Shown piece by piece: positions 1 to 64,000 of a DNA stretch of 64,000 nucleotides. Under the pieces are notes generated by a model. The model was not told where the DNA came from, did no database searches, and saw only the letters and a program-made list of their open reading frames with translations. Both the position numbers and the translations under genes were made by a program. The number at the start of each line of letters is the position of its first letter. Positions within the stretch are counted from its first letter, which is position 1. The stretch comes from Agromyces italicus DSM 16388 (GTDB lineage Bacteria > Actinomycetota > Actinomycetes > Actinomycetales > Microbacteriaceae), in NCBI RefSeq assembly GCF_000421545.1, contig NZ_ATXF01000007.1, positions 186,001-250,000 on the forward strand, written 5' to 3'.

Positions 1-45
1 TACCGGCACGCCTGGGCCAACAAGCCGGCCTGGCAGGGCATCTAG
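1..45 (+). CDS. 3' end of an unidentified gene (partial)
   Basis: The first frame is open from the window edge and gives a 14-residue tail ending PAWQGI before a TAG stop. A 15-bp perfect hairpin begins 18 bases later, as expected at the end of a transcription unit, and the next gene runs the other way. Too little remains to name a family. The only support is the open frame plus the terminator position, so the reality of the gene is uncertain. Confidence 0.35.
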   Translation, partial: YRHAWANKPAWQGI

Positions 46-62
46 CCCGCTGCGAACGACCT

Positions 63-96
63 GGATGCCTCGGGCGGGAAGCCGCCCGAGGCATCC
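63..96. terminator. 15-bp hairpin between convergent genes
   Basis: GGATGCCTCGGGCGG and its exact complement are separated by the 4-base loop GAAG. There is no T-run, as is common for high-GC actinobacterial terminators. It probably ends the rightward gene that stops at 45. The arms are copies of the decamer GGATGCCTCG that recurs through the window. Confidence 0.6.
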
Positions 97-168
97 GGCG
101 TTCTCGCGACCCGACGGCGCCGCGAGGCGGTCATAAGGCCTGACCGGGCGGGCAGCCCTGCGAACGAC

Positions 169-206
169 GCGGATGCCTCGGGCGAGATCTCGCCCCAGGC
201 ATCCGC
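169..206. terminator. Second hairpin made of the same decamer
   Basis: The outer arms GCGGATGCCT/AGGCATCCGC pair over 10 bp. One C-C mismatch follows, then the self-complementary core GGGCGAGATCTCGCCC. It lies about 140 bases past the stop of the leftward gene at 349 and could terminate it. Bases 207-348 hold nothing else recognisable. Confidence 0.5.
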
Positions 207-348
207 GTCATCGGCGTCGCAGCTTGGGCGTTTCAGCGGAGATCGGCGAACCCGAGGAGCTCCGCGACCCGGACGATCTTCGGGATCGCCGATCGGGATC
301 GAGCGCGGAGCGGGCTTCGGACGGCGCCGGGATCGGGGGAGCCGGTCG

Positions 349-723
349 TCAGCCCGCGAGCTCCTTGCGGCCGTTGATGATGCCGCTCACCGCGGCCACC
401 ACGGCGAAGACGACCGCGACGACGGGCTGCCCCAGCATCCACCAGCCGATCGCGGCGGCCGAGAAGATCGCGATCTCGACGAGCGCCTTGCCGAATGGGT
501 CGATGCGGAAGACCGCCTTCGGCGACATGAACAGCGCCCAGGCGACGATCGCGACCAGCGGCGCCCCGATGCCGATGAGCACGCCCGGCCACGGCAGCGG
601 GAAGGCCATGAACCCCCAGATGCCGAGCGACACGAAGGCGAACAGCTCGAGGAAGAACCGGAGGATGTCGTTCGGGCCGATCTTCGGCTGGGCCTGCTGC
701 GGGGTCTCGGGTGCGGTGCTCAC
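349..723 (-). CDS. YrdB-family (DUF2568-like) small membrane protein
   Basis: A 124-residue protein with four hydrophobic stretches, at about residues 22-42, 46-66, 82-97 and 99-115. A polar N-terminus rich in Pro and Gln precedes them. The pattern, with a conserved central FMSPKAVFRIDP-type loop and a C-terminal NGRKEL, matches the YrdB/DUF2568 family of unknown function. The start is GTG. It begins 22 bases after purU on the same strand, so the two may be co-transcribed, although a TACGCT box 8 bases before the GTG could be its own promoter. Function unknown. Confidence 0.75.
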   Translation of the reverse strand: MSTAPETPQQAQPKIGPNDILRFFLELFAFVSLGIWGFMAFPLPWPGVLIGIGAPLVAIVAWALFMSPKAVFRIDPFGKALVEIAIFSAAAIGWWMLGQPVVAVVFAVVAAVSGIINGRKELAG

Positions 724-745
724 AACCCTCTAGCGTACCCGCGCC

Positions 746-1618
746 TCAGCGGAAGATGATCGTGCGGGCCCCATCGAGCAGCACCCTCCGCTCGGCGAAC
801 CACTTCACCGCCTGGCTGAGCGTGCGGCTCTCCTCGTCCTGCCCGATCGCGACGAGCTCGCTCGGGCTCCGCGAATGGTCGACCCGCACGACGTTCTGCT
901 CGATGATCGGCCCCTCGTCGAGGTCGCTCGTGACGAAGTGGGCGGTCGCGCCGATGAGCTTCACGCCGCGGGCGTGCGCCTGCCGGTAGGGGTTCGCGCC
1001 CTTGAAACCCGGCAGGAACGAGTGGTGGATGTTGATGCAGCGCCCGGCGAGCTCTTCGCAGAGCTCGGGGGAGAGGATCTGCATGTAGCGTGCCAGCACC
1101 ACGAGCTCGATGTCGTGCTCGTCGACCGCGTCGAGGAGGCGTCGCTCGAACTCGGCCTTCGACGCGGCGTCGGTCACGGCGGCGGCCTCGAACGGCACCC
1201 CGTAGAAGTCGACGAGGTCGCGGAGCGTGCCGTGGTTCGAGAGCACGAGGGGGATCTCGACCGGCAGCTGGCCTGCGCGCTGGCGGAAGAGCAGGTCGTT
1301 CACGCAGTGGCCGGCGGTCGAGGCGAGCACGAGGGTGCGGAGCGGCCGCCCCACTTCGTCGAGGTGCCACTGCATGCTCCAGCGCTCGGTGACGGGCGCG
1401 AGCGCCGCCTCGAACTCGGCTCGAGTCGCCCGCGACTCGACCTGGAGTCGCATGAAGAAACGCCCGGTGTCGAGGCTCGCGAACTGCTGGCTCTCGGTGA
1501 TGTTGCCGCCCGAGGCGACGACCGCGCCCGAGATCGCGTGCACGATGCCGGGGCCATCGGTGCAGCTCAGGGTCACGACCCAGTGGTACAGGTGATCGGG
1601 CGCGGCAGCGGTGGTCAT
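746..1618 (-). CDS. purU: Formyltetrahydrofolate deformylase
   Basis: Hydrolyses 10-formyl-THF to formate and THF in the cytosol, balancing one-carbon units and feeding formate to purine synthesis. The 290-residue length is typical. An N-terminal ACT domain (about residues 10-90; it opens with LSCTDGPGIVHAISG) is followed by a formyltransferase fold (about 95-285). The fold carries the HHSFLPGFKGANPY block and the TAHFVTSDLDEGPIIEQ block with the catalytic Asp. The ATG has no Shine-Dalgarno sequence but lies 6 bases after a TAATCT box, so the mRNA is probably leaderless. It is a folate-cycle gene far from the glyA-folD pair of this window. Confidence 0.93.
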   Translation of the reverse strand: MTTAAAPDHLYHWVVTLSCTDGPGIVHAISGAVVASGGNITESQQFASLDTGRFFMRLQVESRATRAEFEAALAPVTERWSMQWHLDEVGRPLRTLVLASTAGHCVNDLLFRQRAGQLPVEIPLVLSNHGTLRDLVDFYGVPFEAAAVTDAASKAEFERRLLDAVDEHDIELVVLARYMQILSPELCEELAGRCINIHHSFLPGFKGANPYRQAHARGVKLIGATAHFVTSDLDEGPIIEQNVVRVDHSRSPSELVAIGQDEESRTLSQAVKWFAERRVLLDGARTIIFR

Positions 1619-1624
1619 CCGCCC

Positions 1625-1630
1625 AGATTA
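1625..1630 (-). promoter_or_regulatory. -10 box of a leaderless purU promoter
   Basis: On the minus strand TAATCT is followed by 6 bases and then the purU ATG. Transcription would therefore start at or next to the start codon. No convincing -35 was seen. Confidence 0.5.
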
Positions 1631-1646
1631 CCGGGCGATGGATGTC

Positions 1647-3554
1647 TCAGCCGCCGGCCGGGAGGGCGGAATCGGGCCGGTCGTTCGAGAAGTACGCCGA
1701 CCCGCTCGGGCCGACCCGCTCGCCGACCCGGTATCGCACCGTCATCGGCTCCAGCCGATCGGCGTCCTCGAGAGGCCAGAACCTCGCCGACCCGCGTCGG
1801 TCGAGCGGGACCGTGGTCCACGTGTCGCCGTCGGCGAGGAGTTCGGCGTCCGCTCCGGCCAGGCCGCCGGTGAGGTCGATGCGCCAGAGAACGCCCTTCC
1901 AGACGAAGAGCTTGAGGGCGGGCGGTGCTGCGAGGCGCACGGTGAAGGCAGTGGGGTCGGAACGATTGCCAGCGCGGTCGAGTTGCGTGACCTGGTACGC
2001 GGATTCGCCCGCCGGAGTCCCGGTGAGCGTGAGCGACCACCTGCCGTCGCCGCCGGCCGTCGTCTGCCAGCCGGCGTCGCCCGCGGCGAGCCCGGTCTGG
2101 GCGCCGGCGCGCACGGTGACGGTCGCGCCGGGTTCGGCGGTGCCCGAGACGATCGGCTCCACCCGGTTGCCGCCGGTGTCGGGCTCGAAGACGACGGGCG
2201 GCAGCGCCTCCGTGTCACCTGGCTCGGGGGTCGGCGTCGGCGTGGGGGTCGGGGTCGGCGTCGGGGTCGGCGTGGGGGTCGGTTCCGGGGACGGCGTCGG
2301 TATGGGGGTCGGCGTCGGCACGGGTGGAGCCGGTTCGAGCGGCGGCCGAGCCGGTGATCTGTCGGCCACGTCGTCGTCGCCGGTCGCCTCGTCGATCTCG
2401 GGCGCGCGCGACGGGATCGGGGCGGGCACGGTGGGCTCGGGGAGGACAGCGGGCACGTCGGCCTGGTCGTCGGGCGGCGCGGGCTCGCGCACCTCACCGA
2501 TCGGCGCCGCGAGCGGCTCGTTCGTCGGTGTGAGGCTCGGCGCGACGACGGCGACCGCGACGACTGCGGCGGCGAGGACGAGGGCCCCGGCGCCGATCGC
2601 GACGCCGGTTCCGCCGATCGCGCCGACGAGCCCGCCGCCGGCCGCAGTGCTTCCGCCGGCCGCGCCTCCGGCCCCGGCCGTCCCGGTGCCTGCGCTTCCC
2701 GCGCCGCTGGTCGCCCCAGCAGCCCCCGCGGCGATGCCGCCGGCGCCCATCGCGTACTCGGCGACGGGTGCGCCTTGCGACAACCAGGCGGAGTACGCCG
2801 TCGCGCCGCCGACGCCCGCGGCGAGAGGCAGCAGCACGAGCGCGAGCCGCGAGCCGACCTCGCGCGCCTCGGCGGCGACGATCGTGCAGCGCGCGCAGTC
2901 GTCGAGGTGCGATTCGAGCTTCGTGGTGTCGCGCGGCCGCAGCTTGCCGCGCGTGTAGCTGCCGAGCCGGTCGATCGTCCAACGGCACTCGGGCTCGGTG
3001 GAGTTCTTGAGGTGCGCGCGGATCCACGCCTGGCGGAGCCCTTCGCGGGCGCGATAGGCGAGGGCAGCCGTGCTGTTCGCACTCATGCCGACGAGCGGGG
3101 CGACCTGCTGCGGGGTCATGCCCTCGACCTCGCTGTACCAGAGCACCTCCTGCCACCTGGTCGGCAGCGACCGGAACGCCTGCGCGGTGGTCGAGCGGTC
3201 GAGGGCGTCGAGCGTCGCCGCCTCGTTCGTGTCGGGGTCTTCGAACGACTCGAGGGTCTCGAGGTTCGTCTCCTGGCGGGCCCGGCCCCAGCTCGCCGCC
3301 GTGTTGCGGATCGTCGTGAAGAGGTATGGACGGAACGCGGCGGTCGGCCCCTTGCCGGCGAGGATCGCGTCGTAGATGCGCGTGAACGACTCGGCGACGA
3401 GGTCGTCGGGATCGAGCGAGCTGTAGGAGCGCGCGACGGTGCGGCCCGACGCCGCGTGGCGCTGCCAGAGCTCGGCGTAGGCGGAGGGATCGCCGCGGCG
3501 GGTGCGCTCGATGAGCGCGGCGTCGGCGGTCGGGTCGGTGCGCACGGGGGGCAC
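1647..3554 (-). CDS. ECF-type sigma factor fused to zinc-binding, membrane and Ig-like domains
   Basis: A 635-residue fusion. Residues about 10-190 hold sigma-70 regions 2 and 4 (a DPDDLVAESFTRIYDAI-type core and a TPQQVAPLVGMSANSTAALAYRAREGLR helix-turn-helix). At about 190-225 comes a putative anti-sigma zinc domain with H-x3-C-x2-C (HLDDCARC). Hydrophobic segments lie at about 235-260 and 320-345, a Pro-Thr stalk at about 410-446, and an Ig-like repeat near 450-530 with a final beta-rich domain. An upstream in-frame ATG at 3647 exists. The GTG at 3554 is preferred because AGAAGGAG lies 6 bases before it and homology begins just after. Membrane-held sigma factors of this kind are known in Actinobacteria. 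The target genes and the release mechanism are unknown. Confidence 0.85.
   Translation of the reverse strand: MPPVRTDPTADAALIERTRRGDPSAYAELWQRHAASGRTVARSYSSLDPDDLVAESFTRIYDAILAGKGPTAAFRPYLFTTIRNTAASWGRARQETNLETLESFEDPDTNEAATLDALDRSTTAQAFRSLPTRWQEVLWYSEVEGMTPQQVAPLVGMSANSTAALAYRAREGLRQAWIRAHLKNSTEPECRWTIDRLGSYTRGKLRPRDTTKLESHLDDCARCTIVAAEAREVGSRLALVLLPLAAGVGGATAYSAWLSQGAPVAEYAMGAGGIAAGAAGATSGAGSAGTGTAGAGGAAGGSTAAGGGLVGAIGGTGVAIGAGALVLAAAVVAVAVVAPSLTPTNEPLAAPIGEVREPAPPDDQADVPAVLPEPTVPAPIPSRAPEIDEATGDDDVADRSPARPPLEPAPPVPTPTPIPTPSPEPTPTPTPTPTPTPTPTPTPEPGDTEALPPVVFEPDTGGNRVEPIVSGTAEPGATVTVRAGAQTGLAAGDAGWQTTAGGDGRWSLTLTGTPAGESAYQVTQLDRAGNRSDPTAFTVRLAAPPALKLFVWKGVLWRIDLTGGLAGADAELLADGDTWTTVPLDRRGSARFWPLEDADRLEPMTVRYRVGERVGPSGSAYFSNDRPDSALPAGG
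2225..2323 (-). repeat. Hexamer-based tandem repeat coding the Pro-Thr stalk
   Basis: Imperfect repeats of GGGGTCGGCGTC code for alternating Pro-Thr on the minus strand inside the sigma fusion. The unit is a multiple of three, so slippage changes stalk length without breaking the frame. A similar tract codes a linker in the chitinase at 60311. Confidence 0.8.
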
Positions 3555-3941
3555 GCGCGGCTCCTTCTGGGTGATTCGGGTGGGTTCACCTGAGAGACGC
3601 GTCGGAGGGGCGATCATGACGCGGATCGGGGTTCCGGACAATTTCACCAGATTTTCGCGAGATTCGCGTCATAGATCCGTTCGCGGCACGTCTTCTCCTG
3701 TGAGGGCATGCAACTCGCCCTCGCCTACCGCTGTCTCGTCGGCCCGAATGTCGAGACGGAAGCCGGGTACCCGCCGGCGAAACCGGAGGCGCCCGGGGGA
3801 AGGGCGGCTCCGCGAACGGCCGGGTCTCGAGGCGATGGGGAACACGCCTCGAGACCCCGCCGTCACGTCCGCCGCTCGTTCGTTGCGCGTCGAGGGGTAG
3901 GGTATCGAGCGATGCGGATGCCTCGGGGCAGGCGCTGCAGA
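3555..3941. other. Intergenic region between two leftward units
   Basis: No convincing gene. It holds the leader of the sigma fusion, from about 3555 to 3700, where no clear promoter was recognised. It also holds the hairpin at 3822-3857 listed separately and a decamer copy near 3912 (GCGGATGCCTCG). The remaining bases show no structure I can name. Confidence 0.5.
3822..3857 (-). terminator. Hairpin downstream of the amino-sugar operon
   Basis: GGGTCTCGAGGCG and its exact complement (13 bp) flank a 10-base loop about 85 bases past the nagA stop. It is the only strong hairpin in the gap and probably ends the leftward operon. Confidence 0.55.
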
Positions 3942-5135
3942 TCAGCGCAGCCGGCCGCCAGCCGCCCAGACCGCCTGCACGTCGAGCTCGTCGCCGAGCA
4001 GCACCGCGTCGGCGGCGTAGCCGCGATCGAGCCGGCCGAGGTCGTGCGCCCGCCCGACGGCCGCAGCGGGCACCGTCGTGAGCGCGGCGATCGCCTGATC
4101 GAGCGGGATGCCGCAGTCGACGACGGCGCGTCGCAGCGCCTCGTCCTGCAGGAGGGTCGACCCCGCGATCGAACCGCCCTCGCGGAGGCGTGCGACGCCC
4201 TGGTCGACGACGACCTCGAGGGTGCCGAGGAGGTACGCGCCGTCGGCCGAGCCCGTCGCCGCCATCGCGTCGGTGATGAGGGCCACACGGCCCGGCGCGC
4301 CCGCGAAGGCGAGCTTCACGACGTCGGGGTGCACGTGCACTCCGTCGTTGATGATCTCGAGCGTGACGTGGTCGGCGTGCATCGCCGCGACGACGGGGCC
4401 GGGTGCGCGATGGTGGATGCCGCGCATGCCGTTGAACGCGTGCGTCAGGATCGTCGCTCCGGCGCCGAACGCCGCGAGCGCTGTGTCGAAGTCGGCCCCG
4501 GTATGCCCGACGGCGACCGCGACGCCCGCGTCGACGAAGCGGCCGATGGCCTCCGTCGCGCCGGCGTGCTCGGGGGCGATCGTGATCTGGCGCAGCGTGC
4601 CGTCGGCCGCGGCGAGGAGGCGCTCGACCGAATCGGCGTCGGCCGTGCGCAGCAGCGACGGGTCGTGCGCGCCGCGGAAGGCATCGTCGAGGAACGGCCC
4701 CTCGAGGTGGGCGCCGAGCACGCGCGGGTCGCGGCGTGCCAGGCGCGCGATGACCGCGAGCTGCCCGGCCAGCCGGTCGACCGAGGCCGTGACGAGCGAG
4801 AGCACCGTGCGGGTCGTGCCGTGGGCGTTGTGCACCGCGAGCACGCGTTCGATGGCCGCCTCGCCCTCGTCGGCCGAGGCGCCGCCGGCGCCGTGGCAGT
4901 GGAGGTCGATGAAGCCGGGCACGAGGAACCGCCCCGAGGCATCCGTCACGCTCGAATCGGAGGTGAGGAGGGCGCGCCAGTCGTCGCCCAGCCCGCGCTC
5001 GGCGACGCTGCCGCCCTCGAAGCGGACCCAGGCGTCGGGCACCGTGTCGAAGCCGCTCACGAGCCGCGCCGAATGGATGATCGTGGGCCCGTGCGGGCCG
5101 GGGGCGGGGATGGTCGGGACGACGGGGGTGCTCAC
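3942..5135 (-). CDS. nagA: N-acetyl-hexosamine-6-phosphate deacetylase (NagA/AgaA type)
   Basis: Removes acetate from GlcNAc-6-P or GalNAc-6-P to give the amino sugar phosphate. The 397 residues form an amidohydrolase barrel: metal motif GFIDLHCHG (about residues 73-81), HLEGPF near 143, VGHTGA near 210, the THAFNGM-HHR block near 225 and LITDAMAATG near 275 with the catalytic Asp. The GTG start directly abuts the TAG stop of the deoR gene, so translation is probably coupled. It is the last gene of an operon that also codes a tagatose-type kinase and aldolase, so GalNAc-6-P is as likely a substrate as GlcNAc-6-P. Sequence alone does not separate the two. Confidence 0.92.
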   Translation of the reverse strand: MSTPVVPTIPAPGPHGPTIIHSARLVSGFDTVPDAWVRFEGGSVAERGLGDDWRALLTSDSSVTDASGRFLVPGFIDLHCHGAGGASADEGEAAIERVLAVHNAHGTTRTVLSLVTASVDRLAGQLAVIARLARRDPRVLGAHLEGPFLDDAFRGAHDPSLLRTADADSVERLLAAADGTLRQITIAPEHAGATEAIGRFVDAGVAVAVGHTGADFDTALAAFGAGATILTHAFNGMRGIHHRAPGPVVAAMHADHVTLEIINDGVHVHPDVVKLAFAGAPGRVALITDAMAATGSADGAYLLGTLEVVVDQGVARLREGGSIAGSTLLQDEALRRAVVDCGIPLDQAIAALTTVPAAAVGRAHDLGRLDRGYAADAVLLGDELDVQAVWAAGGRLR

Positions 5136-5921
5136 CTAAGCAACGATAACGTCGTAGCCGTGGTCGGCGAGTCGTGCGAGCTGCGCCTCGGTCACGCCGG
5201 AGTCGGTGATCAGGGTCGAGAAGAGGCGCCGCGAGCCGATCGCCGCGAACGCCCGCTTGTCGAGCTTCGACGAGTCGGCGACGAGCACGGGGTGCGTCGC
5301 CCGCGAGGCCATGAGCGCGTTCACCGCGGCCTCGCGCTCGTCGTGCGAGGTGGGCCCGATCGTCGGATCGATGCCGTTGACGCCGATGAAGGCGTAGTCG
5401 AGCGTTACGCTGCCGAGCACCGCATCGGTGTAGGCGCCGACGAGCTCGTACGAGCGCGCGTGCACCACGCCGCCGGTCACGACCGTCTTGATCTGCGGCC
5501 GGATCGCGAGCTGCATGGCGATGTTGATCGCGTTCGTGACGACGGTGAGGCTCGGGTCGTTCGCGGGCTCCATGATGTCGGCGCGCGACATGAGCGCCTC
5601 CACGATCGCCGTGGCCGTGGTGCCGCCGCAGAGGCCGATCACGGCGCCGCGGGGCACCATCGCGCTCGCCGCCCGCGCGATCGCCGCCTTCGATTCGGGG
5701 TTCTGCTGGTTCTTGTACCGGATCGGCAGGTCGTACGCCACCGAGTGGGCCACGGCGCCGCCGCGAGTGCGGGTGAGCAGCTGCTGGCTCGCGAGCGCAT
5801 CGAGGTCGCGCCGGGCGGTCGCCGGCGACACGCCGAGCTGGTCGACGATCTGCTCGACCTCGACCTGGCCGCCGTCGGCGAGCAGGTCGAGGACGGCGCT
5901 CAGGCGCTCCGCGCGATTCAT
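5136..5921 (-). CDS. DeoR/GlpR-family regulator of the amino-sugar operon
   Basis: Cytosolic repressor of 261 residues. An N-terminal helix-turn-helix (about residues 5-58; VEVEQIVDQLGVSPATARRDLDAL) precedes a DeoR sugar-phosphate sensor domain (about 75-235) with the GLCGGTTA loop, the VVTNAINIA block and FIGVNGID. Its ATG overlaps the stop of the aldolase gene (ATGA), and its TAG abuts nagA. It probably senses a phosphorylated intermediate of this pathway. A likely target is the inverted repeat TTGCAG-N4-CTGCAA at 9743 in the divergent control region. Confidence 0.88.
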   Translation of the reverse strand: MNRAERLSAVLDLLADGGQVEVEQIVDQLGVSPATARRDLDALASQQLLTRTRGGAVAHSVAYDLPIRYKNQQNPESKAAIARAASAMVPRGAVIGLCGGTTATAIVEALMSRADIMEPANDPSLTVVTNAINIAMQLAIRPQIKTVVTGGVVHARSYELVGAYTDAVLGSVTLDYAFIGVNGIDPTIGPTSHDEREAAVNALMASRATHPVLVADSSKLDKRAFAAIGSRRLFSTLITDSGVTEAQLARLADHGYDVIVA

Positions 5922-6790
5922 CCGATCCCGTCCTTCCCGGTGGTGCCCGCCGTCACCGGCGAGGCGAACAGCCTCAGCATGCGGCCCGCTTCGATGCGCA
6001 CCGCGTCGCGGCCCGCCGCGAAGTACTTGCGAGAGTCTACGGCCGTCGGGTGCTCTGCGAGGTAGCCGCGGATCGCGCCGGTGAAGGCCGCATTCAAGTG
6101 CGTCGACACGTTGATCTTGGTGAGGCCGGCGGCGATGCCCGCCACGATCGTCGCGTCGGGTACGCCGGAGGAGCCGTGCAGCACGAGCGGCACCGGCACG
6201 GCGGCGTGGAGCCGTGCGATCAGCTCGAGGTCGAGCGCGGCGACCCGTTCGGTCATCGCGTGCGACGAGCCGACGGCGACGGCGAGGGCGTCGACCCCGG
6301 TCTCGGCGACGAACAGCGCCGCTTCGGCCGGGTCGGTGCGCACGCCGGGCGCGTGCGCCCCGTCCTTGCCGCCGATCTCGCCGAGCTCGGCCTCGACGAG
6401 CACGCCCGGCCCGGCCGCACGGGCGACGACCCGTCGGGTGGTCGCGACGTTGTCGGCGAAGTCGAGCTTCGCGCCGTCGTACATGACCGAGCCGAAGCCG
6501 CGGTCGATCGCGAGGAGCGCGAGCTCGATGTCTTCCGCGTGGTCGAGGTGCACTGCGACGCTGGCGCTCGAGGCCTCGGCGACGGCGAGCGTCGCCCGTG
6601 CGATCGGCTCGAAGGCGCCGTGGTAGCGCACGCAGTTCTCTGAGAGCTGCAGGATGACCGGCAGCCCGGTGTCCTCCGCTGCGCCGACGAGGGCCTCCGC
6701 CGTCTCGAGATGCAGCACGTTGAACGCGCCGACGGCGGTTCCGGCCGACGCCGCGGCCTCGAGCACCGTGCGGGTGGGGGTGAGCGTCAT
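5918..6790 (-). CDS. Class II fructose/tagatose-bisphosphate aldolase (KbaY/GatY-like)
   Basis: A 290-residue zinc aldolase that would split tagatose-1,6-bisphosphate (or fructose-1,6-bisphosphate) into two trioses. The class II signature is present: VHLDHAED with metal His at about residue 82, VEAELGEIGG at about 135, LHGSSGV at about 205 with a metal His, and INVSTHLN near 232. The length and the motifs resemble GatY/KbaY rather than the longer FbaA. The ATG at 6790 starts where homology begins. The gene overlaps its upstream neighbour pfkB (ATGA) and the downstream deoR by 4 bases. Context with NagA, SIS and PfkB argues for tagatose bisphosphate. Confidence 0.88.
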   Translation of the reverse strand: MTLTPTRTVLEAAASAGTAVGAFNVLHLETAEALVGAAEDTGLPVILQLSENCVRYHGAFEPIARATLAVAEASSASVAVHLDHAEDIELALLAIDRGFGSVMYDGAKLDFADNVATTRRVVARAAGPGVLVEAELGEIGGKDGAHAPGVRTDPAEAALFVAETGVDALAVAVGSSHAMTERVAALDLELIARLHAAVPVPLVLHGSSGVPDATIVAGIAAGLTKINVSTHLNAAFTGAIRGYLAEHPTAVDSRKYFAAGRDAVRIEAGRMLRLFASPVTAGTTGKDGIG

Positions 6791-7818
6791 GCGGTGGTCC
6801 TCGGGTCGGTTTCGGGCGCCGGCTGCGCCTGCGCGGTGTCGGCTGGGTCGGCGGCGGATGCCTCGTGGTCGCCGGTGACGACCTCGGCTTCGAGCCGGGC
6901 GTGGTCGGGGGAGAGCGCGCCCGCGAGGGGCATCAGCACGGCCGAGGCCGACCATGCCGTCGCGCGCCGGGCGAGGGCCGCGCGGGCCGCGACGCCCTCG
7001 GGGCCCGGGTCGCTCACGAGTGAGGGGGTCGCGGCGATCGCGGCGGCGATCGCCGCGACGGCCGCGTCGCCGGCGCCGGTCGCGTTGCCGTGCAGCGGGT
7101 GCGGCAGGCGGGCGCGGACACCGTCGGAGCGGTCGGCGTGCGAGAGCACGAGCAGTCCCTCGGCGCCGAGCGAGACGAGCACGAGCCGCGCGCCCGCGTC
7201 GAGCAGCACGCGGCCGCCCGCGACGGGGTCGTCGTGCCCGGTGACCTCGGCGAGCTCGTCGCGGTTCGGCTTCAGGGCGGTCGCGCCGGCGCGGGCGGAC
7301 GCGAGCAGTCCGGGGCCGCTCGTGTCGACGATGACCGGGGTGCCGGCGGCGACGAGCTCGGCGACGAGCCCCGCGAGCTCGTCGGGGCCGAACCCGGGCG
7401 GCAGGCTCCCGCTGATGATGACCGCCTGGGCGCGTCGGCCCAGCCGGGCCGCCTCGGCGAGGAGGGTCCGTGCCTCGTCGTCGGCGAGGGGTGCGCCCTG
7501 CTCGTTGAGGACGGTCGTGTCGCCGCTCGCCTCGTCGACGAGGGCGAGGCTGCGTCGCGTCTCGCCGTGCACGGGCACGAGGCGGTGGGGGATGCCACTG
7601 CGTTCGAGGTCGTCGGCGAGGCGAGCGCCGGCCGCGCCGCCCGCGGTCGTGAGTGCCAGCACGTCGTGGCCCTCGGCCGCGAGGACCCGCGCGACGTTCA
7701 GCCCCTTGCCGCCGGCGCGCGAGACCCCGGTCGGCACGCGGTGGGTCTCGCCGGGGCGGAGCGCAGCGAGGTGCCAGGTGAGGTCTTCGGCCGGGTTCGG
7801 GGTGACGGTGAGGATCAC
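6787..7818 (-). CDS. PfkB-family 1-phosphofructokinase / tagatose-6-phosphate kinase
   Basis: ATP-dependent sugar phosphate kinase of 343 residues. It opens with ILTVTPNPAEDLTW, the TPN signature of FruK/LacC-type enzymes. Next come SRAGGKGLNVARVL near residue 33, LKPNRDEL near 180 and the GAGDA catalytic loop near 245 with the base Asp. The GTG at 7818 overlaps the TGA of the ROK gene. The last 50 residues are acidic and Ala-rich and look non-conserved. Within this operon the fitting reaction is tagatose-6-P to tagatose-1,6-bisphosphate; fructose-1-P kinase is the alternative. Confidence 0.87.
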   Translation of the reverse strand: MILTVTPNPAEDLTWHLAALRPGETHRVPTGVSRAGGKGLNVARVLAAEGHDVLALTTAGGAAGARLADDLERSGIPHRLVPVHGETRRSLALVDEASGDTTVLNEQGAPLADDEARTLLAEAARLGRRAQAVIISGSLPPGFGPDELAGLVAELVAAGTPVIVDTSGPGLLASARAGATALKPNRDELAEVTGHDDPVAGGRVLLDAGARLVLVSLGAEGLLVLSHADRSDGVRARLPHPLHGNATGAGDAAVAAIAAAIAATPSLVSDPGPEGVAARAALARRATAWSASAVLMPLAGALSPDHARLEAEVVTGDHEASAADPADTAQAQPAPETDPRTTA

Positions 7819-8777
7819 GGTGCCGCCGTTCGTGCCGCCGCGAGGTCGCGTGCGGCGAGTGCGGTGCCGAGCAGTCCCGCGTCGTCGCCGAGTTCGGCAC
7901 GGCGGAGCACGGGCCGGCGATGGAAGCTCAGCAGCTCGTCGATGCGCTCGCCGAGCGGCTCGAAGAGCGCCGGTCCCGCCTGCGAGAGGCCGCCGCCGAT
8001 CACGACCGCCTCGGGGGCGAGGGTCGCGACGAGTCGGGCGATGCCCTCGGCCAGCGCCTCGATCGCGGCGCCCCAGATGCGCTGCGCGAGGGGGTCTCCG
8101 GCCTCGGCCGCGTCGAGCACCACGCGAGCCCCGGCTGCCTCGCGACCGCTCGCCTCGCGGTAGCGGCGCGCGATCGCGCCCGCCGAGGCGATGGTCTCGA
8201 GACATCCGATCGCACCGCAGGGGCAGCGCTCGCCGCGCGGGTCGGCGAGCGAGTGCCCGAACTCGCCCGCGTAGCCGCCGCCCGAATAGGGCTGACCGCC
8301 GATCAGCATCGAGCTCGCGATGCCGGTGCCGATGGCGAGCACCACGGCGTCGTCGTGGCCGCGGGCGGCGCCCAGGCGGTGCTCGGCATCGCCCGCGGCG
8401 CGCACGTCGTGGCCGAACGCGACGGGCAGGCCGAGCGCGCGTTCGGCGAGGTCTCGGATCGGGGCGTCGCGCCATCCCAGGTTCGAGGCGAAGAGCCCGA
8501 GCCCGCGCACCTCGTCGACGAGCCCCGGCACGCTCACGCCCGCTGCGGCGACCTCGATCTCGGGGTGGTCGTCGCGCAGCGCACGGGCGAGCTCGGCGAA
8601 CGATTCGGCGATCGCGCGGGCGGGGTCGGCGTCGTCGCGCGCGGTCGGCGTGCGGCGGAGCCCGAGCACCTGCCCCGAGACATCCACCATCGCCGATTTC
8701 GTATCGGTGCCGCCGACGTCGAAGGCGAGGACGGCGGCACCAGGGCCAAGCGGTGCCGGCCGCGCGGTGTCGGTCAT
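7815..8777 (-). CDS. ROK-family sugar kinase (candidate GalNAc/GlcNAc kinase)
   Basis: Cytosolic kinase of 320 residues. The ATP-binding start is AFDVGGTDTKSA (residues 18-29). The ROK zinc motif is CPCGAIGCLE near 188, with GHS in EFGHSLADPRG just before it. IGGGLSQAG lies near 260. No helix-turn-helix precedes it, so it is an enzyme and not a regulator. Because the importer next door has no PTS parts, a kinase is needed to phosphorylate the imported free amino sugar, and this is the best candidate. It overlaps the pfkB gene by 4 bases and follows the SIS gene by 4 bases. Confidence 0.88.
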   Translation of the reverse strand: MTDTARPAPLGPGAAVLAFDVGGTDTKSAMVDVSGQVLGLRRTPTARDDADPARAIAESFAELARALRDDHPEIEVAAAGVSVPGLVDEVRGLGLFASNLGWRDAPIRDLAERALGLPVAFGHDVRAAGDAEHRLGAARGHDDAVVLAIGTGIASSMLIGGQPYSGGGYAGEFGHSLADPRGERCPCGAIGCLETIASAGAIARRYREASGREAAGARVVLDAAEAGDPLAQRIWGAAIEALAEGIARLVATLAPEAVVIGGGLSQAGPALFEPLGERIDELLSFHRRPVLRRAELGDDAGLLGTALAARDLAAARTAAP

Positions 8778-8781
8778 CGGG

Positions 8782-9687
8782 TCAGCCCTCGAGGATCACC
8801 GAGCGCGTGAGGTTGCGCGGCTGGTCGGGGTCGAGGCCCCGGGCGAGGGCCCGGGCGAGCGACACGCGCTGCGCGCGCACGAGGTCGGCCATCGGATCGA
8901 GCGTGCTCGTCTCGAATCGCGCGCCGGTCGCGGCGACGTCGCCGGCGAGCCCCTCGGGTGCGGCGCCGAACTGCCAGGTCACGCGGCCGGGTGCGGCGAT
9001 CGAGATCGGGCCGTGGCGGTACTCCATCGACGGGTACGACTCGGTCCACGACTGCGAGGCCTCGCGCATCTTCAGCGCCGCCTCGTGCGCGAGGCCCACC
9101 GAGAAGCCGCGGCCGAGGAAGGTGTATTGCTCGGCGTCGACGAGCGTGGGGTCGAGGTCTTCTGCGAGCGCCCGCTCGGCGTCGGCGATCACGGGGTCGA
9201 GGTCCTCGCCGAGCGAGGACCGGAAGAGCGCGAGCGCCGTGGTCGCGAAGCGGGTCTGCACGACCGACTGCTCGTCGGCGAAGGGCAGGGTGATCGCGTC
9301 GTCGACCAGATCGACGAGCGGGGAGCCGGCGTCGCCGATGACGCCGATCGTGCGCACCTGCCCGCGGACGTCGCCGACGAGCTGGAGCACCTCGGTCGTC
9401 GTGCCGGAGCGGGTGAGCGCGACGACGGCGTCGTAGCCGCGGAGCGGGAACGCCTCGGACGCCGCGAACGCGTCGGTCTGGCCGTGCCCGCCCGACTCGC
9501 GGAGCCAGGCGTAGGACTGGGCCATGAACCACGAGGTGCCGCAGCCGACGACGGCGATGCGCTCGCCGCGGCGCGGGAGGCGCGACTGCTCGTCGCGGAG
9601 CTCGGCTGCGTGAGCCCACGTCTCGGGCTGCGAGGCGAGCTCGGCGGCCATGTGTGCGGCGGGGGCGGAAGCGGAAGACAGACTCAC
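8782..9687 (-). CDS. SIS-domain sugar isomerase/deaminase (AgaS-like)
   Basis: A 301-residue protein with two sugar-isomerase domains. The first (about residues 25-150) has VVGCGTSWFMAQS and LTRSGTTTEV; the second (about 175-290) has YTFLGRGFSVGLAHEAALKMREA and EYRHGPIS. These match the isomerase half of GlmS and the AgaS/NagB-II group, which deaminate amino-sugar 6-phosphates. The GTG at 9687 was chosen because GGAG lies 5 bases upstream and the longer in-frame extension has no homology. It is the first gene of the leftward operon. With PfkB and aldolase it suggests GalN-6-P to tagatose-6-P. Confidence 0.85.
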   Translation of the reverse strand: MSLSSASAPAAHMAAELASQPETWAHAAELRDEQSRLPRRGERIAVVGCGTSWFMAQSYAWLRESGGHGQTDAFAASEAFPLRGYDAVVALTRSGTTTEVLQLVGDVRGQVRTIGVIGDAGSPLVDLVDDAITLPFADEQSVVQTRFATTALALFRSSLGEDLDPVIADAERALAEDLDPTLVDAEQYTFLGRGFSVGLAHEAALKMREASQSWTESYPSMEYRHGPISIAAPGRVTWQFGAAPEGLAGDVAATGARFETSTLDPMADLVRAQRVSLARALARGLDPDQPRNLTRSVILEG

Positions 9688-9742
9688 GTGGGCTCCAGTC
9701 GATGGTGCGGTCGCCGGGTGACGACGATGACGCTTCCAATGA

Positions 9743-9758
9743 TTGCAGATGACTGCAA
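9743..9758. promoter_or_regulatory. Candidate DeoR operator TTGCAG-N4-CTGCAA
   Basis: A perfect 6-bp inverted repeat with a 4-base spacer, 55 bases before the start of the leftward SIS gene. It is the best palindrome near the operon's first gene, and the operon encodes its own DeoR protein. The link is inference. Confidence 0.45.
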
Positions 9759-9863
9759 CTGGTGTCCAACGATCATCGAAGAGATCGTTTTCGACGATGG
9801 CCCGGAATCGAGGAGGATTAGTGAGGGATCTGAACAAATTCGGTAACAAATGGCTCCGCGGTC

Positions 9864-9893
9864 TTGACGGCCGCGCGGAGCTCGGAATAGATT
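9864..9893 (+). promoter_or_regulatory. Promoter of importer 1
   Basis: TTGACG and TAGATT are spaced by 18 bases, 156 bases before the substrate-binding protein ATG. The -35 lies inside the loop of an 8-bp inverted repeat (GCTCCGCG at 9853, CGCGGAGC at 9874), which may be a regulator site. Confidence 0.5.
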
Positions 9894-10048
9894 TCCCAGC
9901 GTCGAGTGAACGTACCTGATCGTTTGCTCGGTGAAACGTTCATGAAACTGCACGGATCGCCAAGATCCATGCGGTTTGGACGATCGCATCGGTGCGTGGG
10001 ACTCTCTCATTCGTCGATGCGCCACCCAACACAGTGAGGAAGCATTCA

Positions 10049-11299
10049 ATGAAGAAGTCACTGCGCTTCGGCACCGCGCTCGCGCTCGCGGCCACCGCTT
10101 CGCTGACGCTCGCGTCCTGCGGCTTCGGCGGCGGCGACGGCGGCGGCGACTCGGCCGGCGGCAAGACCACACTCGACCTGCTCGTGCCGAGCTACTCCGA
10201 CAACACCCAGGGCCTCTGGGAGGACGTGATCACGGGCTTCGAGGCCCAGAACGAGGACATCGACGTCAAGCTCGAGGTCCAGTCGTGGGACAACCTCGAA
10301 ACGGTCATCACCACGAAGATCCAGGGCGGAGAAGCCCCCGACATCTACAACGGCGGCCCCTTCGCCGGCTTTGCGGCGGATGAGCTGCTCTACCCGGCCG
10401 AAGACGTGGTCTCGCCCGAGACCTTCAGCGACTTCCAGGACTCGTTCCTCGCGAACGCCGAGGTCGACGGCACCGCCTACGCCCTCCCGCTGATCGCCTC
10501 GGCGCGTGCCCTGTTCGTGAACAACGCCCTCCTCGAGCAGGCGGGCGTGAGCGCGGCGCCGACCACCTGGGACGAGCTGCTCGATGCGGCGACCAAGGTC
10601 TCGAAGCTCGGCGGCGGCGTCGCGGGTTACGGCATGCCCCTCGGCTCCGAAGAGGCGCAGGCCGAGGCGGCCGTGTGGCTCTGGGGCGGCGGCGGCACCT
10701 TCGGCGACGCCGAGGCGATCACCGTCGACGACCCGGCCAACCTCCCCGGTGCCGAGCAGATCAAGAAGATGATCGACGCGGGCGCGACCCAGGCCGACCC
10801 CGGCTCGACCGACCGCACCCCGCTCATGGAGATCTTCGTCCAGGGCAAGATCGGCATGCAGGTCGGCCTCCCGCCGACCGTCGGCCAGATCGAGGACGGC
10901 AACCCCGACCTCGACTACTCGATCGTCCCGATCCCGACGAAGGACGGCTCGCCCTTCACGCTCGGCGTCATGGACCAGCTCATGGCCTTCCAGAACGACG
11001 GCGACAAGCAGGAGGCGATCACCAAGTTCTTCGACTACTACTACTCGGCCGACGTCTACGTGCCGTGGGTGCAGGCCGAGGGCTTCCTCCCCGTCACGAA
11101 GTCGGGTGCCGAGCAGCTGCAGGACGACGAGGCGCTCGCACCGTTCCTCGCGGTGCTGCCCGACGCGCAGTTCTACCCGAGCTCGAACCCCAAGTGGCAG
11201 GCGACCGACGGCGCGTTCAAGTCGCTCTTCGGCCAGATCCAGTCGAAGCCGGCGCAGGACGTGCTGACCGAGATCCAGAAGCAGGTCGACGCGAGCTGA
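10049..11299 (+). CDS. ABC sugar importer 1, substrate-binding lipoprotein
   Basis: Extracellular solute-binding protein of 416 residues, family 1 (MalE-like). A signal peptide runs from residue 1 to about 24 and ends in the lipobox LASC, so it is anchored to the outer face of the membrane. A glycine-rich linker then leads into the binding fold (YSDNTQGLWEDVITGFEAQN opening). The ATG at 10049 has GAGGA 8 bases upstream. An in-frame start at 9992 is rejected because it would bury the signal peptide. Two permeases follow. Divergence from the GalNAc-type operon suggests an amino sugar or GalNAc-containing oligosaccharide as substrate. Confidence 0.92.
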   Translation: MKKSLRFGTALALAATASLTLASCGFGGGDGGGDSAGGKTTLDLLVPSYSDNTQGLWEDVITGFEAQNEDIDVKLEVQSWDNLETVITTKIQGGEAPDIYNGGPFAGFAADELLYPAEDVVSPETFSDFQDSFLANAEVDGTAYALPLIASARALFVNNALLEQAGVSAAPTTWDELLDAATKVSKLGGGVAGYGMPLGSEEAQAEAAVWLWGGGGTFGDAEAITVDDPANLPGAEQIKKMIDAGATQADPGSTDRTPLMEIFVQGKIGMQVGLPPTVGQIEDGNPDLDYSIVPIPTKDGSPFTLGVMDQLMAFQNDGDKQEAITKFFDYYYSADVYVPWVQAEGFLPVTKSGAEQLQDDEALAPFLAVLPDAQFYPSSNPKWQATDGAFKSLFGQIQSKPAQDVLTEIQKQVDAS

Positions 11300-11345
11300 C
11301 GCTCGCCTTCCTCCCACACGGAAAGGGTTCGGTGAACCTCGCACC

Positions 11346-12323
11346 ATGAGCTCCACGACCGACGTATCACCGAACCCGACGGGGGCGGCCGCAGGCCGCC
11401 CCCGTCCCGGGGGTGCGAAAGCGCCCGCGCGCCGCGGCAAGCCCGGGGGGCGCGACCTCGCGGCCGCGCTGCCCTGGATCACGCCCGCGCTGATCCTCAT
11501 CTTCGGCGTCGTGCTGTTCCCGGCCGTCGTCATGTTCTACAACTCGACCCGCGACATCTCGCTGTCCGGGCTCGACAAGGGATCCGTCGGCTTCGACAAC
11601 TACGTCGAGGTCTTCCAGTTCCCCTACTTCTGGCCGATCTTCTTCCGCACGATCGTCTGGGTCGTCGTGGTCGTGGCGTTCACGGTCGTGATCTCGCTCG
11701 GCCTCGCCCAGATCCTCAACAAGGCCTTCCCGGGTCGTCAGCTCGTGCGGCTCGTCGTGATCATCCCGTGGGCGGCCTCGGTCGTCATGACGACGATGGT
11801 CGTCTACTACGGCCTCGAACCGTACTTCGGCATCATCAACAAGTTCCTCGTCGACATCGGACTCGTCGACACCCCCGAGGGCTACGGCTGGACGAAGAAC
11901 CCGGCGACCGCGTTCATGTGGTCGATCATCGTCGCGATCTTCGTGTCGCTGCCGTTCACGACGTACACGATCCTCGCGGGACTCGCGACGGTGCCGGGCG
12001 ACACGCTCGAGGCCGCGAAGATGGACGGCGCGGGCGCCGCGCGCACCTACTTCACGATCGTGCTGCCGCAGCTGCGCGGCGCGCTCAGCGTCGCGGTGCT
12101 CATCAACATCATCAACGTCTTCAACTCGCTGCCGATCCTCCGGGTGATGACCGGGTCGATACCCGGCTACGACGCCGACACGATCATGACGATGATCTTC
12201 AAGTACATCCAGAACCAGCACAAGGTCGACGTCGCGTCGGCGCTCTCGGTCGTCGCCTTCATCATCGTCATCGTGATCGTCGCGGTGTACGTGAAGGTCG
12301 TCAAGCCGACGAAGGAGGTCTGA
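11346..12323 (+). CDS. ABC sugar importer 1, MalF-type permease
   Basis: Membrane permease of 325 residues with about six hydrophobic spans after a Pro-Arg-Gly-rich cytosolic N-terminus (about residues 1-38). The EAA loop that contacts the ATPase is present near residue 220 (EAAKMDGAGAARTYFTIVLPQL). It is 46 bases after the binding-protein gene and 2 bases before the next permease start region, so it forms one operon. No ATPase gene is present; family practice is a shared MsiK-type ATPase encoded elsewhere. Confidence 0.92.
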   Translation: MSSTTDVSPNPTGAAAGRPRPGGAKAPARRGKPGGRDLAAALPWITPALILIFGVVLFPAVVMFYNSTRDISLSGLDKGSVGFDNYVEVFQFPYFWPIFFRTIVWVVVVVAFTVVISLGLAQILNKAFPGRQLVRLVVIIPWAASVVMTTMVVYYGLEPYFGIINKFLVDIGLVDTPEGYGWTKNPATAFMWSIIVAIFVSLPFTTYTILAGLATVPGDTLEAAKMDGAGAARTYFTIVLPQLRGALSVAVLINIINVFNSLPILRVMTGSIPGYDADTIMTMIFKYIQNQHKVDVASALSVVAFIIVIVIVAVYVKVVKPTKEV

Positions 12324-12325
12324 CC

Positions 12326-13255
12326 GTGACCGTCACCGAAACCCGCGCGATGCTCGCGAGCGACGCCGGCCACGGGGCATCCGGCCGCCAGACCCCGCCG
12401 CGCAAGCGCCGATACACCGCCGACCAGGTGCCCCTCGGCAACGTGCTGCTGCGCATGTTCGCCGGGCTCGTCGTGCTCGCCGTGTTCGTGGTGCCGTACC
12501 TCATCATGTTCTTCGGCTCGGTGAAGACGAAGTCGCAGATCCTGTCGGTGGACCCCACATACTTCCCCACGGAGTGGCACTGGGAGAACTACCTCGACAT
12601 GTGGTCGACGCCCGAGACGCCGCTGCCGCAGAACATGATCTCGACGATCGTGATCTCGGTCTTCGCGACGCTGCTCGTACTCGCGGTCGCGCTGCCCGCG
12701 GCGTATTACACCGCGCGGTTCAAGTTCCCGTTCCGCATGGTGTTCCTCTTCCTCGTGATCGTCACGCAGATGCTGCAGCCGGCGGTGCTGACCTCGGGCC
12801 TGTTCCGCCAGTTCACGGCGCTCGGCATGATCGACACCTGGGCGGCGATGATCTTCATCAACGCGGCGTTCAACCTGTCGTTCGCGGTGTGGATCATGCA
12901 CTCCTTCTTCGCGGGCATCCCGAAGGAGGTCGACGAGGCCGCCCAGATCGACGGTGCCGGGCGGCTCACGGTGCTCTTCAAGATCAACCTGCCGCTCGTG
13001 TGGCCGGGCATCGTGACGGCGATCGTGTTCACCTTCGTCGCCTGCTGGAACGAGTTCGCCGCCTCGCTCGTCATCCTCTCCACGGCGGGCAACCAGCCCA
13101 TGTCGGTCGCGCTCACGAAGTTCGTCGGCCAGTACTCGACGAGCTGGCAGTACGTCTTCGGCGTCTCGATCGTGGCGATCATCCCCGTCGTCGTGCTCTT
13201 CATGCTCATCGAGAAGCGCCTCGTGGGCGGCCTCACGGCGGGCAGCGTCAAGTAG
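12326..13255 (+). CDS. ABC sugar importer 1, MalG-type permease
   Basis: Second permease of the importer, 309 residues and about six spans. Its EAA loop is near residue 210 (EAAQIDGAGRLTVLFKINLPL), and the C-terminus RLVGGLTAGSVK is typical of MalG-like proteins. The GTG start at 12326 has GAAGGAG 8 bases before it. The open frame extends far upstream through the previous gene, but that part is a shadow. Confidence 0.92.
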   Translation: MTVTETRAMLASDAGHGASGRQTPPRKRRYTADQVPLGNVLLRMFAGLVVLAVFVVPYLIMFFGSVKTKSQILSVDPTYFPTEWHWENYLDMWSTPETPLPQNMISTIVISVFATLLVLAVALPAAYYTARFKFPFRMVFLFLVIVTQMLQPAVLTSGLFRQFTALGMIDTWAAMIFINAAFNLSFAVWIMHSFFAGIPKEVDEAAQIDGAGRLTVLFKINLPLVWPGIVTAIVFTFVACWNEFAASLVILSTAGNQPMSVALTKFVGQYSTSWQYVFGVSIVAIIPVVVLFMLIEKRLVGGLTAGSVK

Positions 13256-13275
13256 CGCTCGCCGGGCAGACAGCG

Positions 13276-13311
13276 GGCGGATGCCTCGGGGCCGGCCTCG
13301 AGGCATCCGCC
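13276..13311 (+). terminator. Terminator of importer 1
   Basis: A 13-bp perfect stem, GGCGGATGCCTCG with its complement, starts 20 bases after the last permease stop. It is followed by CTTCGTCGTT. Again it is built from two opposed copies of the decamer. Confidence 0.7.
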
Positions 13312-13511
13312 TTCGTCGTTCGCCGCGGTCGTCCGCGCGCGCGGGCGCTCCGGATGGCGCGGGCGCGCGGCGCCGAGGCGTCGTTCGCGAAGCGGGCCAC
13401 CTCACCCACTGCGGTCGAACTCCGTAGGCGGGGATGCGACCAGGTCCGGCTGTTCCGGCGCCGCTGAGTGTTCGCGCTGTACATCCGATTCCAGGCGCAA
13501 GGCTTTCCGGC

Positions 13512-13539
13512 TTGAATTGGCGGCCATTCGGAGTATTGT
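13512..13539 (+). promoter_or_regulatory. Promoter of importer 2
   Basis: TTGAAT and TATTGT are spaced by 16 bases. The -10 overlaps the start of the candidate LacI operator at 13537, an arrangement suited to repression. Confidence 0.55.
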
Positions 13540-13552
13540 GAACGCAAACATT
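13537..13552 (+). promoter_or_regulatory. Candidate LacI-family operator, copy 1
   Basis: TGTGAACGCAAACATT. The identical 16 bases lie on the minus strand at 29154-29169, just after the -10 of the GH35 gene and next to lacI. The outline TGT-N3-CG-N3-ACA with a central CG is typical of LacI-family sites. Confidence 0.65.
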
Positions 13553-13653
13553 CATCCCGTTCGAACGGACGTGGTGCCCAGTGCGCCGCGGAGATTCGAC
13601 GGAAGGAGCCGCCACACGCACCGCGGCGGCGACATCTCAAAGAGGAGCCATAC

Positions 13654-14967
13654 ATGACATCGAGGAAGCGCTTCGCGCGTTCGGCGATCGCCGTCACCGT
13701 GACGGCGATCTCGGCCTTCGGCCTCGCGGCCTGCAGCGCGGGCAGCGGTGCGGACGAGTCGGCGGCCGAGGGGCCCGTCGAGATCGCCTATCTGCACCGC
13801 CTGCCCGACGGTGAGGGCATGACGCCGGTCAGCGAGATCGTCGAGCGCTGGAACGAGGAGCACCCCGACATCCGGGTGACTGCGACCAAGTTCGACGGCG
13901 CGGCGAGTGACATGATCCTGAAGCTCGAGACCGATGTGAAGGCCGGTAGCGCGCCGTGCCTCGCCCAGGTCGGCTACTCGGAGGTGCCGCAACTGTATGT
14001 CAAGGGTCTCCTCGAAGACGTCGCCGGCGAAGCGGAGCAGTACGCGGGCGACTTCTCCGCAGGCGCCTACGGCATGATGAAGGTCGGTGACGCGGTCGTC
14101 GGACTTCCGCAGGACACCGGGCCCCTCGTGTACTTCTACAACGAAGCGGAGTTCGAGAAGCTCGGGCTGGACGTGCCGGCCACCCTGGCCGACGTCACGG
14201 CCGACTCGGCCGTCGCAGCCGCCGCGGGCAAGTACGTGACCGCGTTCACTCCCGACGAGGCGCTGAACTGGCTCTCCGCGCAGTCGGCTGCCGCCGGCGA
14301 CACCTGGTTCTCGACCGAGGGCGACGCGTGGTCGGTCGATGCCGAGGGTGAGGGATCGCAGGCTGTCTCGGCCTTCTGGCAGCAGCTGCTCGACACGAAG
14401 CAGACGCTCGCCACCGAGCGCTGGGGCGAAGCCTTCACCAAGGCGCTGAACGACGGTGCGCTCATCGGGCACATCGGTGCGGCGTGGGAGGCGGGATTCC
14501 TGCTCGACTCCCTCGACGGCACCCCGGCCGAGGGCCAGTGGCGGGTCGCCCAGCTGCCCGACTTCGGTGCCGGCGAGATGACCGGTCCCGACGGCGGATC
14601 CGGCGTCGCAGTCACCAAGGGCTGTGAGCACCCGGCCGAGGCGATGGAGTTCAACGCCTGGTTCAACACGCAGATCGACGATCTCGCCTCGCAGGGCCTC
14701 GTGGTGGCGGCCGCGGGCACGCCCGAGACGAGCGAGAAGATGCTCCGCCAGTTCGGCGGCCAGGACGTGCTCGCCGAGCTCGCAACCGCGTCGGCGAACC
14801 TCAGCCCGACCTTCTCGTACGCCCCGGGATTCGCGTCGCTGACGAAGATGAACGAGACGGCTGCGGAAGTCGTCGCCGGATCGGCCGAGGTCGCCGACAT
14901 CTTCGCGACGGGGCAGAGCTCGGCGGTGGCCGCGCTCGAAGACCTCGGCCTGCCCGTCGCGGAGTGA
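13654..14967 (+). CDS. ABC sugar importer 2, substrate-binding lipoprotein
   Basis: Solute-binding protein of 437 residues, family 1, with a signal peptide and lipobox LAAC near residue 27. The mature part starts with GSGADESAAEG and then the fold (EIAYLHRLPDGEGMTPVSEIVERWN). AAGAGGAG lies 7 bases before the ATG. Two permeases follow, and the first hit upstream is the operator shared with the beta-galactosidase gene. A beta-galactoside or a Gal-containing oligosaccharide is therefore the suggested ligand (inference). Confidence 0.92.
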   Translation: MTSRKRFARSAIAVTVTAISAFGLAACSAGSGADESAAEGPVEIAYLHRLPDGEGMTPVSEIVERWNEEHPDIRVTATKFDGAASDMILKLETDVKAGSAPCLAQVGYSEVPQLYVKGLLEDVAGEAEQYAGDFSAGAYGMMKVGDAVVGLPQDTGPLVYFYNEAEFEKLGLDVPATLADVTADSAVAAAAGKYVTAFTPDEALNWLSAQSAAAGDTWFSTEGDAWSVDAEGEGSQAVSAFWQQLLDTKQTLATERWGEAFTKALNDGALIGHIGAAWEAGFLLDSLDGTPAEGQWRVAQLPDFGAGEMTGPDGGSGVAVTKGCEHPAEAMEFNAWFNTQIDDLASQGLVVAAAGTPETSEKMLRQFGGQDVLAELATASANLSPTFSYAPGFASLTKMNETAAEVVAGSAEVADIFATGQSSAVAALEDLGLPVAE

Positions 14968-15048
14968 TCGAGTCGCCCGCCTGACATCCAGTGGCGGAGG
15001 GCGCGACGACGTCGTGCCCTCCGCCGCACCTCGGAAGGGGAGAACCAC

Positions 15049-16017
15049 ATGACTGCGACCATGACCGTGACACCGCAGACGACGCCGTCGCCGTCGCCGG
15101 GGTCGACCCGGCGCCGCAACGGTCGGCGACGACGCGAAGGGCTCACCGGGTGGCTGTTCATGCTTCCATTCGCCGTCCTGTTCGTGTTCGTCTTCTTGAT
15201 CCCGATCATCGTGTCGGTGCAGTCCTCGATGTTCGCCCAGGTGCCTGCGGGCGACGGACTGTACGGCGGTGGCGAGCTCGAGGACCGCTTCGTCGGGTTC
15301 GACAACTTCGTCACGGCGGCCTCGAGCGGCGCGTTCTGGGTGGGCATGGGCCGAGTCGTGCTGTACGCGGCATTCCAGATCCCGGTCATGATCGTGGGCG
15401 CCCTCGCCCTCGCGCTCCTGCTCGACTCGTTCCTCGTGAGGCGACCGGGTCTGTTCCGGATGGCCTACTTCCTCCCATACGCCATCCCGGGCGTCATCGC
15501 GGCGATGATCTGGCTCTACCTCTACACGCCGGAGGTCTCGCCGTTCATGCCGTTCCTGCCCGAAGGCACAGACCTCATGGCACCGGGCACGATGCTGCTG
15601 TCGATGGCCAACATGACCACGTGGACCTACACGGGATACAACATGCTGATCTTCCTCGCGGCACTGCAGGCCGTTCCGCGCGAACTGTACGAGGCGGCGC
15701 GACTCGACGGCGCGACCGGCTGGCAGATCGCGACGAGGATCAAGATCCCGCTCGTGCGCAACGCCGCCCTGCTGGCGGTGCTGCTGTCGATCATCGGCAC
15801 GATCCAGTTGTTCAACGAACCCGTCGTCATGGAGAGCGCGAACTCCTGGATGGGCCTCGACTACACGCCGATGATGCTCACCTACAACTCGCTGATGGGT
15901 ACGGTCTCGCCGTCGGGCACCGGCATCGCCTCGGCCTATTCGCTGCTGATGGCCGTCATCGCCGGGGTGCTCGCGATCGTGTACGCGCTGGTCCAGCGCC
16001 GTAAGGGGGATGTGTGA
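15049..16017 (+). CDS. ABC sugar importer 2, MalF-type permease
   Basis: 322 residues, about six spans after a basic N-terminus. The EAA loop is near residue 210 (YEAARLDGATGWQIATRIKIPL). GGAAGGGGAG precedes the ATG. The gap to the binding-protein gene is 81 bases with no strong hairpin seen. The stop TGA overlaps the start of the next permease. Confidence 0.92.
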   Translation: MTATMTVTPQTTPSPSPGSTRRRNGRRRREGLTGWLFMLPFAVLFVFVFLIPIIVSVQSSMFAQVPAGDGLYGGGELEDRFVGFDNFVTAASSGAFWVGMGRVVLYAAFQIPVMIVGALALALLLDSFLVRRPGLFRMAYFLPYAIPGVIAAMIWLYLYTPEVSPFMPFLPEGTDLMAPGTMLLSMANMTTWTYTGYNMLIFLAALQAVPRELYEAARLDGATGWQIATRIKIPLVRNAALLAVLLSIIGTIQLFNEPVVMESANSWMGLDYTPMMLTYNSLMGTVSPSGTGIASAYSLLMAVIAGVLAIVYALVQRRKGDV

Positions 16018-16931
16018 TGTCCACGGCCACTCCGACGCGCGCCGACCGCCGCGCCGCCGCCCGCGCCGCATCCGCGGCGGACCTTCCGCCCCGCACGCTC
16101 CGCCCGTCGCCCACCGCCAAGGGCTTCGGGATGGTCGCGCTCGTCGCGGCTGCGGTCTACTTCCTCGCGCCCGTGCTCTGGGTGCTCGTAGCTGCGACGA
16201 AGAACAACCGTGACCTGACGAACAGCTTCGGATTCTGGTTCGCGGAGTGGAACCTCGGCGCGAACTACGACAGCCTCATGGGCTGGACGCAGGGGATGTT
16301 CTGGCGCTGGGTCGGCAACTCGATCTTCTACTCGCTGAGTGCGGGCGTCATCGGCACGCTCTTCGCCGTGATGGCGGGGTACGCGATCGCGAAGTTCGCG
16401 TTCCCGGGCAAGAAGCTCGCCGTCGGCGTCATCATGGCGGGCCTGCTGCTGCCCGTGGCCATCCTGACCGTCCCGCTCTACGTCGAGTTCCACGCGATGG
16501 GGCTGACCGACACCGCGTGGGCCGTCATCATTCCCTCGGCGGTCTCACCGTTCGGTGTCTTCCTCGGTATGGTCTACGCGCAGGCGTCCGTCCCCGACGA
16601 ACTGCTCGAGGCGGCGCGCATAGACGGCGCGGGTGAGGCGCGCATCTTCTTCACGATCGTGCTGCGGTTGCTCGCGCCGGCGATGGTGACAATCTTCCTG
16701 TTCATCTTCGTGGCGACGTGGAACAACTTCCTGTTGCCGCTCATGATGCTCTCCTCCGCGGACCTCAAACCGGTCACGCTCGGACTGTTCGGCATGGTGA
16801 GCTACTTCGCCCCCGACAAGGGGGCGGTCATGCTCGGGGCGCTGCTCGGCGTCGTGCCGCTCATCGTGCTGTTCTTCAGCCTGCAGCGCTACTGGCGTTC
16901 GGGACTCGCCGCCGGCGCGGTGAAGGGCTGA
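16017..16931 (+). CDS. ABC sugar importer 2, MalG-type permease
   Basis: 304 residues with about six spans and an EAA loop near residue 200 (LEAARIDGAGEARIFFTIVLRL). The C-terminus SGLAAGAVKG is typical of the family. A GTG at 16014 directly precedes the ATG. The ATG at 16017 is preferred because AAGGGGG lies 7 bases upstream and the TGATG overlap with the previous stop is a common coupling arrangement. Confidence 0.9.
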   Translation: MSTATPTRADRRAAARAASAADLPPRTLRPSPTAKGFGMVALVAAAVYFLAPVLWVLVAATKNNRDLTNSFGFWFAEWNLGANYDSLMGWTQGMFWRWVGNSIFYSLSAGVIGTLFAVMAGYAIAKFAFPGKKLAVGVIMAGLLLPVAILTVPLYVEFHAMGLTDTAWAVIIPSAVSPFGVFLGMVYAQASVPDELLEAARIDGAGEARIFFTIVLRLLAPAMVTIFLFIFVATWNNFLLPLMMLSSADLKPVTLGLFGMVSYFAPDKGAVMLGALLGVVPLIVLFFSLQRYWRSGLAAGAVKG

Positions 16932-16956
16932 TCGGCGCGTTCCGATCCGAAGCACA

Positions 16957-16995
16957 GAGGGCCTGGGTCCGGTATTCCACCGGGCGCAGGCCCTC
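16957..16995 (+). terminator. Terminator of importer 2
   Basis: GAGGGCCTG and CAGGCCCTC pair over 9 bp, with further inner pairing of CCGGT and ACCGG. It lies 25 bases after the last permease. Confidence 0.65.
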
Positions 16996-17078
16996 GATCT
17001 CGTTCGCGCGGACGATCATCGCCCGCGACCCGGATGAATCCCTTGTGCGGCGTCTCGGCGACCCGCTATTCTGAAAGC

Positions 17079-17094
17079 CCTATTAATAAATAGG
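17079..17094. promoter_or_regulatory. AT-rich palindrome, candidate ROK operator (copy 1)
   Basis: CCTATT-AATA-AATAGG is a perfect inverted repeat in an AT-rich island 105 bases before the sialidase fusion. Its core CTATTAATAAA recurs at 21097 before importer 3, whose operon ends in a ROK regulator gene. A perfect GTGAATTCAC palindrome follows at about 17099. ROK repressors (NagC, Mlc, XylR) bind AT-rich sites. The assignment is inference. Confidence 0.5.
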
Positions 17095-17198
17095 TTTAGT
17101 GAATTCACTTGCGTTCTACACTGCCGGACGCGCGCACGTCCGGCATCATCCGTCCGTCCCGGCATCGTCGCCTTGAACACCACGGAAAGACAGCAACC

Positions 17199-20100
17199 AT
17201 GAACACTCGACTCCTCAGCGGGCTCGCCGCAGGTGCGGTCGCAGCCGCGTGTCTGACGCCGGCCGCAGCAGCCAACGCGGCCGAACCGCCCCCGGCCTAT
17301 CACGAGCAGGTGCTCGCCGTCGGCACCGGCGGCATGAGCAACCAGCAACCGCCCTACGGCCACGAGCTGGGCGCCTTCTTCAACTACCGGATCCCGGCCG
17401 TCGTGCAACTGAACGACGGCGACCTCCTCGTCTCCTACGACGGTCGCCCGACTGCAGAGGATTCGCCCGGTCCGAACTCGATCCTCCAACGACGGTCGAC
17501 CGACGGTGGTGTCACCTGGGGTCCTGAGACCTTCATCCACGAGGGAGTCATCGACGATCCGACGATCGCGGACGACCGGAAGTCGGGCTACTCCGACCCC
17601 TCCTACGTCTACGACGAGGAGACCGGCACGCTGTTCAACTTCCACGTCTTCTCCAAGGACGCGGGCTTCGTCACCGGTGCCTACGGGAACGACGACGCCG
17701 ACCGTGATGTCGTCAGCGCCGAGGTCTCGGTCTCGAGCGACGGCGGCGAGACGTGGGAGCACCGATCGGTCACCGGCGTGTTCAAGGGCGAAGATGTGCG
17801 GGCCGCCTTCGCGAGTTCGGGCCACGGCATCCAGATCGAGAACGGTCCGCACGCGGGTCGCCTGGTGGTGCAATTCGTCGGCAGCTTCTCCGACGCGACG
17901 CTCAAGGCCTTCTCGCTGTACTCCGACGACCACGGCGAGACGTGGCAGCGGGGCACGCCGGTCGGCACGAACATGGACGAGAACAAAGTCGTCGAGCTTT
18001 CCGACGGCACACTCATGTTGAACTCACGGATCCACTCCGGCCACAAGGCGCGCTACGTCGCGTACTCCGAGGACGGCGGCGAGACCTGGAGCGAGCCGGA
18101 GGTCGACGCCGCACTCGTCGACCCGGTCAACAACGCCTCGATCATCCGCAAGAACGCGGATGCCGAACCCGGCACCAGCAGATCCAAGGAGTTGCTGTTC
18201 AGCAACGCGGCATCCGCCGTCAGTCGATCCAACGGCACGGTCCGGTACTCGTGCGACGACGGCGCGACCTGGCCCGTCGAACGGGTGTTCGCATCGGGCG
18301 GCATGTCGTACTCCGACCTCGTCGCCCTCGACAGCGGCGGGTACGGCCTCTTCTACGAGGGTGAGAGCGGGCAGCTCCGCTATGCATCATTCAGCGAGGA
18401 GTGGCTGAACCCGTTCTGCGCGAACATCGCGCCGATCTCCCTCGATGTGACGGCGGGTGTGCCCGCCACCGCCACGGTCACCATCCGCAACGACGATGAC
18501 CGCGACCTCCCCGCCGGTGAGGTCACTGCGAACGTCGCCGAGGGTTGGACCGCCGACATCGCCGAGATGCCGGCCCTCGCTCCGGGCGAGGAAGCCACGG
18601 TCGAGGTCGAGGTCACCGCCCCTGCGACGACGCGAGTGACCACGTCGGCCATCCCGGCCGACATCGTGGTCGCGGCGGGGGAGTACTCGTTCCGGGGCAG
18701 CCTGAACGTCGACGTCACGGTGGGCTCCACGGTGCCCGGGGAGGACGGCGACCACGGCGTGCGGACCTGTCTCGAAGGACAGAGTGAACCCGCGCTCGAC
18801 GCGCCGGTCGCGCTGAACGTCGTCGCCAACTGCAGTTTCGAGGCGAAGGACTCCGTCTCATCCAAAGCCGAATGGGAGTGGTTCGGCGCGGGAGACACGT
18901 CGCATCCTGCGACGGAGACGCTGGACGACGGCAGCGAGAACACGTACGCGCTGATCGACGCGGGCGCCATCGACAACCACATCTGGCAGGCGGTTCCGAC
19001 CGTTCCCGGTCGCTCCTACGTCGTCTCGGCCGACGTGAACGTCGGGGCCGCCGACGGATACGTCCCGAGCGCGGTGTTCCTCACTACGAAGGGGATGAAC
19101 CCCGACGGTTCGCAAAATCAGGGTGCCACCACGCAGTTGTCCACCGGTGAGCTGATCTCGAACGGCTGGAGCCGCAAGACGTTCACATTCACGGCGAAGA
19201 ATTGGAACACGTTCGTCGGCATCGTGAAGTGGGCGGCACAGGACGCCGAGCGGCACGTGGCGAACACCACGATCGCGATGGACAACCTGACGGTGTACGA
19301 ACAGGAGTCCTACGACCTCGTCTGGAACGACGAGTTCGACGGCGACGCGCTGAATCAAGAGGACTGGGGCTATGAGCTCGGCAACGTGCGCGGCAACGAG
19401 CAGCAGCACTACTCGTCGAGCACCGACAACGTCGACGTGGCCGACGGAGCCCTCATCCTCGCGGCGACCGACCGGCCCCTGGCCGACCAGTACCGGAACA
19501 CCGCCCGTTGGGGCGACCGGGCTCGCGTCGTGAAGTACAACTCCGGATCGGTCCGCACCGAAGGGCGCGAGGAGTTCCTGTACGGGCGTATCGAGGCGCG
19601 GATGTCGCTCCCCGAGGGCAAGGGCGTGTTCCCGGCGTTCTGGATGCTCGGTGCCGACTTCCACATGGACGGCCGTGTGAACATGGAGCACGGCTATTCG
19701 TGGCCCTCCACCGGCGAGCTCGACATCATGGAGATCATCGGGGCACCGACCGAGGAACGAGCCGCGCAGGGCGAAGTCGGCAAAGCCGGCAACTCGAACG
19801 CGGTCACTTACGGGACGCCGCACTTCTACTACACGGGCGGTGACGCGGACGGAGACGGCTCATACGCGCCGACCGCGCTCGGCGGCAACCTCTCCACCGC
19901 GGAGAGCCTGTCGGAGGGCTATCACGTCTACGGCATCGACTGGAACCCGGAGTACATCGCCTGGTACGTCGACGGGGTGGTGTTCAACATCATGTACTTC
20001 CCCACCGACTCGACCACGGCAGCCGGCAACGAGGCCTTCATCGCGAGCGAGGTGGCCCGCTTCCAGGCGGCGGCCGACTCGTTGAATCGCCCGCAGTACC

Positions 20101-21029
20101 TGCAGCTCAACCTCGCCACGGGCGGCAACTGGGCCGGCGACGCCGGCGACCACCTCGCCGAGGACGGCGCGGCGTTCAAGGTCGACTGGGTGCGCTACTA
20201 CCGCAGCGCCGCCCAGCAGGCGGCGGCCGACGCCTACTACGCGGGGCAGCCGGAGATCACGGGCGCCGTCGACCGCGTGATGCGCGCGGGTGAGGCCGCG
20301 GACCTGCTCGACGGTGTCGGCGTGAGCGAGGGATACGTCGTCGAGTACAGCATCAACGACGAGCAGATGTTCGTGAACGGCGGTGTCGAAGGCGGCCGCA
20401 ACGAGGTGCACCTGGTCGTGGCCGACGCATCGGACACGGCCGCGTTGCAGTCGCTCGCGCCGGGGGTCTACTCGCTGCATTACAGCGCACTCGAGGAGGG
20501 CGTCGCGTACAGCGGCGGCATCACCCCGGTCGCCCGTGCGGCCCGGCAGAGGGTGCTGCTGACCGTGCTGCCCGGGGCGGGCCTGCAGGCCGAGGGGGCG
20601 ACGCTCGCCTCGGTCGCGTTGCCCGACGGCTGGTCGTGGAGCGACGAGACCCAGTCGCTCGACGGGGACGAGACGGCGTATGCCGCCGTGTTCACGCAGG
20701 CGGGCGACACGGGGGCCGATCCTGCGAAGCGTCGCGCGGTGCGCATCGAGATCCCTGCTGACCAGATCGCGCGCGTCGACGACGGCGCCCCCGCGGTCAC
20801 GGCGTCGCTGACGCAGCGCAACGAGATCGTCCTGGCGGCGACGGATGCCGTCTCGGACGGCATTCGGATCGAGTACTCGACGCAGAAGCACGCGAAACCG
20901 GCGTTGGAGTGGCGCGAGTACTCCGAACCGTTCCGCGTCGATGCGAAGACCGTGGTGTCGGTTCGTGCGACCGACGGCGCGGGCAACACGAGCGAGATCC
21001 GCACGTTCACCCGCAACGATCTCGACTGA
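17199..21029 (+). CDS. Secreted sialidase (GH33) fused to a GH16 glycan hydrolase
   Basis: A 1276-residue secreted protein. The signal peptide is residues 1 to about 27 (ends AANA-AE). The sialidase domain spans about 45-400. It has YRIP near 62 with an active-site Arg, five Asp boxes (STDGGVTW, SSDGGETW, SDDHGETW, SEDGGETW, SCDDGATW near 99, 180, 241, 291, 352) and the MSYSDL-GLFYEG block with the likely nucleophile Tyr. A NEW3-like beta domain (about 415-515) and a CBM4/9-like module (about 535-700) follow. The GH16 domain (about 705-1000) begins VWNDEFDG and has the catalytic GELDIMEIIG near 840. A 270-residue Ig-like tail completes it. The ATG at 17199 is chosen because it starts the signal peptide. 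The GH16 specificity is open: laminarinase or mucin-type endo-beta-galactosidase. Confidence 0.88.
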   Translation: MNTRLLSGLAAGAVAAACLTPAAAANAAEPPPAYHEQVLAVGTGGMSNQQPPYGHELGAFFNYRIPAVVQLNDGDLLVSYDGRPTAEDSPGPNSILQRRSTDGGVTWGPETFIHEGVIDDPTIADDRKSGYSDPSYVYDEETGTLFNFHVFSKDAGFVTGAYGNDDADRDVVSAEVSVSSDGGETWEHRSVTGVFKGEDVRAAFASSGHGIQIENGPHAGRLVVQFVGSFSDATLKAFSLYSDDHGETWQRGTPVGTNMDENKVVELSDGTLMLNSRIHSGHKARYVAYSEDGGETWSEPEVDAALVDPVNNASIIRKNADAEPGTSRSKELLFSNAASAVSRSNGTVRYSCDDGATWPVERVFASGGMSYSDLVALDSGGYGLFYEGESGQLRYASFSEEWLNPFCANIAPISLDVTAGVPATATVTIRNDDDRDLPAGEVTANVAEGWTADIAEMPALAPGEEATVEVEVTAPATTRVTTSAIPADIVVAAGEYSFRGSLNVDVTVGSTVPGEDGDHGVRTCLEGQSEPALDAPVALNVVANCSFEAKDSVSSKAEWEWFGAGDTSHPATETLDDGSENTYALIDAGAIDNHIWQAVPTVPGRSYVVSADVNVGAADGYVPSAVFLTTKGMNPDGSQNQGATTQLSTGELISNGWSRKTFTFTAKNWNTFVGIVKWAAQDAERHVANTTIAMDNLTVYEQESYDLVWNDEFDGDALNQEDWGYELGNVRGNEQQHYSSSTDNVDVADGALILAATDRPLADQYRNTARWGDRARVVKYNSGSVRTEGREEFLYGRIEARMSLPEGKGVFPAFWMLGADFHMDGRVNMEHGYSWPSTGELDIMEIIGAPTEERAAQGEVGKAGNSNAVTYGTPHFYYTGGDADGDGSYAPTALGGNLSTAESLSEGYHVYGIDWNPEYIAWYVDGVVFNIMYFPTDSTTAAGNEAFIASEVARFQAAADSLNRPQYLQLNLATGGNWAGDAGDHLAEDGAAFKVDWVRYYRSAAQQAAADAYYAGQPEITGAVDRVMRAGEAADLLDGVGVSEGYVVEYSINDEQMFVNGGVEGGRNEVHLVVADASDTAALQSLAPGVYSLHYSALEEGVAYSGGITPVARAARQRVLLTVLPGAGLQAEGATLASVALPDGWSWSDETQSLDGDETAYAAVFTQAGDTGADPAKRRAVRIEIPADQIARVDDGAPAVTASLTQRNEIVLAATDAVSDGIRIEYSTQKHAKPALEWREYSEPFRVDAKTVVSVRATDGAGNTSEIRTFTRNDLD

Positions 21030-21034
21030 CCACT

Positions 21035-21069
21035 CGCGCGGGCCGGTCGCGATCCGGCCGGCCCGCGCG
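21035..21069 (+). terminator. Terminator of the sialidase-GH16 gene
   Basis: CGCGCGGGCCGG and its exact complement (12 bp) flank an 11-base loop, 5 bases after the stop. Confidence 0.7.
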
Positions 21070-21094
21070 ATAGTGGGCGAACCGGGGCTTGCAC

Positions 21095-21126
21095 TTCTAT
21101 TAATAAAGCTTGATACTTAATTAATT
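21095..21126. promoter_or_regulatory. AT-rich island, candidate ROK operator (copy 2)
   Basis: It contains CTATTAATAAA (21097-21107), identical to the core at 17080, then TTAATTAATT. It lies about 140 bases before importer 3. Such AT-rich runs are very rare in this window, so the shared word is unlikely to be chance. Confidence 0.5.
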
Positions 21127-21265
21127 CGACCACCAGGCACGTGACACCGTCGCGCAGGCCCGGGGAGAACCTGCACAGCACGACGACGTGATCACGCTCA
21201 CGCGCCGTGAGCGCGGCTCCTCCGGCCGAGCAGGAGGCCGAATGCACACCGACAGAGGAGATCAC

Positions 21266-22588
21266 ATGCGAAAGAACGCTCGCGCGGCGGCCATCGCCAC
21301 GGCCGGAGTTGCGGCCCTGCTGCTCGCCGGATGCTCGACCGGCACCGGCACCGGCACGACCGCCGCCCTTCCCGACGGCATCCCCGACACCGTCGAAGCC
21401 GACGGCGACACGCTCACCGTCTGGGTCATGCAGGACGACTACAACGACGAGACGCTCGCCGCCATCAACGAGCGGTTCACCGAGCGCACCGGCGCGGAGG
21501 TCGACGTCCAGATCCAACAGTGGGACGGCATCACGACCAAGCTGAGCACCGCGCTCGCCACGACGACTCCGCCGGACGTCGTCGACATCGGCAACACGCA
21601 GGTCGCCGGGTACGCCGCGAACGGCGCGCTGCTCGACATCACCGACTACCGCGACGACCTCGCTCAGGACCAGACCTGGCTGAGCGGCCTGGAGGAGCCG
21701 GCGACGGTCGACGGCACCCTGTACGGCATCCCGGGCTTCGCCGGGAACCGCGCCGTCATCTACAACAAGACGCTCTGGGCCGACGCCGGCATCACGGAGG
21801 TCCCGATCACGTGGGAGGAGCTGACCGCCGACCTCGACGCGCTGGCCGCGGCCAACCCCGCGCCGGACTTCTCCCCGCTGTACCTGCCCGGTCAGCACTG
21901 GTACGTCGGTCTGCAGTTCATGTGGGACCACGGCGGTGAGATCGCGGCACTGGAGGACGGCGAGTGGTCCTCCACCGCGGGCTCTGACGCATCGCTCGAG
22001 GGCATCGAGGCGTGGAAGGAGTTCCAGAACGCGTACTCCGCCGAGTCGTCGCGGACGGTCTCCGCAGACAAACCCGAGCAGGAGCAGATCTTCGCCGACG
22101 GCAAGGCGGGCGCGATCATCGCCACGAACGGTGCGATCAACGCCATCCTGAACGCGAACCCCGAACTCACCGAGGCAGACCTCGGCACGTTCGCGCTGCC
22201 GGGGCAGATCGACGACACGCAGCCGGTCATGCTCGGCGGGTCGGTCTGGGGCATCGCCGCGAAGAGCGCGCACCCCGACCTCGCCCTGATCTGGACGCAG
22301 ATCGCAGTGAGCAGCGACATCCAGGTCGACTTCGTGTTCGGCGGCCAAGGCCTCATGCCCAACAGCGAAGAGAACATCGCCGCCGTCGCGGGCGACCTCG
22401 GCGAGACCAAGATCGGCTTCTTCGACGCCGCACTCAACTCGCGTGCGACGCCGGCCTCGCCGGGCTGGACCGAGGTCGAGGGCGCCAACCTGCTTCAGGA
22501 TCTGTTCTCGACCGTGGCATCCGGTGCGGCCACGCCTGAAGAAGCCGCGGCGACGTACGACAGCAAGGCCGACGAGGCCCTGAACTGA
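21266..22588 (+). CDS. ABC sugar importer 3, substrate-binding lipoprotein
   Basis: 440 residues, family 1 solute-binding protein. The signal peptide has lipobox LLAGC near residue 25 and is followed by a Gly-Thr repeat linker. GAGGAG lies 5 bases before the ATG at 21266. The in-frame ATG at 21188 would bury the signal peptide and is rejected. The gene heads an operon with two permeases, a cytoplasmic GH20 enzyme and a ROK regulator. A HexNAc-capped oligosaccharide or chitobiose-like ligand is suggested. Confidence 0.92.
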   Translation: MRKNARAAAIATAGVAALLLAGCSTGTGTGTTAALPDGIPDTVEADGDTLTVWVMQDDYNDETLAAINERFTERTGAEVDVQIQQWDGITTKLSTALATTTPPDVVDIGNTQVAGYAANGALLDITDYRDDLAQDQTWLSGLEEPATVDGTLYGIPGFAGNRAVIYNKTLWADAGITEVPITWEELTADLDALAAANPAPDFSPLYLPGQHWYVGLQFMWDHGGEIAALEDGEWSSTAGSDASLEGIEAWKEFQNAYSAESSRTVSADKPEQEQIFADGKAGAIIATNGAINAILNANPELTEADLGTFALPGQIDDTQPVMLGGSVWGIAAKSAHPDLALIWTQIAVSSDIQVDFVFGGQGLMPNSEENIAAVAGDLGETKIGFFDAALNSRATPASPGWTEVEGANLLQDLFSTVASGAATPEEAAATYDSKADEALN

Positions 22589-22593
22589 CCCAG

Positions 22594-22624
22594 GGGGTGG
22601 GCGCTCGCTGTGAGCGCCCACCCC
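22594..22624 (+). terminator. Intra-operon hairpin after the binding-protein gene
   Basis: GGGGTGGGCGCTC and its exact complement (13 bp) flank a 5-base loop between the binding-protein stop and the first permease. As the operon clearly continues, it probably attenuates read-through or protects the 5' mRNA, giving more binding protein than permease. Confidence 0.65.
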
Positions 22625-22656
22625 TTGTCCGACCCGCACCCGATCCGGAGAACGCC

Positions 22657-23583
22657 GTGACCACTCGACCCCGTACCGGGCGCGCCTTCGCCGAGCGCCG
22701 ACTGCCGCCGGTGCTGCTGATGGCACCCGCAGGCCTCGTGCTCGCGGCGGTGACCTTCGTGCCGCTCGTCGTCATGGTGTTCATGGCGTTCACCGACTAC
22801 GACCAGCGATCGCTGTTCACGGGGGAGTTCTCCTTCGTCGGCGTGCAGCAGTTCGCCGACATTCTCACCGACGGCGACTTCTGGGCCGCCTTCTTCCGCA
22901 CGATCTGGTTCACCGCGGCACTGGTCATCGGCAGCATCGTCATCGGCGTCGCCATCTCGCATCTGATGACGAAACTCGGCGGCGGCATGCGCACCGTGGT
23001 CACGGTCGTGCTCGTGTTCGCGTGGGCCATGCCGAACGTCGCCGCCTCGCTCGTGTGGAACTGGATGTTCCAACCCGGCTACGGCGTCGTCAACTGGCTG
23101 CTCACGCAACTGCGCGTCTTCGGCGACATGACCGCGACCGACTGGGGCGCGAACACCGGGCTCGCGTTCACCTCGATCTGGCTGCTCGTCGTCTGGCAGG
23201 CCGTGCCCTTCATCGCCCTCACAACCTACGCCGCCGAGACCCAGGTCGGCCCCGAGTACATCGAGGCCGCCAGGCTCGACGGGGCATCCGAGCCGCGCAT
23301 CTATCGCACGGTCACGCTGCCGTTCCTGAAGCCCACGATCCTGCTGGTCACGATTCTCTCGGTCATCTGGGACTTCAACGTGTTCAACCAGATCTGGCTC
23401 GTCTCCAAGGGCGGCCCCGACGGATCGACCTCCACACTCGGCGTCTTTACCTACATCACCGCCTTCGTCGGACTCGACCTCGGCACCGGTGCCGCGCTCG
23501 CGCTCATCACCGCACTGCTGCTGGCCGCCATCACGAGCGTCTACATCCGCCATCTCATCCGCTCGGGGGAGGACGACCTGTGA
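22657..23583 (+). CDS. ABC sugar importer 3, MalF-type permease
   Basis: 308 residues, about six spans, with an EAA loop near residue 207 (IEAARLDGASEPRIYRTVTLPF). The GTG at 22657 has CCGGAG 6 bases before it. An upstream ATG at 22597 falls inside the hairpin and is rejected. The last bases overlap the next permease start (GTGA). Confidence 0.9.
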   Translation: MTTRPRTGRAFAERRLPPVLLMAPAGLVLAAVTFVPLVVMVFMAFTDYDQRSLFTGEFSFVGVQQFADILTDGDFWAAFFRTIWFTAALVIGSIVIGVAISHLMTKLGGGMRTVVTVVLVFAWAMPNVAASLVWNWMFQPGYGVVNWLLTQLRVFGDMTATDWGANTGLAFTSIWLLVVWQAVPFIALTTYAAETQVGPEYIEAARLDGASEPRIYRTVTLPFLKPTILLVTILSVIWDFNVFNQIWLVSKGGPDGSTSTLGVFTYITAFVGLDLGTGAALALITALLLAAITSVYIRHLIRSGEDDL

Positions 23584-24428
23584 GCGTCGTACGTCGCCGC
23601 CGTCTCGGCCGGCCGTCATCGGTCGCCACGGTCATCGCCATCGTCTTTTGCGCCGTCTGGGCGTTTCCGACGTACTGGATGGTGAAGACCGCGTTCACAC
23701 CCCGCCCCGATGCACTCAGCTCCACGCCGACCTTCCTGCCGCTGAACCCGACACTCGAGAACTTCGAGACCGCGATCTTCCAAGCCGGGTTCTTCGACAA
23801 CCTGAGGAGCTCGCTCATCGTCACGGTGGGCGCGGTGGTGTTCGCGGTGCTGCTCGGACTGTTCGCGGCCGCTGCGCTGTCGCGCTTCCGCTTCGGCGGG
23901 CGCCGCACGATTCTCGTGATCGTCCTGCTCATCCAGATGATCCCGGGTGCCGCGACCCTCATCCCGCAATACCTCGTCTTCAACGAGGCCGGGCTTCTCG
24001 GCACCTATGCGGGCCTCATCCTCGCCTACGTGTCGATGACCCTGCCGTTCTCGATCTGGATGATGCGCAGCTTCTTCCTCGCCCTCCCCGCCGAGCTCGA
24101 GGAGGCGGCTCAGCTCGACGGCGCCAGCACCTGGCAGGTGCTCACCCGAATCCTCTTCCCGCTCGTGCTGCCCGGCGTGATCGCAACGAGCGTGTTCACC
24201 TTCATCAACGCCTGGAACGACTACCTCATCGCGTACACGTTCATGAAGGACCAGAGCATGTACACGCTCCCGGTCTGGCTCGCCTCGTTCACCTCGCCGC
24301 TGACCGGTACCGACGTGAGCGGGCAGATGGCGGCATCCGTGCTCTTCTCCCTCCCCGTCGTGGTGTTCTTCGTGCTCCTCCAACGCAAGCTCGTCACCGG
24401 CATGTCGGCCGGTGCGGTGAAAGGATGA
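23580..24428 (+). CDS. ABC sugar importer 3, MalG-type permease
   Basis: 282 residues, about six spans, with an EAA loop near residue 178 (EEAAQLDGASTWQVLTRILFPL) and the C-terminus TGMSAGAVKG. GGGAGGA lies 6 bases before the GTG at 23580. The long open frame upstream is a shadow of the first permease. Its TGA overlaps the ATG of the GH20 gene. Confidence 0.9.
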   Translation: MSVVRRRRLGRPSSVATVIAIVFCAVWAFPTYWMVKTAFTPRPDALSSTPTFLPLNPTLENFETAIFQAGFFDNLRSSLIVTVGAVVFAVLLGLFAAAALSRFRFGGRRTILVIVLLIQMIPGAATLIPQYLVFNEAGLLGTYAGLILAYVSMTLPFSIWMMRSFFLALPAELEEAAQLDGASTWQVLTRILFPLVLPGVIATSVFTFINAWNDYLIAYTFMKDQSMYTLPVWLASFTSPLTGTDVSGQMAASVLFSLPVVVFFVLLQRKLVTGMSAGAVKG

Positions 24429-26068
24429 AATTGGATCCGGTTCTGCTCCCTCGGCCGCAGGTTTTCGAACGAACGGCGGGCGAGTTCACCCTGAATCGCT
24501 CCGTGCGTGCCGCTGGCGTCGCGGAGGCCGTCGACGCGATCGCGCTCGTGAGCGAGCGGCTCTGGTCGTCGTCGCGAATCCGCGTCGACCATGCAGAGAC
24601 GGATGCCGCGGGCCTCCGCTTCATCGCCGATCCGGCGCTCGCGGCGGAGGCCTACGTCCTCGAGGTCGGGCCGTCGTGCGTCGAGGTGCGGGCGTCGTCG
24701 TCGGCGGGGTTCGGTCATGGTGCCGTCACGCTGCTGCAGCTCATGGGCGACGGGGTGTGGCGTTCGGCCACGGCAGGCGCACGCGCGATCACCATCCCCG
24801 CGTGCCGGATCGAAGACGAGCCGCGTTTCGGATGGCGCGGGCTCATGCTCGACGTGGCACGGCACTTCCTCCCGGTGCGCGAGGTGCTTCGTCTGCTCGA
24901 CCTGATGGCGATGCACAAGTACAACCGGCTGCACTTCCACCTCACCGACGATCAGGGCTGGCGCGTCGAGATCAAGGCCTGGCCGCGTCTGACGGAGGTG
25001 TCGTCGTGGCGCAGCCGAAGCCAGGTGGGCGCCGATGACGCCACCGCGCCCGAGAACGACCGGCCGCACGGCGGCTTCTACACACGGGCCGACATCGCCG
25101 AGATCGTCGCCTACGCGGCGAGCCGCGGCATCACGGTCGTCCCCGAGATCGACGTTCCCGGGCACTCGCAGGCCGCCATCGCCGCGTATCCGCACCTCGG
25201 GATCCCGACGGCCGACGGTCGCGACCCCGAGGTCGAGGTGTGGCCGCGGTTCGGGGTGAGCGGCTTCCCGCTCAACGCGGAGGAGCCGACCGTCGAGTTC
25301 TTCCGCACGGTGCTCGACGAGCTGCTCGAGTTGTTCCCATCGGTCGACATCGGCCTGGGCGGCGACGAAGTTCCCTCGGGGCCCTGGGAGGCGGATCCGC
25401 GCTCGTGGGAGCTCGCGCGCGTACGTGGACTGGGACATCCGCGCGAGCTGCAGTTCTGGTTCCTCGACCAGCTCAACGCCCATATCCGAAGCAGGGGCCG
25501 GCGCATGCTGGCGTGGGACGAGATCCTCGAGCACGACGAGCCCGAGGGCGTCACGGTGCTCGGCTGGCGCGGCGAGACGGGTGTTCGCACCGCGTTGCGG
25601 CGCGGGCTCCCGGTCGTGGCGTGTCCGGACAACGCGCTCTACTTCGACTACCGGCAGTCGGACGACCCTCGCGAGCCGGTCCCGGTCGGCGTCGTCGTCG
25701 ATCTGCGCACCGTGTACGCGTCCGATCCCATTCCGGCCGGAGCGACGGCCGAGGAGGCGGCGCTCGTGCGCGGCGCGCAGGCGAATCTCTGGACCGAGCA
25801 CCTCGACTCGTCGCGGGCGGTCGACTACATGCTGTGGCCCCGCGCGTGCGCGCTCGCCGAGGTGCTGTGGAGCGGCCCTGGCGGAGACTTCGACGAGTTC
25901 GACCGCCGCCTCGAGACGCATCTGCGACGTCTTGCAGAGCGTGGCGTGGAGTACCGCAGGGCCGATGGCCCGCTACCGTGGCAGGAGCGCCCCGGTGTGG
26001 CCGGGCGCGTTCAGGATCAGGCGGAACGTCAGCGGGAGATCGACCTGCTGACCGCGACGATCGCATAG
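24425..26068 (+). CDS. Cytoplasmic GH20 beta-N-acetylhexosaminidase
   Basis: 547 residues. A GH20b-like N-terminal domain (about residues 1-120) is followed by the GH20 barrel (about 135-480): LMLDVARHFLPV near 140, LHFHLTDDQGWR near 172, PEIDVPGH near 240 and the catalytic Asp-Glu pair in GLGGDEVPSG near 315. No signal peptide is present, so it cleaves HexNAc from sugars already imported, consistent with its overlap (ATGA) with importer 3. It is the intracellular counterpart of the GH20 lipoprotein at 30411. Confidence 0.92.
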   Translation: MKLDPVLLPRPQVFERTAGEFTLNRSVRAAGVAEAVDAIALVSERLWSSSRIRVDHAETDAAGLRFIADPALAAEAYVLEVGPSCVEVRASSSAGFGHGAVTLLQLMGDGVWRSATAGARAITIPACRIEDEPRFGWRGLMLDVARHFLPVREVLRLLDLMAMHKYNRLHFHLTDDQGWRVEIKAWPRLTEVSSWRSRSQVGADDATAPENDRPHGGFYTRADIAEIVAYAASRGITVVPEIDVPGHSQAAIAAYPHLGIPTADGRDPEVEVWPRFGVSGFPLNAEEPTVEFFRTVLDELLELFPSVDIGLGGDEVPSGPWEADPRSWELARVRGLGHPRELQFWFLDQLNAHIRSRGRRMLAWDEILEHDEPEGVTVLGWRGETGVRTALRRGLPVVACPDNALYFDYRQSDDPREPVPVGVVVDLRTVYASDPIPAGATAEEAALVRGAQANLWTEHLDSSRAVDYMLWPRACALAEVLWSGPGGDFDEFDRRLETHLRRLAERGVEYRRADGPLPWQERPGVAGRVQDQAERQREIDLLTATIA

Positions 26069-26118
26069 CCGGGAGTCGGCGTGCGCGTCGCTCAGGTGGT
26101 GCGAGGAGGAGGCACAGC

Positions 26119-27306
26119 GTGCGAGATGCTGGGGAAGCGGAAGCCCCGCGCGCCGATCGGGCGACCGACATCCTCTCGCTCACTCCGGCGGACCTTCTCG
26201 AGATGCGGCGCAGCGACCCCAAGCCCACGGCGTCGGCGCACGAGGGCCGTCAGCACAACCTCGCGGTGATCCTGCGGCTGCTGTATCAGCACGGTCCGAA
26301 GTCCCGTCCTGAGCTTGCACGTCTCAGCGGGCTGTCCACGCCGACGGCCTCCGCGCTCGTCGCCGAACTCGTCGATGCGGGCACCGTGCGCGACCTCGGC
26401 ATCGTAGCCGAGGCACGGGTCGGAAAGCCCGCCGCCAAGGTCGACATCGCCGCGGACCACAACCTCTGCATCGTGCTCGACCTCACGCATCACGGGGCTT
26501 TCACGGGGGCGGCGATCGATCTGAACGGCGCCGTGGTCGACCGGGTGCAGGTCGACATCGGCGACGCGCAGGGCGAGACGGCCGTCGAGCATGCCGTCGA
26601 GCTCGCCAACCTGCTCATCGAGCGCGCCGCCGCTCAGGTCATCGGCATCGGCGTGGCCTCGCCGGGGCTGGTCGACGATGAGGGGCGCGTCCGCGTCGCC
26701 GACGGGTTGCGGTGGCGCGACGTGCGTCTGGCAGACGTGCTGCGCCGCCGCACCGGAGTTCCCGCGGTCGTCGGCAACGATGTGAACCTGCTCGCTCTGG
26801 GGCTGCGCCGGTTCCGTGCGCGTTCCGGTCGCGATGCCGTCGTCGTCGCGATCGACAACGGCGTCGGCGCGGCCGTGCTCGTGAATGGGCAGCCGGTGCT
26901 CGGTGAGCAGTTCGCCGCGGGCGAGATCGCGCATCTCACGGTGGATCCGGGCGGTGCGCCGTGCGCGTGCGGCCGCCGGGGCTGCCTCGACGTCGTCGTC
27001 GGCGCGCCGCATCTGGCGCGCAGCCTGGCCGCGGAAGGCGCGGGGATCCTCGAACCCGCCGGGCGGGTGCTGGGCGAGGTGCTCGCTCCCGTGCTCAACA
27101 TCCTGAATATCAACGTCGTTGTCGTGCTGGGCCCGCCCGCGCTCGTCGACGGCCCCTTCGCGCGCGGGGTCGTCGACGGTGTGGCCTCGCGGCTGCGGCC
27201 GACGATCGTCGAAGGCCTGGAGATCGAGGTCAGGTCGGGCGACCCGGATCTCGTGCTGCTCGGCGCAGCCGCCGCGGTGATGGAGACGCAGCTCGGCGTG
27301 CATTGA
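26119..27306 (+). CDS. ROK-family transcriptional repressor
   Basis: 395 residues. An N-terminal winged helix (about residues 35-95; SRPELARLSGLSTPTASALVAELVDAG) precedes a ROK sugar-sensing domain (about 110-390) with IGIGVASPGLVDDEG, VVGNDVNLLALG and the zinc motif CACGRRGCLD. The GTG at 26119 has GAGGAGGAGG 6 bases upstream; the longer open frame is a shadow of the GH20 gene. It lies at the end of the importer 3-GH20 operon. It is the best candidate to bind the AT-rich word found at 17080 and 21097, and so to link the sialidase fusion to this operon. Confidence 0.88.
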   Translation: MRDAGEAEAPRADRATDILSLTPADLLEMRRSDPKPTASAHEGRQHNLAVILRLLYQHGPKSRPELARLSGLSTPTASALVAELVDAGTVRDLGIVAEARVGKPAAKVDIAADHNLCIVLDLTHHGAFTGAAIDLNGAVVDRVQVDIGDAQGETAVEHAVELANLLIERAAAQVIGIGVASPGLVDDEGRVRVADGLRWRDVRLADVLRRRTGVPAVVGNDVNLLALGLRRFRARSGRDAVVVAIDNGVGAAVLVNGQPVLGEQFAAGEIAHLTVDPGGAPCACGRRGCLDVVVGAPHLARSLAAEGAGILEPAGRVLGEVLAPVLNILNINVVVVLGPPALVDGPFARGVVDGVASRLRPTIVEGLEIEVRSGDPDLVLLGAAAAVMETQLGVH

Positions 27307-27337
27307 GGGCGGGAGGCGTCCAGCGAGGCCGACGCGA

Positions 27338-29104
27338 TCAGGAGCCGATGAACTCCTCGGTGTCGCCGAGCGACGCCGACGCGCGCACCTCGACGGTAGT
27401 GCCGAGACGCTCGAGGTCGAGCACCCGCACCTCGTTGCGGCCCGCTCGCCAGAGCGGGGCGGGGGCGTAGAGGGTCTCCTGCGGTCCACGGCTCCAGTAC
27501 CTGCCGATGAGGAACCCGTTGACCCAGACCATCCCCTTCACGCCTCCCGGGAACGCGAGCCAGGCCTCGGCCGGCGCGGCGACGTCGATCTCCGCGCGCG
27601 CGTAACCGTCGACGCCGACGGGTCCGTCGGCCGCGGCTCCGTCGAGCGGGAGGATCCGGTGCGTCCAACCGTGGGCGAAGCGTCGGCCGAGCCGCACCCC
27701 GCCGAGGATCCCCTTCTGCTCGCCGAGCTTGGCGCCGTAGTTGATGCGGCCGAGGCTCTCGACGACGATCGTGATGACCAGGCGCCGCGCCGGGCCGGTG
27801 ATGACGGTGCTCGTGCGACCGTCGCGCTCCAGGATCGCGTGCCGCCGACCGTCGAGGAAGACGACCGCGCGGTCGTGCAGGCCCTCGATGACGAGTTCGG
27901 TCTCACCGGTGACGTCGGCGACGGTCTCGTAGGCCACGAGGCCGTCGCCGACACCGAGCTCATCGAACGTCGCGGGGTGGGGTGCTGCGGCCGTGGCGGG
28001 CACCGCTCGAACCGCAGCGATGAGGGAGGCTTCGGGCGTCAGGGGAGCGGCCTGGGGCGGTTGGAAGACCGGCTCCGGGGGGAGCTCCGGCAGCGGCCGG
28101 TCGTGGCACGGTGCGAACGCGGCGCGTAGTGCATCGAACTTCGCCCCGACCCGACCGTCCTCGGCGATCGGCGCGTCGGAGTCGTAGCTCGTGACGGTAG
28201 GCTGCAGCGTGCCGTCCCAGTTCGCGCCGTTCCAGAGCCCGAAGTTCGTGCCGCCGTGCGCCATGTACAGGCTGACGGACCCTCCGGCGGCGAGCAACTC
28301 GTCGACGGTGCCGATCATGCTCGCGGCACTGCGGACGTGATGGCGCTCGCCCCAGTGGTCGAACCACCCGCCCCAGAGCTCGCTGCACAGGAGCGGGGTG
28401 TGCTCGGGGAGCAACTCGACCGCTGCGGCGACGCCGGTGCCGAAGGTGAAACTCGGCATCGCGCCCTCGACCGAGCCGTGCGCCAGCATGTCGGAGGTCG
28501 TGCCGTCGGCCGTAGTGAGGAGCTCGACGATGCCGAGGGAACGCAGCAGGTCGCGCTGGTGCTCGAGGTAGCGCCGATCGGAACCGTAGGAGCCGTACTC
28601 GTTCTCGACCTGCACCGCGACGATGGGACCGCCCTCTGCGGCCTGGAGCGGGACAAGCCGGGGCACGAGCTCGCGATACCACGCCTCGACCGCGCGGATG
28701 AACGCAGGCTCGCTCGACCGCAGCCCGCGCGTGCGTGCCGTGAGCCACCAGGGCAGGCCGCCGTTCGACCACTCCGCGCAGATATACGGGCTGGGCCGCA
28801 CGTAGACGTCGAGGCCGATGTCGGCCGCGAGCCGGAGGTACCGTTCGACATCGCGCCAGCCGTCGAACCGGCGCTCGCCCTCGACCTCTTCGTGGAAGTT
28901 CCAGGGGATGTACGTGTCGACCGTGTTCGCGCCCATCGCCGCGAGCCGTCGGAGCCGGTCCTCCCACTGATCGGGGTGCACCCGGAAGTAGTGAACGGCC
29001 CCCGACAGCATCCGATGCGGGCGCCCGTTCCGCAGCAGCGTGCTGTCGCGGAATGTGAGCGCTGCGTGGTTACCAGCTTCGACCCGAACGTCGGTCGCGG
29101 TCAT
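27338..29104 (-). CDS. Cytoplasmic GH35 beta-galactosidase
   Basis: 588 residues. The GH35 barrel (about residues 20-330) has SGAVHYFRVHPDQW, NTVDTYIPWNFHE, the acid/base Glu in VQVENEYGSYG near 168 and the nucleophile Glu in LLCSELWGGWFDHWGE near 248. Beta-sandwich domains follow, ending in a jelly roll with GMVWVNGFLIGRYWSRGPQ. There is no signal peptide, so it releases Gal from imported oligosaccharides. Single-subunit bacterial GH35 enzymes of this length often prefer beta-1,3-linked Gal, which would suit Gal-beta-1,3-GalNAc or lacto-N-biose units. GGGAGG precedes the ATG. The promoter carries the shared LacI-type operator. Its 3' end faces the ROK gene with 31 bases between. Confidence 0.92.
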   Translation of the reverse strand: MTATDVRVEAGNHAALTFRDSTLLRNGRPHRMLSGAVHYFRVHPDQWEDRLRRLAAMGANTVDTYIPWNFHEEVEGERRFDGWRDVERYLRLAADIGLDVYVRPSPYICAEWSNGGLPWWLTARTRGLRSSEPAFIRAVEAWYRELVPRLVPLQAAEGGPIVAVQVENEYGSYGSDRRYLEHQRDLLRSLGIVELLTTADGTTSDMLAHGSVEGAMPSFTFGTGVAAAVELLPEHTPLLCSELWGGWFDHWGERHHVRSAASMIGTVDELLAAGGSVSLYMAHGGTNFGLWNGANWDGTLQPTVTSYDSDAPIAEDGRVGAKFDALRAAFAPCHDRPLPELPPEPVFQPPQAAPLTPEASLIAAVRAVPATAAAPHPATFDELGVGDGLVAYETVADVTGETELVIEGLHDRAVVFLDGRRHAILERDGRTSTVITGPARRLVITIVVESLGRINYGAKLGEQKGILGGVRLGRRFAHGWTHRILPLDGAAADGPVGVDGYARAEIDVAAPAEAWLAFPGGVKGMVWVNGFLIGRYWSRGPQETLYAPAPLWRAGRNEVRVLDLERLGTTVEVRASASLGDTEEFIGS

Positions 29105-29153
29105 TCGGGCGGCCTCCCAGAGATACAGGCACCGGAAGCGGATCGCGACCGGA

Positions 29154-29174
29154 AATGTTTGCGTTCACATTATG
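29154..29174 (-). promoter_or_regulatory. GH35 promoter -10 and LacI-type operator, copy 2
   Basis: On the minus strand the -10 CATAAT is followed directly by GTGAACGC. TGTGAACGCAAACATT (29154-29169) matches 13537-13552 base for base and in the same position relative to the -10. No good -35 was found, which fits an activator or weak promoter. Confidence 0.65.
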
Positions 29175-29216
29175 ACGCATTCCTGCCGGACTTTGCGCAG
29201 CTTCAGCCGCGCGGTC

Positions 29217-29234
29217 GTGAACGCTCATTACGAT
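29217..29234 (+). promoter_or_regulatory. lacI -10 box with overlapping GTGAACGC half-site
   Basis: GTGAACGCTCATT repeats the first half of the shared operator and runs into TACGAT (29229-29234), which is 6 bases before the lacI ATG. The gene looks leaderless and autorepressed. Confidence 0.5.
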
Positions 29235-29240
29235 GGGCGC

Positions 29241-30260
29241 ATGCCCCGCCGTTCAGCAGAGGATCGCGCTCCGAGCCAGGTCGACGTCGCACGCGCCGCC
29301 GGTGTGTCGACCCAGACCGTCTCCCGGGTCATCTCGGGGCACCCGAACGTGCGCCCCGAGACCGCGCGCCGCGTGATGGCCGCCGTCGACGCCGTCGGCT
29401 ACCGGTGGCACGCTGCAGCGGCGTCGCTCGCGTCGGGGCGCACGCGCACGATCGGAGTCATCCTCGTCTCCACCGCCCGCTATTCGACCAGCGCGATCCT
29501 GCTCGGGGCCGAGGGCGCCGCCGCCGAGGCCGGCTACACCGTCATCACCGCGAGCGTGCCGCAGCACTCAGGTCCGGCGGCGTTCACCGACGCCTTCGAC
29601 CGGCTGGAACGTCAGGGCTCCGAGGGCATCGTCGTGCTCGCGCCGGTCGGGTTCCTCGCCGAAGCCCTCGGCAGCCGGGTGGAACGCACGCCCACGGTCG
29701 GTCATCGGCAATCCGACGGCATCGGCGCGGATGCCCTCATCGATCAGCGCGCCATCGCGCGCATGGCGACCGAGCACTTGCTTGATCTCGGGCACCGCAC
29801 GGTCTGGCACGTCTCGGGCGACGAATTCTGGCAGGAGTCCAGCGCCCGTCGCGACGCATGGGAGGCAGTGCTCCTCGAGCGCGGTGCGACGCCGCCGCCG
29901 GTGATCCCGGGTGACTGGTCGCCCGCGTCGGGCTATCGCGCTGGTCGCACGATCGCCGCGATCCCCGATGCCACCGCGGTGTTCGTCTCGAGCGACGAGA
30001 TGGCGTTCGGCGTGATCCGAGCACTGCACGAGGCCCGACGAGCCGTGCCGGGAGAGATCTCGGTGGTGAGCGTCGATGACATCGCCCTTGCCGCCTACGC
30101 CACCCCGGCGCTGACGACCGTGCGCCAGCCCTTCGAGGAGGTCGGCCGAGCCGCAGCCATGCGCGTGATCGAACTGATCGAGCAACGCGAACCCGTCTCG
30201 GTCGAACCGCTGCGACCCGAGCTCGTCCTCCGGGCGTCGACCGCTCCGCCCAAGGGTTGA
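29241..30260 (+). CDS. LacI-family transcriptional regulator
   Basis: 339 residues. The LacI helix-turn-helix (about residues 13-60; QVDVARAAGVSTQTVSRVISGHPNV with hinge region LASGRTRTIGVI) precedes a periplasmic-binding-like sensor (about 70-335) that ends VRQPFEEVGRAAAM. The ATG at 29241 is chosen because it precedes the helix-turn-helix closely and lies 6 bases after a -10 box. The gene diverges from the GH35 beta-galactosidase. The identical operator words here and before importer 2 make it the likely common repressor, with a Gal-containing sugar as inducer (inference). Confidence 0.9.
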   Translation: MPRRSAEDRAPSQVDVARAAGVSTQTVSRVISGHPNVRPETARRVMAAVDAVGYRWHAAAASLASGRTRTIGVILVSTARYSTSAILLGAEGAAAEAGYTVITASVPQHSGPAAFTDAFDRLERQGSEGIVVLAPVGFLAEALGSRVERTPTVGHRQSDGIGADALIDQRAIARMATEHLLDLGHRTVWHVSGDEFWQESSARRDAWEAVLLERGATPPPVIPGDWSPASGYRAGRTIAAIPDATAVFVSSDEMAFGVIRALHEARRAVPGEISVVSVDDIALAAYATPALTTVRQPFEEVGRAAAMRVIELIEQREPVSVEPLRPELVLRASTAPPKG

Positions 30261-30410
30261 CGCCCGGCGCGCGGTGATCGCGTCGCGACCTCGCGCGTGA
30301 CGTCGGCGAAAAACCGGTCGATGGCCCCGGCGCGCTCCGTCGGTGCGGGAACTCCTGAATCGATGTCTTCGAGCCGGGCTGCAGCGCAGGGCGGCGCCGC
30401 GAGCGCGCCG

Positions 30411-32072
30411 CTACTCGGCCCAGTCGACCCCGCCGACCTTGCGGTAGGCGACGCCCAGCCCGTCGAGGTGGGCGCCGAGCGTCGGCAGCCGTGAACGGAA
30501 GTCCTCCTCGTCGCGGGCGTCGGCGGGCGACCAGGCGACCTCGGCGATCGCGGCGATGCGGGGGAACACCATGAACTCGAAGTCGGGCGGGTTCGAGAGC
30601 GTCTCGGTCCAGACCGAGGCGACGACCCCGAGTATGTCGGACTCGTCGAGCCCGCCGACCGTCTCCTCGGGTCGCCAGGCGTAGGCCTCCTCGAGCGTGA
30701 TCGTGTCGGCCCACCGCGTGCCGAGCTCGGTGCCGAGGGGGCCTGCGGGGCGGTCGGGGTACATCATGTCGAGATAGGTCCGGTCGGCCGGCGCGAGCAC
30801 GAGCCGCCCGCCCTGCTCGAGGAACGAGTGCGCCTGCCCGGCAGACTCCGGGTACGGGCGCGCGGGTTCGTCGCGACGGTTCGCGGGCATCTCGTGCGCG
30901 GCAGTCAGATCCCAGTAGTGCCCGACGGTGCCCGGCGGCAGCTCGTTCGAGGCACCCATCTCGTGGTAGGCGATGACGGTCTTGTCCGTCGCGGCGGCGG
31001 CGGCGGTGATGCGGCGCGTCAGGTCGAGGTAGTCGTCGGGCCTCGTCGCGAGCGGTTCGTCGCCGCCGACGTGGATCCAGGGACCGGGCGTCATCTCGGC
31101 CACCTCGCCGAGCACGTCGGCGAGGAACCGGTCGGTCACCTCGGCACGCGCCGGGTCGGCGCAGAGCGACGAGAACCCGACCTCGATGCCCTCGTAGGGC
31201 GGCGGGGCGACCCCGTCGCAGTTGAGCTCGGGGTATGCGCTGAGTGCGGCGTTCGTGTGTCCGGGCAGGTCGATCTCGGGCACGACGGTGATGAACCGCT
31301 CGGCCGCGTAGTCGACGATGCGGCGGTAGTCGTCCTTCGTGTAGAAGCCGCCGCCGTCGCCGCCGACCGAGGTCGAGGCGCCGATGCCGGTGAGCTCGGG
31401 CCACGAGTCGATCCGGATGCGCCAGCCCTGGTCGTCGGTGAGGTGCAGGTGCAGCACGTTCAGCTTCATGAGCGCCATCCGGTCGAGGTGCTTCTCGATG
31501 TAGTCGACCGGTGAGAAATGACGGGCGACGTCGACGAGCGACGCGCGGTAGGCGAAGCGGGGCTGATCGACGATGGATGCCGCCGGCACCCGCCAGCCGC
31601 CCTCGGGCTCGCCGGCGCCGGACTCCTCGATCGCGCCGGGCAGCATCTGCCTGAGCGACTGGGTTCCCCAGAACAGGCCGGCCGGTTCACCGGCGGCGAT
31701 GCGCACGCCGCCGTGACCGCTCTCGAGCACGTACGCCTCGTCGCCCTCCACCGCCGGGTCGATGACGAGTTCGATGTCGCCGTCGGGGGATGCCTCGGGC
31801 TCGGCCTCCTCGACGGGCAGGTCGTACCCCGTCGCCGCCCGCAGCGGGGCCGCGAAGGTCTCGGCGACGGCGGCGGCACCGTCGCCCGACACGACGAGCC
31901 GGGTGCGCTCGCCGAGCGTGAAGTCGCCTCGGTCGGTCAGCTCGAACCGCGCCGGCGCGGGCACGAGCCCGGAGAACGGGTCGTCGCCGGAGTCGGCGGA
32001 GCAGCCCGTGAGCGCGAAGAGCGACGCGGCGGCGACGACGACGGCGGTGCGGCTGACGGAGGCACTCGGCAT
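30411..32072 (-). CDS. GH20 beta-N-acetylhexosaminidase lipoprotein
   Basis: 553 residues. The signal peptide ends in the lipobox LTGC near residue 23, so the enzyme is tethered outside the cell. A GH20b domain (about 35-150) precedes the GH20 barrel (about 160-520) with SLVDVARHFSPV, LHLHLTDDQGWR, PEIDLPGH and the catalytic pair in WIHVGGDEPL near 340. Two ATG codons lie in tandem. The one at 32072 is chosen because GAGGA is 7 bases upstream of it and only 4 from the other. It can strip terminal GlcNAc/GalNAc before uptake. It stands alone, convergent to lacI, with 150 bases between in which no clear terminator was seen. Confidence 0.92.
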   Translation of the reverse strand: MPSASVSRTAVVVAAASLFALTGCSADSGDDPFSGLVPAPARFELTDRGDFTLGERTRLVVSGDGAAAVAETFAAPLRAATGYDLPVEEAEPEASPDGDIELVIDPAVEGDEAYVLESGHGGVRIAAGEPAGLFWGTQSLRQMLPGAIEESGAGEPEGGWRVPAASIVDQPRFAYRASLVDVARHFSPVDYIEKHLDRMALMKLNVLHLHLTDDQGWRIRIDSWPELTGIGASTSVGGDGGGFYTKDDYRRIVDYAAERFITVVPEIDLPGHTNAALSAYPELNCDGVAPPPYEGIEVGFSSLCADPARAEVTDRFLADVLGEVAEMTPGPWIHVGGDEPLATRPDDYLDLTRRITAAAAATDKTVIAYHEMGASNELPPGTVGHYWDLTAAHEMPANRRDEPARPYPESAGQAHSFLEQGGRLVLAPADRTYLDMMYPDRPAGPLGTELGTRWADTITLEEAYAWRPEETVGGLDESDILGVVASVWTETLSNPPDFEFMVFPRIAAIAEVAWSPADARDEEDFRSRLPTLGAHLDGLGVAYRKVGGVDWAE

Positions 32073-32231
32073 CATTGCATCCTCGAAGTGAAAGACAGGA
32101 GTCTTGACGAAATCGGCTCGGGGACATCCTGCCACGCGACGACTCCCGCGCGGAAGAGGCTTCCGGCGCCCGACGCCGGCCACGACCGGGCATTCGCGGC
32201 GCGACCGGCGGCGGCGCGAGGCATCCATTGC

Positions 32232-32237
32232 TATGCT
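32232..32237 (+). promoter_or_regulatory. -10 box of the glyA-folD transcript
   Basis: TATGCT lies about 7 bases before the first helix of the riboswitch. Transcription starting there would include the whole aptamer. No clear -35. Confidence 0.45.
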
Positions 32238-32240
32238 TGC

Positions 32241-32312
32241 CAGCGTCGCGACTGGCGTTGAGATGGATTCCCATCGGGGAGCGACTGGCACGGACCGACC
32301 GCACGCCTGGGC
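32241..32312 (+). ncRNA. ZTP (pfl-type) riboswitch before glyA
   Basis: Senses the purine intermediates ZMP/ZTP that build up when 10-formyl-THF is short. The conserved parts are seen: GTCGCGACTGGCG (32245), the hairpin GATGG-ATTC-CCATC (32262-32275), GGGGAGCGACT (32276) and CGCCTGGGC (32304). GTCGC pairs with GCGAC (32281) to form P1. GGCG (32254) can pair with CGCC (32304) as the pseudoknot. A G/T-tolerant hairpin at 32321-32347 and then the ribosome site at 32371 follow as a likely expression platform. glyA and folD are classic genes of this regulon. Confidence 0.85.
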
Positions 32313-32320
32313 CGGTACGC

Positions 32321-32347
32321 CTGCTGCTGCGCGAGTCGCAGCGGCAG
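32321..32347 (+). promoter_or_regulatory. Expression-platform hairpin of the ZTP riboswitch
   Basis: CTGCTGCTGCG and CGCAGCGGCAG pair over 11 positions with one G-T pair around a 5-base loop. No T-run follows, so control may be at translation or by a GC-rich terminator. Confidence 0.5.
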
Positions 32348-32383
32348 CACCCCCTAGGTCCGTATGTCATGAAGGAGCCAGTC

Positions 32384-33658
32384 TTGGCCGAATCCATCTT
32401 CAACGCGCCCCTCTCCGAGGTCGACCCCGAGATCGCCGACGTTCTCGAGCTCGAACTCGGTCGCCAGCGCGACTACCTCGAAATGATCGCGAGCGAGAAC
32501 TTCGTTCCCGTCTCGGTGCTGCAGTCGCAGGGCTCGGTGCTCACCAACAAGTACGCCGAGGGGTACCCCGGCCGCCGCTACTACGGCGGCTGCGAGTACG
32601 TCGACGTCGCCGAGTCGCTCGCCATCGAGCGTGCGAAGTCGCTCTTCGGCGCCGCGTACGCGAACGTGCAGCCGCACTCGGGCGCGACCGCGAACGCGGC
32701 CGTGCTCTCCGCGATCGCCACCCCCGGTGACACGATCCTCGGCCTCGAGCTCGCCCACGGCGGCCACCTCACCCACGGCATGAAGCTCAACTTCTCGGGC
32801 AAGCTCTACAACGCCGTCGCGTACGGCGTCGACCCCGAGACCTTCCTCGTCGACATGAACGTCGTGCGCGAGAAGGCCCTCGAGCACCGCCCGCAGGTCA
32901 TCATCGCCGGCTGGTCGGCCTACCCCCGCCAGCTCGACTTCGCCGCGTTCCGCGAGATCGCCGACGAGGTGGGCGCGAAGCTCTGGGTCGACATGGCGCA
33001 CTTCGCGGGCCTCGTGGCCGCGGGCCTGCACCCGTCGCCGGTGCCGCACGCCGACGTCGTGTCGTCGACCGTGCACAAGACGATCGGCGGCCCGCGCTCG
33101 GGCTTCATCCTGTCGCGCGACACCGAGCTCGCGAAGAAGCTCAACTCGAACGTGTTCCCCGGCCAGCAGGGCGGCCCGCTCATGCACGTGATCGCCGCGA
33201 AGGCGACCGCGTTCAAGATCGCGGCCTCGGCCGAGTTCAAGGACCGCCAGGAGCGCACGCTCCGCGGCGCCGCGATCCTCGCCGACCGCCTGACCGCCGA
33301 CGACTCGCGCGCCGCGGGCATCGACGTGCTCACGGGAGGCACCGACGTGCACCTCGTGCTCGCCGACCTCCGCAACTCGGAGATCGACGGCCAGCAGGCC
33401 GAAGACCTGCTGCACGAGGCGCTCATCACCGTCAACCGCAACGCCGTGCCGTTCGACCCGCGCCCGCCGATGGTCACGTCGGGCCTGCGCATCGGCACCC
33501 CGGCCCTCGCGACCCGCGGCTTCGGCGACGCCGAGTTCACCGAGGTCGCCGACATCATCGCGCTCGCACTGCAGGGCGAGGCGGATGTCGCGGCGCTCCG
33601 CGCCCGGGTCGAGGCGCTCACGGCGGCGTTCCCGCTGTACCCCGGCCTGCAGCAGTAG
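32384..33658 (+). CDS. glyA: Serine hydroxymethyltransferase
   Basis: PLP enzyme converting serine plus THF to glycine plus methylene-THF. From the TTG at 32384 it has 424 residues, the usual length. Motifs: LEMIASENF near 32, the YYGGCEYVD block near 60, the HGGHLTHG block near 125 and the PLP lysine in [16 protein letters not shown] near 230. The TTG is preferred because GAAGGAG lies 6 bases before it. An in-frame ATG at 32369 has no ribosome site and would add five residues. It is the first gene of a folate pair under the ZTP riboswitch. Confidence 0.95.
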
Positions 33659-33666
33659 GCCACCCA

Positions 33667-33694
33667 CGCCGGGGCGACGATCGTCGCCCCGGCG
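33667..33694 (+). terminator. 28-base palindrome between glyA and folD
   Basis: CGCCGGGGCGACGA is followed at once by its complement, giving a strong hairpin just after glyA. It may partly terminate, so folD would be made at a lower level. Confidence 0.6.
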
Positions 33695-33751
33695 TCGCGC
33701 CCGCCCCGAGGCATCCGCCCGCCTGTTCGCCCGCCCGCACCGAGGAGCACC

Positions 33752-34636
33752 ATGACCGCCATCACGCTCGACGGGGTCGCCACGGCGTCCGCCGTGAAGA
33801 ACGAGCTCGCCGCACGCATCGCCGGGCTGAAGTCCCGCGGCGTCATGCCCGGACTCGGCACGCTGCTCGTCGGCGACGACCCGGCGTCGCGCTCGTACGT
33901 CGCCGGCAAGCACCGCGACTGCGCCGAGGTGGGCATCGAGTCGATCCGCGTCGACCTGCCGGTGACGGCGACCGAGGCCGATGTGCGCGCGGCGATCCGC
34001 GACCTCAACGCCGCACCCGAGGTGACCGGCTACATCGTGCAGCTGCCGCTGCCCGCGGGGCACGACGAGAACGCGATGCTCGAGCTCATCGACCCCGACA
34101 AGGACGCCGACGGGCTGCACCCCACGAACCTCGGCCGCCTCGTGCTCGGCATCGAGGGCGAGCTGCACTCGCCGCTGCCGTGCACGCCCGCGGGCATCGT
34201 CGAGATGCTGCAGCGCTACGACGTGCCGATCAGGGGCCGCCACGTCACCGTCATCGGGCGCGGCCTCACCGTCGGCCGGCCCCTCGGCCTGCTGTTCACC
34301 CGCAAGGGCCTCGACGCGACGGTCACCCTCACGCACTCGCGCACCCGTGACCTCGCCGCCGAGGTCCGCCGCGCCGACATCGTCGTGGCCGCCGTCGGCG
34401 TGCCCCACCTCGTGAAGCCCGAGTGGATCAAGCCCGGTGCCGCCGTGCTCGACGTCGGCATCACCCGCGTGCAGGACGAGGAGACCGGCAAGGCCCGGCT
34501 CACCGGCGACGTCGACCCCGGTGTCGCGGCGGTCGCCGGGCACCTCTCGCCGAACCCCGGCGGCGTCGGCCCGATGACCCGGGCGATGCTGCTCGCCAAC
34601 GTCGTGAAGGCGGCCGCGCTGGGGCTGCAGGGCTGA
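33752..34636 (+). CDS. folD: Methylene-THF dehydrogenase / methenyl-THF cyclohydrolase
   Basis: Bifunctional NADP enzyme giving 10-formyl-THF from methylene-THF in the cytosol. 294 residues. [10 protein letters not shown] near 48 carries the catalytic Lys, [12 protein letters not shown] is near 92, [11 protein letters not shown] near 145, the Rossmann [13 protein letters not shown] near 168 and [15 protein letters not shown] near 267. GAGGAG lies 5 bases before the ATG. It follows glyA by 93 bases and is probably transcribed from the same riboswitch-controlled promoter. Confidence 0.95.
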
Positions 34637-34658
34637 GAAAGTCTCCTCGCGCCACGCA

Positions 34659-34673
34659 CCTCACCGCGTGAGG
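34659..34673. terminator. Hairpin between convergent folD and the orphan nuclease
   Basis: CCTCAC-CGC-GTGAGG forms a 6-bp perfect stem in the 59-base gap and could serve both directions. Confidence 0.45.
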
Positions 34674-34695
34674 GTTGGCGGTCGCTCCTCGAGGA

Positions 34696-35781
34696 TCATT
34701 TGTATCGTGCGACGGCCTCGCGAATAGGCGATGCAAACTCGTAGATATCCTCGAGCCCGTCGATCGGGTACTTCGTTTCGACCTTGTCGCCGTCGAGCAA
34801 TCCGATGTATTTCTGCTTCTTGGAGTTGAAATGCAGCCGGGCGATGGGCTTGCGGTTGTTGTCATCCAGCAGGATCGCGAAGTACGACTTCGAGTCCCGC
34901 TGAGAGACTCGCTGAGGTTTGACATCGCTACAGGCGATCGCCTTGACGATCTGGTACGCCTCGAGTTCCTCGAGCGTCGTTTCGATCTCGGTATCACGAT
35001 CGAGATCCTCGGCCGAAGGGTCTTGGCTCGTCACGGTGGTTGGAGCTTCCTCGGTGGCGTAGGTTCCGCCCCGGAGGGCTGCCTTCAGTCGCTCGTTGAC
35101 CTGATCGTTCAAGAACTGCGCTGCCGCCTTTTTGACGAGCGGGGTGAACTGGTCGCGCACTCGCTGGGTGATCGCACCGTCGTATACCTGTGAGATGAAC
35201 AGGCGCGACCAATCGTCCGACGGCGTGCGGAACTGTTCACCGATCGCGCGCTTGAGCTCTCCGATGTACTTCAGTTCGCCGGCGGCACTGATCACCGATT
35301 CGAGATCGAACGAATCCTTCGAGAGTTTCCGGAGCTCATCGACGAGGCTCTCATCGATGTCGAGCAGGTCGAGTACAAGGAACGGCTTCTCGTCCATGCG
35401 ATTCGGAGCGTCCAGGTCTGTGAAGAAGTGATAGAGCCTGCCGTTGGTCAGTACCGCAATTCGCGCATTCGTGACGGCGAAGTACCGGAAGAGCTGAGAC
35501 GCGTGTTCGATCTTGAGTCCGTTGGTGCCGGTCTTGCACTCGACGAGCATCTGAACCTCGCCGTCGCGCATGATCGCGTAGTCGATCTTCTCTCCACGCT
35601 TGATACCGACGTCTGCCGTGTACTCGGGCACCACCTCCAGGGGATCGAACACGTCGTAGCCGAGCACTGACGAGATGAAGGGCATGATGAACGCGTTCTT
35701 CGTCGCCTCTTCCGTCTGAATCGCTTCGCGCTGATTGTGAACCTTCTGGGCGAGGGCGTTCAGGGCGTCAGGGAATTCCAT
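34696..35781 (-). CDS. Orphan HsdR-N-like (PD-(D/E)XK) nuclease-fold protein
   Basis: 361 residues. An N-terminal part (about residues 10-150) resembles the type I restriction HsdR N-terminal domain. It has KIDYAIMRDGEVQMLVECKTG near 80-100, where Asp, Glu and Lys fit the PD-(D/E)XK site. The remaining 210 residues are charged, contain a helical region (about 150-240) and end in a small beta domain (SYFAILLDDNNRKPIARLHFN). ATG at 35781 is chosen because GAGAGG lies 6 bases before it. There is no helicase motor, HsdM or HsdS nearby, so it is not a complete restriction system. The gene is visibly poorer in GC than its neighbours and sits between folate and sugar-acid genes. Horizontal transfer and a defence or DNA-processing role are possible. 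Confidence 0.7.
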   Translation of the reverse strand: MEFPDALNALAQKVHNQREAIQTEEATKNAFIMPFISSVLGYDVFDPLEVVPEYTADVGIKRGEKIDYAIMRDGEVQMLVECKTGTNGLKIEHASQLFRYFAVTNARIAVLTNGRLYHFFTDLDAPNRMDEKPFLVLDLLDIDESLVDELRKLSKDSFDLESVISAAGELKYIGELKRAIGEQFRTPSDDWSRLFISQVYDGAITQRVRDQFTPLVKKAAAQFLNDQVNERLKAALRGGTYATEEAPTTVTSQDPSAEDLDRDTEIETTLEELEAYQIVKAIACSDVKPQRVSQRDSKSYFAILLDDNNRKPIARLHFNSKKQKYIGLLDGDKVETKYPIDGLEDIYEFASPIREAVARYK

Positions 35782-35995
35782 TGGATACCTCTCCGTAGCA
35801 ATACGCGCGACTCTATCGAGAGCGACCAATCTGTCACGGCGGCGACTCGGCCTCGATCCACCCCCCTTTCAGGGGACGGCGCGTGAGGGCGTAAGCGCAG
35901 TCGGCCACCGATGTGCCCGCACCGCACGCTGTGTCACGAGGTGTCCGTTCACCCCGCCGCCACACTCGCGCCACCCCGGCGCCACCTCCGCTCCG

Positions 35996-36001
35996 TAGCC
36001 T
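35996..36001 (+). promoter_or_regulatory. -10 box of a leaderless promoter
   Basis: TAGCCT lies 6 bases before the ATG at 36008, which has no ribosome site. The rest of the 226-base gap upstream shows no recognised element apart from a CCCCCTTTCAGGGG hairpin near 35863-35876. Confidence 0.5.
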
Positions 36002-36007
36002 GCCCGC

Positions 36008-37273
36008 ATGGGCGAGTCGAAGATCGATCAGCACGCCGTCGCCGTCGCGATCATTCCGGCGCGCGGCGGGTCGAAGGGCCTGCCGGGCAAGAACCTGATG
36101 CGGCTCGGCGGGGTCTCGCTCGTCGGCCGTGCGATCGCCGCCGCGCATGCCGCCCGCAGTGTCGGCGCGGTCGTCGTCACGACCGACGACGACGAGATCG
36201 CCCGGGTCGCACGTGCCGCCGGGGCGACCGTCGTCGATCGACCGGCCGAGCTCGCGGGCGACACCGCGTCGAGCGAGTCGGCGCTGCTGCACGCACTCGA
36301 CGAGCTCGAGGAAGCCCACGGCCCGCTTCCCGCCGTCACCCTCTTCGTGCAGGCGACGTCGCCGTTCATCGACCCGTCCGACCTCGACGCCGCCGTCGCA
36401 CGGGTCGTGAGCCATGAGGCCGACAGCGTCTTCGCGGCGGTCGAGAGTCACGCGTTCGTGTGGCGCGCCGCCGGAGACGGGTCGGTGTTCGGCGCCAACC
36501 ACGATGCCGCGGTGCGCCGCCGCAGGCAGGAGCGCGAACCCGAGTTCCGCGAGACCGGGGCGTTCGTCGCGATGCGGACGGCGGGGTTCCGCGCCGCACG
36601 GCACCGTTTCTTCGGCCGGATCGCGTCGCAGGTCGTGCCCCAGCTGCACGGCATCGGCATCGACATCGACACCGCCGCCGACCTCGTCGTCGCGCGGGCG
36701 CTCGTCGAACTCATCGACCGGCCGGCCCGGGTCGTCGACGTCGATGCCGTCGTCACCGACTTCGACGGCGTGCACACCGACGACACCGCGTGGATCGACA
36801 CCGAGGGTCGCGAACTCGTGCGGGTGAGTCGCAGTGACGGCCAGGGCGTCGCGCGCCTGCGCGCGGCGGGCGTCCCCGTGCTCGTGCTCTCCGCCGAGAC
36901 GAACCGGGTGGTGACGGCGCGCGCCGCCAAGCTGCGCGTCGACGTGCTGCAGGGCATGCACGACAAGGCCCCGGCCCTTGCCGAATGGGCCGAGGCCCGA
37001 GGCATCCCGCTCGAACGCATCGCGTACCTCGGCAACGACCTCGGCGACCTGCCGGCCATGTCGCTCGTCGGCTGGCCGCTCGCCGTCGCCGACGCGGTGC
37101 CCGCCGTGCGCGACGCCGCCCGCCTCGTGCTCGAGGCCCGCGGCGGCGAGGGCGCGGTGCGCGAGCTCGCGGACCTCGTGCTCGCGGCACGCGAGGGCGC
37201 GCCTGGAGACGGCGCCCCGGCCGCACCCCGACCGACCACCACCACGTCAGCACCGCAGGGAGCCCTCGCATGA
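36008..37273 (+). CDS. neuA: CMP-nonulosonate cytidylyltransferase fused to a HAD phosphatase
   Basis: 421 residues. The N-terminal cytidylyltransferase (about residues 12-235) has IIPARGGSKGLPGKNL, the nucleotide loop of NeuA/KdsB-type enzymes, plus FVQATSPF near 117 and RETGAFVAMR near 180. It would activate a sialic-type acid with CTP. The C-terminal HAD domain (about 240-385), with TDFDGVHTDD and YLGNDLGDLPAM, resembles KDO-8-P/sialate-9-P phosphatases. The fusion places phosphate removal and activation in one chain, as in animal CMAS and some bacterial proteins. A Pro-Thr-rich tail ends in an ATGA overlap with neuB. Acylneuraminate versus legionaminate-type substrate is not resolved. Confidence 0.87.
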   Translation: MGESKIDQHAVAVAIIPARGGSKGLPGKNLMRLGGVSLVGRAIAAAHAARSVGAVVVTTDDDEIARVARAAGATVVDRPAELAGDTASSESALLHALDELEEAHGPLPAVTLFVQATSPFIDPSDLDAAVARVVSHEADSVFAAVESHAFVWRAAGDGSVFGANHDAAVRRRRQEREPEFRETGAFVAMRTAGFRAARHRFFGRIASQVVPQLHGIGIDIDTAADLVVARALVELIDRPARVVDVDAVVTDFDGVHTDDTAWIDTEGRELVRVSRSDGQGVARLRAAGVPVLVLSAETNRVVTARAAKLRVDVLQGMHDKAPALAEWAEARGIPLERIAYLGNDLGDLPAMSLVGWPLAVADAVPAVRDAARLVLEARGGEGAVRELADLVLAAREGAPGDGAPAAPRPTTTTSAPQGALA

Positions 37274-38148
37274 ACACCGTCCGCATCGGCCGATCGATGA
37301 TCGGCCCCGGCCAGCCCGTCTACGTCATCGGCGAGATCGGCCTGAACCACAACGGCGACGTCGAGATCGCCAAGCGCCTCATCGACGTCGCCGTCGAGGC
37401 GGGCGCGCAGGCCGTCAAGTTCCAGAAGCGCACGCCCGAGATCGCGACCCCCGAGCACATGCGAGACGTCTCGCGCGAGACGCCGTGGGGCACGATGAGC
37501 TACCTCGACTACCGGTATCGGGTCGAGTTCGGCGAGTCGGAGTACCTCGAGATCGCGTCGTACGCGATGCGCTCGGGGCTCGACTGGTTCGCCTCGCCGT
37601 GGGACGTGCCCTCGGTCGCGTTCCTCGAGCGCCTCGACGTCGTCGCGCACAAGGTCGCCTCGGCCTCGATCACCGACCTCGCCCTGCTCGAGGCGATCGC
37701 CGCGACCGGCAAGCCCGTCATCTGCTCGACCGGCATGTCGACGCTCGACGAGATCGACCGCGCGGTCGAGGTGCTCGGCACCGAGCGGCTCGTGCTCATG
37801 CACGCGACCTCGAGCTATCCGATGCCGCCCGAGGAGGCGAACCTGCGCACGATCGACACGCTGCGGAGCCGCTACCCCGGGGTTCCCGTCGGGTACTCCG
37901 GGCACGAGCGGGGCCTCCAGATCTCGCTCGCCGCGGTCGCCCTCGGCGCCGTCGCCGTCGAACGGCACATCACGCTCGACCGGGCGATGTGGGGCTCCGA
38001 CCAGGCGGCGTCGCTCGAACCCGCCGGCTTCGAGCACCTCGTCCGCGACATCCGGGTGATCGGCGACGCCATGGGCGACGGCGTGAAGCGCGTGTTCCCG
38101 GGCGAGGAGGCGCCGCGCGCGAAGCTCCGGCGCGTGCCGGCGCTGTGA
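37270..38148 (+). CDS. neuB: Nonulosonic (sialic-type) acid synthase without SAF domain
   Basis: Condenses an N-acyl-mannosamine-type sugar (or its 6-phosphate) with phosphoenolpyruvate. 292 residues, covering the NeuB barrel: VYVIGEIGLNHNGD, AVKFQKR, DWFASPWDVPSV, KVASASITD, ICSTGMST, HATSSYPMP and GYSGHE. Usual NeuB proteins are about 340-350 residues because of a C-terminal SAF (antifreeze-like) domain. This one stops after the barrel at KLRRVPAL. GGGAG precedes the ATG at 37270, which overlaps the neuA stop. The paired phosphatase domain in neuA suggests a 9-phosphate product. Confidence 0.87.
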   Translation: MNTVRIGRSMIGPGQPVYVIGEIGLNHNGDVEIAKRLIDVAVEAGAQAVKFQKRTPEIATPEHMRDVSRETPWGTMSYLDYRYRVEFGESEYLEIASYAMRSGLDWFASPWDVPSVAFLERLDVVAHKVASASITDLALLEAIAATGKPVICSTGMSTLDEIDRAVEVLGTERLVLMHATSSYPMPPEEANLRTIDTLRSRYPGVPVGYSGHERGLQISLAAVALGAVAVERHITLDRAMWGSDQAASLEPAGFEHLVRDIRVIGDAMGDGVKRVFPGEEAPRAKLRRVPAL

Positions 38149-39473
38149 ACGCGGCGACGCCTGCCGCAGCGGCCCCGACCGGGGCCCGTCGCCGCTTCGT
38201 GGTCGTCGCCGACTCGGACTCGTACGTCAAATGGGGCGCGGCGTTCGCGTCGCGACTGCCGGCCGGATGGGATGCCGAACTCGTCGTCGTCACGACGCCC
38301 GTGATGCCGAGCGACCGGCAGCTCGGCGCTGCGCTCGACGGATCGCGCTTCACCGCGAAGGGCGTGCGCCGGCTCGACCTGCCGTCGCTCGAGCGCCGTC
38401 TCGCCGCCCGCCGCCCCGATGCGGTGCTGCTCGCGCTGCGCGGTCCGTTCGTGCGGGTCGTCGCGCCGATCGTCGCGGCGCTGCCCGGGCGGCCGGTCGT
38501 GCTGAGCGGGTTCCCGGGACTGACGATCCCGGCGGCCGCGAAGGCGGTGGTCTACCGCGAACAAGTCGACCTCGTGGTGCTCCACAGTCGCCGCGAGGTG
38601 CGCGAGTTCGAGCAGCTCGCCGCGGGGCTCGGCGTGCCGGTCGAGTTCGGGCTCGCGACGCTGCCGTTCGTCACCGGCAGCGGGCCGGGGGCATCAGGCG
38701 GCGGGGATGCCTCGGCGCCGGCGCCGCACGACGGCGATCTCGTGTTCGCCGCACAGGCGAAGGTGCCGGTCGGCTTCGACGATCGGGTGCGGATGCTCGG
38801 CCTGCTGGCGGATGCCGCACGACGGCGTCCGACCCGCCGCGTCGTCGTGAAGGTCAGGGCGAGGCGGGGCGAAGCGCAGACCCACGCGGAGGTGCACGAC
38901 TACGCCGAGCTGCTCGCCGATCCCGACGTGCGCGCCCGCCTCGGCGGTGTCCCGCCGAACCTCGTCGTCGAGGACGGACCGATGGCGAAGCACCTCGAGC
39001 GCGCCTCGATGCTCGTGACGGTGAGCTCGACGGCGGTGCTCGAGGCGGTGGGCGCCGGGGTGCCGGCGGTCGTCGTCGACGAGTTCGGGGTGGGTCCCAA
39101 GCTGATCAACACGGTGTTCGACGGCAGCGGCCTGTTCGGCGGCGGTGAGGCGGTCGTCGGCTGGATGGCACGGACTCCCGCGGACGGCTGGCTCGACGAC
39201 AACTACTTCCACGGCGAGGCGTTCGACGACTGGGCCGATCGGCTCGACGCGTTGCTCGAACGGCGTGCGGCCGGGCAGCTGCCGGCCCCGGCGCGTCGGT
39301 ACAACCTCGTCGGAGGGGCGGTGCGACGGGCGTTCGAACGCAAGCGGATGCTCGGCCCGTACGACCGGTCGGTCGCCGGAGCGCTGTCGATGGTCGTCGC
39401 GGTGCCGTCGCGCTGGGCGGTGCGCCGGGTGCGGGCGGTTCGGCGTGCGTTCGCCCTGCCGCTGGTCGAGTAG
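38145..39473 (+). CDS. Putative glycosyltransferase of the nonulosonic acid cluster (DUF6716-like)
   Basis: 442 residues, GT-B-like. The N-terminal half has VVVADSDSYVKWGAAFASRLP, a recurrent start in a family found beside neuB in Actinobacteria. The second half has SMLVTVSSTAVLEAVGAGVPAVVVDEFGVG (about residues 287-316), a nucleotide-sugar-binding pattern like that of polysialyl- and other transferases. The GTG at 38145 overlaps the neuB stop. It probably transfers the activated sugar acid to a cell-surface glycan. The last residues PLVE and the stop codon come from the repeat element at 39459. Family name by memory only. Confidence 0.7.
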   Translation: MNAATPAAAAPTGARRRFVVVADSDSYVKWGAAFASRLPAGWDAELVVVTTPVMPSDRQLGAALDGSRFTAKGVRRLDLPSLERRLAARRPDAVLLALRGPFVRVVAPIVAALPGRPVVLSGFPGLTIPAAAKAVVYREQVDLVVLHSRREVREFEQLAAGLGVPVEFGLATLPFVTGSGPGASGGGDASAPAPHDGDLVFAAQAKVPVGFDDRVRMLGLLADAARRRPTRRVVVKVRARRGEAQTHAEVHDYAELLADPDVRARLGGVPPNLVVEDGPMAKHLERASMLVTVSSTAVLEAVGAGVPAVVVDEFGVGPKLINTVFDGSGLFGGGEAVVGWMARTPADGWLDDNYFHGEAFDDWADRLDALLERRAAGQLPAPARRYNLVGGAVRRAFERKRMLGPYDRSVAGALSMVVAVPSRWAVRRVRAVRRAFALPLVE

Positions 39474-39661
39474 CGCCGACGCGGAGCGGCGACGCCCTCC
39501 GCTGGTTGAGTAGCGCCGACGCGGAGCGGCGACGCGTATCGAAACCTGGTGAGCCGGTCTCGAGACCTGCCCACCATGGTTTCGATACGCGTGCTCCTTC
39601 GTCGCGCGCTACTCAACCAGCGGAGTGGTGCTCCTTCGTCGCTCGCTACTCAACCAGCGGA
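39459..39661. repeat. Nested palindromic repeat element
   Basis: Two tandem 40-base copies start at 39461 and 39501 (GCTGGTYGAGTAGCGCCGAC...). They face two inverted copies at 39591-39624 and 39625-39661. Outer arms of 18 bp (39499-39516 with 39606-39623) and inner arms of 14 bp (39533-39546 with 39578-39591) are perfect. The centre is the palindrome GGTCTCGAGACC (39556-39567). It lies between convergent genes, can fold into a very strong hairpin and is likely a bidirectional terminator. It codes the last four residues and the stop of both flanking genes. Confidence 0.85.
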
Positions 39662-40191
39662 GTGCCGGCGGTGTGCTCGCCGACGTGGGTGAGGTAGGAA
39701 GCGGCATTGCGGCGGATGCCCTCGCGCTCGGCATCGCTGAGTTCGCGGCGTACCTTCGCGGGAACTCCGGCGACGAGCGAGCCGGGCGGCACGATCGTGC
39801 CCTCGAGCACCACCGCGCCGGCGGCGACGAGGGAGCCCGCGCCGATGACGGCGCCGTTGAGCACGGTGGCGTTCATGCCGACGAGGCTGTCGTCTTCGAC
39901 GGTGCACCCGTGCAGCACGGCGCCGTGGCCGACCGAGACGCGACGGCCGACGGTGAGCGGGTACCCGGCGTCGACGTGGCAGACGACCGTGTCCTGCAGG
40001 TTCGACGCCTCGCCGAGCACGATCGGCTCGGCCTCGGCACGCAGCACCGCGTTGTACCAGACGCTCGATTCGGCCTCGAGTCGCACGTCGCCGACGATCA
40101 CGGCGCCGGCTGCGACGAACGCGCTGTCGGCGACGACGGGGGCGGCGATTCCGGCCAGTGGGATGAGGCGTGCGCTGGGATCGACGGACAT
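39646..40191 (-). CDS. Gamma-type carbonic anhydrase family protein
   Basis: 181 residues forming a left-handed beta-helix of hexapeptide repeats. The three metal-binding His positions are visible in VCHVD (near residue 72) and VGHGAVLHGC (near 88-97), and VWYNAVLRAE near 45 is conserved. It probably interconverts CO2 and bicarbonate or acts as a YrdA/PaaY-like homologue. Its last residues TPLVE and stop are encoded by the repeat element. It starts 9 bases after the APC permease stop on the same strand and appears leaderless. Confidence 0.88.
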   Translation of the reverse strand: MSVDPSARLIPLAGIAAPVVADSAFVAAGAVIVGDVRLEAESSVWYNAVLRAEAEPIVLGEASNLQDTVVCHVDAGYPLTVGRRVSVGHGAVLHGCTVEDDSLVGMNATVLNGAVIGAGSLVAAGAVVLEGTIVPPGSLVAGVPAKVRRELSDAEREGIRRNAASYLTHVGEHTAGTPLVE

Positions 40192-40197
40192 GCCGAC

Positions 40198-40203
40198 AGC
40201 CTA
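40198..40203 (-). promoter_or_regulatory. -10 box containing the stop codon of the upstream gene
   Basis: TAGGCT lies 6 bases before the carbonic anhydrase ATG. Its first three bases are the TAG stop of the APC permease. Confidence 0.45.
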
Positions 40204-41463
40204 TCGGCGGTCGCCGCGGCGTCGTCTGATCGCCCGCGTCGCGAGGCGCCAGACGATTCCGACGACGAACACGGCGACGCCGGCGACGATCGCGGTCTGG
40301 GGCAGGGTGACGACGAGCACGATGCAGCCGATCGCGCCGAGCACCGACAGCGCGCGGGGCGTCCGGCGTTCGTTCGCGGGTTGCGTGATGGCGGCGATGT
40401 TGGCGACGAGGTAGTAGCCGAGCACGCCGAACGACGAGAAGCCGATCGCGTCGCGCAGGTCGACCGTGAGCACGAGGGCGACGATCGCGACGGCGACGAC
40501 GATCTCGGCGACGTGCGGCACCCGGTATTCGGGATGCACCGAGGCGAGCGGCCGCGGGAGCTCGTCGTCGCGGGCCATGGCGAGGGCGGTGCGGCCGATG
40601 CCCGCGATGAGGGCGAGAAGTGCGCCGAGCGCGGCGGCGGCGGCGCCGACGCGCACGATCGGGGCGGCCCAGTTCCAGCCGACCTCGTCGACGAGGTCGA
40701 CGAGGGGTGCCGTCGACGACGCCAGGGCATCGGCGCCGAGCGTGGCGAGCAGCACCGAGCCGACGAGGGCGTAGAGGGCGACCGCGATGCCGAGGGCGAT
40801 GGGGATGGCGCGGGGGATCGTTCGTGCGGGGTCGCGCACCTCCTCGCCGAGGGTCGCGATGCGCGCGTATCCGGCGAAGGCGAAGAAGAGCAGGCCGGCA
40901 GACTGCAGGATGCCGGGCCAGCCGGCATCGAGCAGCCCGTCGAGGGGGATGCCGCCCTGGAGGAGCGGGCCGGCACCGGCCGCGATGACGAGCAGCAGCA
41001 CGGCGAGCACGGCCGCGACGATGACGCTCGCGGCACGAGCCGTGCGGGTGATGCCGCGGAGATTGACGGCGGCGAGCACGATGACGGCGACGGCGGCGAC
41101 CGGCCGCTGCCATGCTTCCGGCACGAGATACGCCGCGAACGTCATCGCCATCGCGGCGCAGCTCGCCGTCTTGCCCACGACGAACCCCCAGCCGGCGAGG
41201 AACCCCGGCCATGCTCCGAGCCGCTCGCGCCCGTACCGATAGGCACCGCCCGACTCGGGGTATCGTGCGGCGAGCTGCGCGGTCGAGCTCGCGTTCGCGA
41301 ATGCGACGATCGCGGCGATCGCGAGGCCGATGAGCAGTCCTTCGCCCGCTGCAGCGGCGGCGGGTGCGAATGCGGCGAAGACGCCGGCACCGATCATGGC
41401 CGCGAGACCGATCACGACGGCATCGCGCAGGCCGAGTCGGCGGGCGAGCGAGGGCTGTGGCAC
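40201..41463 (-). CDS. APC-superfamily amino acid permease
   Basis: 420 residues with about 12 hydrophobic spans. The first span holds the APC signature VVIGLAAMIGAGVFAAFAPA, followed by YPESGGAYRYGRERLG and FFAFAGYARIATLGEEVRDPARTIPRAI, the APC loop after span 6. It is likely a proton-coupled amino acid or amine importer in the cytoplasmic membrane. Substrate unknown. The GTG start has TAGAGT 6 bases upstream. It diverges from ybaK with 79 bases between. Confidence 0.88.
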   Translation of the reverse strand: MPQPSLARRLGLRDAVVIGLAAMIGAGVFAAFAPAAAAAGEGLLIGLAIAAIVAFANASSTAQLAARYPESGGAYRYGRERLGAWPGFLAGWGFVVGKTASCAAMAMTFAAYLVPEAWQRPVAAVAVIVLAAVNLRGITRTARAASVIVAAVLAVLLLVIAAGAGPLLQGGIPLDGLLDAGWPGILQSAGLLFFAFAGYARIATLGEEVRDPARTIPRAIPIALGIAVALYALVGSVLLATLGADALASSTAPLVDLVDEVGWNWAAPIVRVGAAAAALGALLALIAGIGRTALAMARDDELPRPLASVHPEYRVPHVAEIVVAVAIVALVLTVDLRDAIGFSSFGVLGYYLVANIAAITQPANERRTPRALSVLGAIGCIVLVVTLPQTAIVAGVAVFVVGIVWRLATRAIRRRRGDRR

Positions 41464-41469
41464 GGGCGA

Positions 41470-41475
41470 ACTCTA
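41470..41475 (-). promoter_or_regulatory. -10 box of leaderless APC permease
   Basis: TAGAGT on the minus strand, 6 bases before the GTG start. Confidence 0.45.
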
Positions 41476-41530
41476 CGCCATCGGGATGTCGCGTCGACGA
41501 CGCCGCCCGCCGGGCTCGCGACCACCGCCA

Positions 41531-41536
41531 TAGGAT
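41531..41536 (+). promoter_or_regulatory. -10 box of leaderless ybaK-like gene
   Basis: TAGGAT, 6 bases before the ATG. No Shine-Dalgarno sequence is present. Confidence 0.5.
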
Positions 41537-41542
41537 CGGAAG

Positions 41543-42070
41543 ATGAGCGCATCGCCGACCTCCCACGCCGCCGTCGACCGCGTCGCGGCGGCGCTCGCCG
41601 CGCAGGGTCTCGAGCCCGAGATCGTCTGGTTCGACGACGCCGTGACGACGGCCCGGCTCGCCGCCGACGCACTCGGCGTCGAGGTCGGCCAGATCGCGAA
41701 CTCGCTCGTGTTCACGCTCGACGACGAGCCGATCCTCGTGCTCACTTCGGGCGCTCATCGCGTCGACACCGAGTGGTTGGGATCGGCACTCGGCGGCGTC
41801 ATCCATCGCGCCTCGAAGGAGACGGTGAAGCAGGCGACGGGACAGGTGATCGGCGGCGTCGCACCGCTCGGCCACCCCGCGCCGGTACGCACGATCGTCG
41901 ACACCGACCTCGCCGCATTCCCCGTCGTCTGGGCCGCCGCCGGTCACGCCAAGACCGTGTTCTCCACCACCTTCGACGATCTCGTGCGCATCACCCGCGG
42001 CACGCCCCACGCAGTCGAGCCCGCCGCCCTCCCCATCGTCGAGCCCGCCGCTGTCCGCGAACGGTCCTGA
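41543..42070 (+). CDS. YbaK/EbsC-family aminoacyl-tRNA deacylase
   Basis: 175 residues of the YbaK/ProX editing fold. Visible blocks are DALGVEVGQIANSLVF, LVLTSGAHRVD, ASKETVKQATGQVIGGVAPLGH (with the conserved Lys and GxxxP-type loop) and VVWAAAGHAKTVF. Such proteins hydrolyse mischarged tRNA such as Cys-tRNA-Pro in the cytosol. The gene stands alone, divergent from the APC permease, and ends before a 27-bp hairpin. Confidence 0.88.
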   Translation: MSASPTSHAAVDRVAAALAAQGLEPEIVWFDDAVTTARLAADALGVEVGQIANSLVFTLDDEPILVLTSGAHRVDTEWLGSALGGVIHRASKETVKQATGQVIGGVAPLGHPAPVRTIVDTDLAAFPVVWAAAGHAKTVFSTTFDDLVRITRGTPHAVEPAALPIVEPAAVRERS

Positions 42071-42133
42071 TCGACAACGGATCCGGCGATCCCCGCTCCC
42101 GGGTCTCGCTGTGATTCCGCCTTCGTCGGCCCG

Positions 42134-42190
42134 CCTCCGAGTACTACGTCACTGCCCCGCGAGGCGGGGCAATGACGTAGTACTCGGAGG
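42134..42190. terminator. 57-base hairpin with 27-bp arms
   Basis: Arms starting CCTCCGAGTACTACGTC pair with one C-A mismatch around the loop GAG. It follows ybaK by 64 bases and precedes the XRE gene by 94. It is much longer than a normal terminator and could also be a small mobile palindrome. Confidence 0.6.
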
Positions 42191-42283
42191 GTGCAGTCGG
42201 GTCGCGGCACGGTGCGCCGGACTCGGTGTCGGCGGATTGGTGCAGACTCGGCGCATCATTCCGCGGTGACCGAGGAGGCTCGA

Positions 42284-42889
42284 ATGGATGGCGTGGTCGG
42301 TGCGACGCTCGAGACGGCCGGGATCGTGCTGCGTGTGCGTCGGGAGTTGGATGTGAGCCAACGCGAACTGGCGGCGATGATCGGGGTCGGGCACAGCACG
42401 GTCGCGCGCATCGAGGCATCACAGGTCGACATCGGACTCGCCGCGTTCCAGCGATTGATCGCGCTCGCCGGGATGCGCGTCTCGGTGTTCGACGCGGATG
42501 GCGAGGAGGTCGTCCCGGTGCCGCAGGACGCGATCCGCGACAATGCGGGTCGACGCATGCCGGCTCACCTCGACGTGAGGTCGCCGGAGGATGTGCCGCG
42601 GTCGAAGCTGGCGGATGTCCGCTACGACCGCGCCGAGCCGACCGGCTGGTACCACCACAGGGCTGCGCGAGACGAGCGGCGTTCGAGACTCGGACTCACC
42701 GCCGGAGACGACCACCCGACTCGGAGTTCGATGCAAGCGGAGGCTCGTCGCCGGCTGGTCGAGCGACTCGAACACGCCAAGCGGCTTGCGGAGCGAGACC
42801 TGATGACACTGGGGGATTGCGTCTGTCTCTCCGCCTGCTGGGAGTCGGGCGATTGCACGGGCGACTGTCGTTGCGATTGCGGCGCTTGA
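42284..42889 (+). CDS. XRE-family regulator with a Cys-rich tail
   Basis: 201 residues. A helix-turn-helix of the XRE/Cro type spans about residues 10-65 (VRRELDVSQRELAAMIGVGHSTVARIEASQVDI). A middle part contains HLDVRSPEDVPRSKLADVRYDR and WYHHRAARDERR, and a C-terminal helix of about 30 residues follows. The tail has seven Cys in 23 residues (C-x-C-x3-C-x5-C-x3-C-x-C-x-C). GAGGAG lies 6 bases before the ATG. The tail could bind a metal or a redox signal. No target is evident; it is 7 bases from the convergent galK stop. Function unknown. Confidence 0.75.
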   Translation: MDGVVGATLETAGIVLRVRRELDVSQRELAAMIGVGHSTVARIEASQVDIGLAAFQRLIALAGMRVSVFDADGEEVVPVPQDAIRDNAGRRMPAHLDVRSPEDVPRSKLADVRYDRAEPTGWYHHRAARDERRSRLGLTAGDDHPTRSSMQAEARRRLVERLEHAKRLAERDLMTLGDCVCLSACWESGDCTGDCRCDCGA

Positions 42890-42896
42890 GCGAGGC

Positions 42897-44047
<1,151 letters not shown>

Positions 44048-44051
<4 letters not shown>

Positions 44052-45193
44052 TCTGCGGCTCCCTCGATCGCGGCGCGCAGCGCCTCGGCCTGTGCTTCGG
44101 GCGGGACATCCCCGACCCATGCTCCCATCGCGGCCTCCGAGCCGGCGAGGTACTTCAACTTGTCGGCGCCGCGTCGCGGGCTCGTGAGCTGCAGCATGAG
44201 CCGCACCTCGTCGCGCCGCTCGTGCGCCGGGGCCTGGTGCCAGGCCGCGATGTACGGCGTCGGCGTGTCGTAGAGCCGGTCGACGCCGCGGAGGAGGCGG
44301 CGGTACAGCACCGCGAGCTCGTCGCGCTCGGCGAGGGTCGTCTCCGCGAGGTCGGGCACATGGCGGTGGGGGAGCAGATGCACCTCGATGGGCCAGCGCG
44401 CTGCGAACGGCACGAACGCGGTCCAGTGCTCGCCCGCGAGCACGACGCGGGGCCCGCCGCGCTCGCGGTCGAGCAGGTCGGCGAAGAGCCCGGGCCCGTA
44501 GTCGTCGATCGAGGCGAGCAGTCGCTCGGTGCGGGGGGTCACGTACGGGTACGCGTAGATCTGACCGTGCGGATGCCCGAGCGTCACGCCGATCTCACGC
44601 CCGCGGTTCTCGAACGGGAACACCTGCTGGACGCCGGGCAGCGTCGAGAGCTCGGCGGTGCGGTGCGCCCACGCCTCGATCACGGTTCGGGCGCGCGAGA
44701 CCGTCTGGGTGCCGAACGAGCCCTCGTGCTCGGGGCTGAAGCAGACGACCTCGCACCGGCCGAGCGACGGCAGACGCCGTTCGATGCCCACGCGGCGCAG
44801 TTCGGCGAGCGGATCGGCGACACCTGCTTCGGCAAGGGCGGGCCCGAACGACGGCGACCGGTTCTCGAACACCGCGACGTCGTACCGGCTCGGAATCTCG
44901 GACGGGTTGCCGGGCGCCTGCGGCGCGAGCGGGTCGAGCTCGGCGGGCGGCAGCACGACCCGGTTCTGGCGGGCGGCGGCGATCGAGATCCACTCGCCCG
45001 TGAGCATGTCCTGCCGCATCTCGGCCGTTGCCGGGCGCGCGCCGAGTTCGCGCTCGTCGATGGCGCGCTCGGCGGGCAGGTCGGTGTCTGCGTCGTCGAA
45101 GTACAGCAGCTCGCGACCGTCGGCGAGACGTGTGCGTCGCACGGCGATGCGCGGGTCGACGGGGTGTCTGTCGGCGGGAGAGATCTCGGTCAC
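44048..45193 (-). CDS. galT: Galactose-1-phosphate uridylyltransferase
   Basis: Exchanges UMP between UDP-glucose and galactose-1-P. 381 residues of the HIT-like GalT fold. Signatures: FENRSPSFG near 110, FSPEHEGSF near 155, the active-site GHPHGQIYAYPY near 205 with the nucleophile His, and VHLLPHRHVPD near 285. The GTG at 45193 is preferred; the longer frame runs through the operator region. TAGGGT lies 7 bases before it, suggesting a leaderless mRNA. It is the first gene of galT-galK. No galE was seen in the window. Confidence 0.95.
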
Positions 45194-45200
45194 GCCGCAC

Positions 45201-45206
45201 ACCCTA
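45201..45206 (-). promoter_or_regulatory. -10 box of galT-galK
   Basis: TAGGGT on the minus strand, 7 bases before the galT GTG and 6 bases from the first operator repeat. Confidence 0.5.
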
Positions 45207-45211
45207 CGCGA

Positions 45212-45248
45212 CTTTCGTTTCGCAAACAAACTCCTTTCGTATTGCAAA
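45212..45248. promoter_or_regulatory. DeoR-type operator with 22-base period
   Basis: CTTTCGTTTCGCAAA (45212) and CTTTCGTATTGCAAA (45234) are direct repeats 22 bases apart, two helical turns. CTTTC repeats are typical of DeoR-family sites such as those of AgaR. They lie between galT and the divergent deoR gene and can control both. Confidence 0.7.
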
Positions 45249-45264
45249 GTGCGGCTCGAGGCCG

Positions 45265-45270
45265 CATGAT
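45265..45270 (+). promoter_or_regulatory. -10 box of deoR-galM
   Basis: CATGAT lies 6 bases before the deoR ATG, giving a likely leaderless start. Confidence 0.4.
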
Positions 45271-45276
45271 TCCCGT

Positions 45277-46128
45277 ATGAGCGACCAACCCCGGCTCGAC
45301 GTTCAGGTCGATGCACCGCGCCGCCGCGAACTCGCGCGCGCGCTCGTCGCCGAACGCGGGTTCGTGCGCGTCGCCGAACTGAGCCGCGCGTTCGGCGTGA
45401 CGACCGTCACCGCCCGTGCCGATCTCGACGCGCTCGAGCGCCGGGGACTGATCCGCCGGGTGCACGGCGGCGCGGTGCCCGCCGGAGCGCCGGGCGCCGC
45501 ACGGCCCGAACGCGAGCCGAGCTTCGAGGAGGCGCTCGAGGCATCCGTCGAACCGAAGCGCCGCATCGGCGCGCACGTGGCCGGGCTCGTGCGCAGCGGG
45601 CAGAGCCTCATCCTCGACGTGGGCACGACGACGCTGCAGGTCGCCCGCGCCCTCACACAGCGCACCGAGCTCGACGACGTGGTCGTGTTCACGAACGGCC
45701 TCTCGATCGCCCTCGAGCTCGAGAGCGAGATCCCCCGGTTCCAGGTCGTCGTCACCGGCGGCACGCTGCGGCCCCGCCAGCACTCCCTCGTCGACCCGCT
45801 CGCCGGTTCGATGTTGCGCGACGTGCACGTCGATCTCGCCGTCATCGGCTGCAACGGGGTCGATCCGGTGCACGGCGTCACGAACGCGAACCTGCCCGAG
45901 GCGCAGGTGAAGGCGCTCATGCTGCAGCGGGCGGCGCGCGCCGTCGTCGTCGCCGACGGGTCGAAGATCGGCGAGGTGCACCTCGGCCGTGTCGGCCCGG
46001 TCGACGCGTTCGACGAGCTCGTCACGGATGCCTCGGCCCCGCACGCGGTCGTCGCCGAGCTCGAGGAGGCGGGACTCGCGGTCGTCACCGCACATGCGTC
46101 CGACGCAGACCATAGAGTTGGTCCATGA
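45277..46128 (+). CDS. DeoR-family regulator of the galactose genes
   Basis: 283 residues. The helix-turn-helix (about residues 14-65; VRVAELSRAFGVTTVTARADLDALERRG) precedes the DeoR sensor domain (about 90-250) with ILDVGTTTLQVA, VVFTNGLSIALEL and VIGCNGVDP. It is divergent from galT across the CTTTCG repeats and overlaps galM (ATGA). It probably represses both units and responds to a galactose-pathway phosphate. Confidence 0.9.
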   Translation: MSDQPRLDVQVDAPRRRELARALVAERGFVRVAELSRAFGVTTVTARADLDALERRGLIRRVHGGAVPAGAPGAARPEREPSFEEALEASVEPKRRIGAHVAGLVRSGQSLILDVGTTTLQVARALTQRTELDDVVVFTNGLSIALELESEIPRFQVVVTGGTLRPRQHSLVDPLAGSMLRDVHVDLAVIGCNGVDPVHGVTNANLPEAQVKALMLQRAARAVVVADGSKIGEVHLGRVGPVDAFDELVTDASAPHAVVAELEEAGLAVVTAHASDADHRVGP

Positions 46129-47057
46129 CCCTTCCCACGGGCGAGCAGTTCGAGCTCGAGACGACGACGTCGAGCGGCGAGATCCGGGCCACCGTCACGG
46201 CCGTGGCCGCCGGGCTCCGCAGCCTCAGCATCAACGGCATCGACCTCGTTCCCGCGTACGGCGAAGACCAGTCGCCGCCGATGGGCGCCGGCATCGTGCT
46301 CGCGCCCTGGCCCAACCGCATCCGCGACGGCCGGTGGAGCCACGACGGCGTCGACCATCAGCTCGCGATCACCGAACCCGCCCGCGGCAATGCGATCCAC
46401 GGGTTGCTGCGCTACGCGGAGTACACCGCGGTCGATCGCGAGCGCGACTCGGTGACGCTCGCAGCGCGCATCTACCCGCAGCTCGGCTATCCGTTCCTGC
46501 TCGGCACCGCCGTGCACTACGAGCTCGTCGCCGACGGCCTGCGCGTCACGCACTTCGTCGAGAACCTCGGCGCCGACGCGGCGCCCGTCGCGATCGGCAC
46601 CCACCCGTACCTCAAGATCGGCGGCGTCCGCACCGAAGACCTCGTGCTGCGCCTCGACGCAGCGAGCCACATCGAGGTCGACGAGCGCCTGCTGCCCACC
46701 GGCGAGGTGCCGGTCGACGGCACCGAGTGGGACTTCCGCGAGGGGCGCCGGGTCGGCGACATCCAGCTCGACGACGCGTTCGGCGAGCTCGCGAGCGACG
46801 ACGGCCAGGTGCTGCACACGCTGACGGCGCCCGACGGGCGGAGCGTGTCGGTGTGGGCCGACGACGAGTTCGGCTACGTGCAGGTGTACACCTCGCGCGC
46901 GTTCCCCGGCGAAGACGGCGACGTGGCGATCGCGATCGAGCCGATGACGGCGCCGGCCGAGGCGTTCAACTCGGGCCGCGGGCTGCGCTGGCTCGGCCCG
47001 GGCGAGGAGTGGCAGCTCAGCTGGGGCATCCGCTTCGAGGGCTTCTCAGCCGACTGA
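46125..47057 (+). CDS. galM: Aldose 1-epimerase (galactose mutarotase type)
   Basis: Converts beta- to alpha-galactose, the form used by GalK. 310 residues of the mutarotase beta-sandwich. Blocks: PWPNRIRDGRW near 64, GNAIHGLLRYAEY near 87 with an active-site His, GTHPYLKIG near 158 with the second His, and the catalytic Glu region EPMTAPAEAFNSGRGL near 272. It overlaps the deoR stop by 4 bases and so forms a unit with it. Confidence 0.9.
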   Translation: MTLPTGEQFELETTTSSGEIRATVTAVAAGLRSLSINGIDLVPAYGEDQSPPMGAGIVLAPWPNRIRDGRWSHDGVDHQLAITEPARGNAIHGLLRYAEYTAVDRERDSVTLAARIYPQLGYPFLLGTAVHYELVADGLRVTHFVENLGADAAPVAIGTHPYLKIGGVRTEDLVLRLDAASHIEVDERLLPTGEVPVDGTEWDFREGRRVGDIQLDDAFGELASDDGQVLHTLTAPDGRSVSVWADDEFGYVQVYTSRAFPGEDGDVAIAIEPMTAPAEAFNSGRGLRWLGPGEEWQLSWGIRFEGFSAD

Positions 47058-47059
47058 GC

Positions 47060-48235
47060 TCACGCGGCGCACGCCCCCGAATCGACGGCGTCGTCGAGGG
47101 CGGATGCCTCCGCCGCGAGCGGCGCGAGCGTCGAAACGGGAACCGCGAAGCCCACGGTCGCGACGGTCTCCGATCTCGCGAACACGACGCCCGCGACCTC
47201 GCCGTCGGCATCGAGCACCGGGCCGCCGGAGTTGCCGGGATCGACCTCGGCGGACAGGGTCATGACGTCGCGTGTCGACGACGCGCCGTCGGTCGAGATC
47301 GTGAGCGGCCCGCTCGCCGCGACACGGGCAGGGCGGAGCTCGAGCGGTCCGCCGAACGGGTAGCCCGCGACGGCGACCTCGTCGCCGACCGCGGGTTCGT
47401 CGATGACCAGCGCCGGGGCGTCGAGTCCGTCGACCGCGATGACGGCGAGGTCGTGCTCGGGGTCGAACGCGACGACCCGGCCGGCGACGGCCGCCAGGCC
47501 CGGCGCCTCGACGATCGGCTCGTCGACGCCCGCCACGACGTGCGCGTTCGTCACGATGCGGTCGTCCGAGACGACGAACCCCGAGCCCGAGACGTTGCTG
47601 CCGCACTGGAACGCCGTGCCCGTGATGCGAACGACCGATCGCGACGCCTCGACGATCGCGGGGGAGTCGACGCCGCCCTGCGGCGGCGGGTCGGTCGGCA
47701 GGGGCGTGTCGAGCACATCGACGAGCCAGGGCAGCCCCTCGCCGAGCGCGGCGGCGCGCAGTTCGGCGAGCGCAGACCTCGCGGGCGGCGGCGTGACCTG
47801 GTCGAGCGCGCGCACGACGGCCGATCCGGCGACGGCGGGCGAGAGCACCGGCACGCCCATCGCCGAGACCCCCGATGCGACGAGCGCGACGACGAACGCG
47901 GTCACGAGCAGGTTGCCGAGGAGCCCCAGCACCCGGTCGAGCACCCCGAGCTTCACCCGGTGGGCGCCGCGGCGGAGCGCCCGTCCGGTGATCGCGCCGA
48001 GCCACGCCCCGAGCGAGAGCAGCACGATCGCGGTGGCGATCGCGACGGGTGCGCGCAGTTCGGGCAGCGGCATGAGCCCGGCGAGCCAGGGCATCACGAA
48101 CCAGGCGGCGATGCCGCCCGCGACGAGCCCGATGAGCCCGGCCGCGGTGCGCAGCAGCCCGGCGCGCCAGCCGTTCACGCCGGCTCCGATGAAGACGAGC
48201 ACGAGCAGGATGTCGAGCACGAGGCTCCAGCTCAC
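47060..48235 (-). CDS. MarP-family membrane serine protease
   Basis: 391 residues. Four hydrophobic spans of a CvpA-like domain (about residues 1-130) are followed by an extracytoplasmic trypsin-like protease (about 195-375). The triad is visible: His in VTNAHVV near 232, Asp in PEHDLAVIAV near 264 and Ser in DPGNSGGPV near 337. Two Cys (FQCG near 212 and the C-terminal GACAA) may form the disulphide known in MarP. Family members protect against acid and oxidative stress. The GTG start has GAGGAGG 4 bases upstream. Convergent with galM, 2 bases apart. Confidence 0.9.
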   Translation of the reverse strand: MSWSLVLDILLVLVFIGAGVNGWRAGLLRTAAGLIGLVAGGIAAWFVMPWLAGLMPLPELRAPVAIATAIVLLSLGAWLGAITGRALRRGAHRVKLGVLDRVLGLLGNLLVTAFVVALVASGVSAMGVPVLSPAVAGSAVVRALDQVTPPPARSALAELRAAALGEGLPWLVDVLDTPLPTDPPPQGGVDSPAIVEASRSVVRITGTAFQCGSNVSGSGFVVSDDRIVTNAHVVAGVDEPIVEAPGLAAVAGRVVAFDPEHDLAVIAVDGLDAPALVIDEPAVGDEVAVAGYPFGGPLELRPARVAASGPLTISTDGASSTRDVMTLSAEVDPGNSGGPVLDADGEVAGVVFARSETVATVGFAVPVSTLAPLAAEASALDDAVDSGACAA

Positions 48236-48427
48236 GGGTCCTCCTCACGGTCGGGGTTCGATGCCGGTCGTTTGGAGTCCAGCCTGCGGCATCCGTCTCG
48301 GAGCAAGCTGAGGGTCGTCGGAACCCCACAATCGGCGCGGCGATGCGCGGGCCGTCGGTTACCCTCTGACATGCCCGTGCGCCAGTTCGCCGGGCGAACA
48401 CGAACCCCACACGACGAGGAGTGACGG

Positions 48428-49477
48428 ATGCGCGTCGGCATGTTCCTGAACTACGCGGGCGGCTTCCGCGAAGCGGCCGACGAGGTCGCCGAGCTCGAGG
48501 CATCCGGCATCGATCTCATCGCGGTGCCCGAGGCGTACTCGTTCGACGCGGTCAGCCAGCTCGGGTTCCTCGCCGCGCGCACCGAGCGGCTCACGCTCAT
48601 GAGCGGCATCCTGCAGCTGTACACCCGCACCCCCACGCTCACCGCGATGACGGCCGCCGGCCTCGACCACGTGTCGGGCGGGCGGTTCGAGCTCGGCATC
48701 GGCGCCTCGGGGCCGCAGGTCATCGAGGGGTTCCACGGCGTGAGGTACGACGCGCCGCTCGGCCGCACCCGCGAGATCATCGACATCTGCCGCATGACCT
48801 GGCGGCGCGAGCCCGTCGTGCACGAGGGCCGCAACTACACCATCCCGCTGCCCGCGGGCGAGGGCACCGGGCTCGGCAAGCCGCTGAAGCTCATCAACCA
48901 CCCGGTGCGCGAGCGCATCCCGATCACGGTCGCGTCGCTCGGACCGAAGTCGGTCGAGCAGACCGCGGCGATCGCCGACGGCTGGCTGCCGATGTTCTAC
49001 CACCCCGAGCGAGCGGGCGAGGTGTGGGGTGCCGCGCTCGCCGCGGGCACCGCGAAGCGCGACGCCGCGCTCGCGCCGCTCGACGTGTTCGCGAGCCCCG
49101 CGCTCGCGATCACCGACGACCCCGCGCTCGAGGCCATGGCGCTCGCCGCGGCCAAGCCGCACCTCGCGCTCTACGTCGGCGGCATGGGCGCCCGGGGCAA
49201 GAACTTCTACAACGACCTCATCTCGAGCTACGGGTTCGAGGCCGAGGCGGCGCGCATTCAAGACCTCTACCTCGACGGCCGCAAGCAGGAGGCGGTCGCG
49301 GCCGTGCCCGACGAGCTCGTGCAGGCGATCTCGCTCATCGGGCCGGCCGGGCACGTCGCCGAGCGGGTCGCTGCCTTCGCCGAGTCGGGCGTGACGACGC
49401 TCGCGGTCACGCCCCTCGGGCGCACCTCCGCCGAGCGGGTGGCGCTCATGGCCGGGCTCCGCGCGATGGCAGGCTAG
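48428..49477 (+). CDS. LLM-class flavin/F420-dependent oxidoreductase
   Basis: 349 residues of the luciferase-like monooxygenase barrel. It opens MRVGMFLNYAGGF. Blocks: AVPEAYSFDAVSQLGFLAARTERLTLMSGI, LDHVSGGRFELGIGASGPQVIEGFHG (the typical F420/FMN phosphate region) and IPITVASLGPKSVE. GAGGAG lies 6 bases before the ATG, and a TACCCT box is about 65 bases upstream. The substrate is unknown. It stands alone, divergent from marP across 192 bases. Confidence 0.88.
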   Translation: MRVGMFLNYAGGFREAADEVAELEASGIDLIAVPEAYSFDAVSQLGFLAARTERLTLMSGILQLYTRTPTLTAMTAAGLDHVSGGRFELGIGASGPQVIEGFHGVRYDAPLGRTREIIDICRMTWRREPVVHEGRNYTIPLPAGEGTGLGKPLKLINHPVRERIPITVASLGPKSVEQTAAIADGWLPMFYHPERAGEVWGAALAAGTAKRDAALAPLDVFASPALAITDDPALEAMALAAAKPHLALYVGGMGARGKNFYNDLISSYGFEAEAARIQDLYLDGRKQEAVAAVPDELVQAISLIGPAGHVAERVAAFAESGVTTLAVTPLGRTSAERVALMAGLRAMAG

Positions 49478-49663
49478 CGGGCATTCATCGAGTGGATGGC
49501 CCTGCCGCGAGGCTCCCCGAACTGGGGCCCGTCGACTCTGGTGCTGAGGAGTACTCGCGGATAGCGTGGGAACCGGCACGCGAAGGTGCGTGCAGGGGAA
49601 CCAATGGGAGGGGCCGCGTGGGCGGCGCCGCACGGCACCGACCACGCGACATCCGCGCACTGC

Positions 49664-50839
49664 TCAGTCGAGCGCGCCGCCCGTATCGACCGCTTCGTGC
49701 TCACCGCGCCGCCACGCCGCGTAGGCCCAGACGGCGAGGGCCAGCATCGGCCCCCAGAACCAGAGCGGCAGCACGAGGTTGAAGACGACCGCGTCGAGGA
49801 GCGAGTCGGCGTCGAGCGACATCAGCACGAGCGGCACAGCGGAGATCGTGATGATCGTCGCGGCCATGAGGCCGGGAACGACCGCGAGCGGAGCCGGAAC
49901 GCGTCGGCCGCCGATCCGAGGCATCCAACGCGGGAACACGCGGCCCCACGGCAGGATGAGTCCGAGCGTGAGCACGCACGCGGCGACCGCGCCCGAGCCC
50001 AGCATGAGCCCGGTCGCCAGCACGGCCGGCGACATCTCGCCGACGGCCGGGGCGAACAGGGGCCACGGCGTGAGCCAACTCGCCCGCATGAACGCGTACG
50101 GCAGCGGCCCGAGTGCTGCGAGCACGGTGATGGCACGGCGGTGGCGCACGAGCCGCGCCTCGAAGCCGCGCATCTCGCGGGTCGTGCGGCCTGCGACGAC
50201 CGCCACGGCGGTCCACGCGAGCACTGCCGCGACCGAGACGGCCGAGATGAGAATGAGCAGCGCGTTGTCGATGAGCCCGGAGCCGAGATTCTCGAGGAAA
50301 GTCGTGACACCCGCCCAGGTCAGCCCGGCCCACCACACAGCGACCGCGATGAGGGCGGCGAGCAGCGCGAGCAGCGGCACGCCGAGCCTGGGCGCCCGCA
50401 CGACGAGGACGGCGGTCGTGAGCATTCCTGCGACGACGGCGGAGAACCCGAACAGGTAGCCCGCGAAGGTCACGGTGCCGGCGTCGCCGAGGACGACGAT
50501 GACGGCGGCGGTGAGCACGGCCGCGGCGCCCGCGATGAGCGGCGCTCGTCGGTCGAGTGCGCCGCGCGACGCGGCGGCGGCGGCGACGACGAGCCCGACG
50601 GCGCCGGTCGCGACCACGGCCGCGGCGAACTGTGCCGGGTCGAGCAGTGCGCTCGCGAGGCTGCGCGAGCTCGACGTCGCATACGGATTCCAGCCGGGCA
50701 GGAGCCACCAGGCGAGACCGAACGCCGTGATCGCGGCGGAGGTCACGAGCGCGAGCAGTGCGAATAGGTGCAGCAGCCGGGCGACGGCGTCCGGAGGGGC
50801 GACGGCGACCGAGCCGGTGGCGGGTCTGGTGGAGGTCAT
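49664..50839 (-). CDS. Integral membrane protein of unknown function
   Basis: 391 residues with about ten hydrophobic spans from residue 20 to 375. It has no recognised transporter or enzyme motif. Notable are WLLPGWNPYATSSS near 50 in the first outer loop and FPRWMPRIGGRRVPAPLAVVPGLMAAT near 300. AGAGGAG lies 7 bases before the ATG. It diverges from a histidine kinase gene across 163 bases that hold a 16-base palindrome, so it is a plausible target or partner of that two-component system. The 186-base convergent gap to the LLM gene holds only weak hairpins (CCCC-GAACT-GGGG near 49516, GCACGC/GCGTGC at 49576-49593). Confidence 0.75.
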   Translation of the reverse strand: MTSTRPATGSVAVAPPDAVARLLHLFALLALVTSAAITAFGLAWWLLPGWNPYATSSSRSLASALLDPAQFAAAVVATGAVGLVVAAAAASRGALDRRAPLIAGAAAVLTAAVIVVLGDAGTVTFAGYLFGFSAVVAGMLTTAVLVVRAPRLGVPLLALLAALIAVAVWWAGLTWAGVTTFLENLGSGLIDNALLILISAVSVAAVLAWTAVAVVAGRTTREMRGFEARLVRHRRAITVLAALGPLPYAFMRASWLTPWPLFAPAVGEMSPAVLATGLMLGSGAVAACVLTLGLILPWGRVFPRWMPRIGGRRVPAPLAVVPGLMAATIITISAVPLVLMSLDADSLLDAVVFNLVLPLWFWGPMLALAVWAYAAWRRGEHEAVDTGGALD

Positions 50840-50950
50840 GGTTCACTCCTCTGCATCAGCCGGGCACCTCGTCGAGGCATGTTCCCGGCGTGCCCGCCGA
50901 CCATCGGCGGGAGTCGTCGCCAGCGTGCCGTCCCGAGCGGGTCGCGCGCC

Positions 50951-50966
50951 TCACCCGATCGGGTGA
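50951..50966. promoter_or_regulatory. Perfect 16-base palindrome, candidate response-regulator site
   Basis: TCACCCGATCGGGTGA, 24 bases before the TAGCGT box of the kinase gene and thus over its -35, and 112 bases from the divergent membrane-protein start. LuxR-type regulators bind such dyads. Confidence 0.55.
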
Positions 50967-50989
50967 GATGCGACCCGGCGACCCGCCGG

Positions 50990-50995
50990 TAGCGT
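50990..50995 (+). promoter_or_regulatory. -10 box of the two-component operon
   Basis: TAGCGT, 7 bases before the kinase ATG; leaderless pattern. Confidence 0.5.
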
Positions 50996-51002
50996 GGGGC
51001 AG

Positions 51003-52262
51003 ATGCTGGATGCCACGACCGCGCGCCGGGCGCCGGGCCCCGCCGACTGGGCCTGGGCCGCAGTCGGTGCGGCAGCGCTGCTGCCGATCACCGCTGCCGA
51101 GGTGCTGCGGGAGGCCGGACCCGCGGGCACCGCCTGGGCGAGCGTCGTGCTCGTGCTCTTCGTGCTGCTGCACCTGTTCGTCGCAGTGCGGCCGCGGTGG
51201 CCGCGGGCGGCGATCGCCGTGGCATCCACGCTCATGCTGGCGCTCGCCGTGCTGAGTCTGCCCGGCATGCCGGGGCTCGCCGTGCTGCAGGCCAGTTCCG
51301 TCGTCTACCTCGCGTTCGTCTACGCCGCCGCAGCGAGCGATGACCGCGTCGCCGGAATCACCGGGCTCGCCCTCGGACTCGCCGGCGTCGGAGTCATCAC
51401 CGGGGTCGTGCTCCTCTCGAATCGCCCGAGCGACGTGGGGATGGTTGCGAGCCCGGGGGCGGTGCTGGCGCTCGCCGGCGCGCTCGGGGGCGGGATCGGA
51501 GTCGCCTGGGCGCTGGGCCGCTACCGCAGGGAGACGCTCCGCAAGCGCGCGGCGCAGGAACTCGCGCTCGAGCAGGCCGCCGAACTGCGCATGCAGGGCG
51601 AGCTGCGCGCGGTCGCCGAGGAGCGGCGCAGGATCGCCCGAGAACTCCACGACGTCATCGCGCACTCGCTCGCCGTGATGGTCGCGCAGGCGGAGGCGTC
51701 GCGGCTGCTCCTGGGGCGCGACGACGAACGGGCCCGTGGGACGATCGAACATGTCGTCACGACCGGGCGTGCGGCGATGGGCGACATGCGCGGGCTGCTC
51801 GGGGCGCTCGCCGCGGCACCGCGCGGCGACTCGGCGCCGCGTGAACCGAGCCCCGGTCTCGACGCCCTCCCGGCGTTGGTCGAGCGCTCGCAGGCGCCGG
51901 GGCGCACCGCCGAACTGGAGGTCCTCGGCGTGCCCGCCGAGGTGCGACCCGGGGTCGGGCTCGCCGCGTACCGGGTCGTGCAGGAGTCCCTGACGAACAC
52001 GATCAGGCATGTTTCGCCGCCGACGCATTCGCGGGTGCGGATCGAGTGGGGGGACGTGCTCACCGTGACGATCGACGATGACGGACGCGACGTCGCCGCA
52101 CTGCGGGGCTCCGCCGACGGGCGGGGCCTGCACGGCATGCGCGACCGCGTCGGGCAGCTCGGCGGCGGCTTCGAGGCCGGCCCCCGGAAGGATGCCCAGG
52201 GTTGGCGTGTCGTTGCGCGACTCCCACTCGGCAGCGACGCCCACGACGAGGCATCCAGATGA
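51003..52262 (+). CDS. Sensor histidine kinase (NarL/DesK type)
   Basis: 419 residues. Six or so hydrophobic spans (about residues 15-165) make up the sensor. A coiled helix leads to the HisKA_3 phosphorylation site (EERRRIARELHDVIAHSLAVM near 205-225, His in ELHD). An HATPase domain (about 310-410) follows with QESLTNTIRH and the G box GRGLHGMRDRV. The ATG at 51003 is preferred to the GTG at 50994 because it lies 7 bases after a -10 box. The TGA overlaps the response regulator ATG. The signal is unknown; many spans and no outer domain suggest a membrane or lipid cue. Confidence 0.9.
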   Translation: MLDATTARRAPGPADWAWAAVGAAALLPITAAEVLREAGPAGTAWASVVLVLFVLLHLFVAVRPRWPRAAIAVASTLMLALAVLSLPGMPGLAVLQASSVVYLAFVYAAAASDDRVAGITGLALGLAGVGVITGVVLLSNRPSDVGMVASPGAVLALAGALGGGIGVAWALGRYRRETLRKRAAQELALEQAAELRMQGELRAVAEERRRIARELHDVIAHSLAVMVAQAEASRLLLGRDDERARGTIEHVVTTGRAAMGDMRGLLGALAAAPRGDSAPREPSPGLDALPALVERSQAPGRTAELEVLGVPAEVRPGVGLAAYRVVQESLTNTIRHVSPPTHSRVRIEWGDVLTVTIDDDGRDVAALRGSADGRGLHGMRDRVGQLGGGFEAGPRKDAQGWRVVARLPLGSDAHDEASR

Positions 52263-52921
52263 CGGACGGTGCCCGAATCCGCGTCGCGCTCGCCGACGAC
52301 CAGGAGCTCATGCGTCAGGCGCTCGGGATCATGCTCGAGGACCCGCCCGACCTCGAGCTCGTCGCGCAGGCCGCCGATGGGGCAGAACTCCTCGAACGCC
52401 TGCGCGCGCACCGCGCCGACGTGGTCGTGATGGACGTGCGGATGCCGCGGATGGACGGCATCGAGGCGACGCGTCGAGTGCGGGCGGAGCATCCCGGCAC
52501 CCGCGTGCTCGTGCTCACCACCTTCGACCTCGACGAGGTCGTGTTCGCCGCCATCCGGGCAGGTGCCAGCGGGTTCCTGACGAAGGACGCCTCGGCCGAG
52601 GAACTGGCGGCGGCGATCCGCGCCGTCCACGCGGGCGACGCGACCCTCGCGCCGCGGGCGACGGCGAGTCTCATCGACTTCGTGGCGAGGGCGCCGACCG
52701 CCGCCGACGCCGAGACGCTGCTCGCCGCGCTCACCGCCCGCGAGCGCGACGTGCTGGCCGAACTGGTCGTCGGCGCCTCGAACGACGAGATCGCCGAACG
52801 CCTCTATCTCACCGGAAACACCGTGAAGACGCACGTCAAGGCGATCCTCGCGAAGCTCGGGCTGCCCGACCGCGTGCACGTGGTCATCTGGGCATACGAG
52901 CACGGGCTGGTGGTGCGCTGA
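52259..52921 (+). CDS. LuxR/NarL-type response regulator
   Basis: 220 residues. The receiver domain (about residues 8-122) has acidic DD near 13-14, the phospho-Asp in VVMDVRMPRMDG near 57 and the conserved Thr/Lys (VLTTFD, LTKDAS). The LuxR helix-turn-helix (about 150-212) has LTARERDVLAELVVGASNDEIAERL and the recognition helix TGNTVKTHVKAILAKLGL. It overlaps the kinase gene by 4 bases. The probable site is the palindrome at 50951. Confidence 0.93.
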   Translation: MTDGARIRVALADDQELMRQALGIMLEDPPDLELVAQAADGAELLERLRAHRADVVVMDVRMPRMDGIEATRRVRAEHPGTRVLVLTTFDLDEVVFAAIRAGASGFLTKDASAEELAAAIRAVHAGDATLAPRATASLIDFVARAPTAADAETLLAALTARERDVLAELVVGASNDEIAERLYLTGNTVKTHVKAILAKLGLPDRVHVVIWAYEHGLVVR

Positions 52922-52955
52922 GCGGGTGGGAGCAATCGAGTTCGAGTGTCAGTGG

Positions 52956-52971
52956 TCGAATATACCTTCGA
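52956..52971 (+). promoter_or_regulatory. SOS-box-like palindrome
   Basis: TCGAATATACCTTCGA fits the actinobacterial LexA pattern TCGAAC-N4-GTTCGA except for two inner bases. It lies 16 bases before the AUG of the truncated gene at 52988. Confidence 0.45.
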
Positions 52972-52987
52972 ATGAAGGAGGTTTTCG

Positions 52988-53086
52988 ATGATGAGCATCC
53001 GCACAATGGAGCCCGACCGTGGTGGTGCCCCCGGGGAATTCCGACATCCCGACCCGCTGATTAAAAGTCAGCTGCTCTGCCTCTGA
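52988..53086 (+). pseudogene. Truncated 5' end of a gene, cut near a tRNA gene
   Basis: A perfect GAAGGAGG site lies 6 bases before an ATG. The 32-codon frame (starts MMSIRTMEPDR) runs into the antisense of the tRNA-Lys gene and stops. Good expression signals with no real protein suggest the front of a deleted gene, with the break near 53020. The SOS-like box upstream hints at a DNA-damage gene. Too short to identify. Confidence 0.4.
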
Positions 53087-53097
53087 GCTACGGGGGC
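53023..53097 (-). tRNA. tRNA-Lys (anticodon TTT), unusual T arm
   Basis: The minus strand has a 7-bp acceptor stem GCCCCCG/CGGGGGC, a 4-bp D stem GCTC/GAGC with a short 7-base loop, the anticodon stem GCTGA/TCAGC with loop CTTTTAA, and an encoded CCA (53023-53025). The anticodon TTT reads Lys AAA/AAG. The T arm is odd: stem GGGAT/TTCCC has a T-T pair at position 53-61, and the loop GTCGGAA replaces the usual TTCRA. It may be degenerate or diverged. Confidence 0.75.
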
Positions 53098-53574
53098 GTG
53101 AACGTGACGCAGAAGCGCTGTTATCGCTGCAAGCAGTCTAGGCCACTCGAAGAGTTCAACCGGCTTCGCTCATCCCGAGACGGCCTTACGACGCTCTGCA
53201 AGGAGTGCAATCGTCAGAAGGCGCGCGAGTACTACGCCAAGAACCGTGAGGCTCATGTGCGGGTGATCATGGCGAGAAAGGCACAGCAGAGGCGTCTCGC
53301 ACTCGACGCAGTCGGCGACTACCTCAGCGCCCACCCATGCCTCGACTGCGGCGAGCCCGATCTTCGTGTGCTCGATTTCGACCATCGGGTGGGCTGCGAG
53401 AAGTCCGCCGAGGTGATGCGTCTGGCGCAGAACGGCTATTCGGTGCGCAAGGTCATGAGCGAGATCGCGAAATGCGACGTGCGCTGCCGCAACTGCCACG
53501 CGAAGATCACCTACGAGCGCTCAGGCGAGAACTGGCGGACGGCATTCATGCGGCGGGCCGCCGAGGGGGAGTGA
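53098..53574 (+). CDS. HNH-like zinc-binding endonuclease, phage type
   Basis: 158 residues. The N-terminal part has two CxxC pairs (CYRC and CKEC, about residues 8-37). The C-terminal part has CLDCG near 81, VLDFDHR near 92 with the metal-binding HNH His, and CRNCHAKITYE near 131. The pattern CxxC ... DHR ... CxxC matches small HNH nucleases common in phages and genomic islands. The start is GTG at 53098 or 53104. Both leave no space before the 5' end of the antisense tRNA gene, so its promoter must lie inside the tRNA gene or further left. Confidence 0.75.
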   Translation: MNVTQKRCYRCKQSRPLEEFNRLRSSRDGLTTLCKECNRQKAREYYAKNREAHVRVIMARKAQQRRLALDAVGDYLSAHPCLDCGEPDLRVLDFDHRVGCEKSAEVMRLAQNGYSVRKVMSEIAKCDVRCRNCHAKITYERSGENWRTAFMRRAAEGE

Positions 53575-53593
53575 GACGGGCAGGCACGACGAT

Positions 53594-53629
53594 GCGGCCG
53601 GCCGCCGGCTCTCACCGGCGTCCGGCCGC
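53594..53629 (+). terminator. Hairpin after the HNH gene
   Basis: GCGGCCGG and CCGGCCGC pair, with inner GCCGG/CCGGC. It starts 20 bases after the stop. Beyond it, 53630-53844 holds a direct repeat (GCGCCCCCAATGCGG / GCGCCCCCAGTGCGG near 53779) and nothing else I can name. Confidence 0.5.
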
Positions 53630-53844
53630 TCGCCACCCCGGGTCGGGCCGATGCGGAGCCTCGACGGCTGCGCACAGGGCCTTCGAGCGGCACAACGGTC
53701 AGCTCGCCGCCCTCCTCCGAGGTCGCCAAGATGCTTGGGCGCTTGTCCCGCAGGCTATCCCGATGCCGCGGCCCATGCGCCCCCAATGCGGGCGCCCCCA
53801 GTGCGGGGACCACTCGTTTCGGGGGCACGTGCAGGGCGTCCGGG

Positions 53845-53850
53845 TATCCT
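53845..53850 (+). promoter_or_regulatory. -10 box of a leaderless promoter
   Basis: TATCCT, 7 bases before the ATG at 53858. Confidence 0.45.
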
Positions 53851-53857
53851 GTTCCGA

Positions 53858-54496
53858 ATGGCCGCCGACTTCCATCGCCCCACCCGGTTTCCCCCCGCGC
53901 TGTTCGACGGCTTCATCGGCGGTGATGACCCGGCCCGCCTGAACCGGGCGGCGCACGACACGGCGGCGGCGCTCCTCGCCCGGGTGCGCGCGAACCCCGA
54001 CCCGGAGATCGTCGGGCGGCTGATCGCGTACACCGATCTGCACGGCATCGACGCGATCGCCGAACTCTGGTCGGGGTCCTCCGCGAAGAGCCTCCCGGGG
54101 GCGCTCTGGCGCATCTACCTCCTGCGCACACTCATCGGCCAGGATGCCGAAGCGCTGAGCCTCGCGTACCGGCGCGGATCCGAGGGCTCGCACACGATCG
54201 ACCAGGTCGTGGCGGGTGCGGCGTCGCCCACCGGGCCCGACGAGGTGCGCGAGCTCGCCGACCGGGTGCTTCACGGTGTCTTCACCGGTGATTTCGCCGT
54301 CGCGCTCGAGCGCGCGGCGGCATTCGCGCGGGTGAGCGCGGCGGGGTTCACGAGTCTCGCCGACGACGCGGATGCCACGGACGCCGCCCACCCCGAGCGC
54401 TCGGGCGCACTCACTCGGCGCGCACTGCGACTCGCGGAGCTCGCCGACGAACTCGGCGCCTGCGCCCGGCTGTGGCGGCGTGACAGCCTCGACTGA
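53858..54496 (+). CDS. Conserved actinobacterial protein often labelled 'RNA polymerase subunit beta'
   Basis: 212 residues, all-helical and Ala-rich, starting MAADFHRPTRFPPALFDGFIGGDDPARLNRAAHD. It has no RpoB-like motif. Proteins with this opening in Microbacteriaceae and relatives carry the database name 'DNA-directed RNA polymerase subunit beta', which I regard as a mislabel; this is from memory. A tetratricopeptide-like helix pattern is possible. The ATG is chosen because of the -10 box at 53845 and because the upstream extension is low-complexity Pro-Arg. Function unknown. Confidence 0.7.
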   Translation: MAADFHRPTRFPPALFDGFIGGDDPARLNRAAHDTAAALLARVRANPDPEIVGRLIAYTDLHGIDAIAELWSGSSAKSLPGALWRIYLLRTLIGQDAEALSLAYRRGSEGSHTIDQVVAGAASPTGPDEVRELADRVLHGVFTGDFAVALERAAAFARVSAAGFTSLADDADATDAAHPERSGALTRRALRLAELADELGACARLWRRDSLD

Positions 54497-54595
54497 GCGG
54501 GGCGCGGCGCCGGTGCTCAGCGCCGCGAGCGGCGGCGTCGCCGGCGTCGCCGGCGCCGGGAATGAACGGGCCCGCGACGTCGTTTAGACTGACTG

Positions 54596-54676
54596 AGGCC
54601 GGCCGCAGTAACCCCGGGCTCCAAAATTCGCCGCTCCGAGCGGCCTCGCGCCGAGAGGCGTTCCTGCGGCCGGCCT
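54596..54676 (+). ncRNA. Candidate small structured RNA
   Basis: AGGCCGGCCGCA and its exact complement enclose 57 bases that hold two short hairpins (CCGCT-CCG-AGCGG and CCTC-N7-GAGG). A TAGACT box at 54585-54590 would start transcription right at the outer stem. Strand is set by that box; the reverse strand folds equally well. It could instead be a terminator for the leftward gene at 54705. No RNA family was recognised. Confidence 0.35.
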
Positions 54677-54704
54677 CGTCGTCTCCTCGGCCGGGTGGCG
54701 CCCG

Positions 54705-55721
54705 TCAATCTGCAGCAGCGGCCCACTCGGTGGTGCGGCCCTCGAGGTCGGTCCGACCGACGCGGCCGGTGGGAGACCAGGTCTCGACGAACCGTTCGGG
54801 GCGCACCCGGGAGTCGGCCGCCCAGAGCTCGTCGAGCCGGGTCTCGGCCGCCTCGTCGCCGGCGTCGGCCGCGACGGTGAGCTGGGCGACGGCATCGGTG
54901 AGCTCGACCTGCTCGGCCGAGAGTTCGGCGCCCGGCAGGGCCATCGCGCCCCAACCGTCCCACAGCAGCACCTCGCAGCGCTGTCGATGCGCCAGGTCGG
55001 CGATCACATAGCGATGCACGAACGAGGGGCCCGAAAGCGGGGTGTCCGGTCCGACGCCGTGGTCGTCGAGTTCGGTGCGGCCCGCGCGGTACGCCAGCCA
55101 GGCCTCGGCGGCGGTGCGGAACACGGCCTCGTCGCCGCGCGGGAGGTCGTCGACGGCGAACGCGTACGCGGCACGGTCGAGTTCGGGGTCGAAGCGCAGC
55201 CAGCGATGGACCGTGGCGTCCCACCGCTCGGCCACGACGTGGTCGTTGCGATAGCCGGGCGTGAAGTAGCCGGCGAAGCCGAGCCGGGTGCGCGCGGGAA
55301 CACCGTGCTCGCGGAGGATCGCCACGGCGAGCACCGAATGATCACGGCAGCAGCCGCCGAGGCGATGCTCGGGTGCCCGCTGGGCGTCGAGCGGCCCGGG
55401 CTGCCGCTTCGCGAGCGCGTCGAGCTGCGAGGCGACCCACCGCCGATCGATGTCGTGGAGCTGTTCGCTGCTCACCCCTCCGGGTGTCGCCCGGTAGTGG
55501 TCCACGAGCCGCTCGACGGTGCGGTGCAGGGCCTCGAACCCGGTGCCGACGTCGCGCAGGAGTTCGGCGTGGCCGCCGGGATCGGTGACGGCGGAGTGAC
55601 TGCGGTAGCGGTCAGCACGGGTGGCCGCGACGGAGGCTTCGGCGGATGCGGATGCGGATGCGGATGCGGATGCGGATGCGGATGCGGATGCGGATGCGGA
55701 TGCGGCGAGTCGATCGGTCAT
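54705..55721 (-). CDS. Transglutaminase-like (papain-fold) protein with an Ala-Ser repeat start
   Basis: 338 residues. Residues 7-28 are alternating Ala-Ser coded by ten GGATGC hexamers. The transglutaminase core (about 90-200) shows the Cys in LGGCCRDHSVLAVAILREHGVPAR, His in GYRNDHVVAERW and Asp in WLRFDPELD, the expected triad order. There is no signal peptide. The role is unknown; such proteins can be peptidases or amidases. The ATG overlaps the MerR stop (ATGA), so it is co-transcribed with that regulator. Confidence 0.82.
   Translation of the reverse strand: MTDRLAASASASASASASASASASASAEASVAATRADRYRSHSAVTDPGGHAELLRDVGTGFEALHRTVERLVDHYRATPGGVSSEQLHDIDRRWVASQLDALAKRQPGPLDAQRAPEHRLGGCCRDHSVLAVAILREHGVPARTRLGFAGYFTPGYRNDHVVAERWDATVHRWLRFDPELDRAAYAFAVDDLPRGDEAVFRTAAEAWLAYRAGRTELDDHGVGPDTPLSGPSFVHRYVIADLAHRQRCEVLLWDGWGAMALPGAELSAEQVELTDAVAQLTVAADAGDEAAETRLDELWAADSRVRPERFVETWSPTGRVGRTDLEGRTTEWAAAAD
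55644..55703 (-). repeat. Ten tandem copies of GGATGC
   Basis: A perfect hexamer array at the 5' end of the transglutaminase-like gene. The unit is the core of the decamer that recurs in the whole window. Copy-number change would alter the N-terminus by two residues per unit without a frameshift. Confidence 0.95.
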
Positions 55722-56602
55722 GACTCGAGCCTCCGGTCTGCCCCGGGGGCAGAGTCAAGTGCGGCTCCGGACACCACCGCGATGGGGGTCGCGATCGTGG
55801 CAACGACGTCGCCCGGCGCGGTCGACCAGGGCTGCTCGTAGAGCTCGCGAGGGGCGCCGAGTGCGCCGCCGTGCCGCTCGGCGGCGCGGGCGATCACATC
55901 GTAGAACCGCAGCAGCGCGGGGTACACGAGCTCTTCGGCGGTGACATCGATCGCGACGAAGGCGCCCGCAGGCACCGCGCGCAGCACGATCTCGCCCGCG
56001 GGATCGCACGACCCCGCGTACGGCACCGCGGTCTCGATGCGGCCAGGAAGCGCCATGCCCACGGGCTCGTGGAAGATCAGCTGATGCGCCGCGAGCGGGC
56101 CGGCGTCGGGCCGGGCGAGGTGGTGGCGGAGCGCGATGACATCGGCGATCGTCGTCGGCACGAGCTCGGACTGTTCGACGACGCGCGTGATCGACGCCGT
56201 CTTCTGCGCCGCGCGATGCACCACGCGCACCCGTGCGTCGAGGGCGGATGACGCGGCGGAACCATGCAGCTCGGGCTGCACCGAGACCTCGGTGACGACG
56301 TCGACGACCTGACTGCGTCGGGCGAACGCGCTCCGCTCCGCCGACCACCAGACGGCGAGCTCGGCGCGCAGCCGTTCGGGCGGGGCATCGATGAGTTCGC
56401 GCACCCGGCGAAGCGGCAGCCCGACCCGGCGCAGCGCTTGGATCGATCGGGCGCGGGCGAGCTCGGCCTCGCCGTAGCGACGGTACCCGGTGCGCGCGTC
56501 GACCTCGGCGGGCACGAGCAGGCCGCTCGCCGCGTAGAGCCGCAGCGCCTTGAGCGACAGGCCGGAGGCGCGGCTCATCTCTCCGGTGCCGAGCGTCTGC
56601 AT
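55718..56602 (-). CDS. MerR-family regulator with GyrI-like effector domain
   Basis: 294 residues. The winged helix (about residues 5-72) has TGEMSRASGLSLKALRLYAASGLLVPAEVDARTGYRRY. A linker helix precedes a C-terminal domain (about 130-290) resembling the GyrI/BmrR ligand domain (FVAIDVTAEELVYPALLRFYDVI and LYEQPWS). It probably binds a small drug-like or metabolic ligand. The ATG at 56602 has TACCGT 6 bases upstream; a longer in-frame start is rejected because it overlaps the divergent gene. It forms a unit with the transglutaminase-like gene. Confidence 0.85.
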   Translation of the reverse strand: MQTLGTGEMSRASGLSLKALRLYAASGLLVPAEVDARTGYRRYGEAELARARSIQALRRVGLPLRRVRELIDAPPERLRAELAVWWSAERSAFARRSQVVDVVTEVSVQPELHGSAASSALDARVRVVHRAAQKTASITRVVEQSELVPTTIADVIALRHHLARPDAGPLAAHQLIFHEPVGMALPGRIETAVPYAGSCDPAGEIVLRAVPAGAFVAIDVTAEELVYPALLRFYDVIARAAERHGGALGAPRELYEQPWSTAPGDVVATIATPIAVVSGAALDSAPGADRRLES

Positions 56603-56608
56603 GCCCGT

Positions 56609-56614
56609 ACGGTA
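56609..56614 (-). promoter_or_regulatory. -10 box of leaderless merR-type gene
   Basis: TACCGT on the minus strand, 6 bases before the ATG. Confidence 0.4.
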
Positions 56615-56639
56615 GCGCATCGGCGCGGGGCATCCTGCA

Positions 56640-56645
56640 TAGCAT
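56640..56645 (+). promoter_or_regulatory. -10 box of leaderless aminodeoxychorismate lyase gene
   Basis: TAGCAT, 6 bases before the ATG. It is divergent from the merR box across 25 bases. Confidence 0.45.
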
Positions 56646-56651
56646 TGGTGC

Positions 56652-57539
56652 ATGACCCCGACCGTGACACTCCTCATCGCCCCGCTGCCCGCCGACGCGT
56701 CCGCAGACGGTGTCGATGCGACCTTCCACGAGGTGGATGCCTCGGAGCCGGCGCTGCGCGTCGGCGAACTGTCGACGCAGCGCGGCGACGGCATCTTCGA
56801 GACCCTCGCGGTCGTCGACGGTCACGCCCAGGAGGCGCAGGCCCATCTCGTGCGCCTGCGCAACTCGGCGGCGATCTGCGAACTGCCCGAGCCGAATCTC
56901 GAGCAGTGGCACGCGGCCATCCGGCGGGCCACGGCCGCGCTGCCCGCGACGGGCACCTTCGCGCTGAAGCTCGTGCTGAGTCGCGGCGTCGAGCACGGGC
57001 CTGCGCCGACGGCGTGGCTGCATGCCTCGCCCGCGGCCGACTTCACGGTGCCGCGCGAGCAGGGCATCCGGGTCGTGACGCTCGATCGCGGTCTCGCGCA
57101 CGATGCGGCGGCGAAGGCCCCGTGGCTCCTCCTCGGGGCGAAGACGCTGAGTTACGCGCCGAACATGGCGGCGCTCCGCGAGGCGAAGCGTCGTGGAGCC
57201 GACGACACGATCTTCGTCTCCTCCGACGGTTTCGTCATGGAGGGGCCGACCTCGAGCGTCATCCTCCGCCGCGACGGCGTCTACTCGACCCCCGCGCCGA
57301 GCGGGGCGATCCTCCACGGGACGACCCAGCAGAGCCTGTTCGAGCACCTCGAACAGGCGGGGGAGCGCACCGAGTACCGTGACATCCCGGTGGCCGAGCT
57401 CGCGCTCGCCGACGCGATCTGGCTCGTCTCGAGCGTGCGGCTCGCTGCGGGCGTGACAACGCTCGACGGGGCATCCGTCGCCTTCGACGAGGCGACCACC
57501 CGGCGCTTCAACGACTATCTCCTGAGCCCGCGCGACTGA
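56652..57539 (+). CDS. Aminodeoxychorismate lyase-like, class IV PLP enzyme
   Basis: 295 residues of the branched-chain-aminotransferase/ADC lyase fold. Blocks: QRGDGIFETLAV near 40, the PLP Lys in LLGAKTLSYAPNM near 165, DDTIFVSSDGFVMEGPTSSVIL near 188 and LHGTTQQSLFEHL near 222. In Actinobacteria this type is usually named aminodeoxychorismate lyase (PabC), making p-aminobenzoate for folate. A D-amino acid or branched-chain aminotransferase is the alternative. Confidence 0.85.
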   Translation: MTPTVTLLIAPLPADASADGVDATFHEVDASEPALRVGELSTQRGDGIFETLAVVDGHAQEAQAHLVRLRNSAAICELPEPNLEQWHAAIRRATAALPATGTFALKLVLSRGVEHGPAPTAWLHASPAADFTVPREQGIRVVTLDRGLAHDAAAKAPWLLLGAKTLSYAPNMAALREAKRRGADDTIFVSSDGFVMEGPTSSVILRRDGVYSTPAPSGAILHGTTQQSLFEHLEQAGERTEYRDIPVAELALADAIWLVSSVRLAAGVTTLDGASVAFDEATTRRFNDYLLSPRD

Positions 57540-57559
57540 GCGCCGCGCCCGAACCGGCG

Positions 57560-57572
57560 CCCCCGAAGGGGG
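57560..57572 (+). terminator. Short C5/G5 hairpin after the class IV gene
   Basis: CCCCC-GAA-GGGGG, 21 bases after the stop. Small but the only hairpin present. Confidence 0.35.
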
Positions 57573-57613
57573 AGTTGCGCTCGGCGTGCCGCGCACTCGC
57601 GCCGACTTTGTAA

Positions 57614-57626
57614 ATGTTGCTAACAT
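57614..57626. promoter_or_regulatory. ATGTT-GCT-AACAT palindrome before the LuxR gene
   Basis: A perfect 5-bp dyad in an AT-rich stretch 36 bases before the ATG. Its right arm TAACAT could double as a -10. It may be an autoregulatory site. Confidence 0.45.
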
Positions 57627-57661
57627 AACCCCACGCGACCGAAGTAGTGAGCGGAGGGGCA

Positions 57662-60163
57662 ATGGCTTCCACACCGGAACGGCCCCGCCAGGCCCCGCGT
57701 CATCGCTCATCGACCGAGGTCTTCGAAGACACGCGAGCGGTGGTCGAGCTGCTCGCGAGGCACCGCCTCGTCGTCGCTCCGCACGTCGCCGCGCGGCTGG
57801 GTCTCGCCCTCAGCGGCGACGCCGACGCGATCATCGAGGTGACCGGGCGGCTCCGCGCCGCGCAGCGACTCGGCCACGCCGTGCTGCCCGACCCGCTGCC
57901 GCTCGTGCCCGCGATCGAGGCCGCGGTCGGCGCCGAGGTGCAGCGGCTCGCCGAGTGGGAGCGCACGCTCCTCGTCACCGCCGCGGTCTGCGTCGACGAC
58001 CGGGTCGACGTGCTGCTCGCGGCATCCGGCCGGCCGATGTCGGCACTCGTCGCGGGCGAGGTGAGCCGCCATCTGCTGCTCGTCGCCGGCCACTTCGCCT
58101 TCGCCGACCCGCGCACGCGGGTCTGGGTGCACGCCGTCGCCAGCCTCGCCGACCGCACCGGGGCGCACGCGACGCTCGCGCGGGCCTACACCGAGCTCGG
58201 CGACGACGGGCGGGCCACCTGGCACCGTTCCCTCTCGACGCTCGAGGGGTCCGAGGCGCTGGTCGCCCCGCTGCTCGAGCTCGCCGAGGCCGCCGATGCG
58301 GCCGGGGAGCCCGAGTGGGCGCACGCCGTCGCCCGCGAGGCCGCGAGCCACGCCTCGGGCCGCGCCGAGATCGACGCGTGGCGTGTCGCCGGCCGCTCCG
58401 CGCTGCACGGTGGGCACGTCGACGACGCCAGGTGCTGGCTCGGCGCGGTGCTCGAACACGGCGACGAGGACGAGCGCGCCTCGGTGCTCGCCGACTACCT
58501 CATCGTGCGCGCCGCGCTCGAGGGCGACGTGCCGCTCGGCGAACTCGACGATCGGCTCGCCGCGACGGGCGACGACGCGGTCGACGCGTCGGATGCCTGG
58601 GGCTCGCTCGCGCGGCGAAGGTCCGATCTCGCCCGTGCTTCGGCGACGGCGGCCGGGCTGCTCGCCGAGCGCGGCGCTCCCGCGGCCGCGTCGCGGCGGC
58701 TCGCCGACGCAGCTCGGATGACCGCGCGGCACGGGCTCGACGACGCGCCGCTCCTGGCGGCCGCCGCCTGGTGCGCGATGTTCGGCGTCGGGAGTGCGCT
58801 CGACGGTGTCGCGTCCTCCGAGGGCGCCGAGGGAGGGGTGGTGAACGGTGCGCCGAACGGCTCAGCGACGCCCGGGGCCTGCGCGATCGCGCTTGCGATC
58901 GAACAGGGGCTCGCCGGGCACCCCGAGCGTGCCGCACGCTGGCTCGACGCGCTTCGCGACACCTCGAGCGATCCGCGCCTGGCCGGCGACGAGCGGGCAC
59001 CACTCATGCGGGCCGCCCGTGCCGTCGCCGCCGCGTTGCTCGTGCTGTGGTCGGGCGAAGTGGGTCGGGCGGGGCGGCTGCTCGCCCGCGCAGCGACCGA
59101 TCTCCCCATCGCCCTGCCGTTCGGAGGTCTCGGCGCGACGCTCGCGCGACGCATCGACATCATCACCACCGGTGAGATCGGCGCATTCGCCCTCGCCGTC
59201 GAAGCCGCGCAGCCGCCGTCGAGGGTCTCGATCCGGGCGGAGGAGCTCGTCGACCGCGCCGTCGCCGCCCAGCTGCGAGGCGCCAACACGGAGGCGGCGA
59301 CGCTCGTCGCACTCGCGGCCGAACGCGAGCAGACGGTCGGGTGCGGACTGCACGTGCCGGGGCTCGACTCGGTCGCGGGCTGGGAGGGAGGCCCATCGGC
59401 TCCGTCGCCGGGCGGCGCCCCGGTGCCGGAGGCCGGAGTTCGGCGACCACTCGATGCCCGGCTCGCCGGCGAGCTCCATCGGCGCATGCGCAGCACCGAC
59501 CGGCACCGCTTCGAGGTCGACTACCGCGCGGCGCTCGAGACCAGCCGGGCGATCGGCTCGCACTACGAGCGCGCTCGTACCGAACTCATGCTCGCGAGGG
59601 CCTGCGGCGAGGCGGGCGCCTTCGATCGTGCGCAGCGGCACCTGCTGACCGCAGAACACCTCTTCGACGAGTCCGGTGCGCGGGCGTGGCTCGCGGTCAT
59701 CGACGGCGAGCGGCGCGTGCTCTCTGCCGCGGTGGCCTCGTCGGCCGCGCCGGCGGGGGAACGCGCGATGATCGGGGCGGGCGGAGACCCGGCATCGGGG
59801 CGTGCGGCGGCGCGCGTGACGGCGCCCTCGGCCGACGGCACGGCGCGGGCGGCGGTGGCCCCGGTCGCCTCCGCTGCTGCGGCCTCCGATCCGACACTCG
59901 CCGAACCGGCCGACGTCGACGATCCACTCGTCATGTGCCGCGCTGTCTGGGCCGACGTGCTCACCGAACGCGAACTCGAGGTCGCCATGCTGGTCGTCGG
60001 CGGGGCGTCCAACCGCGATGCTGCTGCGCGGCTCTACGTCTCGGTGCGTACCGTCGAGGTGCACCTCGGCCGGGTGTTCACGAAGCTCGACGTGCATTCG
60101 CGGGTCGAGCTCGCGGTGCTCGCCTACCGCATGCGCGGGCTGTCCCCCTCGCGCACGACGTAG
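57662..60163 (+). CDS. Large LuxR-family transcriptional regulator
   Basis: 833 residues. Most of the protein is Ala-rich helical repeat (TPR-like, about residues 60-680). A variable Gly-Ala-Pro linker (about 690-760) precedes a C-terminal LuxR helix-turn-helix (about 765-825; VLTERELEVAMLVVGGASNRDAAARLYVSVRTVEVHLGRVFTKL). Unlike MalT/LAL regulators, no Walker A motif is visible at the N-terminus. The ATG at 57662 is chosen because GGAGG is 4 bases upstream; a GTG at 57647 is the alternative. It directly precedes two chitinase genes and may control them. Confidence 0.82.
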   Translation: MASTPERPRQAPRHRSSTEVFEDTRAVVELLARHRLVVAPHVAARLGLALSGDADAIIEVTGRLRAAQRLGHAVLPDPLPLVPAIEAAVGAEVQRLAEWERTLLVTAAVCVDDRVDVLLAASGRPMSALVAGEVSRHLLLVAGHFAFADPRTRVWVHAVASLADRTGAHATLARAYTELGDDGRATWHRSLSTLEGSEALVAPLLELAEAADAAGEPEWAHAVAREAASHASGRAEIDAWRVAGRSALHGGHVDDARCWLGAVLEHGDEDERASVLADYLIVRAALEGDVPLGELDDRLAATGDDAVDASDAWGSLARRRSDLARASATAAGLLAERGAPAAASRRLADAARMTARHGLDDAPLLAAAAWCAMFGVGSALDGVASSEGAEGGVVNGAPNGSATPGACAIALAIEQGLAGHPERAARWLDALRDTSSDPRLAGDERAPLMRAARAVAAALLVLWSGEVGRAGRLLARAATDLPIALPFGGLGATLARRIDIITTGEIGAFALAVEAAQPPSRVSIRAEELVDRAVAAQLRGANTEAATLVALAAEREQTVGCGLHVPGLDSVAGWEGGPSAPSPGGAPVPEAGVRRPLDARLAGELHRRMRSTDRHRFEVDYRAALETSRAIGSHYERARTELMLARACGEAGAFDRAQRHLLTAEHLFDESGARAWLAVIDGERRVLSAAVASSAAPAGERAMIGAGGDPASGRAAARVTAPSADGTARAAVAPVASAAAASDPTLAEPADVDDPLVMCRAVWADVLTERELEVAMLVVGGASNRDAAARLYVSVRTVEVHLGRVFTKLDVHSRVELAVLAYRMRGLSPSRTT

Positions 60164-60174
60164 CCCACGCAGCG

Positions 60175-60240
60175 CCGAATCCGCGTCCCGTCGGCGAGCA
60201 GCGTACGTAGTACCGCGTATGCGGGGATGTGCGGATTCGG
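60175..60240. terminator. Inverted repeat between luxR and chitinase
   Basis: CCGAATCCGC and GCGGATTCGG (10 bp) enclose a 46-base segment with the inner dyad GTAC-GTA-GTAC. It follows the LuxR stop by 11 bases and could be a terminator or a regulator site for the chitinase gene. Confidence 0.4.
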
Positions 60241-60310
60241 TCGCCCCGGCTCCTCGGTAGCGTCGGGCTGCCCGTGGACTGCGGGCGGATCACAGGCAGA
60301 CAGGAACGAG

Positions 60311-62863
<2,553 letters not shown>

Positions 62864-62868
62864 GTCGG

Positions 62869-62902
62869 GTGCGGGCGTACGTAGTTCTACGTACGCCCGC
62901 AC
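62869..62902 (+). terminator. Terminator of the first chitinase gene
   Basis: GTGCGGGCGTACGTAG and its exact complement, separated by TT, start 5 bases after the stop. Confidence 0.75.
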
Positions 62903-63015
62903 GCGCTCTCCGGATCGTGTGGATCGTGCGGACGCCGAGCTGCGGCCGCTCTCCATAACGTGAGCATGTCCAAGGGCGCACGCGCCCGTTCAGTTCCCCT
63001 TCACCGAAGGACGCC

Positions 63016-64000
<985 letters not shown>

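What the first reader, a model, noticed from the sequence alone, without database searches (positions are those of the whole stretch)
3942..32072. A complete-looking uptake and breakdown system for sialylated Gal/HexNAc glycans
Seen: a secreted sialidase-GH16 protein, a GH20 lipoprotein, cytoplasmic GH20 and GH35, three ABC importers, NagA, ROK kinase, SIS, PfkB and class II aldolase, plus galK/galT/galM at 42897-47057. Known: these families cover trimming, import, cleavage and the Leloir and tagatose routes. Inference: together they form a mucin O-glycan or ganglio-type glycan utilisation locus in an actinobacterium, which I do not know as a described system. Missing: sialic acid catabolism genes.
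Basis: partly seen in the sequence, partly recalled or inferred. Interest (0 to 1): 0.85.

Follow-up and report, generated by a model that had tools for sequence, protein, structure and literature searches.

The report
Nested sugar-uptake modules with fused sialidase
An actinobacterium has stacked several sugar-uptake gene sets, each with its own regulator gene, and an unusual two-headed enzyme (one half removes sialic acid, the other is built to cut sugar chains) into one stretch of DNA, probably to eat sialic-acid-capped glycans.

Summary
Related genomes resolve 3942-32072 into four modules. M1 (g04-g12, g25: GalNAc-type operon, importer, GH20 lipoprotein) is an older core; in three of five same-genus genomes g25 follows g12 with one unrelated gene between. 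M2 (g13-15, g23, g24: importer, GH35, LacI) is a unit in four other genera. M3 (g18-22: importer, GH20, ROK regulator) is a unit in another genus. M4 (g17) is a secreted sialidase-GH16 fusion. M4+M3 lie inside M2, and M2 inside M1. Candidate operators fit: an identical LacI-type 16-mer precedes g13 and g23, an AT-rich 11-mer precedes g17 and g18. Parts that looked missing are elsewhere in the genome: a probable sialic acid catabolic cluster, a GH101 locus paralogous to M2, NagB, a UgpC-type ATPase, a GH29 fucosidase. The GH16 half belongs to a distinct clade that, on an Enterococcus faecalis plasmid, is fused to a sialidase in reverse order; this favours sialylated host glycans over beta-glucan, but every substrate is inferred. 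New variant of a known kind.

The parts
3942..9651 (-). M1a: operon g09-g04: SIS protein (GalN-6-P deaminase/isomerase role inferred), ROK-family kinase, PfkB kinase, class II aldolase, DeoR regulator, NagA-type deacetylase
   Evidence: gene set around the SIS gene counted in 35 loci that I chose from the matches
10049..13255 (+). M1b: importer 1 (g10 SBP, g11 and g12 permeases), divergent from the operon, no ATPase
   Evidence: 80-92% identity in four same-genus genomes, L150-L153
30411..32075 (-). M1c: g25 GH20 lipoprotein; follows g12 with one unrelated gene (129-298 aa) between in three same-genus genomes
13654..16931 (+). M2a: importer 2 (g13 SBP, g14 and g15 permeases)
   Evidence: beside g23/g24 relatives in L210-L214
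27338..29104 (-). M2b: g23 GH35 beta-galactosidase, best solved match 4mad (B. circulans BgaC)
29241..30260 (+). M2c: g24 LacI-type regulator
13537..13552 (+). Candidate LacI-type operator TGTGAACGCAAACATT upstream of g13
   Evidence: 2 sites in the window at up to 3 mismatches, 0.04 expected; a pair of sites at the same two promoters in 5 of 5 M2 loci of other genera, at up to 3 mismatches
29154..29169 (-). Identical candidate LacI-type operator upstream of g23, in the g23-g24 intergenic region
17199..21029 (+). M4: g17, secreted GH33 sialidase (res. 59-408) + NPCBM-associated domain (417-479) + domain without Pfam match (505-700) + GH16 (about 703-1005) + C-terminal region
17080..17090 (+). 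AT-rich candidate ROK operator CTATTAATAAA upstream of g17
   Evidence: 0.01 matches expected at up to 2 mismatches
21097..21107 (+). Same element upstream of g18
21242..24428 (+). M3a: importer 3 (g18 SBP, g19 and g20 permeases)
   Evidence: same order in L236 at 82, 85 and 92%
24431..26068 (+). M3b: g21 GH20 beta-hexosaminidase, no signal peptide seen
26119..27306 (+). M3c: g22 ROK-family regulator with HTH
42897..47057 (.). galK, galT (-), DeoR regulator and galM (+): Leloir entry; present in same-genus genomes G142, G280 and G240 without g13-g24

Best explanation
The locus is a nested mosaic of four modules with three regulator genes (DeoR, LacI, ROK) that together widen one core pathway. 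Core M1 takes GalNAc by a ROK-family kinase, NagA-type deacetylase, SIS deaminase/isomerase, PfkB kinase and class II aldolase to triose phosphates. M2 imports Gal-capped oligosaccharides and removes Gal with GH35. M3 imports HexNAc-capped oligosaccharides and removes HexNAc with GH20. M4, placed under the same element as M3, is a secreted enzyme whose sialidase half uncaps the glycan so that its GH16 half can cut inside the chain and supply M2 and M3. Gal goes to galK/galT/galM, GlcNAc to NagB, Neu5Ac to a nan-type cluster elsewhere, and core-1 disaccharide is released by GH101 from another locus. Shown here: gene content, nesting relative to other genomes, conserved sequence elements at the promoters, a distinct sialidase-linked GH16 clade, and the presence of the other genes. 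Inferred: every substrate, which regulator binds which element, and gain rather than loss as the direction of change.
For: Nesting: in G142 (L150), G280 (L151) and G240 (L153) g12 is followed, after one unrelated gene, by g25, with no g13-g24; 3 of 5 same-genus genomes, the other two not showing this arrangement (G079 partial, G194 no SIS match). M2 is contiguous in 5 loci of 4 other genera, L210-L214, at 60-86%. M3 is in the same order in L236 at 71-92%. Promoter elements. Composition: M2-M4 GC 0.68-0.69 against 0.72 for M1 and 0.73 for other genes. GH16: query, two MAG relatives and three E. faecalis copies form one clade, 100/100, in a tree of 52; in one E. faecalis ORF GH16 and GH33 are joined in reverse order. 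GH16 O-glycanases released no sialylated products and a sialidase was added in those assays (PMC7419316, passages). GalNAc route: within 8 kb of the SIS gene an aldolase like g06 in 32 of 35 loci, DeoR 34, ROK 29, PfkB 26, NagA 21; 4 of 4 GH101 genomes have the SIS gene, itself in 89 of 299 (hypergeometric 0.0075). GH35 nearest 4mad at 3e-139, next 1e-109. A separate canonical NagB is over its cut-off.
Against: GH16 specificity is undecided: phmmer gives an O-glycanase structure first (6e-28) but a beta-1,3-glucanase at 1e-26; Foldseek puts laminarinases and glucanases in ranks 1-13 and 6t2n at 14. The SIS protein fails the AgaS model (22.7 of 529.2 bits) and its solved relatives are named glucosamine-fructose-6-P aminotransferase or glucosamine-6-P deaminase. 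The PfkB and aldolase miss the LacC and GatY cut-offs; the best solved aldolase matches are fructose-bisphosphate aldolases, AgaY comes fourth. The lyase of the nan-type cluster has dapA, not nanA, as best NCBIfam model. The AT-rich element could be promoter sequence. In L037 and L038 (contigs of 10.4 and 6.7 kb) no M2/M3 relative is near the g17 relative. No repeat or integrase marks the junctions (longest shared words 11 bases). The co-occurrence test ignores relatedness (by genus 3 of 3, 0.026), and the counts can include paralogues.
Confidence: 0.6

Rival explanations
1. One integrated, co-regulated mucin O-glycan or ganglioside utilisation locus.
For: The activities lie within 28 kb. GH101, nan-type genes, NagB and a fucosidase exist in the genome.
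Against: The core occurs without g13-g24 in three same-genus genomes. M2 and M3 are free-standing units elsewhere. Different promoter elements. GH101 and the nan-type genes lie on other contigs.
Confidence: 0.15
2. A fungal or arthropod cell-wall locus: GH16 is a beta-1,3-glucanase, M3 handles chitobiose, and the sialidase is incidental.
For: A secreted GH18 chitinase with CBM5/12 is at 60311-62863. One diverged M3 unit (L241) is followed by a PF01182 (NagB-type) gene. Top Foldseek matches are laminarinases.
Against: The GH16 belongs to a clade apart from the other GH16s of the family, linked to sialidases in two phyla. The chitinase has an 85% relative in G142, which lacks g13-g24 at this place. 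M1 and M2 are not explained.
Confidence: 0.17
3. The sialidase-GH16 protein acts on the cell's own nonulosonate-containing wall polymer, made by the neuA/neuB-like genes at 36008-38148.
For: NeuA-type cytidylyltransferase fused to a KDN-9-phosphatase-like domain, NeuB and DUF6716 lie 15 kb away.
Against: The synthesis cluster is conserved in three same-genus genomes without a g17 match; the close neighbours of g17 are importers.
Confidence: 0.05

Closest known systems
aga (GalNAc) catabolic pathway of Proteobacteria and Firmicutes (AgaA/NagA, AgaS, LacC or AgaZ, tagatose-bisphosphate aldolase; PMC12118421 passages; AgaS as signature gene in PMC5583593 passages)
   Same: Deacetylase, SIS protein, PfkB kinase, class II aldolase and a DeoR regulator with AgaR as best model in one operon
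   Different: ROK-family kinase and ABC importer in place of PTS; short 289-aa SIS that fails the AgaS model; GH20 lipoprotein nearby
GH16 endo-acting mucin O-glycanases of Bacteroides and Akkermansia (PMC7419316; passages, and sections 9, 13 and 14 read)
   Same: GH16 fold, ExDxxE motif, two of the three finger-3 tryptophans; sialidase included in those assays
   Different: First finger-3 Trp is Phe; own clade with an APT.ER..GE / SN..GTPHFYY segment; joined to a sialidase; activity unknown
Micromonospora viridifaciens sialidase (1eut; name NedA recalled)
   Same: Aligned over residues 59-504, E 3e-118; residues recalled as catalytic are kept
   Different: Followed by a domain without Pfam match, GH16 and a further C-terminal region
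Bifidobacterial galacto-N-biose/lacto-N-biose route (recalled; only weak SBP hits to 2z8d seen)
   Same: GH101-released disaccharide imported by an ABC transporter, as inferred for locus C6
   Different: Hydrolytic GH35 plus aga-type catabolism inferred here; a phosphorylase was not searched for
Enterococcus faecalis plasmid-borne 1641-aa and 2442-aa proteins (LR962562; one of four such records examined)
   Same: Same d1-GH16-d3 module at 36-47% local identity; one also carries GH33 in the same ORF
   Different: YSIRK-type signal, up to two GH16 copies, GDSL hydrolase and a thiol-cytolysin C-terminal-type domain; GH16 before GH33

Membership tests
aga-type GalNAc pathway | AgaS-family SIS deaminase/isomerase | tested here: not met
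   TIGR02815 22.7 bits against cut-off 529.2; PF01380 met; solved relatives are named glucosamine-type enzymes. So: works like (inferred), not filed as a member
aga-type GalNAc pathway | GalNAc-6-P / GlcNAc-6-P deacetylase | tested here: inconclusive
   TIGR00221 220.7 against cut-off 225.65
aga-type GalNAc pathway | Tag6P kinase and TagBP aldolase | tested here: inconclusive
   PfkB passes the 1-PFK subfamily (223.1 against 216.4) but not LacC (131.4 against 409.55); aldolase passes PF01116 but not GatY (224.8 against 383). Best solved kinase match is Tag6P kinase 2jgv; best solved aldolase matches are fructose-bisphosphate aldolases, AgaY 1gvf fourth
aga-type GalNAc pathway | AgaR-type regulator | tested here: inconclusive
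   AgaR NF040755 is the best model, 158.1 against cut-off 260
GH33 sialidase (1eut type) | Catalytic Arg triad, Asp, Tyr and Glu in alignment with 1eut | tested here: met
   alignment; residue roles recalled
GH16 subfamily 3 | ExDxxE and three-Trp finger-3 motif | tested here: inconclusive
   GELDIME present; PAFW and SWP kept, first Trp is Phe; three-Trp motif described in PMC7419316
GH16 mucin O-glycanase | Endo-beta-galactosidase activity on (poly)LacNAc | not testable with these tools
   Sequence and fold do not decide
GH35 beta-1,3-galactosidase (BgaC type) | Closest to BgaC among GH35 with solved structures | tested here: met
   4mad 3e-139, next 1e-109; 4mad is B. circulans BgaC in PMC6566704 (passages); linkage specificity not tested
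GH101 core-1 O-glycan locus | GH101 catalytic domain with its companion domains | tested here: met
   L247:7143-11441 with PF12905, PF18080, PF17974, PF17451 and PF21466; catalytic residues not checked
Sialic acid catabolism (nan) | NanE, ROK kinase, NanA-type lyase and importer | tested here: inconclusive
   NanE over its cut-offs; ROK family and Dpp-type importer present; the lyase-family protein is below every NCBIfam cut-off shown, best dapA 163.7 of 206.15, nanA 109.7 of 382

The most novel reading that the evidence does not exclude
The GH16 half of g17 founds a sialidase-coupled clade of endo-glycosidases, found in Actinomycetota and on Enterococcus plasmids and joined to GH33 in both orders, whose activity on sialylated host glycans would be new for GH16. 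In this bacterium it was recruited by an operator into a nested, stepwise-assembled glycan locus.
Probability: 0.35. Interest if true: 0.75.

Novelty: new variant of a known kind. Interest (0 to 1): 0.55.

Why it matters
The locus suggests how a glycan-utilisation locus of a Gram-positive bacterium can be built stepwise: whole units with their own promoter elements placed between convergent genes, with free-standing versions still visible in relatives. The sialidase-GH16 clade offers a direct biochemical test for a new endo-glycosidase specificity and possibly a tool for releasing glycans. The M1 operon is a candidate GalNAc pathway with a short SIS enzyme that the family models tested do not name; SIS relatives (E up to 1e-25, more distant operon types included) are in 89 of 299 sampled family genomes.

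Tried and rejected
GH16 substrate from sequence or fold: phmmer and Foldseek do not separate laminarinase from O-glycanase. Mobile-element marks at five junctions: only 11-base shared words; no tRNA in the window. Plasmid origin: megablast of 13256-30400 against plasmids gave two records covering 1% each. Phages: two records, one weak GH33 and one weak GH16 match. Domain 505-700: no Pfam match even at E 10. Own-wall turnover by g17 is held unlikely because the nonulosonate cluster is conserved without g17.

Papers: searches were seen as listings with the starts of abstracts, as was; the single paper was read in passages. In those listings I saw no sialidase-GH16 fusion and no GalNAc or mucin locus of a Microbacteriaceae. 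This is weak evidence of absence: most listed papers were not opened and only openly licensed papers are held. PMC8126724 (passages) concerned other enzymes named Bga and was not used.

Limits of counts: the genome search scored at most the two best candidates per genome for g17, so a second copy could be missed; one search used six exact peptide patterns and kept 80 of 257 relatives, so further fusions may exist; of four E. faecalis plasmids one was examined. Gene calling with the host codon model failed on low-GC loci (L168 mostly, L175, L176, L179, L180), and tblastn counts were used for all 35 loci. The output was cut by the tool. In the GH16 tree L103 and L070 have long branches and their places are unsure.


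Full report
What is there. The window lies at G000:C7:186001-250000 of a 3.73-Mb, 12-contig genome, 99.9% complete. From 3942: a six-gene operon on the minus strand (SIS, ROK-family kinase, PfkB, class II aldolase, DeoR, NagA-type), then three importers (SBP and two permeases each, no ATPase), a secreted sialidase-GH16 protein (g17), a GH20 without signal peptide, a ROK regulator, a GH35, a LacI regulator and a GH20 lipoprotein. The SBPs g10, g13 and g18 and g25 have lipobox-like N-termini in the translations (motif recalled).

The locus is nested. In three of the five same-genus genomes sampled (G142, G280, G240; L150, L151, L153) the order is g03-g12, one unrelated gene of 129-298 aa, g25, glyA, folD and, after 0 to 2 other genes, g29-g31; g13-g24 is absent there. 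Of the other two, G079 (L152) has g05-g12 but differs beyond them, and G194 had no SIS match. The core, g04-g12 with g25 nearby, also appears in other genera (L158, L162, L163). Within g13-g24, the set g13-g14-g15-g23-g24 is itself a contiguous unit in five loci of four other genera (L210-L214; 60-86% identity); in L214 it directly follows genes like galM (33%), galT and galK. The set g18-g22 is a unit in the same order in L236 (82, 85, 92, 71, 71%); diverged forms occur in L237, L241 and L242, in L241 followed by a PF01182 (NagB-type) gene. So g17-g22 sits between convergent g15 and g23, and that whole block sits between convergent g12 and g25. G245 carries the aga-type operon, M2, M3 and a plain sialidase at four different places (L169, L210, L236, L217). 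The direction, gain in this lineage rather than loss in the others, is inferred. It fits the lower GC of M2-M4 (0.677-0.694 against 0.720 for M1 and 0.729 for the other genes) and the lack of close M2 and M3 relatives in the same genus (best same-genus matches 54% for GH35 and 54% for GH20).

Promoter elements. TGTGAACGCAAACATT occurs exactly twice in the window at up to 3 mismatches (0.04 expected), upstream of g13 and of g23. A pair of such sites (up to 3 mismatches) is at the same two promoters in 5 of 5 M2 loci of other genera (gene positions); the paralogous C6 locus L247 has none. The LacI unit thus appears to have kept both operators although 10.4 kb now separate its halves. CTATTAATAAA occurs twice without mismatch, upstream of g17 and g18 (0.01 matches expected at up to 2 mismatches). 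The g18 relative in L236 has a similar AT-rich stretch, and diverged M3 units (L237, L241, L242) and the GlcNAc-type cluster upstream of the window (L118) have TTAGTAAA-type elements near ROK-regulator or SBP genes. I infer that g22 controls g17 and g18-g22 together; a promoter coincidence is not excluded. No perfect copy was found upstream of the g17 relatives in L037 and L038.

Core pathway. In 35 SIS loci that I chose from the matches, an aldolase like g06 is within 8 kb in 32, DeoR in 34, a ROK protein in 29, PfkB in 26 and NagA in 21 (paralogues can be counted). A GlcN-6-P deaminase would not need a dedicated kinase and aldolase, and a canonical NagB, over its cut-off, lies just upstream of the window in a GlcNAc-type cluster (L118). 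This points to GalN-6-P and tagatose-6-P. Against it: the SIS protein fails the AgaS model, the PfkB and aldolase do not reach the LacC and GatY cut-offs, the solved relatives of the SIS protein are glucosamine-type enzymes and those of the aldolase are mostly fructose-bisphosphate aldolases. GH101 is in 4 of 299 family genomes, and all four have the SIS gene, itself in 89 of 299 (hypergeometric 0.0075, or 0.026 by genus, relatedness ignored).

Parts elsewhere. Locus C6 (L247) reads LacI, SBP, permease, permease, GH35, GH101; it is a paralogue of M2 (33-51%) and is conserved in G142 (L216, 74-92%) (domains). The GH101 loci of G028 and G126 also hold C6-type SBP and permease genes. A nan-type cluster on C5 holds NanE, a ROK protein, a lyase-family protein and a Dpp-type importer; the lyase is below the nanA cut-off and its best model is dapA. 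A UgpC-type ATPase over its cut-off lies at C7:275488 and could serve all three importers (inferred). A GH29 fucosidase is at C6:416274. In relatives, plain sialidases sit by nan-type or NagB-like genes in four of six loci, as I read the translations by eye (L189, L218, L219, L220 against L217, L222).

The fusion enzyme. The sialidase half aligns with 1eut (E 3e-118) with the residues I recall as catalytic kept. GH16 carries GELDIME and two of three finger-3 tryptophans (motif in PMC7419316, section 13). Among 299 family genomes and 396 phylum genomes (E up to 1e-50, at most two candidates scored per genome) only this genome has a match spanning both halves. In named genomes, L037 (a Microbacterium MAG, 76%) and L038 (an Actinomycetales MAG, 75%) have it, in other surroundings. 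A Hydrogenedentota contig (L070) has one 626-codon frame with distant sialidase and GH16 matches. Four E. faecalis plasmids match 95% of the 505-1187 part at 49%. In the one examined, LR962562, typed as conjugative, one ORF has two copies of the d1-GH16-d3 module and the next has one copy followed by a GH33 domain. The tree of 52 GH16 domains puts the three actinobacterial and three Enterococcus copies together at 100/100 on a long stem, apart from the other Microbacteriaceae-family GH16s sampled. PMC7419316 reports that the GH16 O-glycanases released no sialylated products and that a sialidase was included in the assays (passages), which would give the fusion a reason. Sequence and fold searches do not settle the substrate (model mean pLDDT 68 over 516 residues, best in the GH16 strands).

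Judgement. The claim of one complete system is replaced by nested modules, probably under separate control, plus parts on other contigs. The families are known; the assembly, the short-SIS operon and the sialidase-linked GH16 clade are the new elements.

Noticed in passing
36008-39473: Nonulosonate synthesis cluster: NeuA/PseF-like cytidylyltransferase fused to a KDN-9-phosphatase-like domain, NeuB, DUF6716 putative glycosyltransferase; conserved in same-genus genomes G142, G280 and G240.
   Followed up: partly
34696-35781 (-): Gene with HSDR_N-type domain and low GC3 (0.78) between folD and the nonulosonate cluster; no relative at this place in L150, L151 or L153.
   Followed up: no
60311-62863 (+): Secreted GH18 chitinase with ChiC and CBM5/12 domains, 85% relative in G142.
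   Followed up: no
L256:2247-14717 (E. faecalis plasmid LR962562): Two giant surface-type proteins: one with two GH16 copies; one with GH16, GH33, GDSL hydrolase and a thiol-cytolysin C-terminal-type domain.
   Followed up: partly
L182-L185, L187, L188: More distant SIS operons in other Microbacteriaceae-family genomes (SIS 46-53%) with a class II aldolase in most, PfkB-like kinases and, in several, a protein that I recall as GH4-like.
   Followed up: no
L118 (G000:C7:178-186 kb): GlcNAc-type cluster just upstream of the window: ROK regulator, importer, GH3, ROK-family kinase, NagB.
   Followed up: partly
L247:7143-11441 (G000:C6): GH101 gene with F5/8-type and NedA-like binding domains; GH101 is rare in the family sample, 4 of 299 genomes.
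   Followed up: yes
L070:1286-3163: A Hydrogenedentota MAG has one open frame with sialidase-like (37%) and GH16-like (27%) matches, perhaps an independent pairing; its GH16 lies outside the fusion clade on a very long branch.
   Followed up: partly
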